Shown here: one piece after another, positions 1 to 64,000 of the stretch
Position numbering within the stretch: the first letter of the stretch is position 1
Layout of the letters: each line of letters opens with the position of its first letter
Origin: Brachycybe producta
Taxonomy: Eukaryota; Arthropoda; Diplopoda; Playtdesmida; Andrognathidae
NCBI GenBank assembly: GCA_036925085.1
Contig: JAUPFP010000003.1
Location: 682,001 to 746,000, forward strand
Direction of reading: 5' to 3'
DNA length: 64,000 bases
Notes under the pieces: generated by a model
Database searches by the model: none
Seen by the model: the letters and a program-made list of their open reading frames with translations, nothing else
Told to the model about the DNA's origin: nothing
Position numbers and translations under genes: made by a program

Positions 1-657
1 AATTAAAATTAAATAAAATTAAAATTAAATAAAATTAAAATTAAATAAAATTAAAATTAAATAAAATTAAAATTAAATAAAATTAAAATTAAATAAAATT
101 AAAATTAAATAAAATTAAAATTAAATAAAATTAAAATTAAATAAAATTAAAATTAAATAAAATTAAAATTAAATAAAATTAAAATTAAATAAAATTAAAA
201 TTAAATAAAATTAAAATTAAATAAAATTAAAATTAAATAAAATTAAAATTAAATAAAATTAAAATTAAATAAAATTAAAATTAAATAAAATTAAAATTAA
301 ATAAAATTAAAATTAAATAAAATTAAAATTAAATAAAATTAAAATTAAATAAAATTAAAATTAAATAAAATTAAAATTAAATAAAATTAAAATTAAATAA
401 AATTAAAATTAAATAAAATTAAAATTAAATAAAATTAAAATTAAATAAAATTAAATAAAATTAAAATTAAATAAAATTAAAATTAAATAAAATTAAAATT
501 AAATAAAATTAAAATTAAATAAAATTAAAATTAAATAAAATTAAAATTAAATAAAATTAAAATTAAATAAAATTAAAATTAAATAAAATTAAAATTAAAA
601 TTAAATAAAATTAAAATTAAATAAAATTAAAATTAAATAAAATTAAAATTAAATTTA
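1..657. repeat. 16-bp AT-only minisatellite
   Basis: About 41 near-identical copies of the unit TTAAAATTAAATAAAA. There are a few shortened units around 450 and 595, and the array decays into TAAATTTAAATTAAAAAACG at its right edge. It runs off the left edge of the window and lies in what is expected to be a 3' intron of CrebA. Confidence 0.97.
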
Positions 658-985
658 AATTAAAAAACGTTTATTTTGAAAAATATCAACATGAAAATTC
701 TATTAAGTGATTCAACTACCTCTTCTAGTTTTTAAAACAATTTAAAATTTCTTCTTCGTGTTGTTATTATTCTGAAATTTCAGAATAAACAAGAGCTTGA
801 GAGGCGGGTTCACACTTTAAAACTGAATTATGTCATAAATCAGAAAGAAATAAAACACCTAAAGAAGAAGAATGTTAAAAAGTAGAATGACCTTTATTGC
901 ATGATTTCTCCCGCTTTGCAAAATTGCACTTGTTTTTTGAGGGGAAGGTGGAAGAACTTGGCCACGGCGACACATCACGACTTAC

Positions 986-1010
986 CACACTTGGTATTAA
1001 CACGTTTCAG
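986..1010 (-). CDS. Candidate CrebA micro-exon (speculative)
   Basis: 25 bp bounded by a pyrimidine-rich acceptor ending TTTTCGTACAG and a perfect GTAAGT donor. It is open in the phase left by exon 8 (LKRVNTKC plus one base). A possible acceptor at 860-859 would continue it to a stop within eight codons. If used, the protein would end without a membrane segment. The splice sites are good, but there is no homology support and chance is likely. Confidence 0.2.
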
Positions 1011-1312
1011 CTGTACGAAAACAAAGAAAACTAAAATTAACCTCAACGCAACGAAATAGGCGCTGAATAAGCACCAAATTAAATCTCAGTTTGACATTTC
1101 TTCAATTTGGCAGCTTATTCAGTTTTCTAAATTGAAGAATCGTGTTTGACAAGGTCTCATTGTTCATTTTAGCCTCTATGTACAGCCTTTCGTCATTTTG
1201 CGCGCCGCTCAGCAATGAAAAGCTTGGAAGCTAAATTGGTTATCATTTTTATTAGAAGTTCTGGTTAATTTTAGTTAATTTTTGTCAAGTTCTGAAAATT
1301 GTGCTTCTTCTT

Positions 1313-1873
1313 TTAAGGTGGCATTATAGATAATTACTTTGCTTTCGTCTCCCCGGATGGCGCCACTGCAGTGGCTAATGCTAAGCTCTATAGACGTTTT
1401 TTTGGGTCAAATTTCGACGCAAAAACGTCAAACGAACGTTTTATTTTATTAAAAACACCATTAAGAAAAAATTCAAATTGTTTTCAAAACTAGAATGGCA
1501 AAAAAGATTATGCTAGAAAGTTTCTTCATGAAAATATCTTAAAAAATAAACAATTTTATAGTTCAGTTTAAAAAATCATCCGTTTTTTTACGTTTTTTTC
1601 ATTGAAATTTCATGAAAAACTATTTCCGGCCTTTTTTTTCAAACTTGTCATAAAAAGTTTATTTTGAAAGATATCATTATTGAAAATACTTTTAGCATTA
1701 TCACCAACTATTCTAGTTTCTAAAACAATTTGAATTTCTTTCATAATGAAAAAACGTTTGTTTAAAAAATAGAAATTTTCTCAAAACTTTCAGAGGAAGA
1801 TATTATAATCACTGCAGTGGCGCCATCTGGAGGGACAATAAAAACAAAATTAATATCTATTCAGCCACCTTAA
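1313..1873. mobile_element. Family C foldback element, copy 1
   Basis: Ends are TTAAGGTGGC and GCCACCTTAA. The sub-terminal arms carry GGATGGCGCCACTGCAGTGG on the left and its complement on the right. The interior holds degenerate family B arms (AAACTAGAATGG near 1489, ACTATTCTAGTTTC near 1706). There is no coding capacity, so it is a non-autonomous element. It lies downstream of CrebA exon 8. Confidence 0.8.
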
Positions 1874-2179
1874 TATTAAAAATTCAAATAAAAGTTTGTT
1901 TCGATCATAACTTTTAAAAATATAAAGTTCCGAAGAACAGTTGTCGCCATAAAAAAACAAGATAAACACAATCATATTTAATTGAGTTTACTTTCGATTG
2001 ACGAGACGCGAAACGAGACACAAAAGCAATTTGCGCAAAACCAAAAACAGATGTGGTTTTTTATAAAACAGAAGTAAATTAAAAACAGTAGAGAACAAAC
2101 AAAAGAGCGCCAAGTTCGAACTTTTAATATATTTCTCTCTCTCTCTCTTTAGAATTAATTATTCAATGTTTTTTCTCAC

Positions 2180-2282
2180 CGTTGCAGAATTATTGGAAGT
2201 CTGCGTACAAACTGTTCTCGACATTTTATTTGGTAACTCTCCCAACATTGCCTGTAGTTTGTGCAGCTGTGACAACAAAGAT
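2180..2282 (-). CDS. CrebA: CrebA exon 8, leucine zipper part 2
   Basis: 103 bp, residues 415-449. Acceptor TTTTTTCCCAG, donor ACG|GTGAGA. It encodes [15 protein letters not shown] (heptads L417, L424), then [20 protein letters not shown]. The last part aligns with the family stretch just before the membrane segment. The in-frame donor shows that at least one further exon exists. Confidence 0.95.
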
Positions 2283-5200
2283 CTGGGAAAAAAATGGAAG
2301 AAAAAAAAAACCACACACACACATTACACAACCAGACACGAAAACGAACTTCGTTAGATAAACAATAAAGAAGACTAGAAAGGGAAAAAAACAAACTTGT
2401 TATTCGTTTCCAATGAGTCCACTTTTCGCTTGTAGTCACAGTTTTCGTGAGCCAAATTTTCCACCCTAGAAAAAAAAAGAAAAACACGGAAAAAAACAAG
2501 TTTTAGTTACTGTTTTTCTCTCTCTTTCTTTCAAATAAGAAAGAAGGAGGAGGAGGAAACGACGGTTTCGAGAAAGAAAAAGAGGATCTTCGTACTTCTT
2601 TTCTAAGGCGTCCATGTATTCCTTCTTCTTTCTCCGACTTTCCTGAGCAGAAATCTGAAAACCAAGAAAAAAAGTAGAAAAACTTAACATAAAAATTGTC
2701 AGAAACATCGAAGTTTTTTTTTTTTCGAAATGAAAACCGCCTTAAGGTGGCTCAATAGATATATTCAATTTTGTTTTCCCCTTCCCCCAGATGGCGCCAT
2801 TGTAGTGGCTAATGCTAAGCTCCGTAGACTTTTTTTTTTAATTTTTTCGTCAATTTGAACGTTTTTTTCTAAAAAACATTAGAAAAAAATTTATAGCTTT
2901 CTAAACTAGAATGGTAAAAGATTATGTTAAATGGCGACATATTAAAAAATAAAAAATTTTAATAGTTCAGTTTGAAAAATGGACCCGTTTTTTTAGGTTT
3001 TTCCATTGAAATTTCATGAAAAACGATTTTCGCCTTTTTCGAACTCAACTAAAAAGTTTATTTTGAAAGATATCAACATGAATTTTTTTTTAGAATTATC
3101 ACGAACTATTCTAGTTTCTAAAACAGTTTTGATTTTTTTTTTTTTTCGTAATAATTCTTCTGAAAAAACGTTCGCTTGAAAAATATAAATTCTCTCAAAA
3201 AACCGCAGTTGTGGGAAGAGGAGACCCTCCGATAGAGAACATAATAGCCACTACAATGGCGCCATCTGGTAGTACAATAATAAAATCTATTCAGTTCCAT
3301 CTATTAATGACAGGCAATTAGAAAACGGGATGAACAGAAGTCGGCTCCGCCGTTTTTATGCCGACCGGCAACTTCTAATTGGTTTGAAAAGGGCGGAGCA
3401 TGTGACGTCAGACTACAATAACCAACCAATTAAAAGTTGCCGGTCGTCATAACAAGGGCGGAGCCAACTGAAGTTCTGACCGATTTCTAACTGCGTGTCT
3501 ATTAAGGTGGTTTTAAAGTCTAAACCCGAGGGGTGGGGCCTCGCGAACTGTTAATTATTAGGTCTTAATCAGGTTCAAAATAAAAAGAAACTTGGATGTG
3601 TTTTAGAAACTAGAAGGGTAACTCAACATCATTTAAGGCTGTTTTCATGTTGATATTTTTCAAAATAAACTTTTTATGTCTTGAGTTTTTAAAATGACTC
3701 AACTTTAAAGCAGAAAAATAATTGAAATTGAAATTAAATTCTAATTAAAGTTTGAAAATCTCCAAAAAAATTTATGTTATTTTCAGAGATTGCAACAAAT
3801 TAGAAAAAATAATAATTGGCAATTAATAGTTTTTAATTAAACCGTCCATCTTTTAATATCCTTTTTCAAAGCTTAAATAAAAATATTAAAATTGGTGCAT
3901 AAAATATGGATGACCTTTCGAGGAAATTGGTGTAAATTATTCAAAATGAATCATTGCATCATCTGTGCTTAAAACAATTAATTATAATTTGTCTAAAATT
4001 ATTGCTCAAAATGAAATGAGATGAAAATACGTTTTACTCAACTTTTAAAGATTATAAATTATGAGCAGCTGATTTTAGAAAAAAAACAAAAACTGAAAAG
4101 TATGTTATAAACTAGAAGAGAAGCTGAATCCGCTTAATGGTATTTTAATATTTAAATCTTTCAAAATAAGCTTTATTGTAGTATTAATTAATTTCTAGAC
4201 AAATTTAAACGTCTGCTTAACTTTGGAACATATTCAAATTTAACATTAATTGCTGCGTGTGGACTTTTATATCCCTCTGCCATAGGCCTATTTGGCTGCT
4301 AGCAGAGTGATTGTAATTGTAACAGGAAATTACCCTTCTAGTTTTTAACACTTTCAATTTCTCTCCTGAAACTGTAGAATAACCTTGGGAGTTCCAAAAT
4401 CGGATGTTCATAAAATATTTTAAAAAATTAATTCAAAGTGTTTTTCTTAGAAACTAGAAGGGTCAGCTATCAATCACAGTTAAGTGTGATTTCACGTTGA
4501 TATATCTTTCAAAATAAACTTTTTATGTCAGTATGATAGTAATCTAATTTTAAGCTGATGATATTCTTTAATTTTTCTCTTATTAAAAAGTTTATTTTGA
4601 AAGATATTTTATCAAACATGAAAATTATCCTTATATTCCGTAGCTAACCCTTCTAGTTTCTAACACACTTTCAATGTCTCCTCAGTGTTGTTTTGATCTT
4701 CGAAAATTGTAGAATAACCTCAATAGTTTAAAATTCACCTTGCTCATAAAACATTTTAAGAAAAACATTGATAAGTGGTTTTAGAAACTAGAAGGGTATT
4801 TTTCATTTTTGAGATATCTTTCAAAATAAGCTTTTTTCATGTCTGTTTTAAAAATAATTCAATTTTAAGCAGACGATATTTTAATTTTTTTATATAAAAA
4901 GTTTATTTTGAAAGATATCACAGATATCCTCCATTCTAGTTTCTAACACACTTTCAATTTCTCCTTAGTGTTGTTTGCTTTTATCTGAAATTTCATCCCA
5001 AAAAAAAAACAAGAAAATGAATGGAAGAAACGAAAATGAACCTTATTTTTAATCTTCCGCCTGATCTTCTTAAGCGATTTCTCTTCGGATTTCGTAAGGG
5101 GCAACCGAGTTGGGACCGGATATCCTTCCGCCACCAACGTTCTTTTTTCCTCTTCCGTTAGAAGAAGCAATCCAGTGGCTCCTTTCTACAAAAAATTCAA

Positions 5201-8200
5201 AATAAACACATTTAACACTGTGACACCTTTAATACAAATCTCATTAAATATAACATAGGGTGCAATCGGAAACTAAGACCTACTTTACACGAACCACTTT
5301 GTGGCGCCACCCCCGTATTTGTTGAAATTCTGCCACAACTTAAGTGACGTGACAATCGCCTGTCAATTGACGATCAGTGGTCCACACGGCCATTATTTTA
5401 AATGGTGGCTCTTGTGAAGCATACCATACCAACCACTTTGAGGCACCACAAAGTGGTCCATGTAAAGCCGGCCTTATGTTACATATAGACCCTTTAAGAG
5501 TGAGAGATTTTGCTCCGGATGTGCGTGCTTTTTCAGCCATTTTCTATAAGCCTCATATAAAGAAAGCCATTTTTTTGCATTCTGACTTTCACACTAGAGG
5601 TCGCCACATTCAATTTAATCTTCTCAAGAAAGCCAAGAATGTCCGGATTTTAATTCTTTCTTGAGAAGGGTAGGTGGCGTTAGTATTGTTGTTCCCGAAC
5701 ACGTTTTCTTTAAGAATGTTTCACTATTTTTCTTTACCAGTTATATAGGTTTTTCTTTAGTTTCCGAATGCACCCATAATTTAACCCTTTGACCCCCAGC
5801 ACCTTTTTTTAATTTTGACTGAAATTAGAAAATATAAAAATTAAAATCCACTAACTGGTTGAGTGCTGATGAGAGGAGAATTGAAAGAGTTTTTCGATGA
5901 CGACGACGATGAGGTGAAACTGGATCCGAGGGAACCCATGGTTCTAGCCTGCGATCCGTGCCTTCGCGATGATGACGAAGATGACGACGACGACGAAGAT
6001 GACGAAGAAGAGGACGGAGATGATAATGGGCAAGAAGACAAGAGGCTCGGAGGACTAGAAGGCTGCTGAGAGTAAATCGGACTTAAACTTCCTTCGGAGT
6101 CGCTGCTGTTACTCGAAGGAGGCGTCGGTGGCAGACCGAAAGCTAAAAAGATAATTTGAAAAATAAGACTTAAAATTTAAACACAAAATAATGAGAAATA
6201 TTTTTGAAACTGCGGCTCTCGCTCGACAGACTGCGGCTCTCGCTCGACAGACTGCGGCTCTCGCTCGACAGACTGCGGCTCTCGCTCGACAGACTGCGGC
6301 TCTCGCTCGACAGACTGCGGCTCTCGCTCGACAGACTGCGGCTCTCGCTCGACAGACTGCGGCTCTCGCTCGACAGACTGCGGCTCTCGCTCGTCAGACT
6401 GCGGCTCTCGCTCGTCAGACTGCGCCTCTCGCTCGACAGACTGCGCCTCTCGCTCGACAGACTGCTGATGGAGCTACCCTTCTAGTTTCTAAAATACTTT
6501 CTAGTTTTTCTCTTCATTTTGCTGTTCTGAAAAGACAGATTTTTTTTTCTTCCAAAATCAGCTATTCCTAAAATCTAATATTCAATATATTGCACAATTT
6601 AAACAATTTTTTTTCTTCTAATTACATTTTTATATATAATTAATTATATAGTGTATAATTTAATATAAAGTATATAATAAAAAATAAATCATTAAATCCC
6701 GAAAAAGAAGAAGAAGATTAAAAGATGAAATTTTAATAAAAATTTGAAAGAAAAATTGTTAAAATTAAAAAAAAGGTTTAATTCTAAGCAACGAATGAAT
6801 TTAATAAGTTATAAAATATAAAAAGCTCAAATTAAAATTAGTTTTGTGCTAAATCGATGTTGCTAACCATCGAACAAAGTTGCTAAGATATACAACACAC
6901 ACACATATTGCATTTTTATTACTCTCTCTCTCTCTCTCTCCCTTTGATAACAATGGAGGTGCAATCGGAAACAAAAAACACTTTAAAATGCTTTACAAAG
7001 AATTTCCGGAAGTGCTTCATTCCGCCATTTTTCTTCTCTGAAAAATTAGGCCATTTTTTTTTGTGCAAACATGTGTTCCTACATTCTGACCTTCAAAACC
7101 TGAAAGTTCACTATATTTAAGTAAGTTTTGATTAGGTTTTTGTTTTCTTGAGAAAGATATAGGTGGCGCTGGCATCGTTCCCAATCACGTTATCTTTAGA
7201 TTATTTTTTCGAATATACCTTTTTTTGTTCTGTTAAGTTTTCTTCACCGGATCATAATTTGCTTTTTCTAGTTTGAAGTATCCGAATGCGCCTTAATATC
7301 AATAATTCAATTTGAACAACATTTTAAAAGGACGAATAATATAAAAGAAGAGATAAAAATATCATCGATCACAGAAATATAATCATGATATCACACAATT
7401 GTAATTGTATATCAATAATATCTTAACCTACCTCGGGGTTAACTAATGAAATTCAGTCAAATTTCATTCATTTTTAGAAATATATAATAGATACATAGAG
7501 GTAGCTCAACTCCGTATGTTAAAGAAAAAATGCCGTGAGTGAGATAGGCAGTTAGAAATAGGGGAGAACTTCAGTTGGTTCCGCCCTTGTTATGACGACC
7601 GGCAACTTCTAATTGGTTGGATATGTAGTCTGACGTCACATGCTCCACCCTTTTCAATTTCTAATTGGTTTGATATTTGGTCTGACGCTTATTGAAAGGG
7701 CGGGGCAAACGTAATCTTAGTGCTGGATAGAACTGCCTGTCTTATGGGCACAGGCAAGTGTGCTCAGCACAATACATGTCGTTTGTCCCGCCCCTTTTAT
7801 GAGGAACAGCAACTTCTAATTGATTTGTTACTTTTGGTCTGTCACATGCTCCGCCCTTTTCAAATTTGGATTGGTTGATATTTGGTCTGACGTCACATGC
7901 CCCGAACTTTTCAATTTCTAATTGGTTGATATTTGGTATGACGCTCATAAAAGGGCGGGGCAAATTACTGTATTGTGCTAAGCACACTTGCCTGTGTCCA
8001 TAAGTGATCTAAAAGCGCCCCCTGTTGGTTTTTTTAAAAAACAACAATGAAAAACACATTTTTCACTTCAATTGTTGAATCGAATTTGATAAAATCCACA
8101 AAAACGGCCATTAAATTAACAATTAATGGGCCATTTATGTTTTCATTCGTCTCCAGATGAATTTAAATCAGAATGTGTTTTTCTTAAAAAGTAGAAGAGG

Positions 8201-11200
8201 CATTTGTGACCCACCTGAATGCGTTGGTTCTACTTTGACAGTGACTTTGGAAAACACCTGTCGACCGTGGCCTTTTAAGGTAGAAGATGACGAGGATTTG
8301 GTGGTGGTGGTGGTGGCCAATACGATGGTCGGTTGTTTGAGTAACGTCGTCGTGTGGTTCTGATGGTGGTTACTGTGGTTATTGTGATGGTGGTTATGAT
8401 GCGGATGATGGTGGTTATGATGATGATTATGATGACCACTGCTTGGATGGTAAGGACTGAGGCAAGTAAAGGGAGACGCGGACAAAAGTGGCGTCTGAGG
8501 TGAACCGGGAGCTGAAAGTGGCTCCTGTTTGACGTGAATCTCAGAAGAACCACTCGACCTGGAATCCATTGGAATCGATCCGAAACAATCCGAATCCAAA
8601 TCTGAACAACAACAACAAAAAAAAAACGAACCCAAAATAAAATTTTAAAAAAAATGGAGAAACTTGGATTGCTTTTAGAAACTAGAAGGGTAACTCAATC
8701 ACTAAAGTACATATTTTCATGTTGATTATCTTTCAAAATAAACTTTTTATAGAAAAAATATTAAATATCTTCTGTTTAAAAGTTGAATCATTTTCAAACT
8801 GACAGAAAAAGTTTATTTTGAAAGATATCATCAACATTTAAATACCCTTAAGTTATTGAACTACCCTTTCTAGTTTCTAACAAAATTTTCAATTTCTCTT
8901 CAGAAATGCAAAATAAGCATCATCTGTGAATATAAACGTCTCAAAAATAAACTTAAGTGTTTTTAGAAACTAGAAGGGTAGTTCCGGACACTTATTTGAT
9001 ATATCTTTTAAAATAACCCTTTTGTCTTTAAAAAACGTTTATTTTAAAAGATATATTAACTACCCTTCTAGTTTCTAAAACATTTTTGAAGTTTTGCTCC
9101 TGAAAGACAGAATAATAATAAAAGAGTCGATTAAACCCATCTTAAGTGACTCATTTTACTCTTCTAGTTTCTAAAACACCAATTCTTTTTTTCTTCAATT
9201 TCTGCTTTACTGAAGTTGTAAAATAACCAATCAGAGAGAGAGACTTCTATTCTAGAATTATTAATCCATTATTTGCATATTTTGCAAATGGCTGACTTTA
9301 CACAGACGTGTTAACATTGAATATGTGTTGTTTTTATGTTTATTTCATGTTAAGTTTCTAGTAACTTGTAACTTGTAACGTTTTTCAAGTTCACTAACCC
9401 CCCCCCCCCCTATTACTTTTTATTTTAACTACTTTTAAGCTCAATTACATCAGACATCACAAGTTGTGATTTGAGAACTTAAAACAACCGTTTTTTATTA
9501 TAATTTTACGTCATTTTTCTTATATTTTACGTAAATATTATAATAATTACACATATTATGAAAAACGTGACGAAATAAAAGAAGCGTTTAAAAGACTATA
9601 AGGTTGGATCACACAGGCAGAAAAAAATCAAATGTATCTCGTTTGAATACAGTAGAAGAAACTCCATTATTTTGACAAAATTCGGATCGAACCTGGTCCG
9701 GTTTACCGAAAATCCGGATAATCCTGAAAATCACCAATTTTTGTCTTTACTTTAATTCTCTCCATCATTAGCGGAAAATTAAGTCGAAAAACACCGATAT
9801 TATGATGAAATCCGGTCGGGATTATCGAGATCCGGTTAACCGAGATTCTACTGTAATTTCCATTCTTCAAATTTCACATGGCTGCTTGCTGCCTGCAATT
9901 GGATTCTTCTCCCACTGCCACAGGTCTTCATGTCTGCTCGAAAAAATACTAATTCAAAATTCTGTTTATCAGACTGAAATGTAGGCAGAAAACAACGGTT
10001 TTTACTCGTTTCTATTCTGCCATGCGGAATTACATTTTATCAGCCAATAGGAATTCGTTTTTCAGTTGCATCCTTCTGTTATGGCTCCTCTCCTTCAATT
10101 TATAAATACAGGCAAATGTAGCCAGCACTAGCTTTTTGTTTGCTCCGCCCTTTTATAAGCGTCATCAATTCCTAATTGGTTGATATTTGGTCTGATGCTC
10201 ATAAAAGGGCGGAGCAAACGAAAAGCTAGTGCTGGCTACACACACACACACAAGCAAGTAAAGACAGGAATACCGCCCCTTTGATGAGGACTGGGTACTT
10301 CTAATTGGTTTGTTACGTGGTCTGACGTCACATGCTCCGCCCTTATCAATTCTTAATTGGTTGATATTTGGTCTGACGCTCATAAAAGGGGTGGAGCAAA
10401 CGTCTGCGTGTCCCTGTCTTTACATGCCTGTTGGCTACACTTGCCTGTATTTATAATTCCTTCTATAAATTCAACAATGTCTTTGTGGTTAAAAACCGCT
10501 AAACGCAACGAAAAGCAGAAATATAGCTGAAGCTTTCTTCTGAATTTTTGTTTTTATTTTCTACTTGTTTTTACGTATGTGAGATCCAGCCCTAAAAGCA
10601 GGTTTACACGTAATTTTTTTTAAAAAAACTCATTTTCTGATTTCGTGTTTCAAAAGTTCAACCAGAAGAAGAAGAAGAAAAAATATCAAGTAAAATAAAT
10701 CGGGTGTAAAAAATTTTCTAATAAAAATTTCGGATGTTTTTAAACTTGGATACAAATTCTAAATCTTAAATAATTATGACCCCCCTCCCCTTTTTTTTTA
10801 GAATGAAATTAGGCAGTTGTCAAAAAAAAATGATAAAACTTGACATTATCCGGATTTCAATTTACGAAAAAAAAAAAACTAAATTGCTTCCAACTCGAAT
10901 CCAGATGTTAAAAAGATCACTTTTTACACCAAGTGTTGAAATGTCAAAACATCAATCTTCTACTATTTGCTGATTGCATGTAAAATTGGCAGCCATCTTG
11001 TTTCATCTTTTACACAAAATAACTGAAATTATTGTCATTTTCTGTTCAAGACTTTTTTTCAGAGTAGAAAGACTCAAACTTTTGAGCATTTCAAACACAC
11101 TGGAAATGAAGACATTCTTGTCTTGCAGACTTCACTGGAAATGTATTGCAATTCAACATTTCCATTTCCGCTTTCCTGGTTCACACGTGCAATGAATTTT

Positions 11201-14200
11201 TAAAGTTGCATTGTCACGAGCATCCAATAGAAACACCTCAACCACGCCCACTATGAATCGGGCTAACTATCGAGGCGCGTACTGCAGCACACAGGAAATG
11301 AAGACATTCTTGTCTTGCAAATTACACTGGAAATGTACTGCATTCAACATTAGCACTGCTGTTATTCCGGATCACATGATGCAACGAATTTTCGAATCAA
11401 CGATCCCTTGTGCTAAAGGTGAACATACAAAGTCCGATTTATTGGAACCAACAATGGTGGAACCAACAAACCAAGACAGTTCAAGATGTCTACAATGCAC
11501 GGGTCAACGTATCATCTAGCAGCAGCAGCAGCAGAAAACATCAAAACTATTTATGAATTTAACCTTTACTTTAGTTATTCTAACTTATACTTGGCTCCTG
11601 ATTGGCTGTAAGTCTTCCAACAGTTTATTTTGCTGGATTGAAGTACAGCAGGCCCTACTTTTGTTGGGCAATATCGGATATTGGAACAAGGCTTGCCACC
11701 TGTGGAGGACAGTCGTCTATTCGGAAGAACTGTGCTCCGGCACGTATTTAAGCTTTTATACAATTTATTGTGTGGAGGACAAGTTTGCCTTCGTGGAGGA
11801 CGGAACAGGCAATTAGAAAACGGGATGAACAGAAGTTGGCTCCGCCCTTTTTATGACGAACGGCAACTTCTAATTGGTGTGTTGTGTGGTTCGACGTTGA
11901 AAAGGGCGGAGCATGTGACGTCAGCCACTACATAACCAGCCAGTTAGAAGTTGCCGGTAGTCATAAAAAGGGCGGAGCCAACTTCTGTTCATCCCGTTTT
12001 CTAATTGCCTGTGGAGGACAGTCCTTGGCCAGAAGACATTTCTTCCAAATGGAGGGGACTGTCCTCCACAAAGGTGGAAAGGTAGGTGGCAAGCCTAATT
12101 AGAACCAACACAGGGGCATACACGATCCAATTTGTTGTTTCCAACAAATCGGATCGTTTATGTTTCACGTTTAGAGGCTTCAAAAATTCAAGTGCAAAAT
12201 TCCTTTTTCTTGAATTTGGACCCATTTTAAAGCTACGTTTTTTTTTTTTTTCTTTCTTTTCTTCTTCTAGTCTTTCAATTTCATTTAATCTAATCCCGAA
12301 AAATGTTCATTTCAACAAGTTTATTGAATAGAAAAAGTTTTAACAAACAAACAGGTGGATTTGGATTTTTCATAGTGAGGAAGAAGAAGAAGAAATAAAT
12401 TACAGGGTGTTTCTTGATTTGTTTTAAAATCATCTCAGGTGTAACAGACCTTGAAGTTAAAATATAATAAAAGACAAGGAAAGGAATCAAGTACAGAGAA
12501 GGAGGAGGAGGAGGAGGTTGGATAAGAGTTAAAAGAGTAGAAGGGGTCGGTCGGGGGAGTGATGATGATGATGAGCATGAAATGTTTTATTTTTTACAAT
12601 TATTCTTTTGAATATATGCGTGTTTCACAAAGCAGCCATCATCACTTTGGGCCACCAATTGTCTTTTTTTTAATGCATAAACTGCCTGGGTGAATGTTCG
12701 CAAAAGAATGCAGTTTTCTCTCTCTATCTATCTATTTTTTTCTGCACTTTTGTACCTTTTTCTCAATGTGTGTACACACAATAGGAACCGAACGCGTGCT
12801 GTTATTTTAGAAGCTCCCTGTAATTTGTAGACATAATATGCAAATTATGCAAATTAGACGAGTAAGAATTTTTGGTCGTTTTTTCTGCATTTCAGAACCA
12901 ACATTAAGATGGTTTAGGAACAGCTCCCCTTTTGGAATTCTTGTTTTTTCAGAAAATTTAAAACTTGAATGTCTTAAGAAACTAGAGTTATACTTAATGC
13001 ACACCTGATAATTTAAATGCATTTAAATAATAAACGATGTTCTACAGAGCCCTGTGAAGGACAAACGAACAATATGTTGAATTCAATTTATTCAGTTAAT
13101 TAATCTGAAAATATTGAGTTAATACTTAAATATTGATTTAGTATTTTTCAATTTAAAATATTAATAATTAAAGTCAATTTTTATTTGGTGTTCATGTCCT
13201 CAACTGGATTCCGTATAATTCACCTAAACACATTTAATTTCAATTCATTTAACTCATGTGTGCGTACAAGGTATTAAATAAATTGAAATTAAATGTGTTT
13301 AGGTGAATTCTACGGAATCCAGTTGAGGACATGAACAAAAAAAATTGACTTTAATTATTAATATTTTAAATTGAAATACTAAATCAATATTTTTGTCAAA
13401 TAGTTTAATTATATTTAAGTATTAAATCAATATTTTCAGATTAATTAACTGAATACATTGAATTCGACATATTGTTTGTTTGGCCTTCACAGGCCTCTGT
13501 AGAACATCGTTTATTATTTAAATGCATTTAAATTAATCAGCATTTAAATAAACTCAATCAATTTAAGTGTATGTTTTCATGTTGATATATTTCAAAATAA
13601 ACTTTTTATAGAACTTAAAAAAAAATATTCTTAAAGTTGGGCCATTTTCAAACTGACTTAAAAAGTTTATTTTAAAAGATATCAAAAACATGAAAATACC
13701 CTTTAAGTGATTATGTTACCCTTCTAGTTTCTAAAACTCTTGTTTATATTGTGTTTTTCAGGAGTAAAAAATGAAGAGAAACTAGAAGGGTAGCAGCTTC
13801 AATCATTTAAGGTGTATTTTTCACATTTGTTATCTTTCAAAATAAAGTATATGAAATTTAAACCAAAAAATCTATTTGTCATTTTTCAAACTGACAAAAA
13901 GTTTATTTTAAAAGATATCGTTCTGAAAAATTCCTTTTAACATGCTCTCACATATACACTATTCTAGTTTCTAACAAACTTTGATATTTTTTTTTGTTTT
14001 AAAAGAAAAAAGTTTACATTTTTTTCATTTTCTAGAAGAAAAAATTGGCCAATTGTAATGTGTGTTATTTTCTCTCATCATGTGTGTGTGGTCTTTTATT
14101 TTGAACTTGTTTAAAATGTAATTTAAATCTTGTATAATGAAAGGTGTTCTGTGGGAACCTCTTTTTCCCTTTACCACACATTACTAAAAAAACCGTATAA

Positions 14201-17200
14201 GATCAGTCATTATAGAAAATAACTAGACAAAGTGCAAAAAAACAATAAAGTACTTCAGTAAGTTTTAAAAATTAAAATGTAAACGATTCTTAAATTCTTG
14301 ATTATTCTTTTGTCTTTTAGCAGTTAGAAAACTAGAAAGTATGTTATAAACTAGAAGGGTGGCTTATAATCTTAAAAGGTATTATGTTATCTTTCAAAAT
14401 AAAACTTTTTTGAGCAGTTTTTTGTAAAAAAAAATGACCAAACGTTGAGAAGATATTTTTTTTTTAATTTTTGGTCTACAAAAAGTTTATTTTGAAAGAT
14501 AACATGAAAATACAGGCAGTTAGAAATCGGTCAGAACTTCAGTTGGCTCTGCCCTTTTTATGACGAACGGCAACTTCTAATTGGTTGGTTATTTAGTCTG
14601 ACGTCACATGCTCCGCCCTTTTCAACGTCGAACCACACAACAAACCAATTAGAAGTTGCTGCGGTCGTCATAACAAGGGCGGAGCCAACTGAAGTTCTGA
14701 CCGATTTCTAACTGCATGTCATGAAAATAGCCTTAAGTGATTCATCTACCGTTCTAGTTTCTAACACGCTTTCTAGTTTTCTGTTTTCTTCACAAAATAT
14801 TAGGTTTTTCTTTAGTTTTCGAATGCACCCAATATAACGAGTGCGTTCTGTTTTTAAGCGCTTACGAAGCAGCTCGAAGCTGCACGCAATTAGAAATCGG
14901 GACAAACAGAAGTTGGCTCCGCCCTTTTTATGACGAACAGCAACTTCTAATTGGTTGGTTATGTAGTGTGACGTCACTTGCTCCGCCCTTTTCAACGTCG
15001 AACCACACAACAAACCAATTAGAAGTTGCCGGCCGTCATAAAAAGGGCGGAGCCAACTTCTGTTTGTCCCGATTTCTAATTGAGTGTCTCGAAGCTTGCT
15101 ATATATGAATCACAGTTTATTATGTCAAATTTTAATTCATATGAACTTCTTCGAACCAATGCTTTCTCCCATTTACTCCGTAAATTGATCCGCAGCGCCC
15201 TCTATCTTGCCATATAACAAGTATTAAAAATATACACAATAATAATGGGTGCGTTCGGTATCTAAGCGATTTCAAAGCAACTCGAACTTGTTTATGTATG
15301 AATCGCTGTTCATGTCAAATTTTCATTCACATGAACTTACCTGGAACCTCATTTACGTCATAAACGAACCCACAGCGCCCTCTACCTCACTCTATAAAAA
15401 GTATTATTATTAAGAATAGCCTCTAATTATAAGTTATAACGGGTGCCGTTCTGTTTCTAAGCACTTACGAAGCAGATTCAAAGAAATTTTGTCATTTTGT
15501 ACATTGTCTAGTGATTGTACAGAATGACTCATTTTTGGTGACACAAATCACCTCGAGAGAGCGAGAGACATTCTTGTTGTAACCAATAAAAAAAGCAGCC
15601 ATTATCTTTGTTATCTTTTTCTTTCTCCGTTTTGTTAATAGTATAAAATGTAAAATAAAAGACAATAGGTGAAAAATTGTAGACTTTGCGCCAGGTAAAA
15701 ACACACACAAAGAATCAAATGATGATGATGATGATGATGATAACATCACATATCATTATTAACCATTATTAGCCTCATTTGCAAAAAAAAATGAGAGCAT
15801 TTCTAGAAAAGAGACTTAACTGACAAAGAAATATTGAAAAATGTAACATAAATAATATAAATAAATAATAAATAACAGTAAATAAAAACATGCATTTTCA
15901 CACACTCTCTCTTCGTTTTGTGTTTAATGCTGGTTTTTACAGGCATTTAGAAATCGGGATGAACTTCAGTTGGCTCCGCCCTTTTTATGACGACTGGCAA
16001 CTTCTAATTGGTTTCGACGTTGAAAAGGGCGGAGCATATGTGACGGCAGACTATACATAACCAACCAATTAGAAGTTGCCGGTCGTCATAAATAGGGCGG
16101 AGCCAACTGAAATTCTTTCCGATTTCTAAATGCCTGTTTTTTTTACCTTTGACCTTTTATTACATTTCATAGTTTTCTCATAGTTCACATTCTTTTTGAA
16201 ACACCCTGTAATTTATATATTTGTCTTTGTTGTACAGAGTGTTTCAATAATATTTAAAGAATGCAATAAACTTTTCATTTTGAAATATCTTCTTGTTGTT
16301 ATTGGCTTCAATGCTCGTCGTCGTCGTACAAATTAAACTAAAAAAAAAAGTCAATGTACTCAGCAGCACACGCTAATTTATAAAATCCCCTATAATATTT
16401 CATTCTCTCTCATTAACAGACCAATTTCACGTAACAATGGATTGTTATAAGAATAATTTCAAAGTAAAATAAAAATTGAGCCCTCTTCTTCAACAGGGTT
16501 TTTAACCATGAAAACCACTTAATGCGAGTATGCATTGAACAAATAGGGGGTTTGCGTGTTGGAACCCTGTTTAAAGGGTACAAATTAAAGTTCAAGCGCT
16601 GAGGCACGAATTCAAGGAGCAAAATTTGACATCAAAATAAATCTGAACCCTCTCAACAGGGTTCCAATATACCTCTTTGTGAGAGAGTTTTCTGTGTGTT
16701 GGAACCTTGTTTAGAGGGTCCAAGTGCTAAGGTACAAATTCAAAAAAGTAAACTCGACATCAACTTCACTTTGAACCCTCTCTCAATAGGGTTTTCCAAT
16801 ATCAAAAACCTCTTATTGAAAGTACTCTTGAATAAACAAGGGTTTCTTTCCTCTCTTTGAACCCTGCTCAAAGGGTACACACGTTCAACTACAAGTTCCA
16901 AAGCACAAATTCAATTAGAAAACTTGACGTGAACTTCAATTTTGAACCCTCAAACAGGGGTTCCACAACTTAGAATAATTCATATTGAAAGTATTCTTGA
17001 ATAAACAGGGATTTTCCTGTGTTGATACCCTGATTAGAAAGGGTTTTATATGGTAAATTTCATTCTTGAATTTTGGCCTTTTGATGGCAAAAAAAGGGGG
17101 TAAAAACGTAGGGAGGCCCCGGCAGGCCAGCCACACCTGAATCAATGAAGTGTTAAAAATGTAAACAACACAACAAGTGTGGTTGGTGGCAATGGAATTT

Positions 17201-20200
17201 TCAATATGAAAAAGCCATTATTTTCTCTTATTTCACCCGAGGAAAGAGAGAAGAGAATCTTGTTGAGGGGTCACTTACCCCACTTTCTATTTTATAACAT
17301 CTTGTAATTTGCAATCTCACCGACTTTTTACCTTCTACCTTTTTTTTTTGCTCTTACAAAACACACTTGATGCATATTTTACATAATATTCAAAACATTG
17401 AATGAAAAATATTGCAAAGAATGTGGTCAAAACTACTAAAGTTGCAATTCGCCTAAAAAGAACTTTAAAAAAAAATTCTTCAGACTATTTTTTTTAAAAA
17501 GTTAATTTCTTAATATGGTTTATTAATTATTCTTTCAGAAGAACAAAATTAAAAGAAACTAGAAAGTATTTTAGAAAACTAGAAGGGTAGCTTAATCGTT
17601 ATAATGGTGTTTTCAGGTTATTTTTTAAAATAAACTTTTTATAGACAAAAATATTGTCTACTTTGTATTCCTCCTTTGAATATTTTTTAGTTTTCTTAAT
17701 TGACTCATTTTACTCTTCCAGTTTCTAAAAAAAAAAACTTTCAAAATTTGTCTTTTTTAGAAAAAGCCAAATGAAAATTTGAATTTCTCCAATTTGACTA
17801 ATTCCATTCTATTCTATTTCTTCGGCAGAAAAGAGGTAGAATGCGTAATTCAGCATTGAACCCAAAAGAAAGCCGAAATAGAGGAAACTTTTTTCACACA
17901 TGTGGGACCCAAGCTTTTTTTACTTTTTCATTACAAATTTTGAACTTTTGATTTTATTATTTAAGTAGCTTCGCTACTTCTTTTGAAAACACCCTGTATT
18001 TATGTCAAATATGCAAATTTTTCTACAAAATAAATCCGTTATTTTACACCTCAAGTGAATGAGTTGTCTAATCGTGTTCAATTATGCAAATTAGCACCGT
18101 TTATAACCAAACCAGTTTTTATGTTTATCTTTTAAATTAAAAAAAAGCTAATCATTTTTTTATGAAAAAAATCTTAAAATGTTTTTAAAATTAAGTTTTA
18201 AAAAAACGTTTTAATTGCAATTAACGCTCAAGTGATTTAACCATGAAAAATGGAAAAATGTATCAAATTAAAAACAGAGAGGAGAATTTTCTTATCAAAA
18301 GAAATCTCAATTCAGTAGTAGCTTCAACATTGAAAAAGAATGAAGGTAAAACAGCGCCCCCTCTGGGATCAAAATATAATTTCTCCCCACCTCAAATTCT
18401 TTCATAATATTGTTTTTACCTGACAATGACCTCAAGGAAATTCTATCTCTCTCTCCCTTGAAACTTGGCGTTTTTTAAATGAATTTTTAAAAAAACTTCC
18501 AATAAAAAGTCTAAACTAAGAAAGAATAAATGAATTTAAAAATTTTTAACTTTAAACTTGAAAGATTTAAGTTTTAATTTGAACTTTTTTGTTAATTTTA
18601 CTAAATTAACAAAAAATCTGAATACTTTGACCTATATTTAATAATAAAAAAAAGTTCAACTTGAACCCTCTAAACAGGGTACTAAGTTACTAACATAAGA
18701 AAAACCTTTTGCTAAGAGTGATTTTAATTTAAATTCCTCTGCAAGCAGTGAAGAGGGCCTGTGGCAGAAGAACTATTTAGTCCAAACGAAGCATTGAAAA
18801 TGCATTGTCAAAATAAACTTACTCAATGCAATTAATACTCTCAAAGCAGTGTTTTTCTATGTTGGAACTCTTTGCTCTGAGAGTTCAAAAGTTAAGGTTC
18901 AAGTGTCAAATTTTTCTTATTGAATTTGACCCTTAGAACCTTAATTTCTCACTTGAACTCTCTCAAAAGGACTCATATAACATGGAAGTACTTTATATTC
19001 AAGGTTATTCACAATAAAGCTGAGTTTTTCTATGTTGGAACCCTGTTTCGAGACTTCAAGTGCCCAAGTTTTCTTCTTAAATTTCGACCATACATTTTTA
19101 AAGAGATTTTTTTTAAAAAAAAAAAAGTATCTTCGAAGTGTATTATAATTTATAAACTAGAAGAGTAAATAAATCTTAAATTTTTCTAATATCTTTCAAA
19201 ATAAACTATTTATGGTAATTTGAAAATGATCCACATTTAAAGTAAGATTTTCGTCTAAAAAAAAGTTTATTTTGAAAGATATATCAACATGAAAATCTAC
19301 TTTTAAGTGATTCAGCTACCATTCTAGTCTTTAACACACTTTCAATTTCTTATTAGTGTCGTTCACCTGTTCATTTAATTTTAATGATCTTCTCGCCAAT
19401 AATTTTTTTAAATGTTTTATTAATGAAATAATAAATAATTAACAATTAAAATTGTTTATAAAAATTCAGAATTTCATTTTTTGGCAACTGAACTTTTTAT
19501 TTGTTTCGTCTTTTTCGCTAAATTACAATTAAAACTGACAAAAGTTTGAACCAATGAGAAAATAAAAGTTAAATCTCACCAATGATACTGATCGATATTT
19601 TAAATATTGAATTCGATAACAATAGAAATTACTGACTAGAAAAGAAAGTCCAATTAAAAAAAACAATGGAGAATTTCAGTCTCGAAAATTGTCCTGAAAA
19701 AGGCCTAAAAAAAAGGCTTAACCACACGTTGTTTTAAAGTTTAAAACGCCTCTTCTTGAACTCTTGATTATTAATGCTTTTCAGGTGTAAAATGAAGACA
19801 AACTTCAATGTGTTTTAGAAACTAGAAGGGTAGCTCAATCCCTAGTTTCCTGTTTACCTAGTTTCATGTTATTTCAGTTTGAAAATGACCAAACTTTAAG
19901 TAGAAGATATTTAAAAAGTTTATTTTAAAATATATCAATACGAAAAATTGAAAATACCCTCTTAAATGACTGAGCTGACCCTTCTAGTTTCTAAAACACA
20001 TTCAAGTTTCTCTCCATTTTGCATCTGAAAGACATGGAGGTTCGAGAGGCATTTACACTTTAAAAAAAAACACCTTAACCATGTTGTGACAAATTTAATT
20101 GTGGTTAATTTAACCACCTTAGTTAGACCTTGTTCACACACAGCTGATAATTTAAATGCATTTAAATAATAAACGTGTTCTACAGAGCCCTGTGAAGGAC

Positions 20201-23200
20201 AAACAAACAATATGTCGAATTCAATTTATTTAGTTAATTAATCTGAAAATATTGAGTTAATACTTAAACATAATTAAATAAACTATTGACATTAAAATAT
20301 TGATTTAGTAATTTTAATTTAAAATATTAATAATTAAAGTCAATTTTTATTTGAATTCATGTCCTTAACTGGATTCCGTATAATTCACCTAAACACATTT
20401 AATTTCAATGGAAACAAGGTGTAATTAATGGGTTTTAGCTGTTTGTAAAGTTGAAAACTTGTTCAAATTTCACTATTTTGAGAGAGGCTTGGATCAATGC
20501 CCAAATAAAAAGTTTCATAAATTGCCAATTTCTATTATTAATATATTATAAATATTAATAATAAGTTTATAATTAATGTGACGGAAGTACAGAATAAAAA
20601 TAATCAAAAAAACTTGTAAAAATATGAAAAATATGTTTTTGTTTTTTAAAAAATCCATCATTTATCATATTTTTCTAAAAAAAAATTTACAATATCAGAA
20701 ACAAGTTAAAAAGAAATTACTTTTAAAGAAAAATAAGTCATAATTGTTTGAAAATAAATTTCATTTTTTATATATTTTAAAATACGTTAAAGTTAAGAAA
20801 CTAATAAATTTTGTCAAATTTAAAAAAAAAAGTTTTATGTCAAATAATTTAGAATTTTAGAGCAAAATATATTTTATAATTTATGCTAATTTATGTAAGT
20901 TTCATTTTATGTAAATACTTAAAACATAATAAAACTTTTTGAAATTTATAAATTTTCTCAAATTTCAATTTTTTAAAAAAAAAAACCCCTTTTCAGAAGA
21001 CTTCTTCTTTTGAAACCAGTTATGGAGACTCCCCCCCCCCCCTTATGAGGCCTTTTCAGGGCTTTGAATATTTTTTGAGTTTTTAAATTTATAAAATGTC
21101 TCTAATTTTTAATTATTTTGGGAAATTTCTCGAGTTTTAAAATTTTCCTAATTTCCGTAAATTTTAAACCTTAGTGGGAGGAGACTTCTGAAGCCAGTTA
21201 TGCCCCTTCCTTCCTGAGGCATTTTCAAGGCTTTTTTTTAATTGTAATTAAAACAAACCTGAAAATGCCCCAAGGATTAAAAACAACAGAAAATTCATAA
21301 AATTTAAAACAAAAAAAAATGGTTGAAATTCAATCAAATTTCCATAATTTCAAAACAATTTTATTTTTTCCTTTAGGGAAATTTTGCTATTTTTTCGAAG
21401 CTGCAAAAATGTCTCCAATTTCCGTAATTTTTAAACGTTTTTGAGGCCAATTCAGTCCTCCTTTTGGCCATTTTTTACTTTTAAAATTTCTCCAATTTTC
21501 CGTACAAACAATTTAAACCTTTTTAAGAATTTCCAGACCCAAAATTGAGCCCTTTTCGGACATTTTCAGGTATATTAAATACTTCAACTTTAAAATTTGG
21601 CCATTTTTTATTTTAAAATTACTCAAATTTCCGTATTTTAACTATTTTTAATAATTTTTTGAGAATTTTAAGAAATTTTGGCTATTTTTTTAATCAAAAT
21701 TTCCGCAATTTTTAAACGTTTTTGGAAACTTTTGATTCTAAAACAATGAGACATTTGAAACCTGTAAACATTTCAGGCAATTTCTCCTACCAAATATTCT
21801 AGTCGTCGTTTTCAAATGAAGTAGTGCCGGAATACCCGAGGTTATAACCTTTATAACCTGTTTCACCTCCAATTAATAATAAAATTTGTTCTTAATTTTT
21901 TTCATGCGTTACAAATTTTTAAACAATTAAAATAAATAAATGAAACTAAAAAAATAACAATACTATTTTGGTTTCGGGAGGACGGAAATTATGAGGAGAC
22001 TGAGCGAAGAGGGGGTTAAATTGTAACCAGTAATGTTCCCAGGGACGCGCGGTTACGGGACGAAACAGTGATAGGGTTAATGGCTTTTTTTTTTTTACTT
22101 GAGGTCGAGATCGTGAAGAATTAAACGGCTGGGGAACACAAAATTACAGATATTTTCGCACGATTTCGATAATGAGGCTATGACTTATGTGAGCCAATAA
22201 TCAAGTCATATTATGTTGGCTCGCGAGCCGACTAAAATAAAGCCAATACGTGGCTCACGAGCCAACAAAAAAAATAAGTGGCTCACAAAAAACAGGTTGT
22301 CTCGTGAGCCAACAGAATTGCACAAATAAGTGGCTCAGAAGCCAACAAAATAAAACCGCAAAATGGCTCGCGAGCCAATAAAAAAATAACGGGCTCGCGA
22401 ACTAACCAAACGTAGAAGAAATAAGTGATTTGCCAGCCAACTGAAACTAACCAATGAGTGGCTCGCGAGCCAACATTTTCTTACAGTAGTTAATAAGTAG
22501 GTTAATGCTTTTATTTCAATTAAAATTTCTGGTTAGAGGCTACAAATTTTGATCTTTAGCTACAAAGTGTCGATCGTCGTCTACAAATTTTCGACTCCAG
22601 CTACACATTTTCGACTCCAGCTACACATTTTCGACTCCAGCTACACATTTTACACCTTCGGCTACAAAATTTTGATCTTCAGATAGGAATTTTCGACTCC
22701 AGCTACAAATTTCCGATCTTCAGCTACAAATTTCCGATCTTCAGCTACACATTTTCGACTCCAGCTACACATTTTCGATCTTCAGCTACAAAATTTTCAC
22801 CTTCAAGCTACAAAATGTGGATCTTCAGCGCCACTTTTATACTGTGGTTTAACTCAAACTCTTGATTTTTCTGTCTTTTAGGTGCAAAATGAAGAAAAAC
22901 CCGAGTATATTTTAGAAACTAGAAGGGTAATTTAATCGCTTAATAGCATTTTCATGTCGATATCTTTAAAAAATAAGTTATTTATAACAGTTTAGAAATG
23001 ACCACCCAACAATATATTTTGTCTGTAAAAAGTTTATTTTGAAAGATATCAAACATGAAAATGCCATCTTTAAGTGATCAAATTACCCTTCTAGTTTTTT
23101 TTTAAAAAACTTAAATTTTGCTCTTCTAAAAGACAAGAATCAAAGAATCAAAGAGTTCAAATATTTTTTTCTTTTCCATATTTCGGAAAAGAAAAAAAAT

Positions 23201-26200
23201 CTAACAAAAATTACTTAATTTTTTTCAAAATTTCACTAAAAAAAATGAAATTTGCAACCAGAATAATTTTTTTTTTGCTAAAAATTCCGTTTTTTTCCTC
23301 TCTTTTCAAAGAAGTTGACCTCAATTTGAAAATGTTACTCATTGTAACCGGTTACAAGACACGAGATTAAATTTTCTATAATATATAATGAATGAATTGC
23401 TCATAAATTTACAATGAAGAAAACTAAAACAGGTTACGGAAGACGATAACACACACACAAAAGAAGGAATCTATCACCAATAATAATATAATGACGACGA
23501 TGATAATTTAGGAGGAAATTATTAAAAACCAGACGTGGTTCGAGGTCAAGAACAACAACTGGGCATTTCAATAGATCTCTTACCTAAAAATGAGAACTAG
23601 TTTTCTCACTTCTTTTTCTTCTTCTTCTTCTGTATCTCAATACGAAACCAAGTACGAAACCAACTATAACTAGAGTAACACCCTGTAATTTGTTGGAATG
23701 TTCAGGCATTTCTTTGATGGAGGTGATTGGGGCACCGCAAGGACCAATTAAATGCATGAAAACTCATTATGTTCTAGTCAGTATTCAGTAGTCACAATAA
23801 AGTGCAACAAAAACCTATGAGGCCCACAAAGGTTTCCAGGTCTGTGAGGCCCACAAAGTGTACCAGGTCCTTGAGATAAAAAGTACAACAGATTCAAGAG
23901 GCCCACGAAGATCAATGGGTCCTCGAGGGCCCACAAAGACCACCAGATCCATGAGGGCCCACAAAGACCACCAGATCCATGAGGGCCCACAAAGATCACC
24001 AGATCCATGAGAGCCCACAAAGACAACCAGATCCATGAGGGCCACAAAGTTTACCAGATCCATGAACCACATAAAGTATAGCAGGTCCATGAGATCTACG
24101 AAGCTTAGAAGGTCGACGAGGCCAACAAAATCCACCAGGCCCATGAAACCCGCCCTCAACTCAAATCTCCAACTCAAGACTCAGACTCAACCAGAAGCAT
24201 AAGTTAAACTTCATTCTTAAGTTAAACTTGCTCTAAAAAATAACGATATTTTCTTGCAAATTTCACCAAAAAGTGAACCAACATCAAAACAACGGAAAAC
24301 GCAATTTATAAATCGATGCAAAAACGAAACGAAACCCTAAAATTTTGCCCCCTCCTTCCAAAAACCATCTAACCAATGTAAAATATGACTGCTAAAACTA
24401 ACCTTTTCCAAAATCTTCTTCCATCTTGAACCTGTCATGGATTCCCAAAGGTGATCCTGGCATGTTATCATCACTGGCAGACAGTGAGTAACTGTGTTCC
24501 GACTGAATCCTCGGCGACTGCGCCGCATCCGTAATCATACGGTCATTCAGGATGACCGGTTGGTTATCCAGGATGTTAGTCCAATCCTGATCTGTACTGA
24601 ACGCATCGTGAATCGGCTAAAAAAATCGACAAAATGGAGAAAGAAAATCATTTTTAATCACCTTGTAAAACAAAACACGTCAAATTAAAGCTTTCAATGA
24701 CCTCATATTTGAGTAGAAAATGGCAGAAAATAAAAGCACACTCGGAAATTATTTTCTCTTAAAAAAAACTAGGAAATGGAGTAAACAATGACCCTTCTAG
24801 ATTCTTTAACACCACGAAAGAAAAGAAACTAGAAGAGTGATTTCACTCCACAAGATTCATTAAGATGATTTATGAACAGCTGATTCTTCAAACTCAGAGA
24901 AGCTTTAAGAAATGGTTTAGAAACTAGAATGGCCGTCCACTTAAGGCCGCACACAAACTAAATAATTCAAAACGGTCTGAGGCGGTTTGAGGCACAGGCA
25001 GTTAGAAATCGGAGAGAACTTCAGTTGGCTCCGCCCTTTTTATGACGACCGGCAACTTCTAATTGGTTTGTTATGTAGTGTCTGACGTCACATGCTCCGC
25101 CCTTTTCAACGTCGAACTCACACAACAAACCAATTAGAAGTTGCCAGTCGTCATAAAAAGGGCGGAGCCAACTGAAGTTCTCTCCGATTTCTAACTGCCT
25201 GTGTTTGAGGCAGGCAGAAAACGAAGTATTAGTGTATCCGTTTCCGAACTCTACTTTAAAGTTTTCCTTAAGAATGCAAGTAGATCATTTATTTTCTTCC
25301 TTTAGCATTAGATGGCGCCACTAGCCCTCTTCCCATATAAATGTACTGAGTGACTTCCTTTTTTTTTGCACGTGACAAATATTTAATTGCGTCATTCGCT
25401 ATTTCTCTCCACGTGCTCTCTCTCTCTCTCTCTCTCTCTCTCTTCACTTATATTATGTTCTGGGTATAAGTTTGTCCACGTGCTCTGAAAAGGGTGCATT
25501 CTATTTCAACTAATTGGCGAAGAGTGTAGTTTGTCATCTATGGAGGTTGCAAGCGACATCTACCTTGCAATTTACACAAGTATTTTTCTATGAAGCCCCC
25601 CCCCCCCTCCTTTTTAAGTTTCCGAATGCGCCCTAATAAATTTTGATTCAATCCAAGTGTTTAAACACTAATATATATAATTATTATAACATATAAAAAA
25701 ATCGTGTCACTGCCACTTCTTTTTGTCATAAAAAAAATTCACAGAAAACAAAAGAAAAATTCAGAGCATCAAAAAAAAAAATTTCTGAAAAAAATAAAGG
25801 GTTAAAAAATATTTAGGGCAAAATAAGTTACACACAAAACAGCAGACTAGACTGACTGTCCAGACACCGAAAAGAGAGAGAGAGAAAAGAACCCTCTATA
25901 TTCACCATTAACCATGTAATAAATAACCCTTTTTGTTCAACCAATTGAATGACCCACCAAACTGGAATAACCCGTTCCTTTTTTTACTTTAATCCGCCAT
26001 CTTGTTCTTCTTTATCTTTTATTAGAAAAATTCATCTTTTATTTTAAACCAAAAAAAAAAAACTAATAAAAACAACTCAAAATTCTTATTAAGATCATGA
26101 ATCTCAATCAAGATTAAAGACAAAAAAACAACAAAATATGCAAATTATCTCTGATTTGAATCTCTTACATAAGAAATTATAGGTTAACAATCATAACAGG

Positions 26201-28351
26201 GGGGCCCGGGCCCCCCTGCCTTATTCAGAATTAACAAGAAACTGATTTCAGATTGCACGTGTGGAGGAGGAGGAGGAGGGGGGGGGAGTAGAAATAAAAA
26301 GAAGCTCAAAATACAGTCGCCTTACTGCAACTGGAAGCTTGTGACGTCATAAAGGGTCATAAAGGGTTTGTCATGTATGCGCAAATTGACTGCTAAATAT
26401 GGTAACCTCGCGCGCAACTTAAAAACCTACAAAAATGCCGTTCCCTCTCTCCTCCCATCACGTGACTTCCGCTTCACATACAAATGAATCAGAGCAGAAC
26501 ATGATTTTTCCAATATATTTCTGATTTTCTAATATTGAAAAATCAAACCAATAATAAAAATATATTTATGTTTCATTATGAACTTTTTTTTTTCACAAAA
26601 AAAATTGAATAATTTGGTGGTCTATTGAAAACTCATTAATAAGTGGTGAGGTTGAGGGGGTGGGGCCATTGAATTTTTTTGGAGGGTGGAAAATGATAAT
26701 TGACAAAAAATATGACCGAATAAATACAACAAAAAAATGTGAACTGAATTTATTTTCAGAAAAAAGTTGGTTATTTGCCTGAAATTTAAGGAAATTATCA
26801 TCATTTGAGACAGGAACCGGGGGGGGGGGGGAGGAGGGGGCCAATAATACAATTATTATTCACTGTCCCACATTTACAGTAGTTTAGTTGGAGCCTAGAA
26901 GGGCCCCGTAGGTTCAATTGAATAATTAAAACTCGGAACTTGAACCCCCATTTCTAAGCTAATCCGAATAATCTTGATTCTTGAACAAACAGGGATTTTA
27001 TATGTAATGGAACCCTGTTCAGAGGGTATGAGTTGTAATCAAGTGCTGATACACAAATTCAAAAAGAAAACTTGACATTAATTTCAACTTGAACCCTCCA
27101 AACAGGGTTCCAAAATAGAATAACTCATAGTGAGACTATTCTTAAACAAAACAGCAGTTTTGTTTTAAAAAAAAACATTGGAACCCTTTTGGAGGGTAGA
27201 GGGTACAAGTTGAAGTTCAAGTGCAAAGGCAAAAATCCAATTAGAAAGCTTGGCACTTGAACTTCAACTTGAACCCTCAAAATGAAGCTTCACACAGAAT
27301 AATTAATCCTGAACGTAATCTTGAATAAATAGGGAATTTTTCTTAAAATTTTGAACCCTGTTCAGAGGCTACAAATTGAAATTCCAGTGCAAAGGCACAA
27401 ATTCAAGAAGAAAAACTTGACATTAACTTCAACTTGAACCCTCCAAACAGGGTTCCAAACATAGAATAACTCATTTTAAAAATATTCTTAAACAAAATAG
27501 GGTTTTTAAGAGCATTGGAACCCTTTTTAGAGGGTACAAGTTGAAGTTCAAGTGCAAAGGCACAAATTCAATTATAAAACTTGGCACTTGAACTTCAACT
27601 TGTACCCTCAAGACGAATCGTCACACAGAATAATCCTGAACGTAATTTTGAATAAATAGGGGATTTTCTCTTAAAATTTTGAAACCCTGTTCAGAGGGTA
27701 CAAGTTGAAATTCAAGTGCAAAGGCACAAATTCAAGAACAAAAAATTGACACTTTCAACTTTCAACTTGAACCCTCATCCATTTAACAGAGCAAATGTTT
27801 TAAACTCTTTGTCCAAAGATTTTTATTAGAAATGCAAACATTTTAAATTTAATAAAAGTTGCCATTTGAAATTCAAGATGGCTGCCGGTCTCATTTTCTA
27901 AAAAACTAGAATAACCTTGAAGATCAACACAGCACAACACATGTGGTGGTTTTTTTAAACAAAAATATTATTGAACAAATGATAAAAAGGACCCAAAAAA
28001 AAACATTTGTTCTATCAATTGATAAGAAACACTTGCGTATCTTTCATTTTGAAAAAGGCCATTTTTGTTCATTATTATATTATTCAATATTCAATATAAA
28101 GGAGAGACCTAGAAAAACATGGACCCCCCCCCCGCCTCATAATAATAATAATAATAAAACCATATTATTGAAAGAACAGAGAGAGAGAGGAAGTAAAATT
28201 GTAGAAAATTCAAAATATGTTTCAATTGCAAAAGGAAGAAACCTCCCCCTCTTCCCTACCTCCTCCTCCTCCATTTATGTTTTAAAATGACAAATATTAC
28301 TCAGGTTATACCTTTGTCTAATTATAGTTTATAATTTCAAACATGTGTGTC

Positions 28352-28397
<46 letters not shown>

Positions 28398-31300
28398 GGA
28401 AAAACAAACCACAAACGGATTGAAACCTGTTAGGGCAAGGGCCCCTCCTCTTCCTATATTAAATGGGGCGGGGGCCCTCATACGTGACCCCCCTTTTTTC
28501 ACTTAAAATATTGATTATTCTTTCAATTTTCAACAAAATTTTTTAGAATCAATTTAAAAACTAGAAGGGTAGTAGTTCAAAACAGGCAATTAGAAAACGG
28601 GATGAACAGAAGTTGGCTCCGCCCTTGTTATGACGACCGGCAACTTCTAATTGGTTTGTTGTGTGGTTCGACGTTGAAAAGGGCGGAGCATGTAACGTCA
28701 GACTACATAACCAACCAATTAGAAGTTGCCAGTCGTCATAACAAGGGCGGAGCCAACTGTAATTCTGACCGATTTCTAAACTGCCTGTTAGCTCAAACGC
28801 CATAAAAAAAAGCTTATTTTAAAAAATAACACCAACATGCAATAAAAGCTACCCTTCTAGTTTCTAAAGTGTACTTTCAAGTTTTGTCATATGAACCAGG
28901 TACTGTAGGTTAATTTCTTGCAGTTTCAGAAAAGCAACACACTAAGAATAAATTGAAAGTTTGTTAGAAACTAGAAGGAAAGTTGAAATCACTTAATAGA
29001 GTATTATGGAAAATACTATTTTCATATTAATATCGTTCAAAATAAACTTTTTATGTCAGTTCGAAAATGACCCAATTTCAAACCGGATGCTATTTTGCTA
29101 ATTCTTTTTCTATAAAAAGTTTATTTTGAAAGATATCAAAAAAACATGAAAATAATATTTTCCATAATACTCTATTAAGTGATTCAGTTACCCTTCTAGT
29201 TTCCAACAAACTTTCAATTTATTCATAGTGTTGGTTTTCTGAAACTGCAAAAATAACCTGAAGTATACCTGGTTCATTAAACAACTTAGAGAAACTTGAA
29301 AGTGTTTTATAAACTAGAAGGGTAACTCAATCACTTTCTTAAAATGATTGAGCTACCCTTCTAGTTTCTAAAACATTCATTTTGCTCTCTTCTGAAAGAC
29401 AGAATAATCAAAATTCGAAAGCCGTTTTTCCACTTTAAAAATGTTCAAAATATTGCAAATTGAAACATTCAAGGCTTTCAAATGGACCTCTATATTTTAG
29501 AGGAGGATACCTTCGACTCTTGAATGACCACCAACAAAGATGAACCAATCAAATTTGACCTTTGACCTGCATATTTCTTAAGAGCAAGTGTTTTTTTTAT
29601 TTTCTTCAAACAAATAACACAACTATTATAGACTAGAATAACATTTTCAGAAAAAGAAACAAACCAATTGTTTCCTTCCCCCTTGATGATGATGATGATG
29701 AGGCTGGACGTTGTCCATCATCAAAGGGAGGAGAGAAGGGGGAGCAGAAGGGGGGGGGGGTCAAGTGGTCATAGAGATAACAATCCCCCCTCCTCCTCCT
29801 CCTTCTAACCTCTTCCCCTAAGTTTAACCTCTCTTCCTAACCCCTCAAAAGAGAGTCAAGGAAGCAAATTAACTTTTAAAAAATACCTGACGGAATCCAC
29901 TTTACGATTTCCCCGTACAAACCCCCCCCCCCACCTCTCCCCCTCACTATTTATTGAAAACAAGGATAAAATTTAAAACCTGTCACAGAAAATTGTACAA
30001 ATTATAATTATCATTAACGAAATACAAATAAATAGTCTTTCCCTAACCAAATAATAATTGTTGAGGGGAGAGAGATTAAAAACTAGAAAGGAGGGGTTTG
30101 TTTAGAGGGTGTAAATTATATCCTACCACCCCCCCTCTAATAATGTAACATAGGAAGTTGCAAAGGGACAAAACAAAATGTCAACAATGCAAATAAAGAA
30201 TGTGTTAATATTGTCTTAACTGTAATCACTGAATAGTGAATAATAAACTTTTAATGCAATAAAACTTGCAATGTGACATGCAACTTCAATGTTTATATAG
30301 TGTGATGCGACTCATGCAACTTGATAAAACTTTCTTTTTAACTAGTGTGAGACTCAAAGTCTTATAAACACAGGTAGTTAGAAATAGGTCAGAACTTCAG
30401 TTGGCTCTGCCCTTGTTATAACGACCGGCAACTTTAATTGGTAGGTTATGTAGTCTGACGTCACATGCTTCGCCCCTTTTCAACGTCAAACTACATAACC
30501 AGCCAATTAGAAGTTGCCAGTCGTCATAACGAGGGCGGAGCGAACTGAAGTTTTCACCTATTTCTAACTACCTGTGTTTATAAGACTTTGAGTCTCACAC
30601 TAGTTAAAAAGAAAGTTTTATCAAGTTGCATGAGTCGCATCACACTATATAAACATTGAAGTTGCATGTCACATTGCAAGTTTTATTGCATTAAATGTTT
30701 TATTAAAAGTTGCTAGTGTGGATAAGGGTTTTTTTTAAATGTGGAAACCAAACCTTTTAGAAAACTCAATTATTAGCAATTCATTACTTTAGCTTTTATC
30801 CGGGTTTACCCTTTTTGTCCAGATACAGCTCTTAGCCTCTTTTGTCCAGGGTTTAGCTCTTGTTCACGTTTAGTTTCAGGACCAGATTTTAGACAGACAA
30901 TTAGAAATCGGGAAGAACTAAAGTTGGCTCCGCCCTTTTTATGAACGACCGGCAACTTCTAATTGGTTGGTTATGTAGTTTGACGTCACATGCTTCGTCC
31001 CTTTTCAACGTCAAACCACACAAGAAACCAATTAGAAGTTGCCGATCGTTCATAACAAGGGCGGAGCCAACTGAAGTTCTCCCCTATTTCTAACTGCCTG
31101 TGATTTTAGCCATTGTTCATTTTTTTAGCTCCTATTAATTTAACAAATTGTCAGCTTTAGCTGTTCATTGTGTTTTAGTCGTTAGTGTAATTTTAAATCT
31201 TGCTCCATTTAGCTCTTATGTAGTTCTTCATGTTTTAGCTCTTTTGATTTATTACAAAGTTTAGTTCTTGTTTCATTAGTTTAGATCTAAATCCAGTTAT

Positions 31301-34300
31301 AATCAATTAATCACATTTTTCTAACTAAACAAAGCTTCAAAGGGGCCTCGAGAAAAGAAGTTAATAAATTAAAAAAGACCCTCTGGGATAGTCCATACAA
31401 ATCACGTTTTCAATTTATGACATAAATTACCACCACATACACAAAAACCAGAATTTCCGGAATTTACTTCTTTTTCTCCATAGTTTTTTTTAAATTTAAA
31501 TTCCATCCCCCCTTACCACCCACTAGGAAGATCTTAAATTTTAAACAATAAATTTTAACTTTTATTCCTTCTTTTTTTAGATTTTAAAAAAGACAAATTT
31601 TAAAAAACCATTGTGAAATTAGGAAAAAAAGGTATTCAGGTCCCACTGTGATGAGAGACGACACATCATAGAAAGTGTTTTAGATACTAGAAGGGCAGCT
31701 CAATCGCTTAAGAGGGTATTTTTTTCATGTTAGATATATCTTTCAAAATAAACGTTTTACAGAGAAATTTTTAAAAAATATCGTTGGGTCATTTTAAAAC
31801 TGACATAAGAAGTTTATTTTGAAAGATATCTAACACTGAAAACACCCTCCAAATTATTTAGCTACCCTTCTAGTTTCTAAAACACTTAAATTTCTTGTCA
31901 TTTTGAACCTGAAAAAGACAGAAAAAATAACCAAGAAATTCGAAAGGCAGGTTCACACTTTAAAAATGCACCTTAAAAAGCATTGAGAGAGTTTTGATTA
32001 CATGGAGAGTAGAGGGGGTAATAAAAGAGGGCAAAAACCCCAGAAAGCCACTGACCTAGACCTTGCCTCATTCAGTGAAAACCTCCCCCCCCTCAACTCC
32101 CTAAATGTTACGCCTCTTTGCGGACGATGGGATTTTTGTATTTCAGGGGAGAGAGAGAGAGAACCCCACCTGACTGACTGTCCTACCCAGAAAACAGGTA
32201 ACATTTTTTCTCTCTCTCCCTAAATCGGCCACCTTCCTTCTTCTTTGAATAATACACACACTTTCACTGAAAAAGAGGCCTTTCAACTTTTAAAACAACT
32301 GAAAAGTTTTTTTGAAACTTCCGTCAATAGAAAAATAACCCCCCCCCCTCCTTTGAGATAATGACGTAACGAGAGGCAGGAATTTAAGAATCAATGAAAT
32401 TAAAAGAGGCTCAAATTCAAGAGAGAAAACCTTCTAAACATTCCTGTTTAGAACAGAAGTTCTTCTATGTTGGAAACCCTGGTGAGAGGGTTCAAGTTCA
32501 AATACACAAGAGTTTTTTCTTAATAAATTTGGATAAATAAGCCTAGTTACTGACAGTTAACTCTCAAGCGGCTTCAATAGACTCAAGTAATTCAGGAAAC
32601 TCTCCGGACTCTCAATAAAGTTTGTCAACTGTCAATAAACTATCAGGCTTATTCAGTAACTCAAACCATTCAGTTAGCTCTCAAGAGCCTTCAAAGAACT
32701 ATTTGGTAATCCAGTAAACTATTAAGAAAGCTCCGGACTCTCCACTGAGTCTCCGGACTCTCCACTGAGTCTCCGGACTCTCCACTGAGTCTCCGGACTC
32801 TCCACTGAGTCTCCGGACTCTCCTCTGAGTCTCCGGACTCTCCTCTGAGTCTCCGGACTCTCCTCTGAGTCTCCGGACTCTCCTCTGAGTCTCCGGACTC
32901 TCCTCTGAGTCTCCGGACTCTCCTCTGAGTCTCCGGACTCCCAATTAACTCTTCGTAAAACCCAAAACACTATTTCAAGATGAAGTGTTAATTTCACACC
33001 TTTTTTTTTAATCAGACAACTGCCCCCCCCCCCCGCCAATTATTTTATGAATTAAAATTTGTAATCAAATTAAAACAATTCGTAAATTAAATCTGAAATA
33101 ATTTTAAGAATGTCAACACAGAAAACAATAGCTATTTGTGACGTCACAGAGAACCATGCTAATTAATTGTTATAATATATTCATTAATTTGAGAAAAAGA
33201 AAAAGGCGACAAATTATTTAAACCAACTTCCGGAAGAAAAAACCACTTGACTAAAAACAGGCCTCAAATAACATTTTTCACAAGGAACCGGATTTACTGT
33301 AGTCGACTCACTGTAACTTGAAGCTTGTGACGTCATAAAAAAAAAGGGGGGTTGACCAAAAAGTTAGAGCCAGATTAGAGAAGCGATTCAGCTGCCCCCT
33401 CTAGTTTCTAAAATACTAAATTTTGTTCATGAAAACCAGAATAACCAGAGTTGGAGTGATTGATACTCAATAAAATTGGTGGTTTGAGAATGTTGAAACC
33501 CTGCATAGAGAGTTCAAGGACTACAAAAATGTCTTTCTTGAAACTGTGTCTCAGCCATTTCACTCTCAAGTTAGATAAAAACTAGAAAAGACAGGAGGAA
33601 AAATATTGACCCTTAAAAAAAGATGGAGAAAATTGTGGGAAAAATGTTGACTCCAGTTTGTCTGAATTTATTATTAAAATATGGAGTCGACTCCAATTTT
33701 ATTCCTTTGAAGAAGTCAAATCCTGATAACAAAAGACGTTAATCTCCCCTCTGATTTGAAAGAGGATGACCACTGGTCAATGAAGACAAACTGTCCAGAC
33801 TGTACATTATATTCATCTGTGTCTGACCAGTGTCCACCACCACCTTCCTATACTGACCCTCCTCCTCCTCCTCCCATTTCATTTCTACCTGTCATTTGAA
33901 AAAGACGCCCAATTGATCAACATGAAAAGGAACAATTGAAGGAGGGGTCAGAGTATTATATCAAGTTCAAACTGGAATTTTTTTTTATAAGTGACCACAA
34001 AGTGACCCATCAATTAGGAGGGGGGTCACTCAAAATAAAGTGGTCAACCAGTCAAAAAAATTGGATTACATATGGACGATCATTAAAAAGCCCAATGTTG
34101 TAACAACCCACGGCTAAGTAATTCCACTAGATGGCGCACTGATCAAGCGCCAATTGGACTAACCATTAAACGGAACAAGAGCCAAACACAGGCAATTATA
34201 AATCGTGACATACAGAAGTTGGCTCCGCCCTTTTTATGACGACCGGCAACTTCTAATTGGTTTGTTGTGTGGTTCGACGTTGAAAAGGGCGGAGCATGTG

Positions 34301-34787
34301 ACGTCAGACTACATAACCAACCAATTAGAAGTTGCCGGTCGTCATAAAAAGGGCGGAGCCAACTTCTGTATGTCACGATTTCTAATTGCCTGTGTGCCAA
34401 ACTGAACAAGGGCCAAACTAAACAAGTGCCAAGAAAAATAACCACAAAATTTTGAGCAGTTATTCAGTTTTTAGCCATTTGTTCAATTTTGGGCTAATTA
34501 CGTTTGGCGCTTGTTCAATTTTGGGCTAATTACGTTTGGCCCTTGTTCAATTTGGCACTTAGATGGTTTGGCGCTTGTTTAATTTGGCACTTAGGCTCAA
34601 GTTGGCGTTTCTTCACTTTAGCACTTTATTCTGTTAGGCATTTCATCAAATATGGCCGCCACAATATTCAAAAGATTCAGTCACACACAGAAAACGCCTG
34701 TCATAAATGTCCACCAATATAACAGTCCACTGCTACATGACTCCACTAACGTAACTCATACGGAATCAATGACGTCAAATGTGGAAA

Positions 34788-34819
<32 letters not shown>

Positions 34820-37800
34820 GACAACAAACCTAATAATGTTGATCACTTCTGGAAAAAAATGTCTGATATTGACGATAATGATGACGTCATAATCACCCAC
34901 GCAATTCAAAACGGCTGCCCATTCCGAATACATGAAGTGAAACGGAACTATTTTTAGACACGAAGGAGACTAGAAAGAAAATCCCATTAGAATAATATTC
35001 TTGATTCTCTCAAAAACGCCCACATCTTTATTTTGGCTGCCGTTCATTCAAGCATCAAACAACCGCCTCCACCAAAACACAAAATTGTAAACAAAAACTT
35101 AAAAGTGCCACCAGACGGAGCCACTGTGTGCACAACAGGTTCCTTTGGCTCGCTTGTAAGGCGACTACATTACATCCGCAGAACAAACTTGAACACAAAT
35201 GACAGTTGAAAAGGGCGGAGCATGTGACGTCAGACTACATAACCAACCAATTAGAAGTTGCCGGTCGTCATAAAAAAGGGGCGGAGCCAACTGAAGTTTT
35301 CACCTATTTATAACTACATGTACACAAATGTGCATAGGAACTGAACCAAACCGCTATTTATACGATCTTTATTTTCGGCTATATTTATGGCCGATAATCC
35401 ATTCTGAGCATGCGCAGTTATGAAAAATGGCCGTTTTTTTCTTCCAGAAACTCACAATTTTCCCTTCCGATTTAGGCCGGTTTTGATTCCCGATTTTGGC
35501 TGTTTTTCATCTTCGAATAACATCTGATTTTGGGTCGTTACTAGAAGAGTTCCTGATTCAATCCCAACTTTGGCCGTTTTTTTTGGTTCCTTAGTAGCAT
35601 CCGATTTAGATCACTTTTTTTCATTCCTAAATCACTCGAATTTTTAGCCGTTTTTCATTCCAGAATAACATAACATTTAGACCATATTTTCGTTCCTGAT
35701 TCAATCCCAACTTTGGCCGTTTTTTTGGTTCCTTAGTAGCATCCAATTTAGATCGTTTTTTTCAGTCACTTTTTTTTGTGGCTGTTTTTCATTCCTGATT
35801 CACTCACTTCCTAATTCGTGAACGTTTTTTTTTTCCATTCCTGATTCGATCCCGAATTTGACCATTTAATATCCGACTTTGACCTTTTTCAATCCTGATT
35901 CTTCCCAGATTTTTTGGCCGTTTTTTTTAAATATAATTCTTTCTTAATTTTCCAATCTGAGCTGTTAATTTCAATATCGGGAAAGTCTTCCATTTCCGCC
36001 AATTGTCTGCAAACAATTCAAAGCAAGTGGATGCTGAACTGTTGCAGATCTTACGGAAAAATTGAAAGTAAAGAAAAAATGATTCTTAATTTTAATTTGA
36101 TTTCTCATAACCTCGTAGTTAATTAAGATGTTTATGAACCACAAAAAAATATATATTAAGAGCAGACAAGTCTTTGAATGTGTCAATGAACTTGCGGAAA
36201 AAAAATCTCTTCAAAGGATTTTAATCCGCAATCATCTTTTTTTCCCGAAGCTTAAAATCCGTTATTCTTTAAGCTGGTTGGTTGTTCAACTTTTTTTTTA
36301 AAGTAACTTTAAGATGAAATTGAAAGTGTTTTAGAAACTAGAAGGGTAGCTCATTCACTTAAGGGTAATCACATATTGATTGATCTTTCAAAATAAACTT
36401 TTTACAGACCAAAAATTAAAAAATACTGTCAGCTTAAAACTGTGTCATTGCCAAACTGCCTTAAAAAGTTTATTTTGTAAGATCAATCAATATGAAATTA
36501 CCCTTAAGTGAATGAGCTACCCTTCTAGTTTCTAAAACACATTCATTTTCTTCTTTAAATCCTTTAAAAACAGCCCATAATCGAACTCTGTATTATTCTG
36601 CAGTTTTAGAAGAACAATAAAGAAAAACTGAAAGTTTATTAAAAACTAGAAAGATATTGTTCATGTTGATATCTTTTAAAATGAACTTTTTATCAACTAT
36701 AATTAAAAATATCGTCTCTTCTTCTTCAATCATCTTCAAACTGCCATAAAAAGCTTATTTTGAACGATATCAAATATGAAACTACTATTAAGTGATTGAG
36801 CTACGACGCTTCTAGTTTCTAAAACACTAGTTTATTTCTTGATTTTGGCTCTTTTAAAAGATAGAATAATCATAAGAGTTCAAGGGTTACCCCGTTTATA
36901 CTTTCAAAACTACCTTAACCTAATTATCTGACTCAATCGATTCCCATTTCCTTCAGATCGATACACGTCACTGACCAGTATAAGTGACCAAATGACCAGC
37001 AGTAGAGAACAAACAACACAACACAGGCAGTTAGAAATCGGGGAGAACTTCAGTTGGCTCCGCCCTTGTTATGAGACCTGGCAACTTCTAATTGGTTGGT
37101 TATGTAGTCTGACGTTGAAAAGGGAGGAGCATGTGACGTCAGACTTCATAACCAACCAAATTAGAAGTTGCCAGGTCTCATAACAAGGGCGGAACCAACT
37201 GAAGTTCTCCCCGATTTCTAACTGCCTGTCAACACAACCCATATCAATACAGGTAATGACAGTCATATCACTTAATTATTTAACAAAATTGATAATTAAT
37301 CAAAATAAGTGAAAAATGAAAGACAAAAATCCGGAAGTTAGAAAAACACTAGGAACAATCCTTTTTAAAGTTTTCCTTTTCAGAGAAAAATGTCTTAAAA
37401 TTCATAATTAAAACTATAAAATTAATTAATTACACAAGAGTCAAAAGTAAACAACACCCCATGTAATTAAAAATGAATTATTATTACAAAATGAACTACT
37501 GAACGACTGAGGTTTTAGTTTTTGACTCATTTTTACTTGATTTTACTATCTTTTAAAATTAAACTTTTTATAGACAAAAAAAATAGTAATAACTGATTTT
37601 AAACTGTCTTTCAGGTGCAAAATTTAAAAAAAAATTAGAAAGTGTTTTAGAAACTAGAAGGGTAACCGCCTATCATTTAAGTCTATTTTCGTGTTAAGAT
37701 ATCTTTCAAAATAAGCTTTTTATAGAGAGAAATTTTAAAAATATCATCATCTTAAAAGTTCTTTTCAAACTCACAATAAAAAGCTTATTTAAAAAAAAAT

Positions 37801-39789
37801 ATCAACATGAAAATACCCTTAAGTAATTTATTTACCCTTCTAGTTTCTAAAACACTTTCTAATTTTTTTTTTAATTTTGCTACCTGAAAGACAATTTAAA
37901 ATCAGTTATTTACTATTTTTTTGTCTATAAAAAGTTTATTTTAAAAGATATCAAAACTAGAATAAACTATTATATAACTCAATTACCCTTCTAGTTTCTA
38001 ACACTTTCAATTTCTCGCTTCTGAAGCTGCAAAATAATCAGATTTTGAACAATGGATCAAATATACAAATTTGATATTTTGCAAAAATTTTAGCTTCAAA
38101 ATGATGTATAGTTTAAAAAAGCTGCCTAAAACTCAAAAGAGCGGCGGCCATTTTGTGCCCAAAATCAAGTTCAAATGCCTAAATCTCAAAAGAGCGGCGG
38201 CCATTTTGTGCCCAAAATCAAGTTCAAATTCCAAAGTCTAAAACTCAAAAGAGCGGCGGCCATTTTGTGCTCAAAAAATCAAGTTCAAACTGAAAAGAGC
38301 TACCGGCGGCCATTTTGTGCTCAAAATCACGTTCAAGTTCATAAATCTTTAAAAATTCCTTCGAATCCAATGATAAAATAATGAAGACAAAAGAAAGAAA
38401 TTAAATTATTCAAGTCAATGAACACATCTTTTTATTTTAAACGGTTGACCTCTCACCCACCTCCCCCCCCTGCCCATTTTTCTACAATAATTAAAAACTA
38501 AACAATTCCACCCCCTCTTTTATTGGTTGTGTGTCATCCACCCCCACCTAAATATGCAAATTAAGCTTTTGTTTCTAATTATGATGTGTTTATTAATATA
38601 CATATTTTAATTTATGGAACAGTTTACATTCAACTTCCTATAAAGTGAGGAGGAGGAGGTCATTTAGGGACACAATTACCTTTTGCGCGTTTCAATTCGC
38701 ATAAAATGGCTTCCTTTTTTCACCTACTTATAAATTTTAATTTTTAAGACTCATCCTTTCAGGAGAACAAAATTAATAGAAACTTGAAAATCTTTTAGAA
38801 ACTAGAAGGGTAATAGAAAGTATTTTCATGTTTGATATCTTTCAAAATAAACTTTAATTTTTGGCTTAAAGTTTTGGGCAATTTTCAAACTGATATAAAA
38901 AGTTTATTTTAAAAGATATTAAACATGAAAATACTCTTACATGATTGAACTACCCTTCTAGTTTTTAAAGCATACTCCAGATTCTCTTCATTTTGAGTTC
39001 GAGAGACCGTCTTTTACAATTTAAGGCCAAACCAAAAGGTTGTTTAGAGGCTAGAAATTCTCCAATTTAATCATAATATTATGATCAACAATTTTTAATA
39101 GATTTTTAGCCTCTAAACAAGTCTTTGTGATTGAGAAAAAAAGCCTATTTTTGTTCGCCTTATCTTTTAAAATAAACTTTTATTACGGCAATTTAAAAAA
39201 TGATCCAAGACTTAGTGAGGTTTGATAAGTATCAGTGAGACTGTTTAGAGGCTAGAACCAAAAATGACCTTTAGATTAAATGGAAGTTTGTATTCGTCTA
39301 CAAACCTTGGATTAATAGCTAGCCTCTAAACAGTCTCATGTAATTTTTTTGATCTTTTATAAAGTTGTCAATTCCCACACAAAACAAAAATATTTCTCAA
39401 GAAATTAAGGCACAAATTCAAGAAGAAGTAAAACTTGACGCCGCCCCCCACCTCCCCTTATGAAACCCTCTTGCTCTAATCACACACAGAGGGTTCAAGT
39501 GTCAAGTTTTCTTTCTTGAATGTCAGTGTTTTGCCAGAAATCCCCATTTATCTCCCTTCTCCCTGAAAAGGTAACCTCTCTCCTCCACCCCTTTTTTTTT
39601 TTTCCAAAAGTGAGTTGAAATGGAGCCAGTGAGTTTGAGGCCTCGAGTGAGGCACTGACACTTCCTCAGGGTGAATGTACTCTCCTCCTCCGTCTTCATT
39701 TTACAAAAAAATCTGGGGTTTCTAAACTTCCCATGCATGATAAGCAAATAGGACGACCTCTCTCCATCCATCCATCCAGCTAGCTAGCT

Positions 39790-39823
<34 letters not shown>

Positions 39824-39985
39824 ATCCATCTATCCTTCATTCATTCCTTTTCTCTCCAGCTCCTTCAATTTCTCTCTCTCTCTCTCCATCTGTAGCATGC
39901 TCTCTCAATCCATCCTTCATAGTCTCTCTCTCTCTCTAGCTCCTTCATTCTCTCTCTCTATCCATCCCTACATTCATTCTCTATT

Positions 39986-40036
<51 letters not shown>

Positions 40037-43000
40037 TGTTTACTTTAAAAAAAAAACCCTCTTTTTTTTCAAAGTCAAGGTCACTTCAAGAAACCCAAGT
40101 GACGACATAAAAGTGGAATCTTATGACGTCACACAAACAGGAGCATGGAACTAAAGGACACCATTTCCAACGAAAAGACCTTGAAAATCCTTGAAGGATT
40201 TTTTGTTATCATCCACTTTTTTTTTTTAAATAAAACTTGCTCAGGTTTTTAAGGGACTTGTTTTTTCTTCAATAAACGTAAATAATGTGAGGGGGGTTTA
40301 TAATTTCTTATTATTTAAAACGTTGAAAATTTTGAAAAGTTTACTAGAATTTCGAAACTAGAAAGGCAATCACCGGTATCTTTTTTTTTTGCAAAATAAA
40401 TTTGTTATCATCCACAAAATTGAAAAAGCTAAACTTTTTGACATTTTTCCCTTTCAAACTTTGTTTATTTTGAAAAAAATATTTAAGTGATAAAAATATT
40501 TTTAACTCCTTCTGTTGCCCTTTCTAGTTTCTAAATTTTTTTGCAAACATTTAGTTTCTTCTAGATGGTTTTTTAATAAAACATCTTGCCTTTCTAGTTT
40601 TTAAATTCTTGCAAACTTTTAAAGATTCTTCTGGATGGTTTTTTTAATAAAACATCTTTGCCTTTCTAGTTTCTAAATTCTTGCGAACTTTTAAAGATTC
40701 TTCTAGATTGCGATGACTAAAATCAAACTTTCTAAAGTTTAAACAAATCAAAACCGGCGTTTTCAAACTTATAATAAAAAGCTTATTTTGAAAGATATTT
40801 TGAAAATACTTTCAAAAACGCATTCGCGTTTACTATTCTAGTTTCTAACAAACTTAATAAAATTTCATTTAGAAATTGCTGACATTCGTAACTTGTCTTT
40901 CATAAGAAATCTTTCGCGTGCTGAGAAACGCTCATTGTTATGTTTTATTATGTAAAATAATGATCTTATCAAAATGAGCAATATAATAAAACACGAGTAA
41001 CACAAATTGAAGGTCAAATAAGGTCACACCTTATTCACATTATTATCCAACGACGCTTGAATTTTTATAGAATTTAACCGCATTTATTCGTCATATTTAT
41101 TGAAAAAAAAACTCATTTTGCCGTTAATATAAAGAGAAGTTGAAAGTGTCTTAGAAACTAGAAGGGTAGCTCAATCACTTAAGGATTCATTATATTTCAA
41201 AATAAACTTTTTATAGACAAATTTTTTTTAAAAAATCTCGTCTGCTTAAAGTTGAGTCATTTTTGAAACTGACATAAAAAGTTTATTTTGAAAAATATCA
41301 ACATAAAAAAACCCTTAAGTGATTCAGTTACCCTTCTAGTATCTAAAACACTTTCAAGTTTCTTCTTCAGTTTGCTCATCTGCAAGACAGAATAAAACTG
41401 GTTAATTAAGAGCGAATTTATTGTGTTTTTATCAAAAGAGCAAAAACGAATAAAAACTAGAAAGTGTTTTTTTAGAAACTAGAATGGTAGCTCTCATCAC
41501 TTAAAAAAGGTATTACTTTTTTCATGTTGATATCGTTCAAAATAAACTTTTAAAAAGTCAAAAATTAACACAAAAATATTGTTGAGTCATTTTAAAACTT
41601 ATGAAAAAGCTTATTTTGAAAGATATCAAAAACATGAAAATATCTATAAGTGATTGACCTACCCTTCTAGTTTTCTTAATTGTATTTCCTTGAAAGACAA
41701 TATGAACCGTTTACAGCTTTTATAAACCACATGAAGTGTATTTAATTACAAAATTCCCCTATTAAAAATGTTATATTTTGCACAATTCAAGCTCATTATG
41801 CACTTTTTTCAACCATAAGGAAGAAAAAAAAAACGTCATTTCACAGGTCACAGTGACATTTATTCATCTTAGTCACTCTCTTCTTTATTTCTTATATTAC
41901 AGAAGTTAATTAAAACTCATTTAATATTTTCCAATATGGCCGCCATTCAAATGAAAATAAACCTGGGGGAAGAAAAAAAAACATTTTTCCTTTTTTTCCT
42001 AAACTGAAATGCGTTTTAATTCAGGTGGAAAAGGAAGGAGGAGGAGGAGGAGAGAGAATGTCGCGTTTTTCAAACAACGTTTAAATTAATCCAAAAAAGC
42101 AATTTCCGTGAAATGACGTCTATCACCATAATAGGTACCACTATGGACACAGGTGCTTCAATGAAACACACATGTGTCACACACACACAAAGTGATACAA
42201 CGAAGAATAACAAGTGGAACGTAACGAATTGGATAATAACCAGAAATGAGACTGAAGTTCACTTATAACGCGAGCCCCCCCTCTCTAACCAGGCCCCCCC
42301 CTCTCACTATCGAGCCTCCTTCTCTGGCCCTTTCCTTTCAGTAAACACACAGGCAGATAGAAATCGGGACAAACAGAAGTTGGCTCAGCCCTTTTTATGA
42401 CGACCGGCAACTTCTAATTGGTTGGTTATGTAGTCTGACGTCATTTCAACGTCGAACCCACACAACAAACCAATTAGAAGTTACCATAAGTCGTCATAAA
42501 AAGGGCGGAGCCAACTGCATGAAGTTCTCTCCTATTTCTAACTGCCTGTCCCCTTCCTTTCAGTAAACCTGGCCCCTCCCACTTTAAAAACTTTTTCAGG
42601 TTCCAACTTTTTATATCAAGCCCCTCCCTTCTAAATTAAGCTCTTCTTTGGCCCCTTTTAACCTGAACCTAAACCCATTCTAAGACCCCCCCTTCTCTTT
42701 TATCGGGGCCCCCTTTAAACCAAGCCCCACTCAGGTCCGAGTACCAATTCATCTTTTCAATTCTAAAATCCAAAACAATGCATCAAATTTCGACGAAATT
42801 TGACCAAAACCTCTCCAACTCAATTACAATTTTAATTTCATAATGGATAACAAGTGACCAATGTCCGAAAGTTCAGAAAAATACAAAGTTTCTCTTGAAT
42901 TTCATTTATCAAGAGGAACTTTTTCAATTCTAAAAAGTTCGGTTATTTCTTATTGTCATTTTTAATATCGTCAAACTTGAAATTAAGTCACTTTACAAAA

Positions 43001-44336
43001 TGACTGAAGAAAAATGTGCCCAAAAAACCTTCATCAATTTCGATAGTAAAATATTTAAAATGACTTGCACGAGTACTTAGCCAATGTGCAAAATTGTAGC
43101 TGAATTAAAGAGGTTTAGGACTAGCCTCTAACAATCCTCTTAATTACAAAGACGTTGACCTAAACCCTTAACCTAATCCTCATAATTCTAGAGTAACTCC
43201 ACTATAGCCTCTCTGATAGCAAACATCTTAAATTTTCGTCTTAATTTATTCGAATTTAAATGACTGACATTTTGCACAATGCCTAAATGCCAGTAAGTCG
43301 TTTTGCAGATTGCCTAGCAATTTTTTAAGACGAAAAAAATTACTTTTTTTTGCGATCACAGAAGCTGACTAGAGGCTAGAGTTAACCTACAACTTCACTA
43401 ATTCAAGTCGTAATTTAATTCTCTAGAAAAACTCTAGCCTCTAACCGGTCTCTTTCATTGCAAAATAGCATAATTATTTCGCCTTAATAATCTCTGTAAA
43501 AATAATTATTATAAATTTTTTCCTTCACGTTGCCGGTTATGAATAAATAAATAAAATCCGCAACCAAACCGCATAAATTAGAACCGCACGTCAATTTAGT
43601 TAATTAGTTAAAAACCATAACTTTTTGACAAATAATGGACTCGTCCGACAAAAAAAAACCCCCACTTAAAACTACCATTGAAACAAATGACAATAGGGTC
43701 ACGGCCATTTAACAATATCATCTGCAATCGTAGGGGTGGAAGGTAATAATAATAAGAATAATTCATTCTCTTATTAAACCTCGTTGCCGTAGCAACCGAT
43801 CGAGCACGCGACACGTTCTTTCGTTCCCCCCCCCCCCTCCCTCCCTAACTCATTCACCACCCGCCGAACTCTTTTCTCGAGACAGTAAGCCAATAGAAAA
43901 AGTTTTAAAAGCACGTGAAGAAAACTTTTTTACGCGGCAAAAAAAGTTTCCTTTCGCGGCAAGAAAAAGAAAAAGTTCCGATTAGAAATCTGACCGGCAC
44001 ACAAAACCGGCTCTTTAAAAAAAAGTTTTTAACTAAACATATGTTACCAGTAAAAACACAAATTATAACCAGTAAAATCCATAGGAAACCATCGTAATGA
44101 TAACATAAACTAGTAATTAATATATATTTAATGATTTAACAAATGATAATTTAAGTTCACGTAAAAGTTGACAAGAGCGAGAAAAACAAGGGTGGAAAAT
44201 TTTGTTTTCTCTCTTAAGCGGTAAGAGGAACAAGATTTTGCCGGTTACTCACAGAGTCAAAAGCCGGCTCCCAAAACTCCTTTAAATCATGATCTTCGAT
44301 GTCGTACAGAGATTTATCAACTGCAAAACTTTCCAT
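2180..44336 (-). CDS. CrebA: CrebA / CREB3-like 1-2 bZIP transcription factor, whole gene (3' end missing)
   Basis: Assembled by eye from eight exons: 44336-44253, 24616-24403, 8601-8215, 6142-5856, 5185-5042, 2654-2596, 2465-2397 and 2282-2180. All junctions are GT-AG and all phases agree, giving 449 codons. Order of parts: acidic N-terminus (1-28), VILND and SEHSYSLS motifs (49-74), VKQEP and poly-His (100-228), LPPTPPSS and poly-Ser (229-324), the family-specific block [18 protein letters not shown] (from about 330), basic region with N-x7-R (N371...R379), and zipper heptads L389, L396, Y403, L410, L417, L424. In the family, these proteins activate secretory-pathway genes, bind CRE-like DNA, and in vertebrates are released from the ER membrane by S1P/S2P cleavage. 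No membrane segment was found before base 1, so the gene is probably cut by the window edge. Only about 2% of the span is coding. Family assignment is secure; CrebA versus CREB3L1/2 naming is by resemblance. Confidence 0.94.
2397..2465 (-). CDS. CrebA: CrebA exon 7, leucine zipper part 1
   Basis: 69 bp, residues 392-414. Acceptor TTTCTAG, donor AA|GTTTGT. It encodes [20 protein letters not shown] then TNN. Heptad positions are L396, Y403 and L410, continuing from L389 of exon 6. ENCDYK parallels the ENHDYK of insect CrebA. Confidence 0.96.
2596..2654 (-). CDS. CrebA: CrebA exon 6, basic region core
   Basis: 59 bp, residues 373-391 plus two bases: [19 protein letters not shown]. Together with N371 of exon 5 it forms the DNA-contacting signature N-x7-R. 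Acceptor GGTTTTCAG; donor AA|GTACGA, a weak match to consensus that is supported by the exact phase of exon 7. Confidence 0.97.
2742..3302. mobile_element. Family C foldback element, copy 2
   Basis: Same structure as 1313-1873: starts TTAAGGTGGCTCAATAG, with inner arms CCCAGATGGCGCCATTGTAG and the inverted match near 3250-3270, and family B-like sequence in the middle. It lies in CrebA intron 5. A family A element is inserted directly at its right edge. Confidence 0.8.
3310..3498. mobile_element. Family A foldback MITE, copy 1
   Basis: Starts ACAGGCAATTAGAAAACGGG, ends CTAACTGCGTGT. It is flanked by CTATTAATG on the left and CTATTAAGG on the right, a 9-bp target duplication with one change. 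The arms contain GGCTCCGCC, ATTGG/CCAAT and CCGGCAACTTCTAATTGG. The loop carries GGGCGGAGCATGTGACGTCA, with the CRE octamer at 3403-3410. CrebA intron 5. Confidence 0.92.
3590..4960. mobile_element. Cluster of family B foldback elements
   Basis: Three elements can be paired: 4098-4352, 4442-4664 and 4776-4953. Each starts near GAAACTAGAAGGGT and ends ACCCTTCTAGTTTCTAA, with inner arms TTTCAAAATAAACTTTTT and AAAAAGTTTATTTTGAAAG. A lone left arm is at 3600-3720. They fill most of CrebA intron 5 and end less than 100 bp from exon 5. Confidence 0.85.
5042..5185 (-). CDS. CrebA: CrebA exon 5, block adjacent to bZIP and start of the basic region
   Basis: Exactly 48 codons (residues 325-372), phase 0 at both ends. 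It encodes [20 protein letters not shown], then [18 protein letters not shown], then [10 protein letters not shown]. This is the CREB3-family block just N-terminal to the bZIP followed by the first half of the basic region. It is the strongest single family marker in the window. Confidence 0.98.
5258..5775. mobile_element. Family D foldback element, copy 1
   Basis: Terminal inverted repeats are GGGTGCAATCGGAAACTAA and TTAGTTTCCGAATGCACCC. Inside are two further hairpins: CCACTTTGTGGCGCCAC against GAGGCACCACAAAGTGG, and TTCTCAAGAAAGCCAAGAAT against its inverse. It makes up nearly all of CrebA intron 4 (5186-5855). Confidence 0.8.
5856..6142 (-). CDS. CrebA: CrebA exon 4, LPPTPPSS motif and poly-serine tract
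   Basis: Residues 229-324. Acceptor CTTTTTAG, donor CCA|GTTAGT (the same donor hexamer as exon 2). It starts [20 protein letters not shown], matching the conserved TPPSS-SD-EG-LSP motif of CrebA and CREB3L1. A run of about 16 serines, an RRHGSQAR segment, a second serine run and SPLISTQP follow. SPLISTQP directly precedes the KGATG of exon 5, as in insect CrebA. Confidence 0.95.
6210..6465. repeat. 21-bp minisatellite in CrebA intron 3
   Basis: About 12 copies of the unit CTGCGGCTCTCGCTCGACAG plus A. Variants are confined to the right end (GTCAGA, then GCGCCTC). It is GC-rich in an AT-rich setting. The unit length is a multiple of three, so it reads as AALARQT or LRLSLDR peptides, which is an artefact. 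A family B right arm follows at 6477. Confidence 0.95.
6956..7293. mobile_element. Family D foldback element, copy 2
   Basis: Left end GGTGCAATCGGAAACAAA, right end TATCCGAATGCGCCTTA. The interior shares TTCTTGAGAAAGATATAGGTG with copy 1 and holds AGGTGGCGC at 7161. CrebA intron 3. Confidence 0.65.
7544..7740. mobile_element. Family A foldback MITE, copy 2 (hybrid right arm)
   Basis: The left half is a normal family A arm (AGGCAGTTAGAAATAGGG, CRE at 7631-7638). The right half is a variant with TTGATATTTGGTCTGACGCT and a different inner segment, ending AACTGCCTGT. CrebA intron 3. Confidence 0.8.
7741..8004. mobile_element. Family A variant, copy 3, with extended inverted ends
   Basis: Ends are CTTATGGGCACAGGCAAG and CTTGCCTGTGTCCATAAG. 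Inner arms are GTGTGCTCAGCACAATAC against GTATTGTGCTAAGCACAC. GC boxes (GGGCGGGGC) and TGACGTCA at 7888-7895 are present. It is longer than the standard form and has two internal TTGATATTTGGT copies. CrebA intron 3. Confidence 0.8.
8215..8601 (-). CDS. CrebA: CrebA exon 3, VKQEP motif and poly-histidine tract
   Basis: Residues 100-228 plus one base. The acceptor follows a TTG-rich tract ending GTTCAG; the donor is CAG|GTGGGT. It begins [18 protein letters not shown], then has [20 protein letters not shown], a histidine/asparagine-rich run of about 30 residues ([18 protein letters not shown]), a Thr/Ser-rich run and [15 protein letters not shown] and VKVEP resemble SUMO-acceptor or activation-domain motifs of the family. 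The His run comes from an imperfect CAT/CAC repeat and may vary in length. The exon contains no stop, and its phase joins both neighbours. Confidence 0.93.
8668..9190. mobile_element. Family B foldback elements, two copies plus a fragment
   Basis: 8668-8882 and 8955-9082 are palindromes with TTTTAGAAACTAGAAGGGTA ends. A lone right arm (TTCTAGTTTCTAAAACACC) is at 9160-9185. They start about 70 bp upstream (genomic right) of CrebA exon 3, in intron 2. Confidence 0.85.
9650..9853. mobile_element. Pogo/Tigger-like MITE, copy 1
   Basis: CAGTAGAAG at the left and CCGAGATTCTACTG at the right, flanked by TA on both sides (9648-9649, 9854-9855). The interior repeats TCCGGTTTACCG and ATCCGGATAATCC. 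The CAGTAGAATCTCGATTATCCG-type end and TA duplication are typical of pogo-like Tc1/mariner MITEs. CrebA intron 2. Confidence 0.6.
10101..10455. mobile_element. Family A variant, copy 4, palindrome within palindrome
   Basis: Outer ends are TATAAATACAGGCAA and TTGCCTGTATTTATA. Inside are a second palindrome (GCCAGCACTAGCTTTTTGTT against its inverse), a CA repeat and a further family A half with TGACGTCA at 10323-10330. CrebA intron 2. Confidence 0.75.
11095..11370. repeat. Direct duplication of about 70 bp
   Basis: The segment GGAAATGAAGACATTCTTGT... at 11102 recurs at 11293 with the following TTGCA and CACTGGAAATGTA parts conserved, about 191 bp apart. The intervening DNA includes CACGAGCATCCAATAGAAAC. 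Short ORFs across it show no recognisable protein. Confidence 0.75.
11410..12165. mobile_element. Family F foldback element, interrupted
   Basis: Left arm GTGAACATACAAAGTCCGAT pairs with ATCGGATCGTTTATGTTTCAC at 12149-12169. Inner arms GGCTTGCCACCTGTGGAGGA and TGTCCTCCACAAAGG...GGCAAGCC also pair. A family A element is inserted at 11805-12012. No transposase ORF is present. Confidence 0.7.
11805..12012. mobile_element. Family A foldback MITE, copy 5, nested in family F
   Basis: Starts ACAGGCAATTAGAAAACGGG, ends CTAATTGCCTGT. The flanking sequence GTGGAGGAC occurs on both sides. The CRE octamer is at 11916-11923, next to GGGCGGAGCA. CrebA intron 2. Confidence 0.92.
12975..14000. mobile_element. 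Family B foldback elements, one split by element E1
   Basis: A left arm at 12975-13000 (TTAAGAAACTAGAGTTATAC) and right parts at 13555-13740 flank the E1 palindrome. A second, intact element is at 13775-13985. CrebA intron 2. Confidence 0.7.
13005..13536. mobile_element. Family E long palindrome, complete copy (E1)
   Basis: Arms of about 240 bp. Left: TTTAAATGCATTTAAATAAT, GATGTTCTACAGAG and CCTGTGAAGGACAAAC. Right: the same in inverse order and complement, ending ATTTAAATGCATTTAAATTA. The spacer around 13245-13275 contains CATGTGTGCGTACAAGG. No coding capacity. CrebA intron 2. Confidence 0.9.
14335..14775. mobile_element. Family B foldback element interrupted by family A
   Basis: Left arm ATAAACTAGAAGGGTGGC at 14346, inner arms around 14390 and 14480, right arm TACCGTTCTAGTTTCTAAC at 14748-14766. 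A family A copy sits inside the right arm, with CATGAAAAT on both sides. Confidence 0.85.
14512..14719. mobile_element. Family A foldback MITE, copy 6
   Basis: Starts ACAGGCAGTTAGAAATCGG, ends CTAACTGCATGT. It has a perfect 9-bp duplication CATGAAAAT on both sides, inside a family B arm. CRE at 14599-14606. CrebA intron 2. Confidence 0.93.
14884..15087. mobile_element. Family A foldback MITE, copy 7
   Basis: Starts ACGCAATTAGAAATCGGG, ends CTAATTGAGTGT. CTCGAAGCT occurs on both sides. TGACGTCA and GGGCGG are retained. Fragments of family D ends (GAATGCACCC, GGGTGCGTTCGG) lie on either side. CrebA intron 2. Confidence 0.9.
15939..16137. mobile_element. Family A foldback MITE, copy 8
   Basis: Starts ACAGGCATTTAGAAATCGGG, ends CTAAATGCCTGT. 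The CRE octamer is mutated here (TGACGGCA); the GC boxes are intact. Flanks are T-rich, so the target duplication is ambiguous. CrebA intron 2. Confidence 0.9.
16480..17055. repeat. Degenerate tandem array with palindromic GAACCCT...AGGGTTC motif
   Basis: Repeats at roughly 170-190 bp with GAACCCTCTCAACAGGGTTC-type palindromes, AAGTATTCTTGAATAAACAGG and CAAGTGCTAAGGTACAAATT. The same unit recurs at 18650-19090 and 26930-27790. No tRNA-like fold was recognised. CrebA intron 2. Confidence 0.75.
17565..17735. mobile_element. Family B foldback element
   Basis: Left AGAAAACTAGAAGGGTAGCT, right TACTCTTCCAGTTTCTAAA. Divergent copy in CrebA intron 2. Confidence 0.7.
18650..19090. repeat. Second GAACCCT...AGGGT array fragment
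   Basis: Contains TTGAACCCTCTAAACAGGGT at 18661, CTATGTTGGAACTCTTTGC and GGAACCCTGTTTCGAGAC. Same family as 16480-17055, more decayed. CrebA intron 2. Confidence 0.6.
19140..20040. mobile_element. Two family B foldback elements
   Basis: 19150-19345 and 19810-20000. The second has outer sequence GTTTTAAAGTTTAAAACGCC...TCAGGTGTAAAATGAAG on the left and ATTTTGCATCTGAAAGAC...TTTACACTTTAAAA on the right. This suggests a full family B element is about 400 bp long, with the TAGAAACTAGAAGGG pair as sub-terminal arms. Confidence 0.8.
20142..20409. mobile_element. Family E half copy (E2)
   Basis: Matches only the left arm of E1 (ATTTAAATGCATTTAAATAA, TTCTACAGAGCCCTGTGAAG) through CACCTAAACACATTTAATTT, then stops at GGAAACAAGG. 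The right arm is missing. Near-identical to E1 over the shared part apart from small indels. CrebA intron 2. Confidence 0.85.
20410..22185. other. AT-rich non-coding stretch
   Basis: Long A and T runs with weak repetition of AAATTTCCGTAATTTTTAAA in 21100-21720 and a C10 tract near 21032. I see no exon with acceptable splice sites. CrebA intron 2. Confidence 0.6.
22190..22475. repeat. Array of the palindrome TGGCTCGCGAGCCA
   Basis: Roughly ten spaced, variably mutated copies of GTGGCTCGCGAGCCAACA at irregular 25-35 bp intervals (for example 22220, 22248, 22361, 22459). Each copy is itself self-complementary. A single related copy occurs at 59959. CrebA intron 2. Confidence 0.8.
22540..22835. 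repeat. About 20-bp array, CAGCTACAAATTTTCGACTC
   Basis: About 14 units alternating ...TTTCGACTC and ...TTCCGATCTT endings. Begins at GAGGCTACAAATTTTGATC, ends near GATCTTCAGCGCC. CrebA intron 2. Confidence 0.85.
22905..23140. mobile_element. Family B foldback element
   Basis: TTTTAGAAACTAGAAGGGTA at 22910, right arm ATTACCCTTCTAGTTTTTTT at 23081; inner AAAGTTTATTTTGAAAGAT pairs across. CrebA intron 2. Confidence 0.8.
23817..24150. repeat. 28-bp minisatellite
   Basis: About 11 imperfect copies; the regular centre has GATCCATGAGGGCCCACAAA spaced 28 bp (23943, 23971, 23999). ORFs of 89-120 codons across it are repeat translations. It ends about 250 bp from CrebA exon 2. Confidence 0.9.
24403..24616 (-). 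CDS. CrebA: CrebA exon 2
   Basis: Residues 29-99 plus one base. Acceptor ...TTAG, donor GTTAGT. It contains [13 protein letters not shown] and [20 protein letters not shown], the conserved N-terminal block shared by CrebA and CREB3L1 (EHSYSLS is near-invariant). It is isolated between introns of 19.6 kb and 15.8 kb, an unusual spacing compared with the compact 3' exons. Confidence 0.95.
24994..25202. mobile_element. Family A foldback MITE, copy 9
   Basis: ACAGGCAGTTAGAAATCGG to CTAACTGCCTGT with perfect 9-bp duplication GTTTGAGGC. TGACGTCA and both GC boxes intact. CrebA intron 1, about 380 bp from exon 2. Confidence 0.94.
25492..25633. mobile_element. Family D fragment pair
   Basis: GGGTGCATTCTATTTCAACT at the left and AGTTTCCGAATGCGCCCTA at the right. 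Short internal part with a C11 tract. Probably an internally deleted family D element. A CT dinucleotide tract precedes it at 25421-25443. Confidence 0.5.
26197..26218. other. 22-bp perfect GC-only palindrome
   Basis: CAGGGGGGCCCG at 26197-26208 is followed by its exact complement to 26218. Surroundings are AT-rich. CrebA intron 1. Confidence 0.9.
26930..27790. repeat. GAACCCT...AGGGT tandem array, best preserved copy
   Basis: About five units of roughly 178 bp, each with ACTTGAACCCTCCAAACAGG, AGAATAACTCAT..., GAACCCTGTTCAGAGG and CAAGTGCAAAGGCACAAATT. Within a unit the two CCCT/AGGG blocks and CAAGTTGAAGTTCAAGTG make several hairpins. CrebA intron 1. Confidence 0.85.
28352..28397. repeat. 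ATA trinucleotide repeat
   Basis: About 15 uninterrupted ATA units. A shorter run is at 28139-28155. Confidence 0.97.
28550..29390. mobile_element. Family B elements, three copies, one interrupted by family A
   Basis: 28550-28870 is split by the family A copy at 28582. 28955-29210 and 29298-29372 follow. All have CTAGAAGGG...CCCTTCTAG ends. CrebA intron 1. Confidence 0.8.
28582..28788. mobile_element. Family A foldback MITE, copy 10
   Basis: Starts ACAGGCAATTAGAAAACGGG, ends CTAAACTGCCTGT. TAGTTCAAA on the left and TAGCTCAAA on the right form the 9-bp duplication inside a family B arm. The CRE is mutated (TAACGTCA). Confidence 0.92.
30251..30694. mobile_element. Perfect 119-bp inverted repeat surrounding a family A element
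   Basis: 30251-30369 (TTAATGCAATAAAACTTGCA onwards, ending CTTATAAAC) is the exact complement of 30576-30694, with the family A copy at 30370-30575 exactly between. The flank contains no A sequence. No direct target duplication can be seen. CrebA intron 1. Confidence 0.93.
30370..30575. mobile_element. Family A foldback MITE, copy 11, centre of a larger palindrome
   Basis: Starts ACAGGTAGTTAGAAATAGG, ends TAACTACCTGT. CRE octamer intact. Both neighbouring 119-bp stretches are inverted copies of each other, unlike other copies, which have direct duplications. Confidence 0.93.
30780..31290. repeat. Degenerate TTTAGCTCTTGTTCA repeat
   Basis: TTAGCTCTTGTTCATGTTTAG-like units at irregular 20-45 bp spacing on both sides of the family A copy at 30893. 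A shorter patch is at 53140-53250. Confidence 0.65.
30893..31101. mobile_element. Family A foldback MITE, copy 12
   Basis: Starts ACAGACAATTAGAAATCGGG, ends CTAACTGCCTGT. GATTTTAG occurs on both sides. Arms carry an ATGAACGACCGGC variant; CRE intact. CrebA intron 1. Confidence 0.92.
31680..31885. mobile_element. Family B foldback element
   Basis: TTTTAGATACTAGAAGGGCA at 31678, right arm CTACCCTTCTAGTTTCTAAA at 31861; inner arms AGATATATCTTTCAAAATAA pair. CrebA intron 1. Confidence 0.85.
32731..32940. repeat. 20-bp minisatellite
   Basis: 10.5 exact-length copies. The first four are CTCCGGACTCTCCACTGAGT, the last six have TCCTCTGAGT: a clean switch of variant, as expected from unequal exchange. 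ORFs ([20 protein letters not shown] type) are artefacts. CrebA intron 1. Confidence 0.97.
34124..34140 (+). promoter_or_regulatory. CTCF-like motif
   Basis: CCACTAGATGGCGCACT fits the consensus CCASYAGRKGGCRSY fully at the core. It is outside any recognised repeat. Motif match only; binding is inferred. Confidence 0.45.
34198..34393. mobile_element. Family A foldback MITE, copy 13
   Basis: ACAGGCAATTATAAATCGTG to CTAATTGCCTGT, with GAGCCAAAC / GTGCCAAAC flanks. CRE and GC boxes intact; arms almost perfectly complementary. CrebA intron 1. Confidence 0.93.
34470..34640. repeat. TTTGGCGCTTGTTCAATTT repeat
   Basis: About six imperfect units of 22-44 bp (TTTGGCRCTTGTTCAATTTT, GGGCTAATTACG). CrebA intron 1. 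Confidence 0.75.
34788..34817 (+). repeat. Run of 30 consecutive G
   Basis: Uninterrupted G30, bounded by GGAAA and TTGACAAC. Other G/C runs: 50772-50791 (G20), 57655-57670 (G16), and C tracts near 9399, 33023 and 63458. Confidence 0.95.
35202..35321. mobile_element. Family A, copy 14, left arm lost but ends and target duplication kept
   Basis: The perfect 9-bp duplication ACACAAATG is at 35193-35201 and 35322-35330. The element keeps only ACAG of its left end, then jumps to the loop (TTGAAAAGGGCGGAGCATGT, CRE) and the full right arm ending CTACATGT. Confidence 0.88.
35355..35930. repeat. Degenerate TTTGGCCGTTTTTCATTCCTG repeat
   Basis: About 14 units of 35-60 bp: TTTGGCCGTTTTT, then CATTCCTGATTC, then AATCCCAACTTTGG. 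One unit pair (35568 and 35705) is a recent near-identical duplicate. CrebA intron 1. Confidence 0.75.
36320..36840. mobile_element. Two family B foldback elements
   Basis: 36325-36540 is a well-kept palindrome (AGAAACTAGAAGGGTAGCTC against GAGCTACCCTTCTAGTTTCT). 36640-36830 is more decayed. CrebA intron 1. Confidence 0.85.
37023..37229. mobile_element. Family A foldback MITE, copy 15
   Basis: ACAGGCAGTTAGAAATCGGG to CTAACTGCCTGT with perfect 9-bp duplication CAACACAAC (37014-37022, 37230-37238). The arms share TATGAGACCTGGCAACTTC, a change from the usual GACGACCGG present in both arms. CRE intact. Confidence 0.95.
37635..38010. mobile_element. Family B foldback element and right-arm fragment
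   Basis: 37635-37855 is a full palindrome. 37920-38010 repeats only the right half (AAAAGTTTATTTTAAAAGAT ... CAATTACCCTTCTAGTTTCT). CrebA intron 1. Confidence 0.8.
38110..38335. repeat. 53-59 bp repeat with GCGGCGGCCATTTTGTG core
   Basis: Four units: GAGCGGCGGCCATTTTGTGC then CAAAATCAAGTTCAAA. Core starts at 38141, 38194, 38253 and about 38305. GC-rich core in an AT-rich intron. Confidence 0.85.
38790..38975. mobile_element. Family B foldback element
   Basis: TTTTAGAAACTAGAAGGGTA left; TGAACTACCCTTCTAGTTTT right. CrebA intron 1. Confidence 0.82.
39038..39120. mobile_element. Family L mini-foldback, copy 1
   Basis: TTGTTTAGAGGCTAGAAATT on the left and TTTTAGCCTCTAAACAA on the right, with ATCATAATATTATGATCAAC in the centre. 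Confidence 0.75.
39236..39337. mobile_element. Family L mini-foldback, copy 2
   Basis: GAGACTGTTTAGAGGCTAG and CTAGCCTCTAAACAGTCTC are exact complements (19 bp). Confidence 0.8.
39775..40031. repeat. CT-rich microsatellite cluster
   Basis: Several TC runs (39791-39821, 39870-39884, 39920-39938, 39990-40031) alternating with CATCCATC and AGCTAGCTAG. The 85-codon ORF here is low complexity. Confidence 0.9.
40340..40870. mobile_element. Decayed family B cluster with right-arm duplication
   Basis: The left arm CGAAACTAGAAAGGCAATC (40354) has three successive right-arm copies: TTGCCCTTTCTAGTTTCTAA at 40514, TTGCCTTTCTAGTTTTTAAA at 40587 and TTTGCCTTTCTAGTTTCTAA at 40658. They are separated by about 72 bp, so the right arm was tandemly duplicated. 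A further right arm is near 40840. Confidence 0.75.
41145..41690. mobile_element. Two family B foldback elements
   Basis: 41145-41350 and 41470-41680, both with paired AAACTAGAAGGGTAGCTC-type arms; the second has an AGAATGG variant. CrebA intron 1. Confidence 0.83.
42349..42549. mobile_element. Family A foldback MITE, copy 16
   Basis: ACAGGCAGATAGAAATCGGG to CTAACTGCCTGT. The flanking TTCCTTTCAGTAAAC (15 bp) occurs on both sides, longer than the 9 bp seen elsewhere. CRE kept (TGACGTCA) but the adjacent GC box is deleted. CrebA intron 1. Confidence 0.9.
43365..43450. mobile_element. Family L mini-foldback, copy 3
   Basis: GACTAGAGGCTAGAGTT pairs imperfectly with ACTCTAGCCTCTAACCGGTC. A related half is at 43110-43135. 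Confidence 0.6.
44253..44336 (-). CDS. CrebA: CrebA exon 1, start codon exon
   Basis: 28 codons from ATG at 44336, starting [17 protein letters not shown] and ending FDS, then a GTGAGT donor, phase 0. It is short and acidic with an LKEFW motif, like the N-terminal activation segment of insect CrebA (LKDIW there, from memory). It is linked to exon 2 by position, strand, phase and character only. A 5' untranslated exon further upstream is possible. Confidence 0.8.
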
Positions 44337-44672
44337 TTTTCAATAGAGGAATGTCCGGGGACGGTCACTGAGGTCAAATAAGAACAAATATCAAACCGGA
44401 GGACAAGGGGGAGGGGGGAGAAGTAAAAATAACAACCAAACAGAAAATTCAAAAAGATTAAAACAAGAATCTTCTATAATAACTAACTAATAAAAACACA
44501 AACTCAACGCGACGATAATCTAACAACCTAATGGACAAGTTCACATGAGGAGAAATTCACCAACGCAAAAGATGCAACAAGTAAAATGTGTAACTACGCA
44601 TAGAAAAATAGAATATATTGACAGTAAAATTGAACGTCATCATTATGAAGCTACAATAGGGTGAACGGTAGA

Positions 44673-44680
44673 TGACGTCA
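44673..44680. promoter_or_regulatory. CRE octamer upstream of CrebA
   Basis: TGACGTCA, 337 bp upstream of the CrebA ATG, not inside a family A element. Palindromic consensus site for CREB/ATF-class bZIP dimers. Function inferred. Confidence 0.5.
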
Positions 44681-45022
44681 TTCACATACATTAACAAGTA
44701 ACAAGACGCCATTTTCGTACAACCCTTCTCTTTAACTTCATATAACTACGATGGCATCAAAACAAAAAATGCACAAAGCTTGCGTATGGCTATCTTTAAT
44801 TTTTAAAACGAGTTAAGTGCGTATGTGACAAAACAACTCATTTACGAAGCCAATCTTGGGTAAACGAAAATGGCAGTGTTTCCGTATATTTTTATGGTAG
44901 TAAGACGCCATAATGGATTACCCTTGCTATATATTTCTATACAACAAAAACCACGCCTTATGCATCAAATTATCAACGACAGAAGCTGACCAGTGCCCAC
45001 ACAAATTGGAAATAATTTGAAA

Positions 45023-45035
45023 TGACGTTACGTCA
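45023..45035. promoter_or_regulatory. Palindromic double half-CRE
   Basis: TGACGTTACGTCA: two ACGTCA half sites facing each other around one T, about 690 bp upstream of the CrebA ATG. Possible bZIP site. Confidence 0.4.
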
Positions 45036-45266
45036 AATAATTGTGCGTATAGGGTAAATGAATATGGAGTGCATGATACAAGTTTTTTAATGGCAAAAAG
45101 GACATACTAGTTCACCCTTCATATATTTATCTCATATTTTAAAAGCAAAACCACATGCTTCATTATTTAACAAGATGACGACAGCTCCCGCCCAATCTAC
45201 ATATGAATTTATATACGCAAACATTAAGAGGTATTTTACTACAGGTGACGTACATCATAGTAACGT

Positions 45267-45274
45267 TGACGTCA
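45267..45274. promoter_or_regulatory. CRE octamer upstream of CrebA
   Basis: TGACGTCA within AACGTTGACGTCACAAG; another half site (GACGTCATA) is at 45330-45338. Not in a recognised repeat. Confidence 0.45.
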
Positions 45275-46109
45275 CAAGCAACTATCAAACGCATTTAGCA
45301 ACGTGAATGAAACAGATACAGCCCCAAGAGACGTCATATTTCATACTTCGGATTGATATTCAAGTGAAGAGGCGAATTAATTCAGCCACGCTTTGCCACA
45401 TGATTGGTCTAAATTGATTCAAACTGCAACCAATCAATGAATTGGTTACAATAAAAAAAATTAAATGGTCGCAAAAACACGTGGGTTAAACCACATGTTG
45501 CACTTTTTTTCTACCATATGTCAAAAAAAAAAATATTCCAAAAAGTATAATTTTTGAGGAGAAATATTGAAATTTTTAGTATTTTTAATTTAATAGAATA
45601 AATAAATTTGAAAGAAAAAATAAGTTCAAATTTTTGCTTATATATTTTAAAATTCAATGTCAGAATGTCAATGGTTTCGAATTGTTTCAATGGTTTGACC
45701 TCTGATCTTTCAATTCCATTGTTGATACAAAATTGAAACAGAATTCTTTCTTTAACTCCTCCTCTTTTTTAATATTTAATATGTTTACACATGCAAAAAA
45801 ACACAAATCACTCATTTAAAATGTAAAAATACAGTTATAAATATTAAGTAATTATTAGTTTATCATTGATCTTCGATTTGAATAGAACTTAATTTTTAAA
45901 TAAAAAATGTAACTTAAGTTCAATTTGCACTTTGCAGCCATTGATAATCATATAGAAAGAAAAAAACATTTTACATTAAAAAATGTATGTTCCGTTTGCA
46001 ATAATGCGCGTTCTAATTGAAAAAATGCAATTTCAATTGCTAGAACACACGTTTCAATTGGAATAAATGCACGTATCAATTGAAATTAATATATGACTTA
46101 ACTGAAAAT

Positions 46110-46450
46110 AATGCAACTTTCAATGGAAAATAATGCAAATTTGAATGAAAAATAATGCAAATTTCAATTGAAAAGAATGCAAATTTCAATTGAAAAGAAT
46201 GCAAATTTCAATCGAAAAGAATGCAAATTTCAATCGAAAAGAATGCAAATTTCAATCGAAAAGAATGCAAATTTCAATCGAAAAGAATGCAAATTTCAAT
46301 CGAAAAGAATGCAAATTTCAATTGAAAAGAATGCAAATTTCAATTGAAAAGAATGCAAATTTCAATCGAAAAGAATGCAAATTTCAATCGAAAACAATAC
46401 AAATTTCAATCGAAAACAATACAAATTTCAATCGAAAATAATGCACTTTT
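46110..46450. repeat. 22-bp minisatellite
   Basis: About 14 copies of AATGCAAATTTCAATCGAAA plus AG. Edge units are divergent (TTGAATGAAA, ATACAAAT). The unit contains ATGCAAAT, an octamer (POU) motif. The 83-codon ORF is a repeat translation. Confidence 0.95.
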
Positions 46451-47058
46451 CCATTGAAATCAAGATTATTTCAATTTCAGCAATGCATTTTTTTTCGAAA
46501 CTTCTTGGATTCCGTACAATTTTTACTATTGTCAATAAAGAAACTTTTTGATATTATCTCAAATTCTGATGATGACACACAATTAAAAGATTAAAAACAC
46601 CGATATAAAATTTAAAAAAAAAGTTCCAAGGGGCCCTAATAGCCCCCTCCCCTTACATTTAAAGCATTCCATCACGGATCCAACAAAAAACGATAATAAA
46701 GCAATAAAAATTATTATTATCTCATTTCTGTGAAGAGAGGAGACAAAAATATGAGAAATTATTTTATCACAAGTATATATATACAATAAGGAGAAGAGAT
46801 TATTAATAAAAATTAAATTATCAAAAACTTTTAAATAAACAAAACAAACAAAAAAACAACAGTAGAAAAATAGATTAAAACATAAAATAAAAACAACCTC
46901 ACTCACTTTAAATCATAAAAAAAGATAACTTTTTAACTTCAGTGGAGATAATTGTTTTGAGGGTGTGTCTCTTTTTTTCTAAAGAAAAAAGTAACTGTAA
47001 CTGCTAAACAAAATTCCTATTACTTTGTTAATAAATGAAATAATAAATTTCTTATTAC
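46450..47058. other. AT-rich non-coding stretch
   Basis: No repeat family or exon recognised. A 107-codon minus-strand ORF (46583-46906) is hydrophobic low complexity from T-rich DNA and has no recognisable domain. Confidence 0.5.
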
Positions 47059-47098
47059 CTGGACATTGGTTATATTGACCCTCTTGACTTGTCACCAT
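47059..47098 (-). CDS. Candidate 40-bp exon, unknown gene (weak)
   Basis: Preceded by TTTTTTTAATAG and followed by CCAG|GTAATAAG. Open in one frame only, starting with ATG: MVTSQEGQYNQCP plus one base. It lies about 700 bp from the PSMA1 start on the opposite strand, so it could belong to a divergent transcript. No family recognised and no partner exon found. Confidence 0.22.
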
Positions 47099-47492
47099 CT
47101 ATTAAAAAAATTAGAATTATTTTCTATTTTAAGAACGAAAATTTAAATAATTTATTAAATTAAAATTAGTTTTTTTTAATTAAAAACATATTAAAAGTTT
47201 AATTCTATTTCTTTAGTTGGCGCTATAAACGTTTCTTGTTAGTTCTACAAACGATTGGCAGGAGGCAGCACATACACTAATAAGCTTAAAATAAAACAAA
47301 TTTTGGAACAAAAATTGGAAAAAATGAAGCCTGCTTAAGTGACACCTTGATGGCTAAAATACCGTAGAAAATTAATCAAAAAATAAATCAATATGGCGTC
47401 TATCACCCAATTATCCTATGAAAGAAACGTTACCCTTGACTGGCATCAATAAAACAACGTAATGTCACACACTTATTCACTTACTGTCAAAC

Positions 47493-47517
47493 AGCCGCCG
47501 ATTGTTTATCGGCGGCT
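47493..47517. other. GC-rich hairpin upstream of PSMA1
   Basis: AGCCGCCGAT, loop TGTTT, ATCGGCGGCT: a 10-bp perfect stem in AT-rich sequence. Possible cruciform or paired factor sites. Confidence 0.6.
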
Positions 47518-47675
47518 TTACAATAAAATCGAGTTAAAAGGTCTTTTTAGAAAGTTTTCATTTTTTATATTTTATGAAACCCTAAAAAGTAACTCAAAAT
47601 ATGTAAAATAGCAAATATTAAAAAAAAACTACTTTACTTTCACAAAAAAATAAAAATCTACGAGGACAAACAACT

Positions 47676-47712
47676 GCAGCCGCCGTTAAAACTAGAACGT
47701 AACGGCGGCAGC
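47676..47712. other. Second GC-rich hairpin, near PSMA1 transcription start
   Basis: GCAGCCGCCGTTA and TAACGGCGGCAGC pair over 13 positions with one mismatch around AAACTAGAACG. It shares GCCGCCG with the hairpin at 47493. Likely within the PSMA1 promoter, 83 bp before the ATG. Confidence 0.6.
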
Positions 47713-47794
47713 TAATTAAAACCGTCCGTGTTGCCAGATTCCAAGTCACATTTCCCCCTAACAAACAAAGTTACAAAGAAATTGATTGTCAACC

Positions 47795-47797
47795 ATG
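47795..47797 (+). CDS. PSMA1: PSMA1 exon 1 (start codon only)
   Basis: ATG followed directly by the donor GTGAGT. Joining to exon 2 gives MFRNQYDN, the exact family N-terminus, which fixes the start despite the one-codon coding part. Confidence 0.93.
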
Positions 47798-49775
47798 GTG
47801 AGTATGCAATTTTCTTTTACTTCTCCCGTCTCTAAAACAATTTCAGACCCAAATAATAGCTTCTACCGTTATATGAAATAATAAATATATTAAGTAACTT
47901 ATAAAAAACTTCAAAATCGATTTGAATATGATCTAAAAAGCCGATTTTTATGCCAGAAATCGTTTTAGCGGTTTCGAAGTAAAACTAATGTGGCACTTTT
48001 TCTCCATAGACTTTAATGGTTAAGAGTTTTCGCGAGTTTTGAGATATGGTGGCCACGTGCTCTGTATTTACCGATATTATTCTAATGTTCTCGTTATGTT
48101 CGTTTAGTTTCGCAACCAATACGATAACGAAGTGACCGTGTGGAGTCCTCAGGGACGTCTCCATCAAGTGGAATATGCAATGGAAGCGGTCAAGCAAGGG
48201 TCAGCAACGGTTGGTCTTAAGAACAACACTCATGCCATTCTGGTGGCTCTTAAGGTCAGAGGTCAATTGAAGAGCGCGGTCAAGAGGTGTCTCGAGAAAA
48301 TTACTAACAATGTTTTTTGTTTTTTTCTCGTTTCGATGAAGAGAGCTTCGTCCGAACTGTCGGCCCATCAGAAGAAGATCATTCCGATCGATGACCACAT
48401 CGGAATGAGCATCGCGGGACTCACGGCAGACGCGCACGTGCTCAGCCGCTTCATGCGTGCAGAGTGTCTCAGTAATAGGTTCTCGAGCGATGCGCCGCTC
48501 AAGACGAGCCGTTTAGCGAAACTACTCGGAAACAGTATCCTTTTTATTTGTTCTTCTATTAAATTTTACATTTAATTCGCTCTTATTTCAGATTAGAAAC
48601 TAGAATAGTAAATGACTTGAGCAGAAATTTATGTTTTAATTATGATATTTTTCAAAATGAGCTTTTTTAAGGATTTGTTCGAAGATATCGAAATCTTCGA
48701 ACTGCTTAAAAAGTAACGTAAAATATTTTTAGAAAATTCGTATAACCATTCTAGTTTCTAAGACACTTTTTATTTTCTTGTTAAAAATTGCTGCCTTTTT
48801 TATCTTTCAAAATAATGCTTTTATTAGAATGGGTTAGAACAGATAGAAAAAGTAACTGAGGTTCAACTTTTTAAAAAAATAACTGTAACTGATGAAAAGT
48901 AACTGTAAATTATGGGAAAAGTAATGGTAACTGATGGAAAAAAGTAACTGAAGTTGGAAGCTTGAAAAAAGTAATTAAAACAACATTTTTAGTAACTGTT
49001 ACATCATGAAAAGTAACTGTAACTTTGCAGTTACTTTTCAATGAGTAACTTTTTATTTTCTTTGACCGAAAAACCTTTTAAAGAAATGCAAGTTTGTACT
49101 CAGCGTTACGACCGTCGTCCATTTGGCGTCGGCCTCTTGATCGCAGGATACGACGTAACCTTCCACTTCTTCGCCTTTACGGCGCCATTTTTGTTTCGTT
49201 AGTCTCCATTTTTTTCTCTTTATAAATAGGATGGCGAACCGCACCTCTATCAGACATGTCCATCGGCAAACTTCTTCGACTGCAAGGCGATGGCTCTTGG
49301 AGCTCGCTCTCAATCGGCAAGAACTTATCTCGAAAAGCATCTAGATGAATTCCGTACTTGCAACCTTCAGGAGCTTATCAAACACGGGCTGAGAGCATTA
49401 AGAGACACTCTTCCAAACGAGGAGGACCTTAATACGAAAAACTGTTCGTTTGCCGTCGTCGGAAAGGACCAGAAGTTCAAAATTTACGACGATGAAGCGG
49501 TTGCGCCATTTGTATCCTTTCAGATTTAAATAATTTTTAGTAAAAGCGAAAGAAACTAGAAAAACTACAGGAATATCCCTTAACCGGTTTAAATAAAGCT
49601 CGCTGGAATAGAAGGCGAGGAACGAAGTCGCCGTCTTCCGCAACCGGATGTACCGATGGAGGAAGACAAAAGAGATGGAGAACCGGCCGCTGCCGATCCT
49701 CCGGCGGTGGCTCCAGATGCGGCGGCCGATCCGCAACCGGATGCAGAGGACGAAGAACGGATGCAACTAGACTAA
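47795..49775 (+). CDS. PSMA1: Proteasome subunit alpha type-1 (alpha6), whole gene
   Basis: Six exons: 47795-47797, 48108-48254, 48342-48534, 49084-49154, 49230-49511 and 49599-49775. They give 290 codons plus stop in consistent phase. The product is one of seven alpha subunits in the outer rings of the 20S proteasome, which gate the proteolytic chamber. The N-terminal alpha signature ([20 protein letters not shown], residues 2-21, then [16 protein letters not shown]) is nearly identical to human PSMA1. Other conserved blocks are [31 protein letters not shown] (about 120-138), [13 protein letters not shown] and [18 protein letters not shown]. The C-terminal tail (233-290) is Pro/Ala/Asp/Glu-rich and longer than the human one; human PSMA1 is 263 residues. 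The start has a strong CAACCATGG context. Like vertebrate PSMA1, only the initiator codon is in exon 1. Apparently complete and functional. Confidence 0.98.
48108..48254 (+). CDS. PSMA1: PSMA1 exon 2
   Basis: Residues 2-50, ending HAILVALK; acceptor CGTTTAG, donor AAG|GTCAGA. Holds the alpha-subunit signature. Confidence 0.97.
48342..48534 (+). CDS. PSMA1: PSMA1 exon 3
   Basis: Residues 51-114 plus one base: [20 protein letters not shown] through SRLAKLLGN. The 87-bp intron before it has acceptor GATGAAG. The donor A|GTATCC is unusual. Confidence 0.96.
48593..48765. mobile_element. Family B foldback element inside PSMA1 intron 3
   Basis: TTAGAAACTAGAATAGTAAA on the left, ACCATTCTAGTTTCTAAGAC on the right; inner arms are decayed. 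It explains why intron 3 (549 bp) is much longer than introns 2, 4 and 5 (75-87 bp). Confidence 0.8.
48850..49050. repeat. AAAAGTAACTGTAACTG repeats in PSMA1 intron 3
   Basis: About eight irregular AAAAGTAACTG / TAACTGTAACT units. The same motif spreads at 49930-50230, 51020-51060 and 51590-52310, on the far side of the gene. Confidence 0.8.
49084..49154 (+). CDS. PSMA1: PSMA1 exon 4
   Basis: 71 bp, residues 115-138: [20 protein letters not shown] then AGYD. Acceptor TTTTAAAG was chosen because it alone restores the phase and the family spacing before TQRY. Donor GAC|GTAACC. Confidence 0.95.
49230..49511 (+). CDS. PSMA1: PSMA1 exon 5
   Basis: 94 codons, residues 139-232: [20 protein letters not shown] through [10 protein letters not shown]. 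Acceptor TATAAATAG; donor TTT|GTATCC, the same unusual hexamer as exon 3. Confidence 0.97.
49599..49775 (+). CDS. PSMA1: PSMA1 exon 6, acidic tail and stop
   Basis: 58 codons and TAA: starts [20 protein letters not shown] and ends EDEERMQLD. Two PQPD motifs and alanine/proline/aspartate-rich sequence suggest short internal duplication. Family tails are variable and acidic. Confidence 0.95.
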   Translation, partial: LAGIEGEERSRRLPQPDVPMEEDKRDGEPAAADPPAVAPDAAADPQPDAEDEERMQLD

Positions 49776-49881
49776 AAGTTTTTTTTGTGCCTAATTTTCA
49801 CCTCAACTTTTAAATTTTTCAATTTTCGTTTGAAAATCTCATCATTTTTTCCTTTTCTTGTTTGTTTCAAAATTTGCAAAA

Positions 49882-49887
49882 AATAAA
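49882..49887 (+). terminator. PSMA1 poly(A) signal
   Basis: AATAAA 107 bp after the stop codon, in a T/A-rich 3' untranslated region. It is the only canonical signal close to the stop. Confidence 0.75.
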
Positions 49888-50264
49888 ATTCAAAACGAAA
49901 TGAAATTTAATCATTGAGTTTGGATTTTCATTTCTAACGGTTAACTAAAGTAACTGTTTGAAAGTTACTTTGAGAATGTAACTGGAATCCAGTTACACCT
50001 TAAAAAAGTACCTAAAATTAGTTGTTTTCAAGATTAACTGAGGCTATTTCTGCGTTCGAGAGTAGCTTTCGAAAGTAACTGCAACTGCTGCTACTTTAAA
50101 GTTTAAAATGTAACTGAGGCTACAATTTTTTTTTCTGGCAAGTAACGTAACTGTAATTACAGTTAAATTTAACTGAGAAACTGCTCTATTATAAAAGTAA
50201 CTGATTCTAGAGAGCAACAAAAGTTATTCCCAATTATTGCTTTTTTTTAATAAAAAAAAAACGC

Positions 50265-50445
50265 TGGTTAGAGGCTAGATGTGTGATTATTATCAGTCGT
50301 CAACTAGAAAGTTCTAGCCTCTAACTAATGTTTTTGATTAAAACCATAATTGTTGGTTGATCTCTAAACAAAGATTGTCATTTCACAATCGGCTCTTGTG
50401 GGCCAAAGATTGAGAATCAGTTGCATAAAAATCCGAGCCCTACTT
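50265..50445. mobile_element. Family L/M element, partial copy
   Basis: Starts with the mini-foldback CTGGTTAGAGGCTAGAT...TCTAGCCTCTAACTAATG. It continues through TTGTTGGTTGATCTCTAAAC and CACAATCGGCTCTTGTGGGC to ATAAAAATCCGAGCCCTA. This is the inverted equivalent of 52765-52975. Confidence 0.75.
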
Positions 50446-50759
50446 ACGACAAAGCAAATCTTAAAACAAAGTAACACTTAAGTTTTTTTTAAAGACTTTG
50501 CTGTACAGAATTTTGCTAAATTCTTGTTTAAGTTTAGCTTTATTTTAGAGGTGGGGGACGAATCCTAAATTTTATCGAATCCGAATCCTTAAAAGGTTCT
50601 CGAATCCTTCAAATATAAGAAAATCCTCTGTTATTCATTAAGAAATATACAAATAAATGAAATAATATTAAATTATTAATAATTAAAAAACAAAAGTGTG
50701 GCTTCACTCAGGGTCGCCACAAGGTGATCCGGATACCAACCGAAATTGCAACAATCGCC

Positions 50760-50771
<12 letters not shown>

Positions 50772-50791
<20 letters not shown>
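50772..50791 (+). repeat. G20 tract
   Basis: T10 followed by G20 on the plus strand. Non-coding, downstream of PSMA1. Confidence 0.93.
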
Positions 50792-50794
<3 letters not shown>

Positions 50795-51989
50795 GTGAAC
50801 GCTTCTATTGGACATCAATGGAGTTAAAACTAATTTTACCAAAGTTTTTAACAGTTTTTTTTTAGGATTAGAATTCGAAAGACGAAAAAAGCGCCGAAGA
50901 TTCGAGTTTTCAAATCTCAAATATTTTTCAAGATTTGCGGGATTCGAGGATTCGAATGGCCCCCATCCCTATTTTATTTTGAGCAATGTTTTTTTTTAGA
51001 ATTATGGAGGTTAGTATTTCTCAGTAAACAGTAACTTAAAAGAGTAACTGCAGTTACTTTAAACGTAGTTAAGGTCGAGAGAGAGAATTACTGTTGGTTG
51101 ATGTTAAGTATATCGAAAGGGGTTTTGTGTGTGTGAGATACGAATGAAGTGAATTACACTCCGAGCACGTCTTTAAACGTGTTACAAATCCAGTTAAGTC
51201 TTGTATTTTTTTCTGTATAGAAGAATAGAAGAATCCCTCATTAGATTCACACACATGCTTCGATGGGGATTCTCCTGTTTTCCCTTATTTAATCCCTAGG
51301 ATTCAAAAAACCAGAGCAACAAATCCCCTAACTCTTATTGTGTCTCTAGCCCTCCTAGTCTCTAAAGGATGTTGAATAAGTTGCCTTTGTTATTATTGTA
51401 GTTTCCACCCAAATATGATTTCTGATGATTGCGTTTTATGTTCGTAATCTTGTCATTATTATCACAAGATTTCTCATCCTCTCTCTCTCTCTCTCTCTCT
51501 CTCTTTTTAATTTAGTCAATTTCTTTATTTTGTTCGATGGGGAGTCCCATCAATCCATCCATCCATCCATCATTGTGGCTGTGTTAAAAAAAAGTAACTG
51601 TAACTGACTGAACGACCTCTTAACTGTTATAACAGTTTACTTCAACTGTGTTGAGATTGAAAAATAGCAAAACACGAAGGTATATTTTACATTTAAAATA
51701 AAGCTAAACAGTTTTAAATTATTTAAAATGATTTAAATTGAAAAATAAACTAGAATCTTCTAGTTTTTTTTTTTAAATAAACGGTAAAGTCTGTTACATT
51801 TAAAAAAAAGTAACCATATTTTGCTTGAAAGGAACTGTAACTTTTTTGAAAAATAACCTTATCTGTTTCAAAGAAACTTTTAACTGTGCAATAAGTAACT
51901 GTAACTGTTAGAAAAAAGTAAATCAAGCAGTTTAAAAAAATAACTAACAATCATCATAAGATTCTTAACTGTTTTAAAAATAGGCCTAA

Positions 51990-52310
51990 TAACTGTTCGA
52001 AAAATTAAAAGTAACTGTTCGAAAAATAAAAGTAACTGTTCGAAAAATAAAAGTAACTGTTTGAAGATTAAAAGTAACTGTTCGAAAAATAAAAGTAACT
52101 GTTCGAAAAATAAAAGTAACTGTTTGAAGATTAAAAGTAAAACTGGTTCGAAAAATAAAAGTAACTGTTTAAAAATTAAAAGTAACTGTTTGGAAAATTA
52201 AAAGTAACTGTTTGAAAAATAAAAGTAACTGTTTGGAAAGTAAAAGTAATTGAAAAATAAAAGCAAAAAGTAACTGTTCGAAAAACAAAAGTAACTATTC
52301 GAAAAGTAAC
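51990..52310. repeat. About 20-bp array AAAAGTAACTGTTCGAAAAA
   Basis: About 15 units with TTCGAAAAAT / TTTGAAGATT / TTTGGAAAAT variants. It is the densest part of the AGTAACTG family found around PSMA1. Confidence 0.9.
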
Positions 52311-52764
52311 TGAATGTCCCCGGCGAACCGTACAATGAAACCGATTAATTGTAAATTTGTGAGATTAAACACCGTTTGAGGGGAGAAATATTGTTGTTTC
52401 TTGAAGTGGATTATCTTTTATTTTTCAAAAGAGAGAGAGAGAGACAGAAAGACTCTCGAGAGTTCGAAATCTCACTCTCTGAATGACTCTCCTCATCCTT
52501 TTTCTATAGAACCCCCTCCTTAGCAATAATAATAATAATAGTAATGGCACTTGAAGGCACACTCAATAATATGGGGGAAAAAAACCCAAATTACAAACAG
52601 AGAAAAACCGGAAGTGAATTATTTAAACCCAATTGTGAATAATAAAAAAGCTTATTTTTTAAATCCCATTTTCTATTTATTGAACATCTGGTCTGTGTTT
52701 CAGAAGAACAGAATTAAAAGAGAAACTTGAAAGTGTTTTTAGAAACTAGAAGGGTAACTCAATC

Positions 52765-53100
52765 ACAATTATAAGTAGGGCTCGGATTTTTATGCAAATT
52801 ACAAAGCAAATGTTTCTTAATCTGTGGCCCTCAAGAGCCCAATAATTGTGAATTGTGAACAATCCCACAGATTTATAGTTCAACCAACAATAAGATTTTT
52901 TTTTCAATCAAAAACACTGGTTAGAGGCTAGAACTTTCTAGTTGACAACCAGACATCTAGCCTCTAATCAGTTTTTATGATTAGAAAATGCGTAATTGTA
53001 GTTGTAACTTGTAATCTAATAATGATTTTTACTTCACAATTGGCACTTTGGGGCCACAAATTGAGAAACATTTTTAAGATTTTCTGATTTCCACAATCCA
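52765..53100. mobile_element. Family M foldback element with L core
   Basis: AGGGCTCGGATTTTTATGCA, TGGCCCTCAAGAGCC and CAACCAACAATAAG lead into the L core (ACTGGTTAGAGGCTAGAAC...CTAGCCTCTAATCAGT). They are mirrored on the right by AATTGGCACTTTGGGGCCAC and GAGAAACATTTTT. Family B left arm fragments precede it at 52715-52760. Confidence 0.7.
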
Positions 53101-53374
53101 GGCTTCAGATTTTATTCTGCTTTAGCACTTTTCTTATTTAACCATTGAACACTTTAGCTCTTGTTTTGAAGAAGAAAAAAAAAGCTAAACTTGGACCAGA
53201 TTTATATCATGTTTAGCCTTTATTTATTTTTAGCCCTTTCTATCAGTCCTTTTCATCAATTCCAATAATAAGATGAATGGTTTTTAAGCCAAACACAAAT
53301 TAAGAATGAGGCTGTTGACCCTCTCCCTTACGTGACCACTGACCACTGGTCAGATAAATGAATGTGTTATAAAC

Positions 53375-53580
53375 ACAGGCAGTTAGAAATCGGGAAGAAT
53401 TTCAGTTGGCTCCGCCCTTGTTATGGCAACTGGCAACTTCTAATTGGCTGGTTATGTCGTCTGACGTTGAAAAGGGCGGAGCATGTGACGTCAGACTTCA
53501 TAACCAGCCAATTAGAAGTTGCCGGTCGTCATAACAAGGGCGGAGCCAACTGAAGTTCTGACCGATTTCTAACTGCCTGT
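53375..53580. mobile_element. Family A foldback MITE, copy 17
   Basis: ACAGGCAGTTAGAAATCGGG to CTAACTGCCTGT, with GTGTTATAAAC (11 bp) on both sides. CRE and GC boxes intact. The next family A-type element starts 11 bp after its end. Confidence 0.93.
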
Positions 53581-53591
53581 GTGTTATAAAC

Positions 53592-54005
53592 ACAGGCATC
53601 TGTAGACAGCTTGAGAATTTCTATGGCTCCGCCCTTTTATGAGCGTCAGACCAATTATCAACCAATTAGAAATAAAAAAGGCGGAGCATGTGAAATCAGA
53701 CCCAGTAACAAACCAATTAGAAATTCAAGACGCTCATAAAAGGGCGGAGCTAAAGAAATTCTGAAGCTGTCTACAGAACAGGCAATTAGAAATCGGGGCA
53801 TACAGAAGTTGGCTCCGCCCTTTTTATGACGACTGGCAAGTTCTAATTGGTTTGTTATGTGGTTCGACGTTGAAAAGGGCGGAGCATATGTGACGTCAGA
53901 CTACATAACCAACCAATTAGAAGTTGCTGGCCGTTATAATAAAAAGGGGTGGAGCCAACTTCTGTATGTCCCGATTTCTAACTGCCTGTGTTTACAGATG
54001 CCTGT
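53592..54005. mobile_element. Family A variant, copy 18, interrupted by copy 19
   Basis: Outer ends ACAGGCATCTGTA and TACAGATGCCTGT. The inner palindrome has GACAGCTTGAGAATTTCTAT against AAGAAATTCTGAAGCTGTC and CGCTCATAAAAGGGCGGAGC. No CRE octamer in this variant. Copy 19 lies in its right arm. Confidence 0.85.
53778..53989. mobile_element. Family A foldback MITE, copy 19, nested in copy 18
   Basis: ACAGGCAATTAGAAATCGGG to CTAACTGCCTGT, flanked by GTCTACAGA and GTTTACAGA (9 bp, one change). CRE intact. Confidence 0.92.
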
Positions 54006-54187
54006 TTTAAACCCACTGATAAATTGAAAGTGTCCCTAGATGGCGCCACACACAATTGGCTCCAATGAGAAAACACAAAAAAAAATGTTTTCTAAACGCA
54101 CCACCAGGTGTCTCAGTGATTCGTCTCTTTGTATGTAAATTTTATCAAATAAAAAGGAGGACGGACAAAACAGCTCGAAATGAATCA

Positions 54188-54390
54188 CAGTAGAATCTCG
54201 ATTATCCGGTTTAAATGGGGGTGGGGGGAAACCGGGTCCGGATTACCGAAAGTCCGGATAATTCGGAAAATCGCCGGTTTTTATGTTAATTCTTTCCTTC
54301 TCTTTTTAAAAGCTAAACTAAAAACTATAATATGATTTTTAAAAAGTCGGTCCGGTTTACTCGGAAATCCGGATAATCGAAAATCTAATA
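54188..54390. mobile_element. Pogo/Tigger-like MITE, copy 2
   Basis: Starts CAGTAGAATCTCGATTATCC. Interior has GGTCCGGATTACCGAAAGTC and CGGTCCGGTTTACTCGGAAA. The right end is decayed (GGATAATCGAAAATCT). Same family as 9650-9853. Confidence 0.6.
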
Positions 54391-54652
54391 TCAAATTGAT
54401 CCTTGTTCTACAAAAAAAAAAGCAATAAGAAAAGAAGAATCTCTTCTTGAAATTGGATTCTCTTTTTATTTGTTTTATCTATTTATAAAATACGCCACAA
54501 TCGGCGACACAAAACCTGGTTCACAACACCAAAACGATCATCATCATCATCAAAACACATGAGATCATATTAAACCGGAAATGAAAGTCTTTTTTTTCCT
54601 GAGAGGAGCGGGAAAAAAAAATCGCTTACATCTGAAAACTAATTTAGACTAT

Positions 54653-54740
54653 CTGGCAACACTGACATCCTATTATACATTATATAATCACATACACTGT
54701 ATGGCGTATTTAAAAACATAGGAAAGTCCAGTGTTGCCAG
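54653..54740. repeat. 88-bp inverted repeat with CTGGCAACACTG ends
   Basis: CTGGCAACACTG at 54653-54664 is exactly complementary to CAGTGTTGCCAG at 54729-54740. AT-rich centre. Possibly a tiny MITE. Confidence 0.7.
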
Positions 54741-54829
54741 CTACCGTAAATTTGTTATAGTTTTATTTCTCTTATTTTTATGAACAGCTGATTTTCAAAC
54801 TCTTAATTATTCTGTCTTTTAAGAAGAAA

Positions 54830-55445
54830 AGCAAAATTAATCACTTAAAAAGGTATTTTCATGTTGATATTTTTCAAAATAAACTTTTTATAGATCAAAA
54901 AAGTTTATTTTGAAAGATATCAACATGAAAATTGAGCTTACCCTTCTAGTTTCTAAAGCAGTTTCTAGTTTTTTCTTCTTCTTAATTTTAAACCTGACAA
55001 ACAGACAGAAAAATCAGAAAGTTCGAAAATCAGCAGTTCACAAACTTATCTTAAGAATAAATTGAAAGTGTTTTGAAAACTAGAAGAGTACAACTGAAAT
55101 GAAATTTAATGTTTAATATCTTGAAAAATAAACTTTTTCTGAATTTTTTTTTAAAAAAAAGTTTATTTTAAAAATCATAAAAATTAATCATATTATAATT
55201 TATAAACAGCTCATTTTCGAGGAACAAAATGAAGAAAAGACTAGAAGGGTAACACCTCAATCACACTTAAGAAGGTATTTTCAAGTTGATATCTTTCAAA
55301 ATAAACTTTTTATAGACCACAAATTAAAAAAAAAATATCATCTGCTTGAAGTTATTTTTCAAGCTGACATATAAAGTTTATTTTGAAAGATATCAACATG
55401 AAAATATGCCCTTCTACCCTTCTAGTTTCTAAAACAAATTCACGT
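54830..55445. mobile_element. Three family B foldback elements in a row
   Basis: A copy at 54840-54960 without a left outer arm, 55070-55245 (decayed), and 55225-55430 with GACTAGAAGGGTAAC left and TTCTACCCTTCTAGTTTC right. Inner TTTCAAAATAAACTTTTTAT arms pair well in the first and third. Confidence 0.8.
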
Positions 55446-56119
55446 TTCTCTTCATTTTTCACCTGAAAGACAGAATTGGCCCCGTTTACACTTGAAAACA
55501 ACCTTCAATTTTACTTCAGTTTTCTTTTATCCAAACAAAAGCAACAATTGATTGGTTCAATATGTTCTTATGTCTTGAAGGCATTAAATTCCATATATTA
55601 CTATTTTTCTTTTAGAAAGCGCCCTCTATATTCAGTTGACATAAGTCAACCAAAATGGAAAAAATAAGAAATTTTGTGAATTTAATAATTTTACTACCTT
55701 CAGGGTAGAAAATTCATTTTGAAACATCTAAAATCAGATATTATGATGAAATTGTGCATCTTACTGGCGGCCCCTCTTTCACCCCCTCCCCCTTTAAATA
55801 ACATCTCTCCAGTGTGACCCCCTCCCCCCAATTGGACCAAAACTCATATAAGTAAGGACCCTTTTTTCTAATCAAATATATTGAATCTCCTCCACCCTTA
55901 AGCAAAATTTCATCCCTCAAAAGGCTCACAAAAGCTTCTAAAAAAAAGTCTCTTCTAGTTTCTAGGAGATGACCCATCTATAATATATATTAATGAGGTG
56001 GTGGGTGGGTGGCGGCGGTGAAACCACCCATTTCAAAATCACAAAGTCCCAAAAGAAAAAGCTAATTCCATTTTTTTCTTCTGTCGTCTGTTTAATGTTG
56101 GGTGATTTTTACCAAACGG

Positions 56120-56270
56120 ACATAAAAAAAGCTTATTTTGAACGATATTAAACATTATAAATATCGTTAAGTTAGTGAGTTACCCTTCTAGTTTCTAAAA
56201 CACTTTCCAGTTTCTCTACATTTTGGATCTGAAAGGCAGAATAATCAGTTTTAAAGGCGTTAAACACTTT
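56120..56270. mobile_element. Family B right-half fragment
   Basis: AAAAAGCTTATTTTGAACGA, TGAGTTACCCTTCTAGTTTC, then TTTTGGATCTGAAAGGCAGA; no left half. Confidence 0.75.
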
Positions 56271-56434
56271 AAACCCCTCAAACGTCTTATCGAGTTAACC
56301 CTCAAAATTCAGTAAATCGTAAAGAAAACACTCAATACATTGAGGAAAATCTCTCAAAAGCCAATAGAATAAAAACAAACCGCTAGATAAATCGAAAATC
56401 GTCAGAAAATCATCAAATCCTGAAGAGAAAAGTC

Positions 56435-57565
56435 AGAAGGAACTCTCTGAAAACAAATAGAACTCTCTGAAAAATAGAAAGAACTCTCTGAAAACAGAAG
56501 GAACTCTCTGAAAACAGAAGAAACTCTCCGAAAAATAGAAAGAACTCTCTGAAAACAGAAGGAACTCTCTGAAAACATAAAGAACTCTCTGAAAACAGAA
56601 GGAACTCTCCGAAAACGAAAAGAACTCTCCGAAAACGAAAAGAACTCTCCGAAAACGAAAAGAACTCTCTGAAAACATAAAAAACTCTCTGAAAATAGAA
56701 AGAACTCTCCGAAAACAGAAGGAACTCTCTGAAAATAGAAATAACTCTCTGAAAACAGAAAGAACTCTCTGAAAATAGAAAGAACTCTCTGAAAATAGAA
56801 AGAACTCTCTGAAAACAGAAAGAACTCTCTGAAAACAGAAGGAACTCTCCGAAAACAGAAGGAACTCTCCAAAACAGAAGGAACTCTCTGAAAACAGAAG
56901 GAACTCTCTGAAAACATAAAGAACTCTCTGAAAACAGAAGGAACTCTCCGAAAATGAAAAGAACTCTCCGAAAACGAAAAGAACTCTCCGAAAACGAAAA
57001 GAACTCTCCGAAAACGAAAAGAACTCTCTGAAAACATAAAAAACTCTCTGAAAATAGAAAGAACTCTCCGAAAACAGAAGGAACTCTCTGAAAATAGAAA
57101 TAACTCTCTGAAAACAGAAAGAACTCTCTGAAAATAGAAAGAACTCTCTGAAAATAGAAAGAACTCTCTGAAAACAGAAAGAACTCTCCGAAAACAGAAG
57201 GAACTCTCTGAAAATAGAAATAACTCTCTGAAAACAGAAAGAACTCTCTGAAAATAGAAAGAACTCTCTGAAAATAGAAAGAACTCTCCGAAAACAGAAG
57301 GAACTCTCTGAAAATAGAAATAACTCTCTGAAAACAGAAAGAACTCTCTGAAAATAGAAAGAACTCTCTGAAAATAGAAAGAACTCTCTGAAAACAGAAA
57401 GAACTCTCTGAAAACAGAAAGAACTCTCCAAAAACCGAAAGAACTCTCTGAAAACAGAAAAACCTCTCTCAAAACAGAAAAAACTTTCCAAAAACAGAAA
57501 GAACTCTCTGAAACCAGAAAGAACTTTTTCTGAAAACAGAAAGAAATCTCCAAAAAATAGAAAGA
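56435..57565. repeat. 20-bp satellite with higher-order structure
   Basis: About 56 copies of GAACTCTCTGAAAACAGAAG with a limited set of variants (CTCC, ATAGAAA, ACGAAAA, ACATAAA). The variant order in 56600-56900 recurs about 359 bp later, giving an 18-unit higher-order repeat. Minus-strand ORFs of 383 and 420 codons (FREFFLFSESS peptides) in two frames are artefacts: the unit lacks stops in every minus frame. Confidence 0.95.
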
Positions 57566-58029
57566 ACTCTCTCAACACAAAAAGAACTCTCAAAAGTGTT
57601 GAAAACAACTCTCTGAAGACATTCAACTTGCTCTCAGTTGAAGAAGAAGAATGAGGGGGGGGGGGGGGGGAGGGGAGGGGTCCTAAAAGTGACACCTTAT
57701 AACAAAGGTTACAAAAAAAAAAGTGTTTCTACTTTGTAAACAAAGTTAAATGTGGACATTGGTCATCTTTGTTTAACCTCAATTCCATCACATGTTTTTA
57801 TGCTGTAAATTGACCTGCAGAATAATAATCCTCATCCCTCTTTCTTCTCTTTAGATGTGATCATTAATCACATCTTGTTAAATTTAGCAACACTTTTTAC
57901 AATCAATGTGACTTCTGAGAGTCTCTCTCAACTCACTCTCAAGAGTGTCTTTTTCAAATCGCTTTAAAAAGAAAAGCATCTGGAAAACCACTCTCGAGCC
58001 ATTTTAAAACTCTCGAAAACCTCAAAGCA

Positions 58030-58505
58030 CACTCGGAGTGTCATCTGAACACTTTGCAACTCTCAAACATCTCAAATCACTCTCTCAAGCATCTAAAAAT
58101 CCCTCTCCAGCACTACAAATCATTTTGAAACACCTGAAATCACTCGCAAATCTTTCAAATCACTCAAGCAGCTCAACTTTACACTTTCAAATGTCTCAAA
58201 TCACTCTCAAACATCCGAAATTACTCTCAAGCACCCGAAAATCACTTCTCAATGTCTCAAATAGCTCTCAGACATCTGAAATCACTTGCAAGTGTTTCGA
58301 ATCACTCTCAAAGCATCAGAAATCCACACGTTCAAATGCGTCAAATCAGTCTCAAACATCCGAAATCACTCTCAAGTGCCCGAAATCATTTCTCTATGTC
58401 GCAAATCACTCTCGGACATCTGAAATCACTTGCAAGTGTCTCGAATAACTCTCAAGCATCTTAATTCACACTTTCAAATGTCTCAAATCACTCCTTAGCA
58501 TCTGA
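58030..58505. repeat. Degenerate CTCAAATCACTCTCAAGCATC repeat
   Basis: Units of about 28-35 bp (CTCTCAAACATCCGAAATCA, TTGCAAGTGTCTCGAATCA). A 90-100 bp super-unit repeats at 58250 and 58390. ORFs here are repeat translations. Confidence 0.85.
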
Positions 58506-58610
58506 TTTGAACGATATTAACATGAAGTGCTTGAGCTACCCTTCTAGTTTCTAAAACGCATTCAAGTTTCTCTTCACTTTTAACACCTGAAAGACAGAAA
58601 TTATTCGAAA
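58505..58610. mobile_element. Family B right-half fragment
   Basis: TTTGAACGATATTAACATGA, GAGCTACCCTTCTAGTTTCT, then CACCTGAAAGACAGAAATTA; abuts the repeat array. Confidence 0.75.
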
Positions 58611-59214
58611 GTTCGCAAGAAGGCCTTGTTTACACTTGAAAACCTTCTTGTTTTTCGGGTGAAATTTCTTTAGAAAAAGGAAGGAACCAAATTGCAACCA
58701 CAATCTGTAAATTCCCCATAGGAGGAGGAGGAGGAGGGACATCACCAGCCCACACGGCCGTGGGGGGTTAGGATTTGCGTGGGTGTTTACCAGGGATTAA
58801 GGATTGACCCACTACTCCTCCTCCTCTCCCTTTATCCTCCCTCCCCCCCCTCTCACACTTCTCAGTGTCCCAATTGGATGAATGAAAAGCATCAGAAAGG
58901 AATCTCTCTCTCTCTCTTTTCATTCAGTTTCTTCATTTCGTTTCTTTCTCTCTTTCAGTGGAAAACACACGTCCGAAATTCATTCTCTCTTTTTCCTTCT
59001 TATATCATTCATAATAATAATATAAGTGATATAAGTTAACTATGATAAGAGATGGGCACTTCGTTAAGGGCCACTTTCAACAAAGGGCCACAAACATATT
59101 CCTCATAATTATTACTATTATTTTATGTCTTCTTTCTATGGTTCAGTCTCAAGGTAAGAAAACACCTTTTAAAATCGTTCAAATTGTAACATTTTGACAG
59201 TCAAACTACTTGAA

Positions 59215-59870
59215 TTTATGTGTTTTGTTAAATACTAGAAGAGTAACAGAATCATTTAAGATGGTTTTAAATTAAGAGAAACTAAAAAGTGTTTTAAAAA
59301 CTAGGAGGGTAAAACTCAATCACTTCTAAGGTTATTTTCATGTTAGATATCTTTCAAAATAAACTTTTTTTTTATATTTATAGGCAAAATATCATCTGCT
59401 TAAAATTGGGTAATTTTCAAATTGACAAAAAAAAGCTTATTTTAAAAGATATCAAACATGAAAAAATACCTTTAAGTGGTTTACTTCTACCCTTCTAGTT
59501 TCTAAAACACTTTCTAGTTTCTATTTATTTTGCACCTGAAAGAAGGAGAGAGAAGGAGGCCCCTTAAAGGCCATGAGTTTTGTTAAAACTAGAAGAGTAA
59601 CCCAGAAGCAAAATGAAGAAAAACTTGAAAGTGTTTTAGAAACTAGAAGGGTAGCTCAATATTTTCACGTTGATATATTTCAAATTATGATCCCAACTTA
59701 TATTTTTAATTTTTGTCCATAAAAAAGTTTATTTTGAACGATATCACAACATGAAAATGTTCTTAATGTGAGTCACCTTTCTAGTTTCTAAAACACTTCC
59801 TAGTTTCTCTTAATTTTTTTTTTTTTTCTTCTGAGAGACAAGAATAATTGAGAATTGGAGTAGGAGGGTC
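59215..59870. mobile_element. Family B cluster
   Basis: 59290-59515 and 59630-59805 are paired palindromes. Extra left arms lie at 59235 and 59585, and an extra right arm at 59905. Confidence 0.8.
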
Positions 59871-60018
59871 ATTTACAATATTGCAAAACCAACTTTATTG
59901 ATTTGCTCTTCTAGTTTCTAACATATTTTTGTCTAAATTTTGCTCTAAAAACTCAAGTGTGGCTCGCGAGCCACTTTGAAACAGATGTTTTTCTTACTCA
60001 TTGAAAAAACTAACATAT

Positions 60019-60206
60019 AATATGTTACTGTCAATCTGCGGAGTCAGTCAATCTGCACATTGCCTAGACAATATGCAAAGCAACCAATCCTGCTAGTGAA
60101 TCTGCAAAATTCAACACCTAAAATGTATTGAATCTTGCAGATTCCACTAACAGGTTGGTGGATTTTCAGATTGCCTAGGCAATCTGTAGATTGACAGTAA
60201 CATATA
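60019..60206. mobile_element. Foldback element with TGTTACTGTCAATCTGC ends
   Basis: TATATGTTACTGTCAATCTGC-type left end (60019) pairs with AGATTGACAGTAACATATA (60188-60206). Inner arms ACATTGCCTAGACAATATGC / CAGATTGCCTAGGCAATCTG and AGTGAATCTGCAAAATTC / TCTTGCAGATTCCACT also pair. TGGCTCGCGAGCCA lies 50 bp left. Confidence 0.75.
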
Positions 60207-60689
60207 TATTGTTTAATTTGTGATATTTTTTATTTTGTAATATAATGGAGTTAATTGTATCTAAAAGATGTTCTCTCTCCCCCATTGAAGCTCACTTTAA
60301 ATGGCATTTAGCCAAATTGAGATCATTTTTCATGTAAACATTTTGCAAGAAGATTAAACGTCATAAATCACACCAATAAAAACACATCTTTCAAAATGTG
60401 TGTGACGTCACATGTGTGTGTACACATATATGGCCTCTCACTCACTCACTCACTGAAAATGCCTCAAAAGAAACCTGAAATGTTATTCACTTTTCAGTAT
60501 TTTTCTTTTTTTAAAAAATGTTTCTCCTCATTTTTAATACGTTTTTTACACCACGTATCTCGAGAGTTTTTCTGAGAATTGTTTTTGATATCTGAGAGTA
60601 TACTGAGAGTTACTTAAAACTCACATCTCTCATAACATTCTCAAAATGATGAATTCACACAAAACTTTTGACTTTCAAGACATTCTTGA

Positions 60690-61680
60690 CCTTTTTTTTT
60701 TTTTGAGAGCTCTCAAGGTACTCTCAGCGTTAGAAAAAGCTATCAAACTACTCGCAGTGCTCCAGAAAGCTATCAAAATACTCTTAGTGCTCCAGAAAGC
60801 TTTCAAGATACTATCAGTTCCACTGGAAACTTTCAAAATACTAATTCTAAGGGAAATTGTCAGATCTAAAAAAAAAACTTTTCAAGACAAGTCTCAATTT
60901 CTGAGATCTTTCGTAAGCTCTCAAAATACTCTCAGTACAACATGAGGCTCTCAAAATACTGTCAGTTATTTCGGAAACTCACACAATACTCTTAATTCTA
61001 AGAGAAACTGTCAGATCTAAAAAAAATGTCTAAACCTTTCAAGACATTTCTCAATTTCTGAGATCTTTCGTAAGCTCTCAAGATACTCTCAGTACTAAAT
61101 GAGGCTCTCAAGATACTCTCAGTACTAAATGACGCTCTCAAAATACTCTCAGCGCTCCAAGATGCTCTCAAAATACTGTCAGTTATTTCGGAAACTCACA
61201 CAATACTCTTAATTCTAAGAGAAACTGTCAGATCTAAAAAAAAACTCCCAAACTTTTCAAGACAGTCTCAATTTCTGATATTTTTCATAAGCTCTCAAGA
61301 TACTCTCAGCACTCCTAATACTGTCAGTTCTTTTGGAAACTCTCACAACATTCTTAATTCTAAGAGAAACTGTCAGATCTAAAAAAAAACTTCCAAACTT
61401 TTCAAGACAGTCTCAATTTCTGAGATCTTTTCGAAGCTCTCAGAATATACACTCAGTTCTATAAAAAAAACTGTCAAAAACACTCTTAATGAAACCCTAA
61501 AGAAAACTATCAAGACACTCGCAAATATGTGTGTCAAATCTAAATAAACTCTCAGTAAATAACTCACTTTGTGTTTTTTCTTAGATCTATTGAAAGCTCT
61601 CAAGACACTTGAGAGCCCTATAAAAAACTCTCAAAACAATTTTACTTATGCAAGAAACTGTCAACAAACTCTCAGATGTA
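60690..61680. repeat. CTCTCAAGATACTCTCAGTAC array with about 150-220 bp super-units
   Basis: Short CTCTCAAAATACTCTCAG units alternate with a longer block (AATTCTAAGAGAAACTGTCA, GATCTAAAAAAA, TTTCTGAGATCTTTCGTAAG). The block recurs near 60846, 61000, 61217 and 61361. Non-coding. Confidence 0.85.
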
Positions 61681-61684
61681 AATA

Positions 61685-62280
61685 ACACTAAAAAAATACC
61701 CCTAAAATTTACACTAAACGTAGTATTCCATTATACAGGGTGTTCTAACGACCCTATTTTGAATTTTGGCCCCTCGGCCCCTCATTGTTAACCTCCTTAG
61801 AGGGCCCCCCGGATACATCTTCCTCATAAAAATCAATTCTGTCTTTAAATGTGAACCAGATGTCTCATCTCCTTTTCTCAGTGCCTCAAATTAACTAATT
61901 TTATTTCTAATAAAAACAGAAATGGTCAGTTTACTGACCAGTGGTCATTTTTACTAACTGAAGCCTCCTCCTCGTTTTTTTTTCTTCTTCGTTTTAATTT
62001 CATTTTTAAAACAAAACCGGAAGTCTTTCAAAAGACTCAAGATTACTCAACTCAAAGTGTGTTTGTTTTTCGTCTTAATGTTATAAATGTGTCATTAATT
62101 ATAACCGTTAATTATGCAAATTAAGTTATGTAAATGTACGTAATTTTATAATTTTTAATATTAAAATTTAACAGAAATCCCTGAGGTGTACCATAAGGCC
62201 CCCTCCCCCTTAATTATATACCCTCAACTTCCATTTTTTTTTTAAATGAAAGAAAAAAACCCACCACCAGATGTCACTTT
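61685..62280. other. Non-repetitive AT-rich stretch
   Basis: No exon, foldback or array recognised; C-rich islets at 61740-61830 and 62190-62215. Confidence 0.5.
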
Positions 62281-62291
62281 ATCATTTTAAG

Positions 62292-62502
62292 ACAGGCAAT
62301 TAAAAATAGGTGAAAACTTCAGTTGGCTCCGCCCTTGTTATAACGACTGACAACTTCTAATTGGCTGGTTATGTAATCTGACGTTGAAAAGGGGCGAAGC
62401 ATGTGACGTCAGACTTCATAACCAACCAATTAGAAGTTGCTGGCCGTCATAATAAAAAAGGGCGGAGCCAACTGAAGTTTTGACCTATTTCTAACTGCCT
62501 GT
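62292..62502. mobile_element. Family A foldback MITE, copy 20
   Basis: ACAGGCAATTAAAAATAGG to CTAACTGCCTGT with perfect 9-bp duplication CATTTTAAG (62283-62291, 62503-62511). CRE intact. Confidence 0.94.
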
Positions 62503-62696
62503 CATTTTAAGTGCGTGGGAGGTTAAAGAATGAAACACCATTATTATTATTATTATTAATGTTCTGACAAGTTTGAAAGGGTTAAATATGTTTTATGATC
62601 TCTCATGTTAAAATGAAAATAATATGTCAATTTGAACTTCTTCACGGGTTCAAACAAATCCATCCTGTTATCTTTTTTTAAAAAAATAAGGATTAT

Positions 62697-63091
62697 CACC
62701 AGGTGGCGCTTTTAAATTATGAGCCAATCTGTTTCTCACGTCATAAGTTGCTTGTAATACACAACTTTTAAAAAAGAAATTTAAGATCTGTTAGAAACTA
62801 GAAGAGTAAACGAAGCCATGTGCAAGTAGTTTCAATATGATATCTTTCAAAATAAACATTTCATAACAGTTTGAAAATGGCCTACTTTCGTTTCTTCAAA
62901 AAATGGTCAATTTTCAAACTGTTATGAAATGTTTTATTTTGAAAGATATCATATTGAAACTACTTTGTACATGATTCGTTTACTCTTCTAGTTTCTAACA
63001 GATCTTAAATTTCTTTTCAAAAGTTGTTTATTACAAGCAATTTATAACATGAGAAACGGATTGGCTCATAATCTAAAAGCGCCACCTGGTG
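62697..63091. mobile_element. Family K foldback element, near-complete palindrome
   Basis: Ends CACCAGGTGGCGCTTTTAA and AAAAGCGCCACCTGGTG; next GAGCCAATC / GATTGGCTC. The centre is a family B-like pair (GTTAGAAACTAGAAGAGTAA, TTACTCTTCTAGTTTCTAAC; ATATGATATCTTTCAAAATA). The arms match over most of about 180 bp, so it is young or conserved. The ends contain the CTCF-like core AGGTGGCGC facing inward from both sides. Confidence 0.9.
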
Positions 63092-63589
63092 AGTTGGTTG
63101 TTAATGTTGTTTTCAAAATACAGAAAAAGTCTTTATCTTAGAAAACCGACCAAATTTACCAACTGAAGAGTAAATTACTAAACATTTTCTACCCAAATTT
63201 GTCATTAGCAATAGGGGGGTGGTCCATTTCTCTCTAAGCATCATGGGAATTTTATCAAGTTAAAATGTTATATATGGAGCCAATTGGCCAATAAAAATAA
63301 CAATTTATGTTTTTATCATCGTAAATATCTGTTTCTATGTAATATCTTTATGTAAAGATCTCAGCCAGGGCTCCAAAATAAAAAAGACCAAATGGCTCCA
63401 GAGATATATTTATAGGGGAGCCCCCTATTGGAGAATAGGGAGAACTAAACAATTTCCCCCCCCCCCCCCCTCTTTTATTTTTCTTATAACCATTATCCAT
63501 AATGAAATTTGTTCAACAACAAATTGGACTATTTTGTCATAAATTTGCATCAAATTCCATCTTTTCTCTTTTATCTCTTTCCTTATCTC

Positions 63590-63985
63590 ACTATGTATCC
63601 CTATCTCGCTCTAAGCATCTATCTCGCTCTAAATTGTCCCTATCTCACTCTAAATGTCCCTATCTCGCTCTAAATGTCCCTATCTCGCTCTAAATTGTCC
63701 CTATCTCGTTTGAAATTGTCCGTATCTCACTCTTAAACGTCGCTATCTCGCTCTAAACGGCCATATCTCACTCTAATTTGTCCCTATCGCGCTCTAAATT
63801 GTCCCTATCTCGCTCTAAATGTCCCTATTTCGCTCTAAATTGTCCCTATCTCGCTCTAAATTGTCCCTATCTCGTTTTAAATTATCCCTATCTCGCTCTA
63901 AATGTCCCTATCTTACTCTAAATGTCCCTGTCTCACTGTAAATATCCATCTCTCATCCATCTCATATCACTTTAAACAGACCTAT
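63590..63985. repeat. 20-21 bp array CCCTATCTCGCTCTAAATTG
   Basis: About 18 units; length alternates (AAATGT / AAATTGT), with TCACTC and TCGTTT variants. Extends to or beyond the window end. Confidence 0.92.
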
Positions 63986-64000
63986 CTCCTCTAAAATAAT

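Follow-up and report, generated by a model that had tools for sequence, protein, structure and literature searches.

Promoter-like motifs of a dispersed foldback element in Brachycybe producta, probably a non-autonomous Mutator-like MITE

The 64,000-nucleotide stretch of Brachycybe producta DNA analyzed here (the window) holds many copies of a near-palindromic element that carries the CRE octamer TGACGTCA, a known eukaryotic bZIP site, together with GC and CCAAT boxes. The locus raises the question of whether such an element spreads a regulatory module that is maintained by selection, possibly on behalf of the CREB3/CrebA-like gene in the same window, or whether its motifs are simply carried along by transposition.

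In the window, nhmmer yielded 21 merged intervals of the element, which is ~206 bp long with ends ACAGGCA...TGCCTGT, spanning positions 3308-62504. The pattern GGGCGGAGCATGTGACGTCA (up to three mismatches) gave 17 matches in the 64-kb window versus none in 100 shuffles, bearing out the dispersed foldback element described in an earlier note on this DNA. The intervals are as follows:

3308-3500, plus strand: element copy, octamer intact; flanks CTATTAATG / CTATTAAGG, a 9-bp TSD with one mismatch
7542-7741, minus strand: element copy, half family A and half variant core, octamer intact
7759-7996, minus strand: variant copy whose outer terminal repeat differs (ACAGGCAAGTGTGCTCAGCACAA); of two octamers, one is intact and the other degenerate
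10106-10237, strand not assigned: short degenerate variant copy without the octamer
10252-10432, minus strand: variant copy, octamer intact
11803-12014, plus strand: element copy, octamer intact
14510-14721, minus strand: element copy, octamer intact; TSD CATGAAAAT
14880-15089, minus strand: element copy, octamer intact
15937-16139, plus strand: element copy, octamer broken (TGACGGCA)
24992-25204, minus strand: element copy, octamer intact; TSD GTTTGAGGC
28580-28790, plus strand: element copy, octamer broken (TAACGTCA)
30368-30577, minus strand: element copy, octamer intact; a larger palindrome (30245-30700, arms of 190 nt) is centred on this copy
30891-31103, minus strand: element copy, octamer intact; TSD GATTTTAG (8 bp)
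34186-34395, plus strand: element copy, octamer intact; the copy folded as a single hairpin
35198-35323, plus strand: half copy (loop and right arm), octamer intact
37021-37231, plus strand: element copy, octamer intact; TSD CAACACAAC
42347-42551, minus strand: element copy with a shortened loop, octamer intact
53373-53582, plus strand: element copy, octamer intact
53591-53773, plus strand: variant copy whose outer terminal repeat differs (ACAGGCATCTGTAGACAGC); octamer broken (TGAAATCA)
53776-53991, plus strand: element copy, octamer intact; by eye, apparently nested in and splitting the 53591 copy
62290-62504, plus strand: element copy, octamer intact; TSD CATTTTAAG

The octamer is carried by 17 of these 21 intervals and is lacking, by eye, from those that start at 10106, 15937, 28580 and 53591; the earlier tally of 17 in 20 copies is upheld in substance and probably omitted the degenerate copy at 10106-10237. 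The window contains 26 occurrences of TGACGTCA, 17 inside the element and nine elsewhere. As previously claimed, the copies also contain CCAAT/ATTGG and GGGCGGAGC/GCTCCGCCC, and the loop occurs in either orientation. Each full element consists of two near-complementary arms and a 20-nt asymmetric loop, with the octamer spanning the arm/loop junction, where the loop supplies TG and the arm ACGTCA. In the listed window copies, the arms are gapless, 50-95 nt long and 82-99% complementary, forming long terminal inverted repeats in which no short tandem subrepeat array is evident by eye. When one copy (34186-34395) was folded as single-stranded DNA, it gave a hairpin of -102.1 kcal/mol (z -24.4), the fold that characterizes a foldback element.

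The element is by no means confined to this locus. Its outer-arm pattern (up to two mismatches) was matched 9,510 + 9,507 times, or 19,017 times in all, in the 295-Mb genome; it is short and non-coding, bears inverted repeats and occurs in thousands of copies, as expected of a MITE. Roughly 9,500-12,800 of the 35,739 TGACGTCA octamers in the genome are estimated to derive from it, a range obtained by multiplying the 4,452 exact 20-mers found genome-wide by the octamer-to-20-mer ratios in the window (17/8), the C1 sample (64/23) and 264 kb (23/8). The octamer and its accompanying boxes have thus been copied many times, in agreement with the earlier note.

TSDs provide the link to Mutator-like elements. 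Among 46 sampled copies with both termini exact, 19 are flanked by exact 9-bp TSDs, and other exact TSDs measure 8 bp (three copies), 10 bp (one) or 7 bp (one); with one mismatch, six further copies have TSDs of 9 bp and five have TSDs of 8 or 10 bp. These are the 8-10 bp (usually 9 bp) duplications by which MULEs are recognized, and several window copies agree. Potential transposase sources are present as well: the genome contains 21 MULE-domain (PF10551) matches above the cut-off, several with open frames of >700 aa, and the frames at loci L138 and L140 were confirmed. By eye, the L138/L139 MULE is flanked by 9-bp TSDs, one exact (ATCTTCTTT) and one with a single mismatch (CCTTTTATC/CCTATTATC), and its ends are ACTAGCG. 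In the seven stretches read, which cover eight of the 21 MULE matches, no autonomous partner was found: none of the frames is bounded by ACAGGCA ends and a TSD, although the ends at L140 fall beyond its stretch and those of others may do so too. Family-A modules lying beside MULE frames were considered as the ends of such an element and ruled out, because the copies in L142 and L144 bear 9-bp TSDs of their own.

Owing to the 9-bp TSDs and the 19,017 arm matches, the best reading is that the element is, with good probability, a non-autonomous Mutator-like (MULE-type) foldback MITE, whose motifs have been spread by transposition and have then decayed like the rest of its sequence. Several observations count against it. 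Besides the lack of ACAGGCA ends around the MULE frames read and some of the octamer comparisons given below, 11 of the 46 sampled copies showed no duplication of 6-12 bp even when one mismatch was allowed, and insertion density is far higher here than nearby, with 21 intervals in the 64-kb window versus six copies in the surrounding 200 kb (seven intervals, two of them one copy split at a stretch boundary). Exact 20-mers likewise number eight in the window, whereas the genome averages 0.96 per 64 kb; a smaller cluster lies within the first 17.75 Mb of C1, where the count peaks at six per 64 kb, and these counts are over-dispersed outside the window too. Mechanistically, a MULE transposase of the host presumably mobilizes the element in trans. 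The CRE, GC and CCAAT boxes would then be the element's own sequence, multiplied through transposition and, once inserted, decaying at the pace of the remaining element, and most copies would probably have no regulatory role.

The octamer is also abundant outside the element, where 39 sites were found in 258 kb versus 2-4 expected. This excess is ~18-fold in the 258 kb and, very roughly, 6-13-fold genome-wide. One explanation is that the host maintains very many RTGACGTCAY sites in its single-copy DNA to serve a dominant CREB/ATF factor, with several transposon families sharing the site for this reason or by chance. Several features are consistent with such a set. The flanks are sharp (R at -1 in 69 of 78 half-sites), the highest ratio among one-base variants of the octamer, seven of 12 distinct ones being counted, is 1.8-2.2 (first-/second-order models), and the excess is present in all five sequence sets. 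In addition, 19 of 22 non-element contexts, preselected as having no relative in the DNA examined, are single-copy, and adjacent octamers <100 bp apart form 11 pairs versus 1.35 expected. However, enrichment is no lower for a second palindrome, TGGCGCCA (24 versus 0.7 expected), which is apparently repeat-borne in ~12 of 19 contexts, so repeats can yield an excess of this kind. Relatives in the DNA examined were found for 12 of the 39 contexts. Other repeats contribute, and some sites may lie in low-copy transposon families. The MULE loci also show an elevated count of TGATGTCA (12 versus 2.6), partly through duplicated sequence.

Counts of RTGATGTCAY, which may include decayed sites, are ambiguous: locally it is near background (2 sites versus 1.3-1.6), while the genome holds 6,529 versus ~1,500-1,900 by the local model, and its reversed control (2,805 genome-wide) itself exceeds the model, perhaps through another repeat. 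The reversed control ACTGCAGT occurs 7,349 times genome-wide, and because it is inflated locally too, the ratio of 4.9-fold should be taken with caution. Given the equal enrichment of TGGCGCCA and the raised TGATGTCA, a selected host set is possible but doubtful. More tentative still, and rather unlikely, is the broader proposal that ~20,000 single-copy RTGACGTCAY sites, often closely paired, represent an animal highly iterated palindrome selected for one dominant CREB/ATF-type factor, a network that several unrelated transposon families, the foldback element among them, exploit or seed by carrying the octamer. Nevertheless, the non-element decamer excess may matter more than the element itself. 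The one published comparison found puts the canonical CREs of human DNA at just 25% of expectation ("data not shown" there; PMC1796609). An animal genome with several times the expected number of CRE decamers would be well suited to asking how a regulatory word comes to be so common, and what share transposons have in it.

A further alternative is that the element bears a selected CRE promoter module, whether as a promoter of source copies in the germ line or through co-option by host genes. The co-occurrence of CRE, GC boxes and CCAAT boxes is suggestive, and the octamer is kept in ACAGGCA-type copies with other outer ends (7759 and 10252 in the window; L143:4141-4286). There is also a precedent in IAPLTR1a, where a CRE supplies about half of the reporter activity (PMC9729108). 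The earlier note observed by eye that most copies keep the octamer while other positions vary, and proposed a test of whether it is more conserved than its neighbors. Genome-wide, 2,536 of 3,235 copies that match elsewhere retain the octamer (78.4%), and 4,748 of 6,103 retain a similar arm 8-mer, TCGTCATA (77.8%); this control is imperfect, because TCGTCATA has one G/C fewer than the octamer and different fixed flanks. The neighboring loop GC box GGGCGGAG is less often intact (2,536 of 3,810, 66.6%), a difference that we ascribe to base composition. In the C1 sample, the octamer ranks only 29th among 116 eight-base windows, with class-matched P values of 0.03-0.13, the value of 0.03, which favors selection, coming from the test in which every column was kept. 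There is thus no clear excess conservation of the octamer, and special conservation was rejected on the genome-wide percentages and this rank. Moreover, about half of its losses are CpG transitions (by eye, 12 of the 23 broken octamers in the first 100 copies listed), and the flanks of the octamer in the element, G-TGACGTCA-G, depart from the RTGACGTCAY found outside. A selected module is therefore improbable. What survives of the claim that the element spreads regulatory modules is the multiplication of the boxes by dispersal, with no selection on the octamer seen. More generally, promoter-like motifs of a high-copy MITE can seem conserved while decaying like the remainder, and a genome-wide control erases the signal.

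The last alternative concerns the gene in which many of the copies lie:

2180-44336, minus strand: CREB3/CrebA-like bZIP gene; the probable exon 1 (44253-44336) is a weak match
~24401-24616, 5072-5185 (with a 14-residue protein stretch), bZIP at ~2589-2654 and later exons to ~2180, minus strand: exons of the CREB3/CrebA-like gene

The open frames at 8168-8644 and 5841-6176 presumably belong to the same gene, judging from their resemblance to CREB3L/CrebA. The earlier statement that most copies are intronic in a gene of the CRE-binding class stands for the probable span, since 17 of the 21 copies lie between the weakly matched first exon at 44.3 kb and the last recognized exon, but not for the firm exons only (2.2-24.6 kb), which enclose 9 of 21. 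As the gene occupies ~66% of the window, or 35% when only firm exons are counted, either count is near proportional. Its long introns make up a large part of a window that is itself in a local insertion cluster, which would account for the copies in the gene. Autoregulation of this gene by intronic, element-borne CREs, as proposed earlier, is highly improbable: the 17 copies in its probable span and the window's eight exact 20-mers would favor it, but that share is near proportional, four copies lie outside the span and counts are over-dispersed elsewhere too, and no evidence for it was found.

Several known systems resemble the element in part. Among the PMC matches listed, none describes a CRE-bearing MULE foldback or a genome-wide TGACGTCA excess in an invertebrate. 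Tm1, a Mutator/Foldback family of root-knot nematodes, has MITE-like members and foldback termini in common with the element, as well as transposase-encoding members and TSDs of 8-10 bp, mostly 9 bp, with no clear target preference (PMC3169594). However, Tm1 has other end motifs, and its arms are built with tandem subrepeats of 13-15 bp, of which none is evident by eye here; nor was an autonomous partner of the present element found at the eight MULE matches read out of 21. The MULEs of Aedes aegypti, Muta1 among them, share with this system an animal Mutator-like transposase and 8-9 bp TSDs (PMC5225508), but Muta1 is autonomous, while the element is short, non-coding and nearly all palindrome. 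Mouse IAP LTRs are likewise a transposon family with an exact TGACGTCA; their CRE is bound by CREB1 and adds to transcription (PMC9729108), whereas the octamer of the present element is a candidate site and is not specially conserved. Finally, HIP1 of cyanobacteria is a palindromic octamer that is frequent genome-wide, comparable to the TGACGTCA excess described above; it is bacterial and methyltransferase-linked (PMC4390886), whereas the octamer here is a eukaryotic bZIP site.

The window corresponds to C3:682001-746000 in a eukaryotic genome (295.3 Mb, 442 contigs). A profile made from 14 window copies of the foldback element was run on the window and the surrounding 200 kb, yielding 21 and seven merged intervals, respectively; the seven represent six copies, as L027:9860-9998 and L028:1-132 meet at the boundary of two neighbouring stretches and form one copy. 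The consensus of 89 copies from contig C1 is 206 bp long, with termini ACAGGCA on one side and TGCCTGT on the opposite side, and comprises two arms paired over their length around the loop TGAAAAGGGCGGAGCATGTG. One window copy folds into a single hairpin (-102.1 kcal/mol, z -24.4). The CREB/ATF octamer TGACGTCA lies at the junction of arm and loop. GGGCGGAGC and CCAAT/ATTGG are repeated within the element because one arm repeats the other in inverted orientation. The outer-arm pattern, allowing up to two mismatches, has 19,017 genome matches (tallies for repeats being lower bounds), and with two arms per intact copy the family therefore numbers on the order of ten thousand copies. At 30245-30700 of the window, an element copy occupies the middle of a palindrome that extends beyond it and whose arms measure 190 nt (96%). 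The arm sequence flanking the element had no second occurrence in the sequence compared, and this flank may thus have been duplicated in inverted orientation after insertion.

An earlier note proposed that the element spreads a promoter module of CRE, GC box and CCAAT, with extra conservation of the octamer. The computational half of its test fails. With flanks fixed and the tested 8-mer left free, TGACGTCA is intact genome-wide in 2,536/3,235 cases (78.4%), compared with 4,748/6,103 (77.8%) for the arm 8-mer TCGTCATA, which likewise has one CpG but one G/C fewer, and was counted in both arms with other flanks; for the loop GC box GGGCGGAG the figure is 2,536/3,810 (66.6%). The 89-copy sample, drawn from the first 100 listed arm matches (each matching the outer-arm anchor perfectly), leaves the loop free to vary and is biased to well-kept copies by this anchor requirement. 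In it, 83 copies have a letter in every octamer column; 64 of these keep the octamer unbroken, and it ranks 29th among 116 windows. Compared with columns matched for base and CpG class, its chance probability is 0.03 when every column is used, 0.09 without columns below 85% and 0.13 without those below 90%. Of the first 100 copies listed in the search with a free octamer, 23 are broken, and 12 of these (by eye) carry a CpG transition, located at two of the octamer's eight positions. The octamer therefore erodes about as the element's other parts do, with a small conservation surplus possible. The element, documented in good detail, is of an ordinary type and can be accounted for without the promoter module.

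The window also holds a CREB3/CrebA-like bZIP gene, with exons on the minus strand:

Features of the CREB3/CrebA-like gene and its neighbour (window coordinates)
near 2.6 kb, minus strand: bZIP exon (20-residue segment)
5072-5185, minus strand: exon with 23-residue segment
near 24.5 kb, minus strand: exon with 12-residue segment
44253-44336, minus strand: probable first exon (28 residues, weak match)
48108-49529: neighbouring gene PSMA1 (proteasome subunit)

With the probable first exon, the gene spans about 42 of the 64 kb and contains 17 of the 21 element copies; by its firm exons alone it spans about 22 kb and contains nine. Under both spans, its share of copies is near its share of the window. 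Exact element 20-mers number eight in the window and none in the surrounding 200 kb, and average 0.96 per 64 kb across the genome; over the first 17.75 Mb of C1, counts per 64 kb are over-dispersed (variance/mean 1.6) and reach at most six. The suggestion of CREB autoregulation through this cluster exceeds the evidence.

What stands out instead is an excess of the decamer RTGACGTCAY outside the element. The genome contains 35,739 octamers and 4,452 exact element 20-mers; applying octamer-to-20-mer ratios of 17/8 (window), 64/23 (C1 sample) and 23/8 (264 kb), about 9,500-12,800 octamers are estimated to be element-borne, leaving about 23,000-26,000. After masking the element, 258 kb retain 39 octamers, against 2.1, 2.1 and 3.9 expected under first-, second- and third-order models (window positions 26342, 33139, 33328, 34770, 34882, 40124, 44673, 45267 and 60403; the others in the surrounding stretches L009-L028). 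Seven of the 12 distinct one-base variants were counted:

One-base octamer variants in the masked 258 kb (observed vs expected)
TGACGTAA: 14 vs 7.6
TGAGGTCA: 8 vs 4.7
TGACGTGA: 7 vs 4.3
TGACGGCA: 3 vs 2.3
TGATGTCA: 6 vs 7.6
TGACGTTA: 2 vs 7.6
TGACTTCA: 3 vs 11.6

Outside the element, a purine directly precedes the octamer in 69/78 half-sites, and RTGACGTCAY occurs at 31 sites versus 0.4-0.7 expected. The octamer is in excess in all five sequence sets (observed/expected 4/0.25, 4/0.55, 9/0.35, 15/0.97 and 15/0.83). Of the 39 contexts, 12 resemble other DNA compared and 27 do not; a genome search of 22 of these 27, which passes over simple repeats and very common words, returned only the context itself for 19 and one, three and five weaker relatives for the others. 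Beyond the element, an exact CREB-type decamer is thus over-represented, and much of the surplus lies in single-copy DNA.

On C1, the first 100 octamers, including a few that are element-borne, form 11 adjacent pairs less than 100 bp apart (1.35 expected) and seven spaced 150-190 bp (0.58 expected), at least two of the latter falling in repeats (stretches L121 and L132). Repeats account for part of such signals. The palindrome TGGCGCCA (24 vs 0.7 expected) exceeds TGACGTCA in ratio in first- and second-order models; by eye, about 12 of 19 of its contexts have a common repeat, so repeats are able to create such an excess. A dispersed repeat with CACTRCARTGGCGCCA (window 1358, 1818, 2792 and 3257; L012, L019-L024) explains about 12 of these 19 sites (19 vs 0.6 expected) and part of the ACTGCAGT excess. 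In the MULE loci, which include duplicated sequence, TGATGTCA occurs 12 times (2.6 expected). Expected counts derive from AT-rich local DNA (GC 31-36%), and genome-wide reversed controls exceed this local model (ACTGCAGT 7,349; YACTGTAGTR 2,805), so the genome-wide fold values are rough: about 1,700-4,100 octamers are expected from the five sets, placing outside-element sites at roughly 6-13-fold.

Other repeats were also observed. One (GAAGCTTGTGACGTCAGAGGGGTT...) has TGACGTCA in each arm, about 160-170 bp apart, and is palindromic where whole (window 26342 and 33328; L011:4184-4354; L013:1576; L121). Another, AAAAAGTTTATTTTGAAAGATATC ... CTACCCTTCTAGTTTCTAAAACAC, is dispersed in many copies over window 643-63028, also as inverted pairs (e.g., 36296-36570). 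Minisatellites with 20-22 bp units, several differing in sequence, lie at 56372-57571, 45976-46503, 6167-6523, 51969-52309 and 63573-63943.

Target-site duplications (TSDs) were scored in the 46 of 89 copies with both exact termini. An exact 9-bp TSD is present in 19 and a 9-bp TSD with one mismatch in six; 10 copies have TSDs of other lengths (7, 8 or 10 bp exact, or 8 or 10 bp with a single mismatch), whereas 11 have none. The genome encodes MULE transposases (21 PF10551 matches), eight of which were covered by seven stretches. L138 and L139 contain the same MULE, with ends ACTAGCG and, by eye, a 9-bp TSD, perfect in L139 (ATCTTCTTT) and with a single mismatch in L138 (CCTTTTATC/CCTATTATC). 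L140 (C5:5400300-5408300) is a very large foldback, resembling Rehavkus elements, whose arms of about 3.8 kb are 99.8% alike and each carry an open MULE transposase frame, one ending with a weak PHD-finger match below the Pfam cut-off; its ends lie beyond the stretch. ACAGGCA ends flanked a transposase in none of the seven stretches (8/21 matches, L140 ends outside). Family-A copies adjoining the MULE frames of L142 and L144 are separate insertions, each with its own TSD. At L143:4141-4286, a 146-bp inverted-repeat element with ends ACAGACA/TGCCTGT carries TGACGTCA and a AACAAACCAATTAGAA core and seems to belong to the ACAGGCA clan as well. In its 9-bp TSDs, its long inverted repeats and its foldback shape, the element matches Mutator-like elements, and the closest animal case found is Tm1 of root-knot nematodes (PMC3169594).
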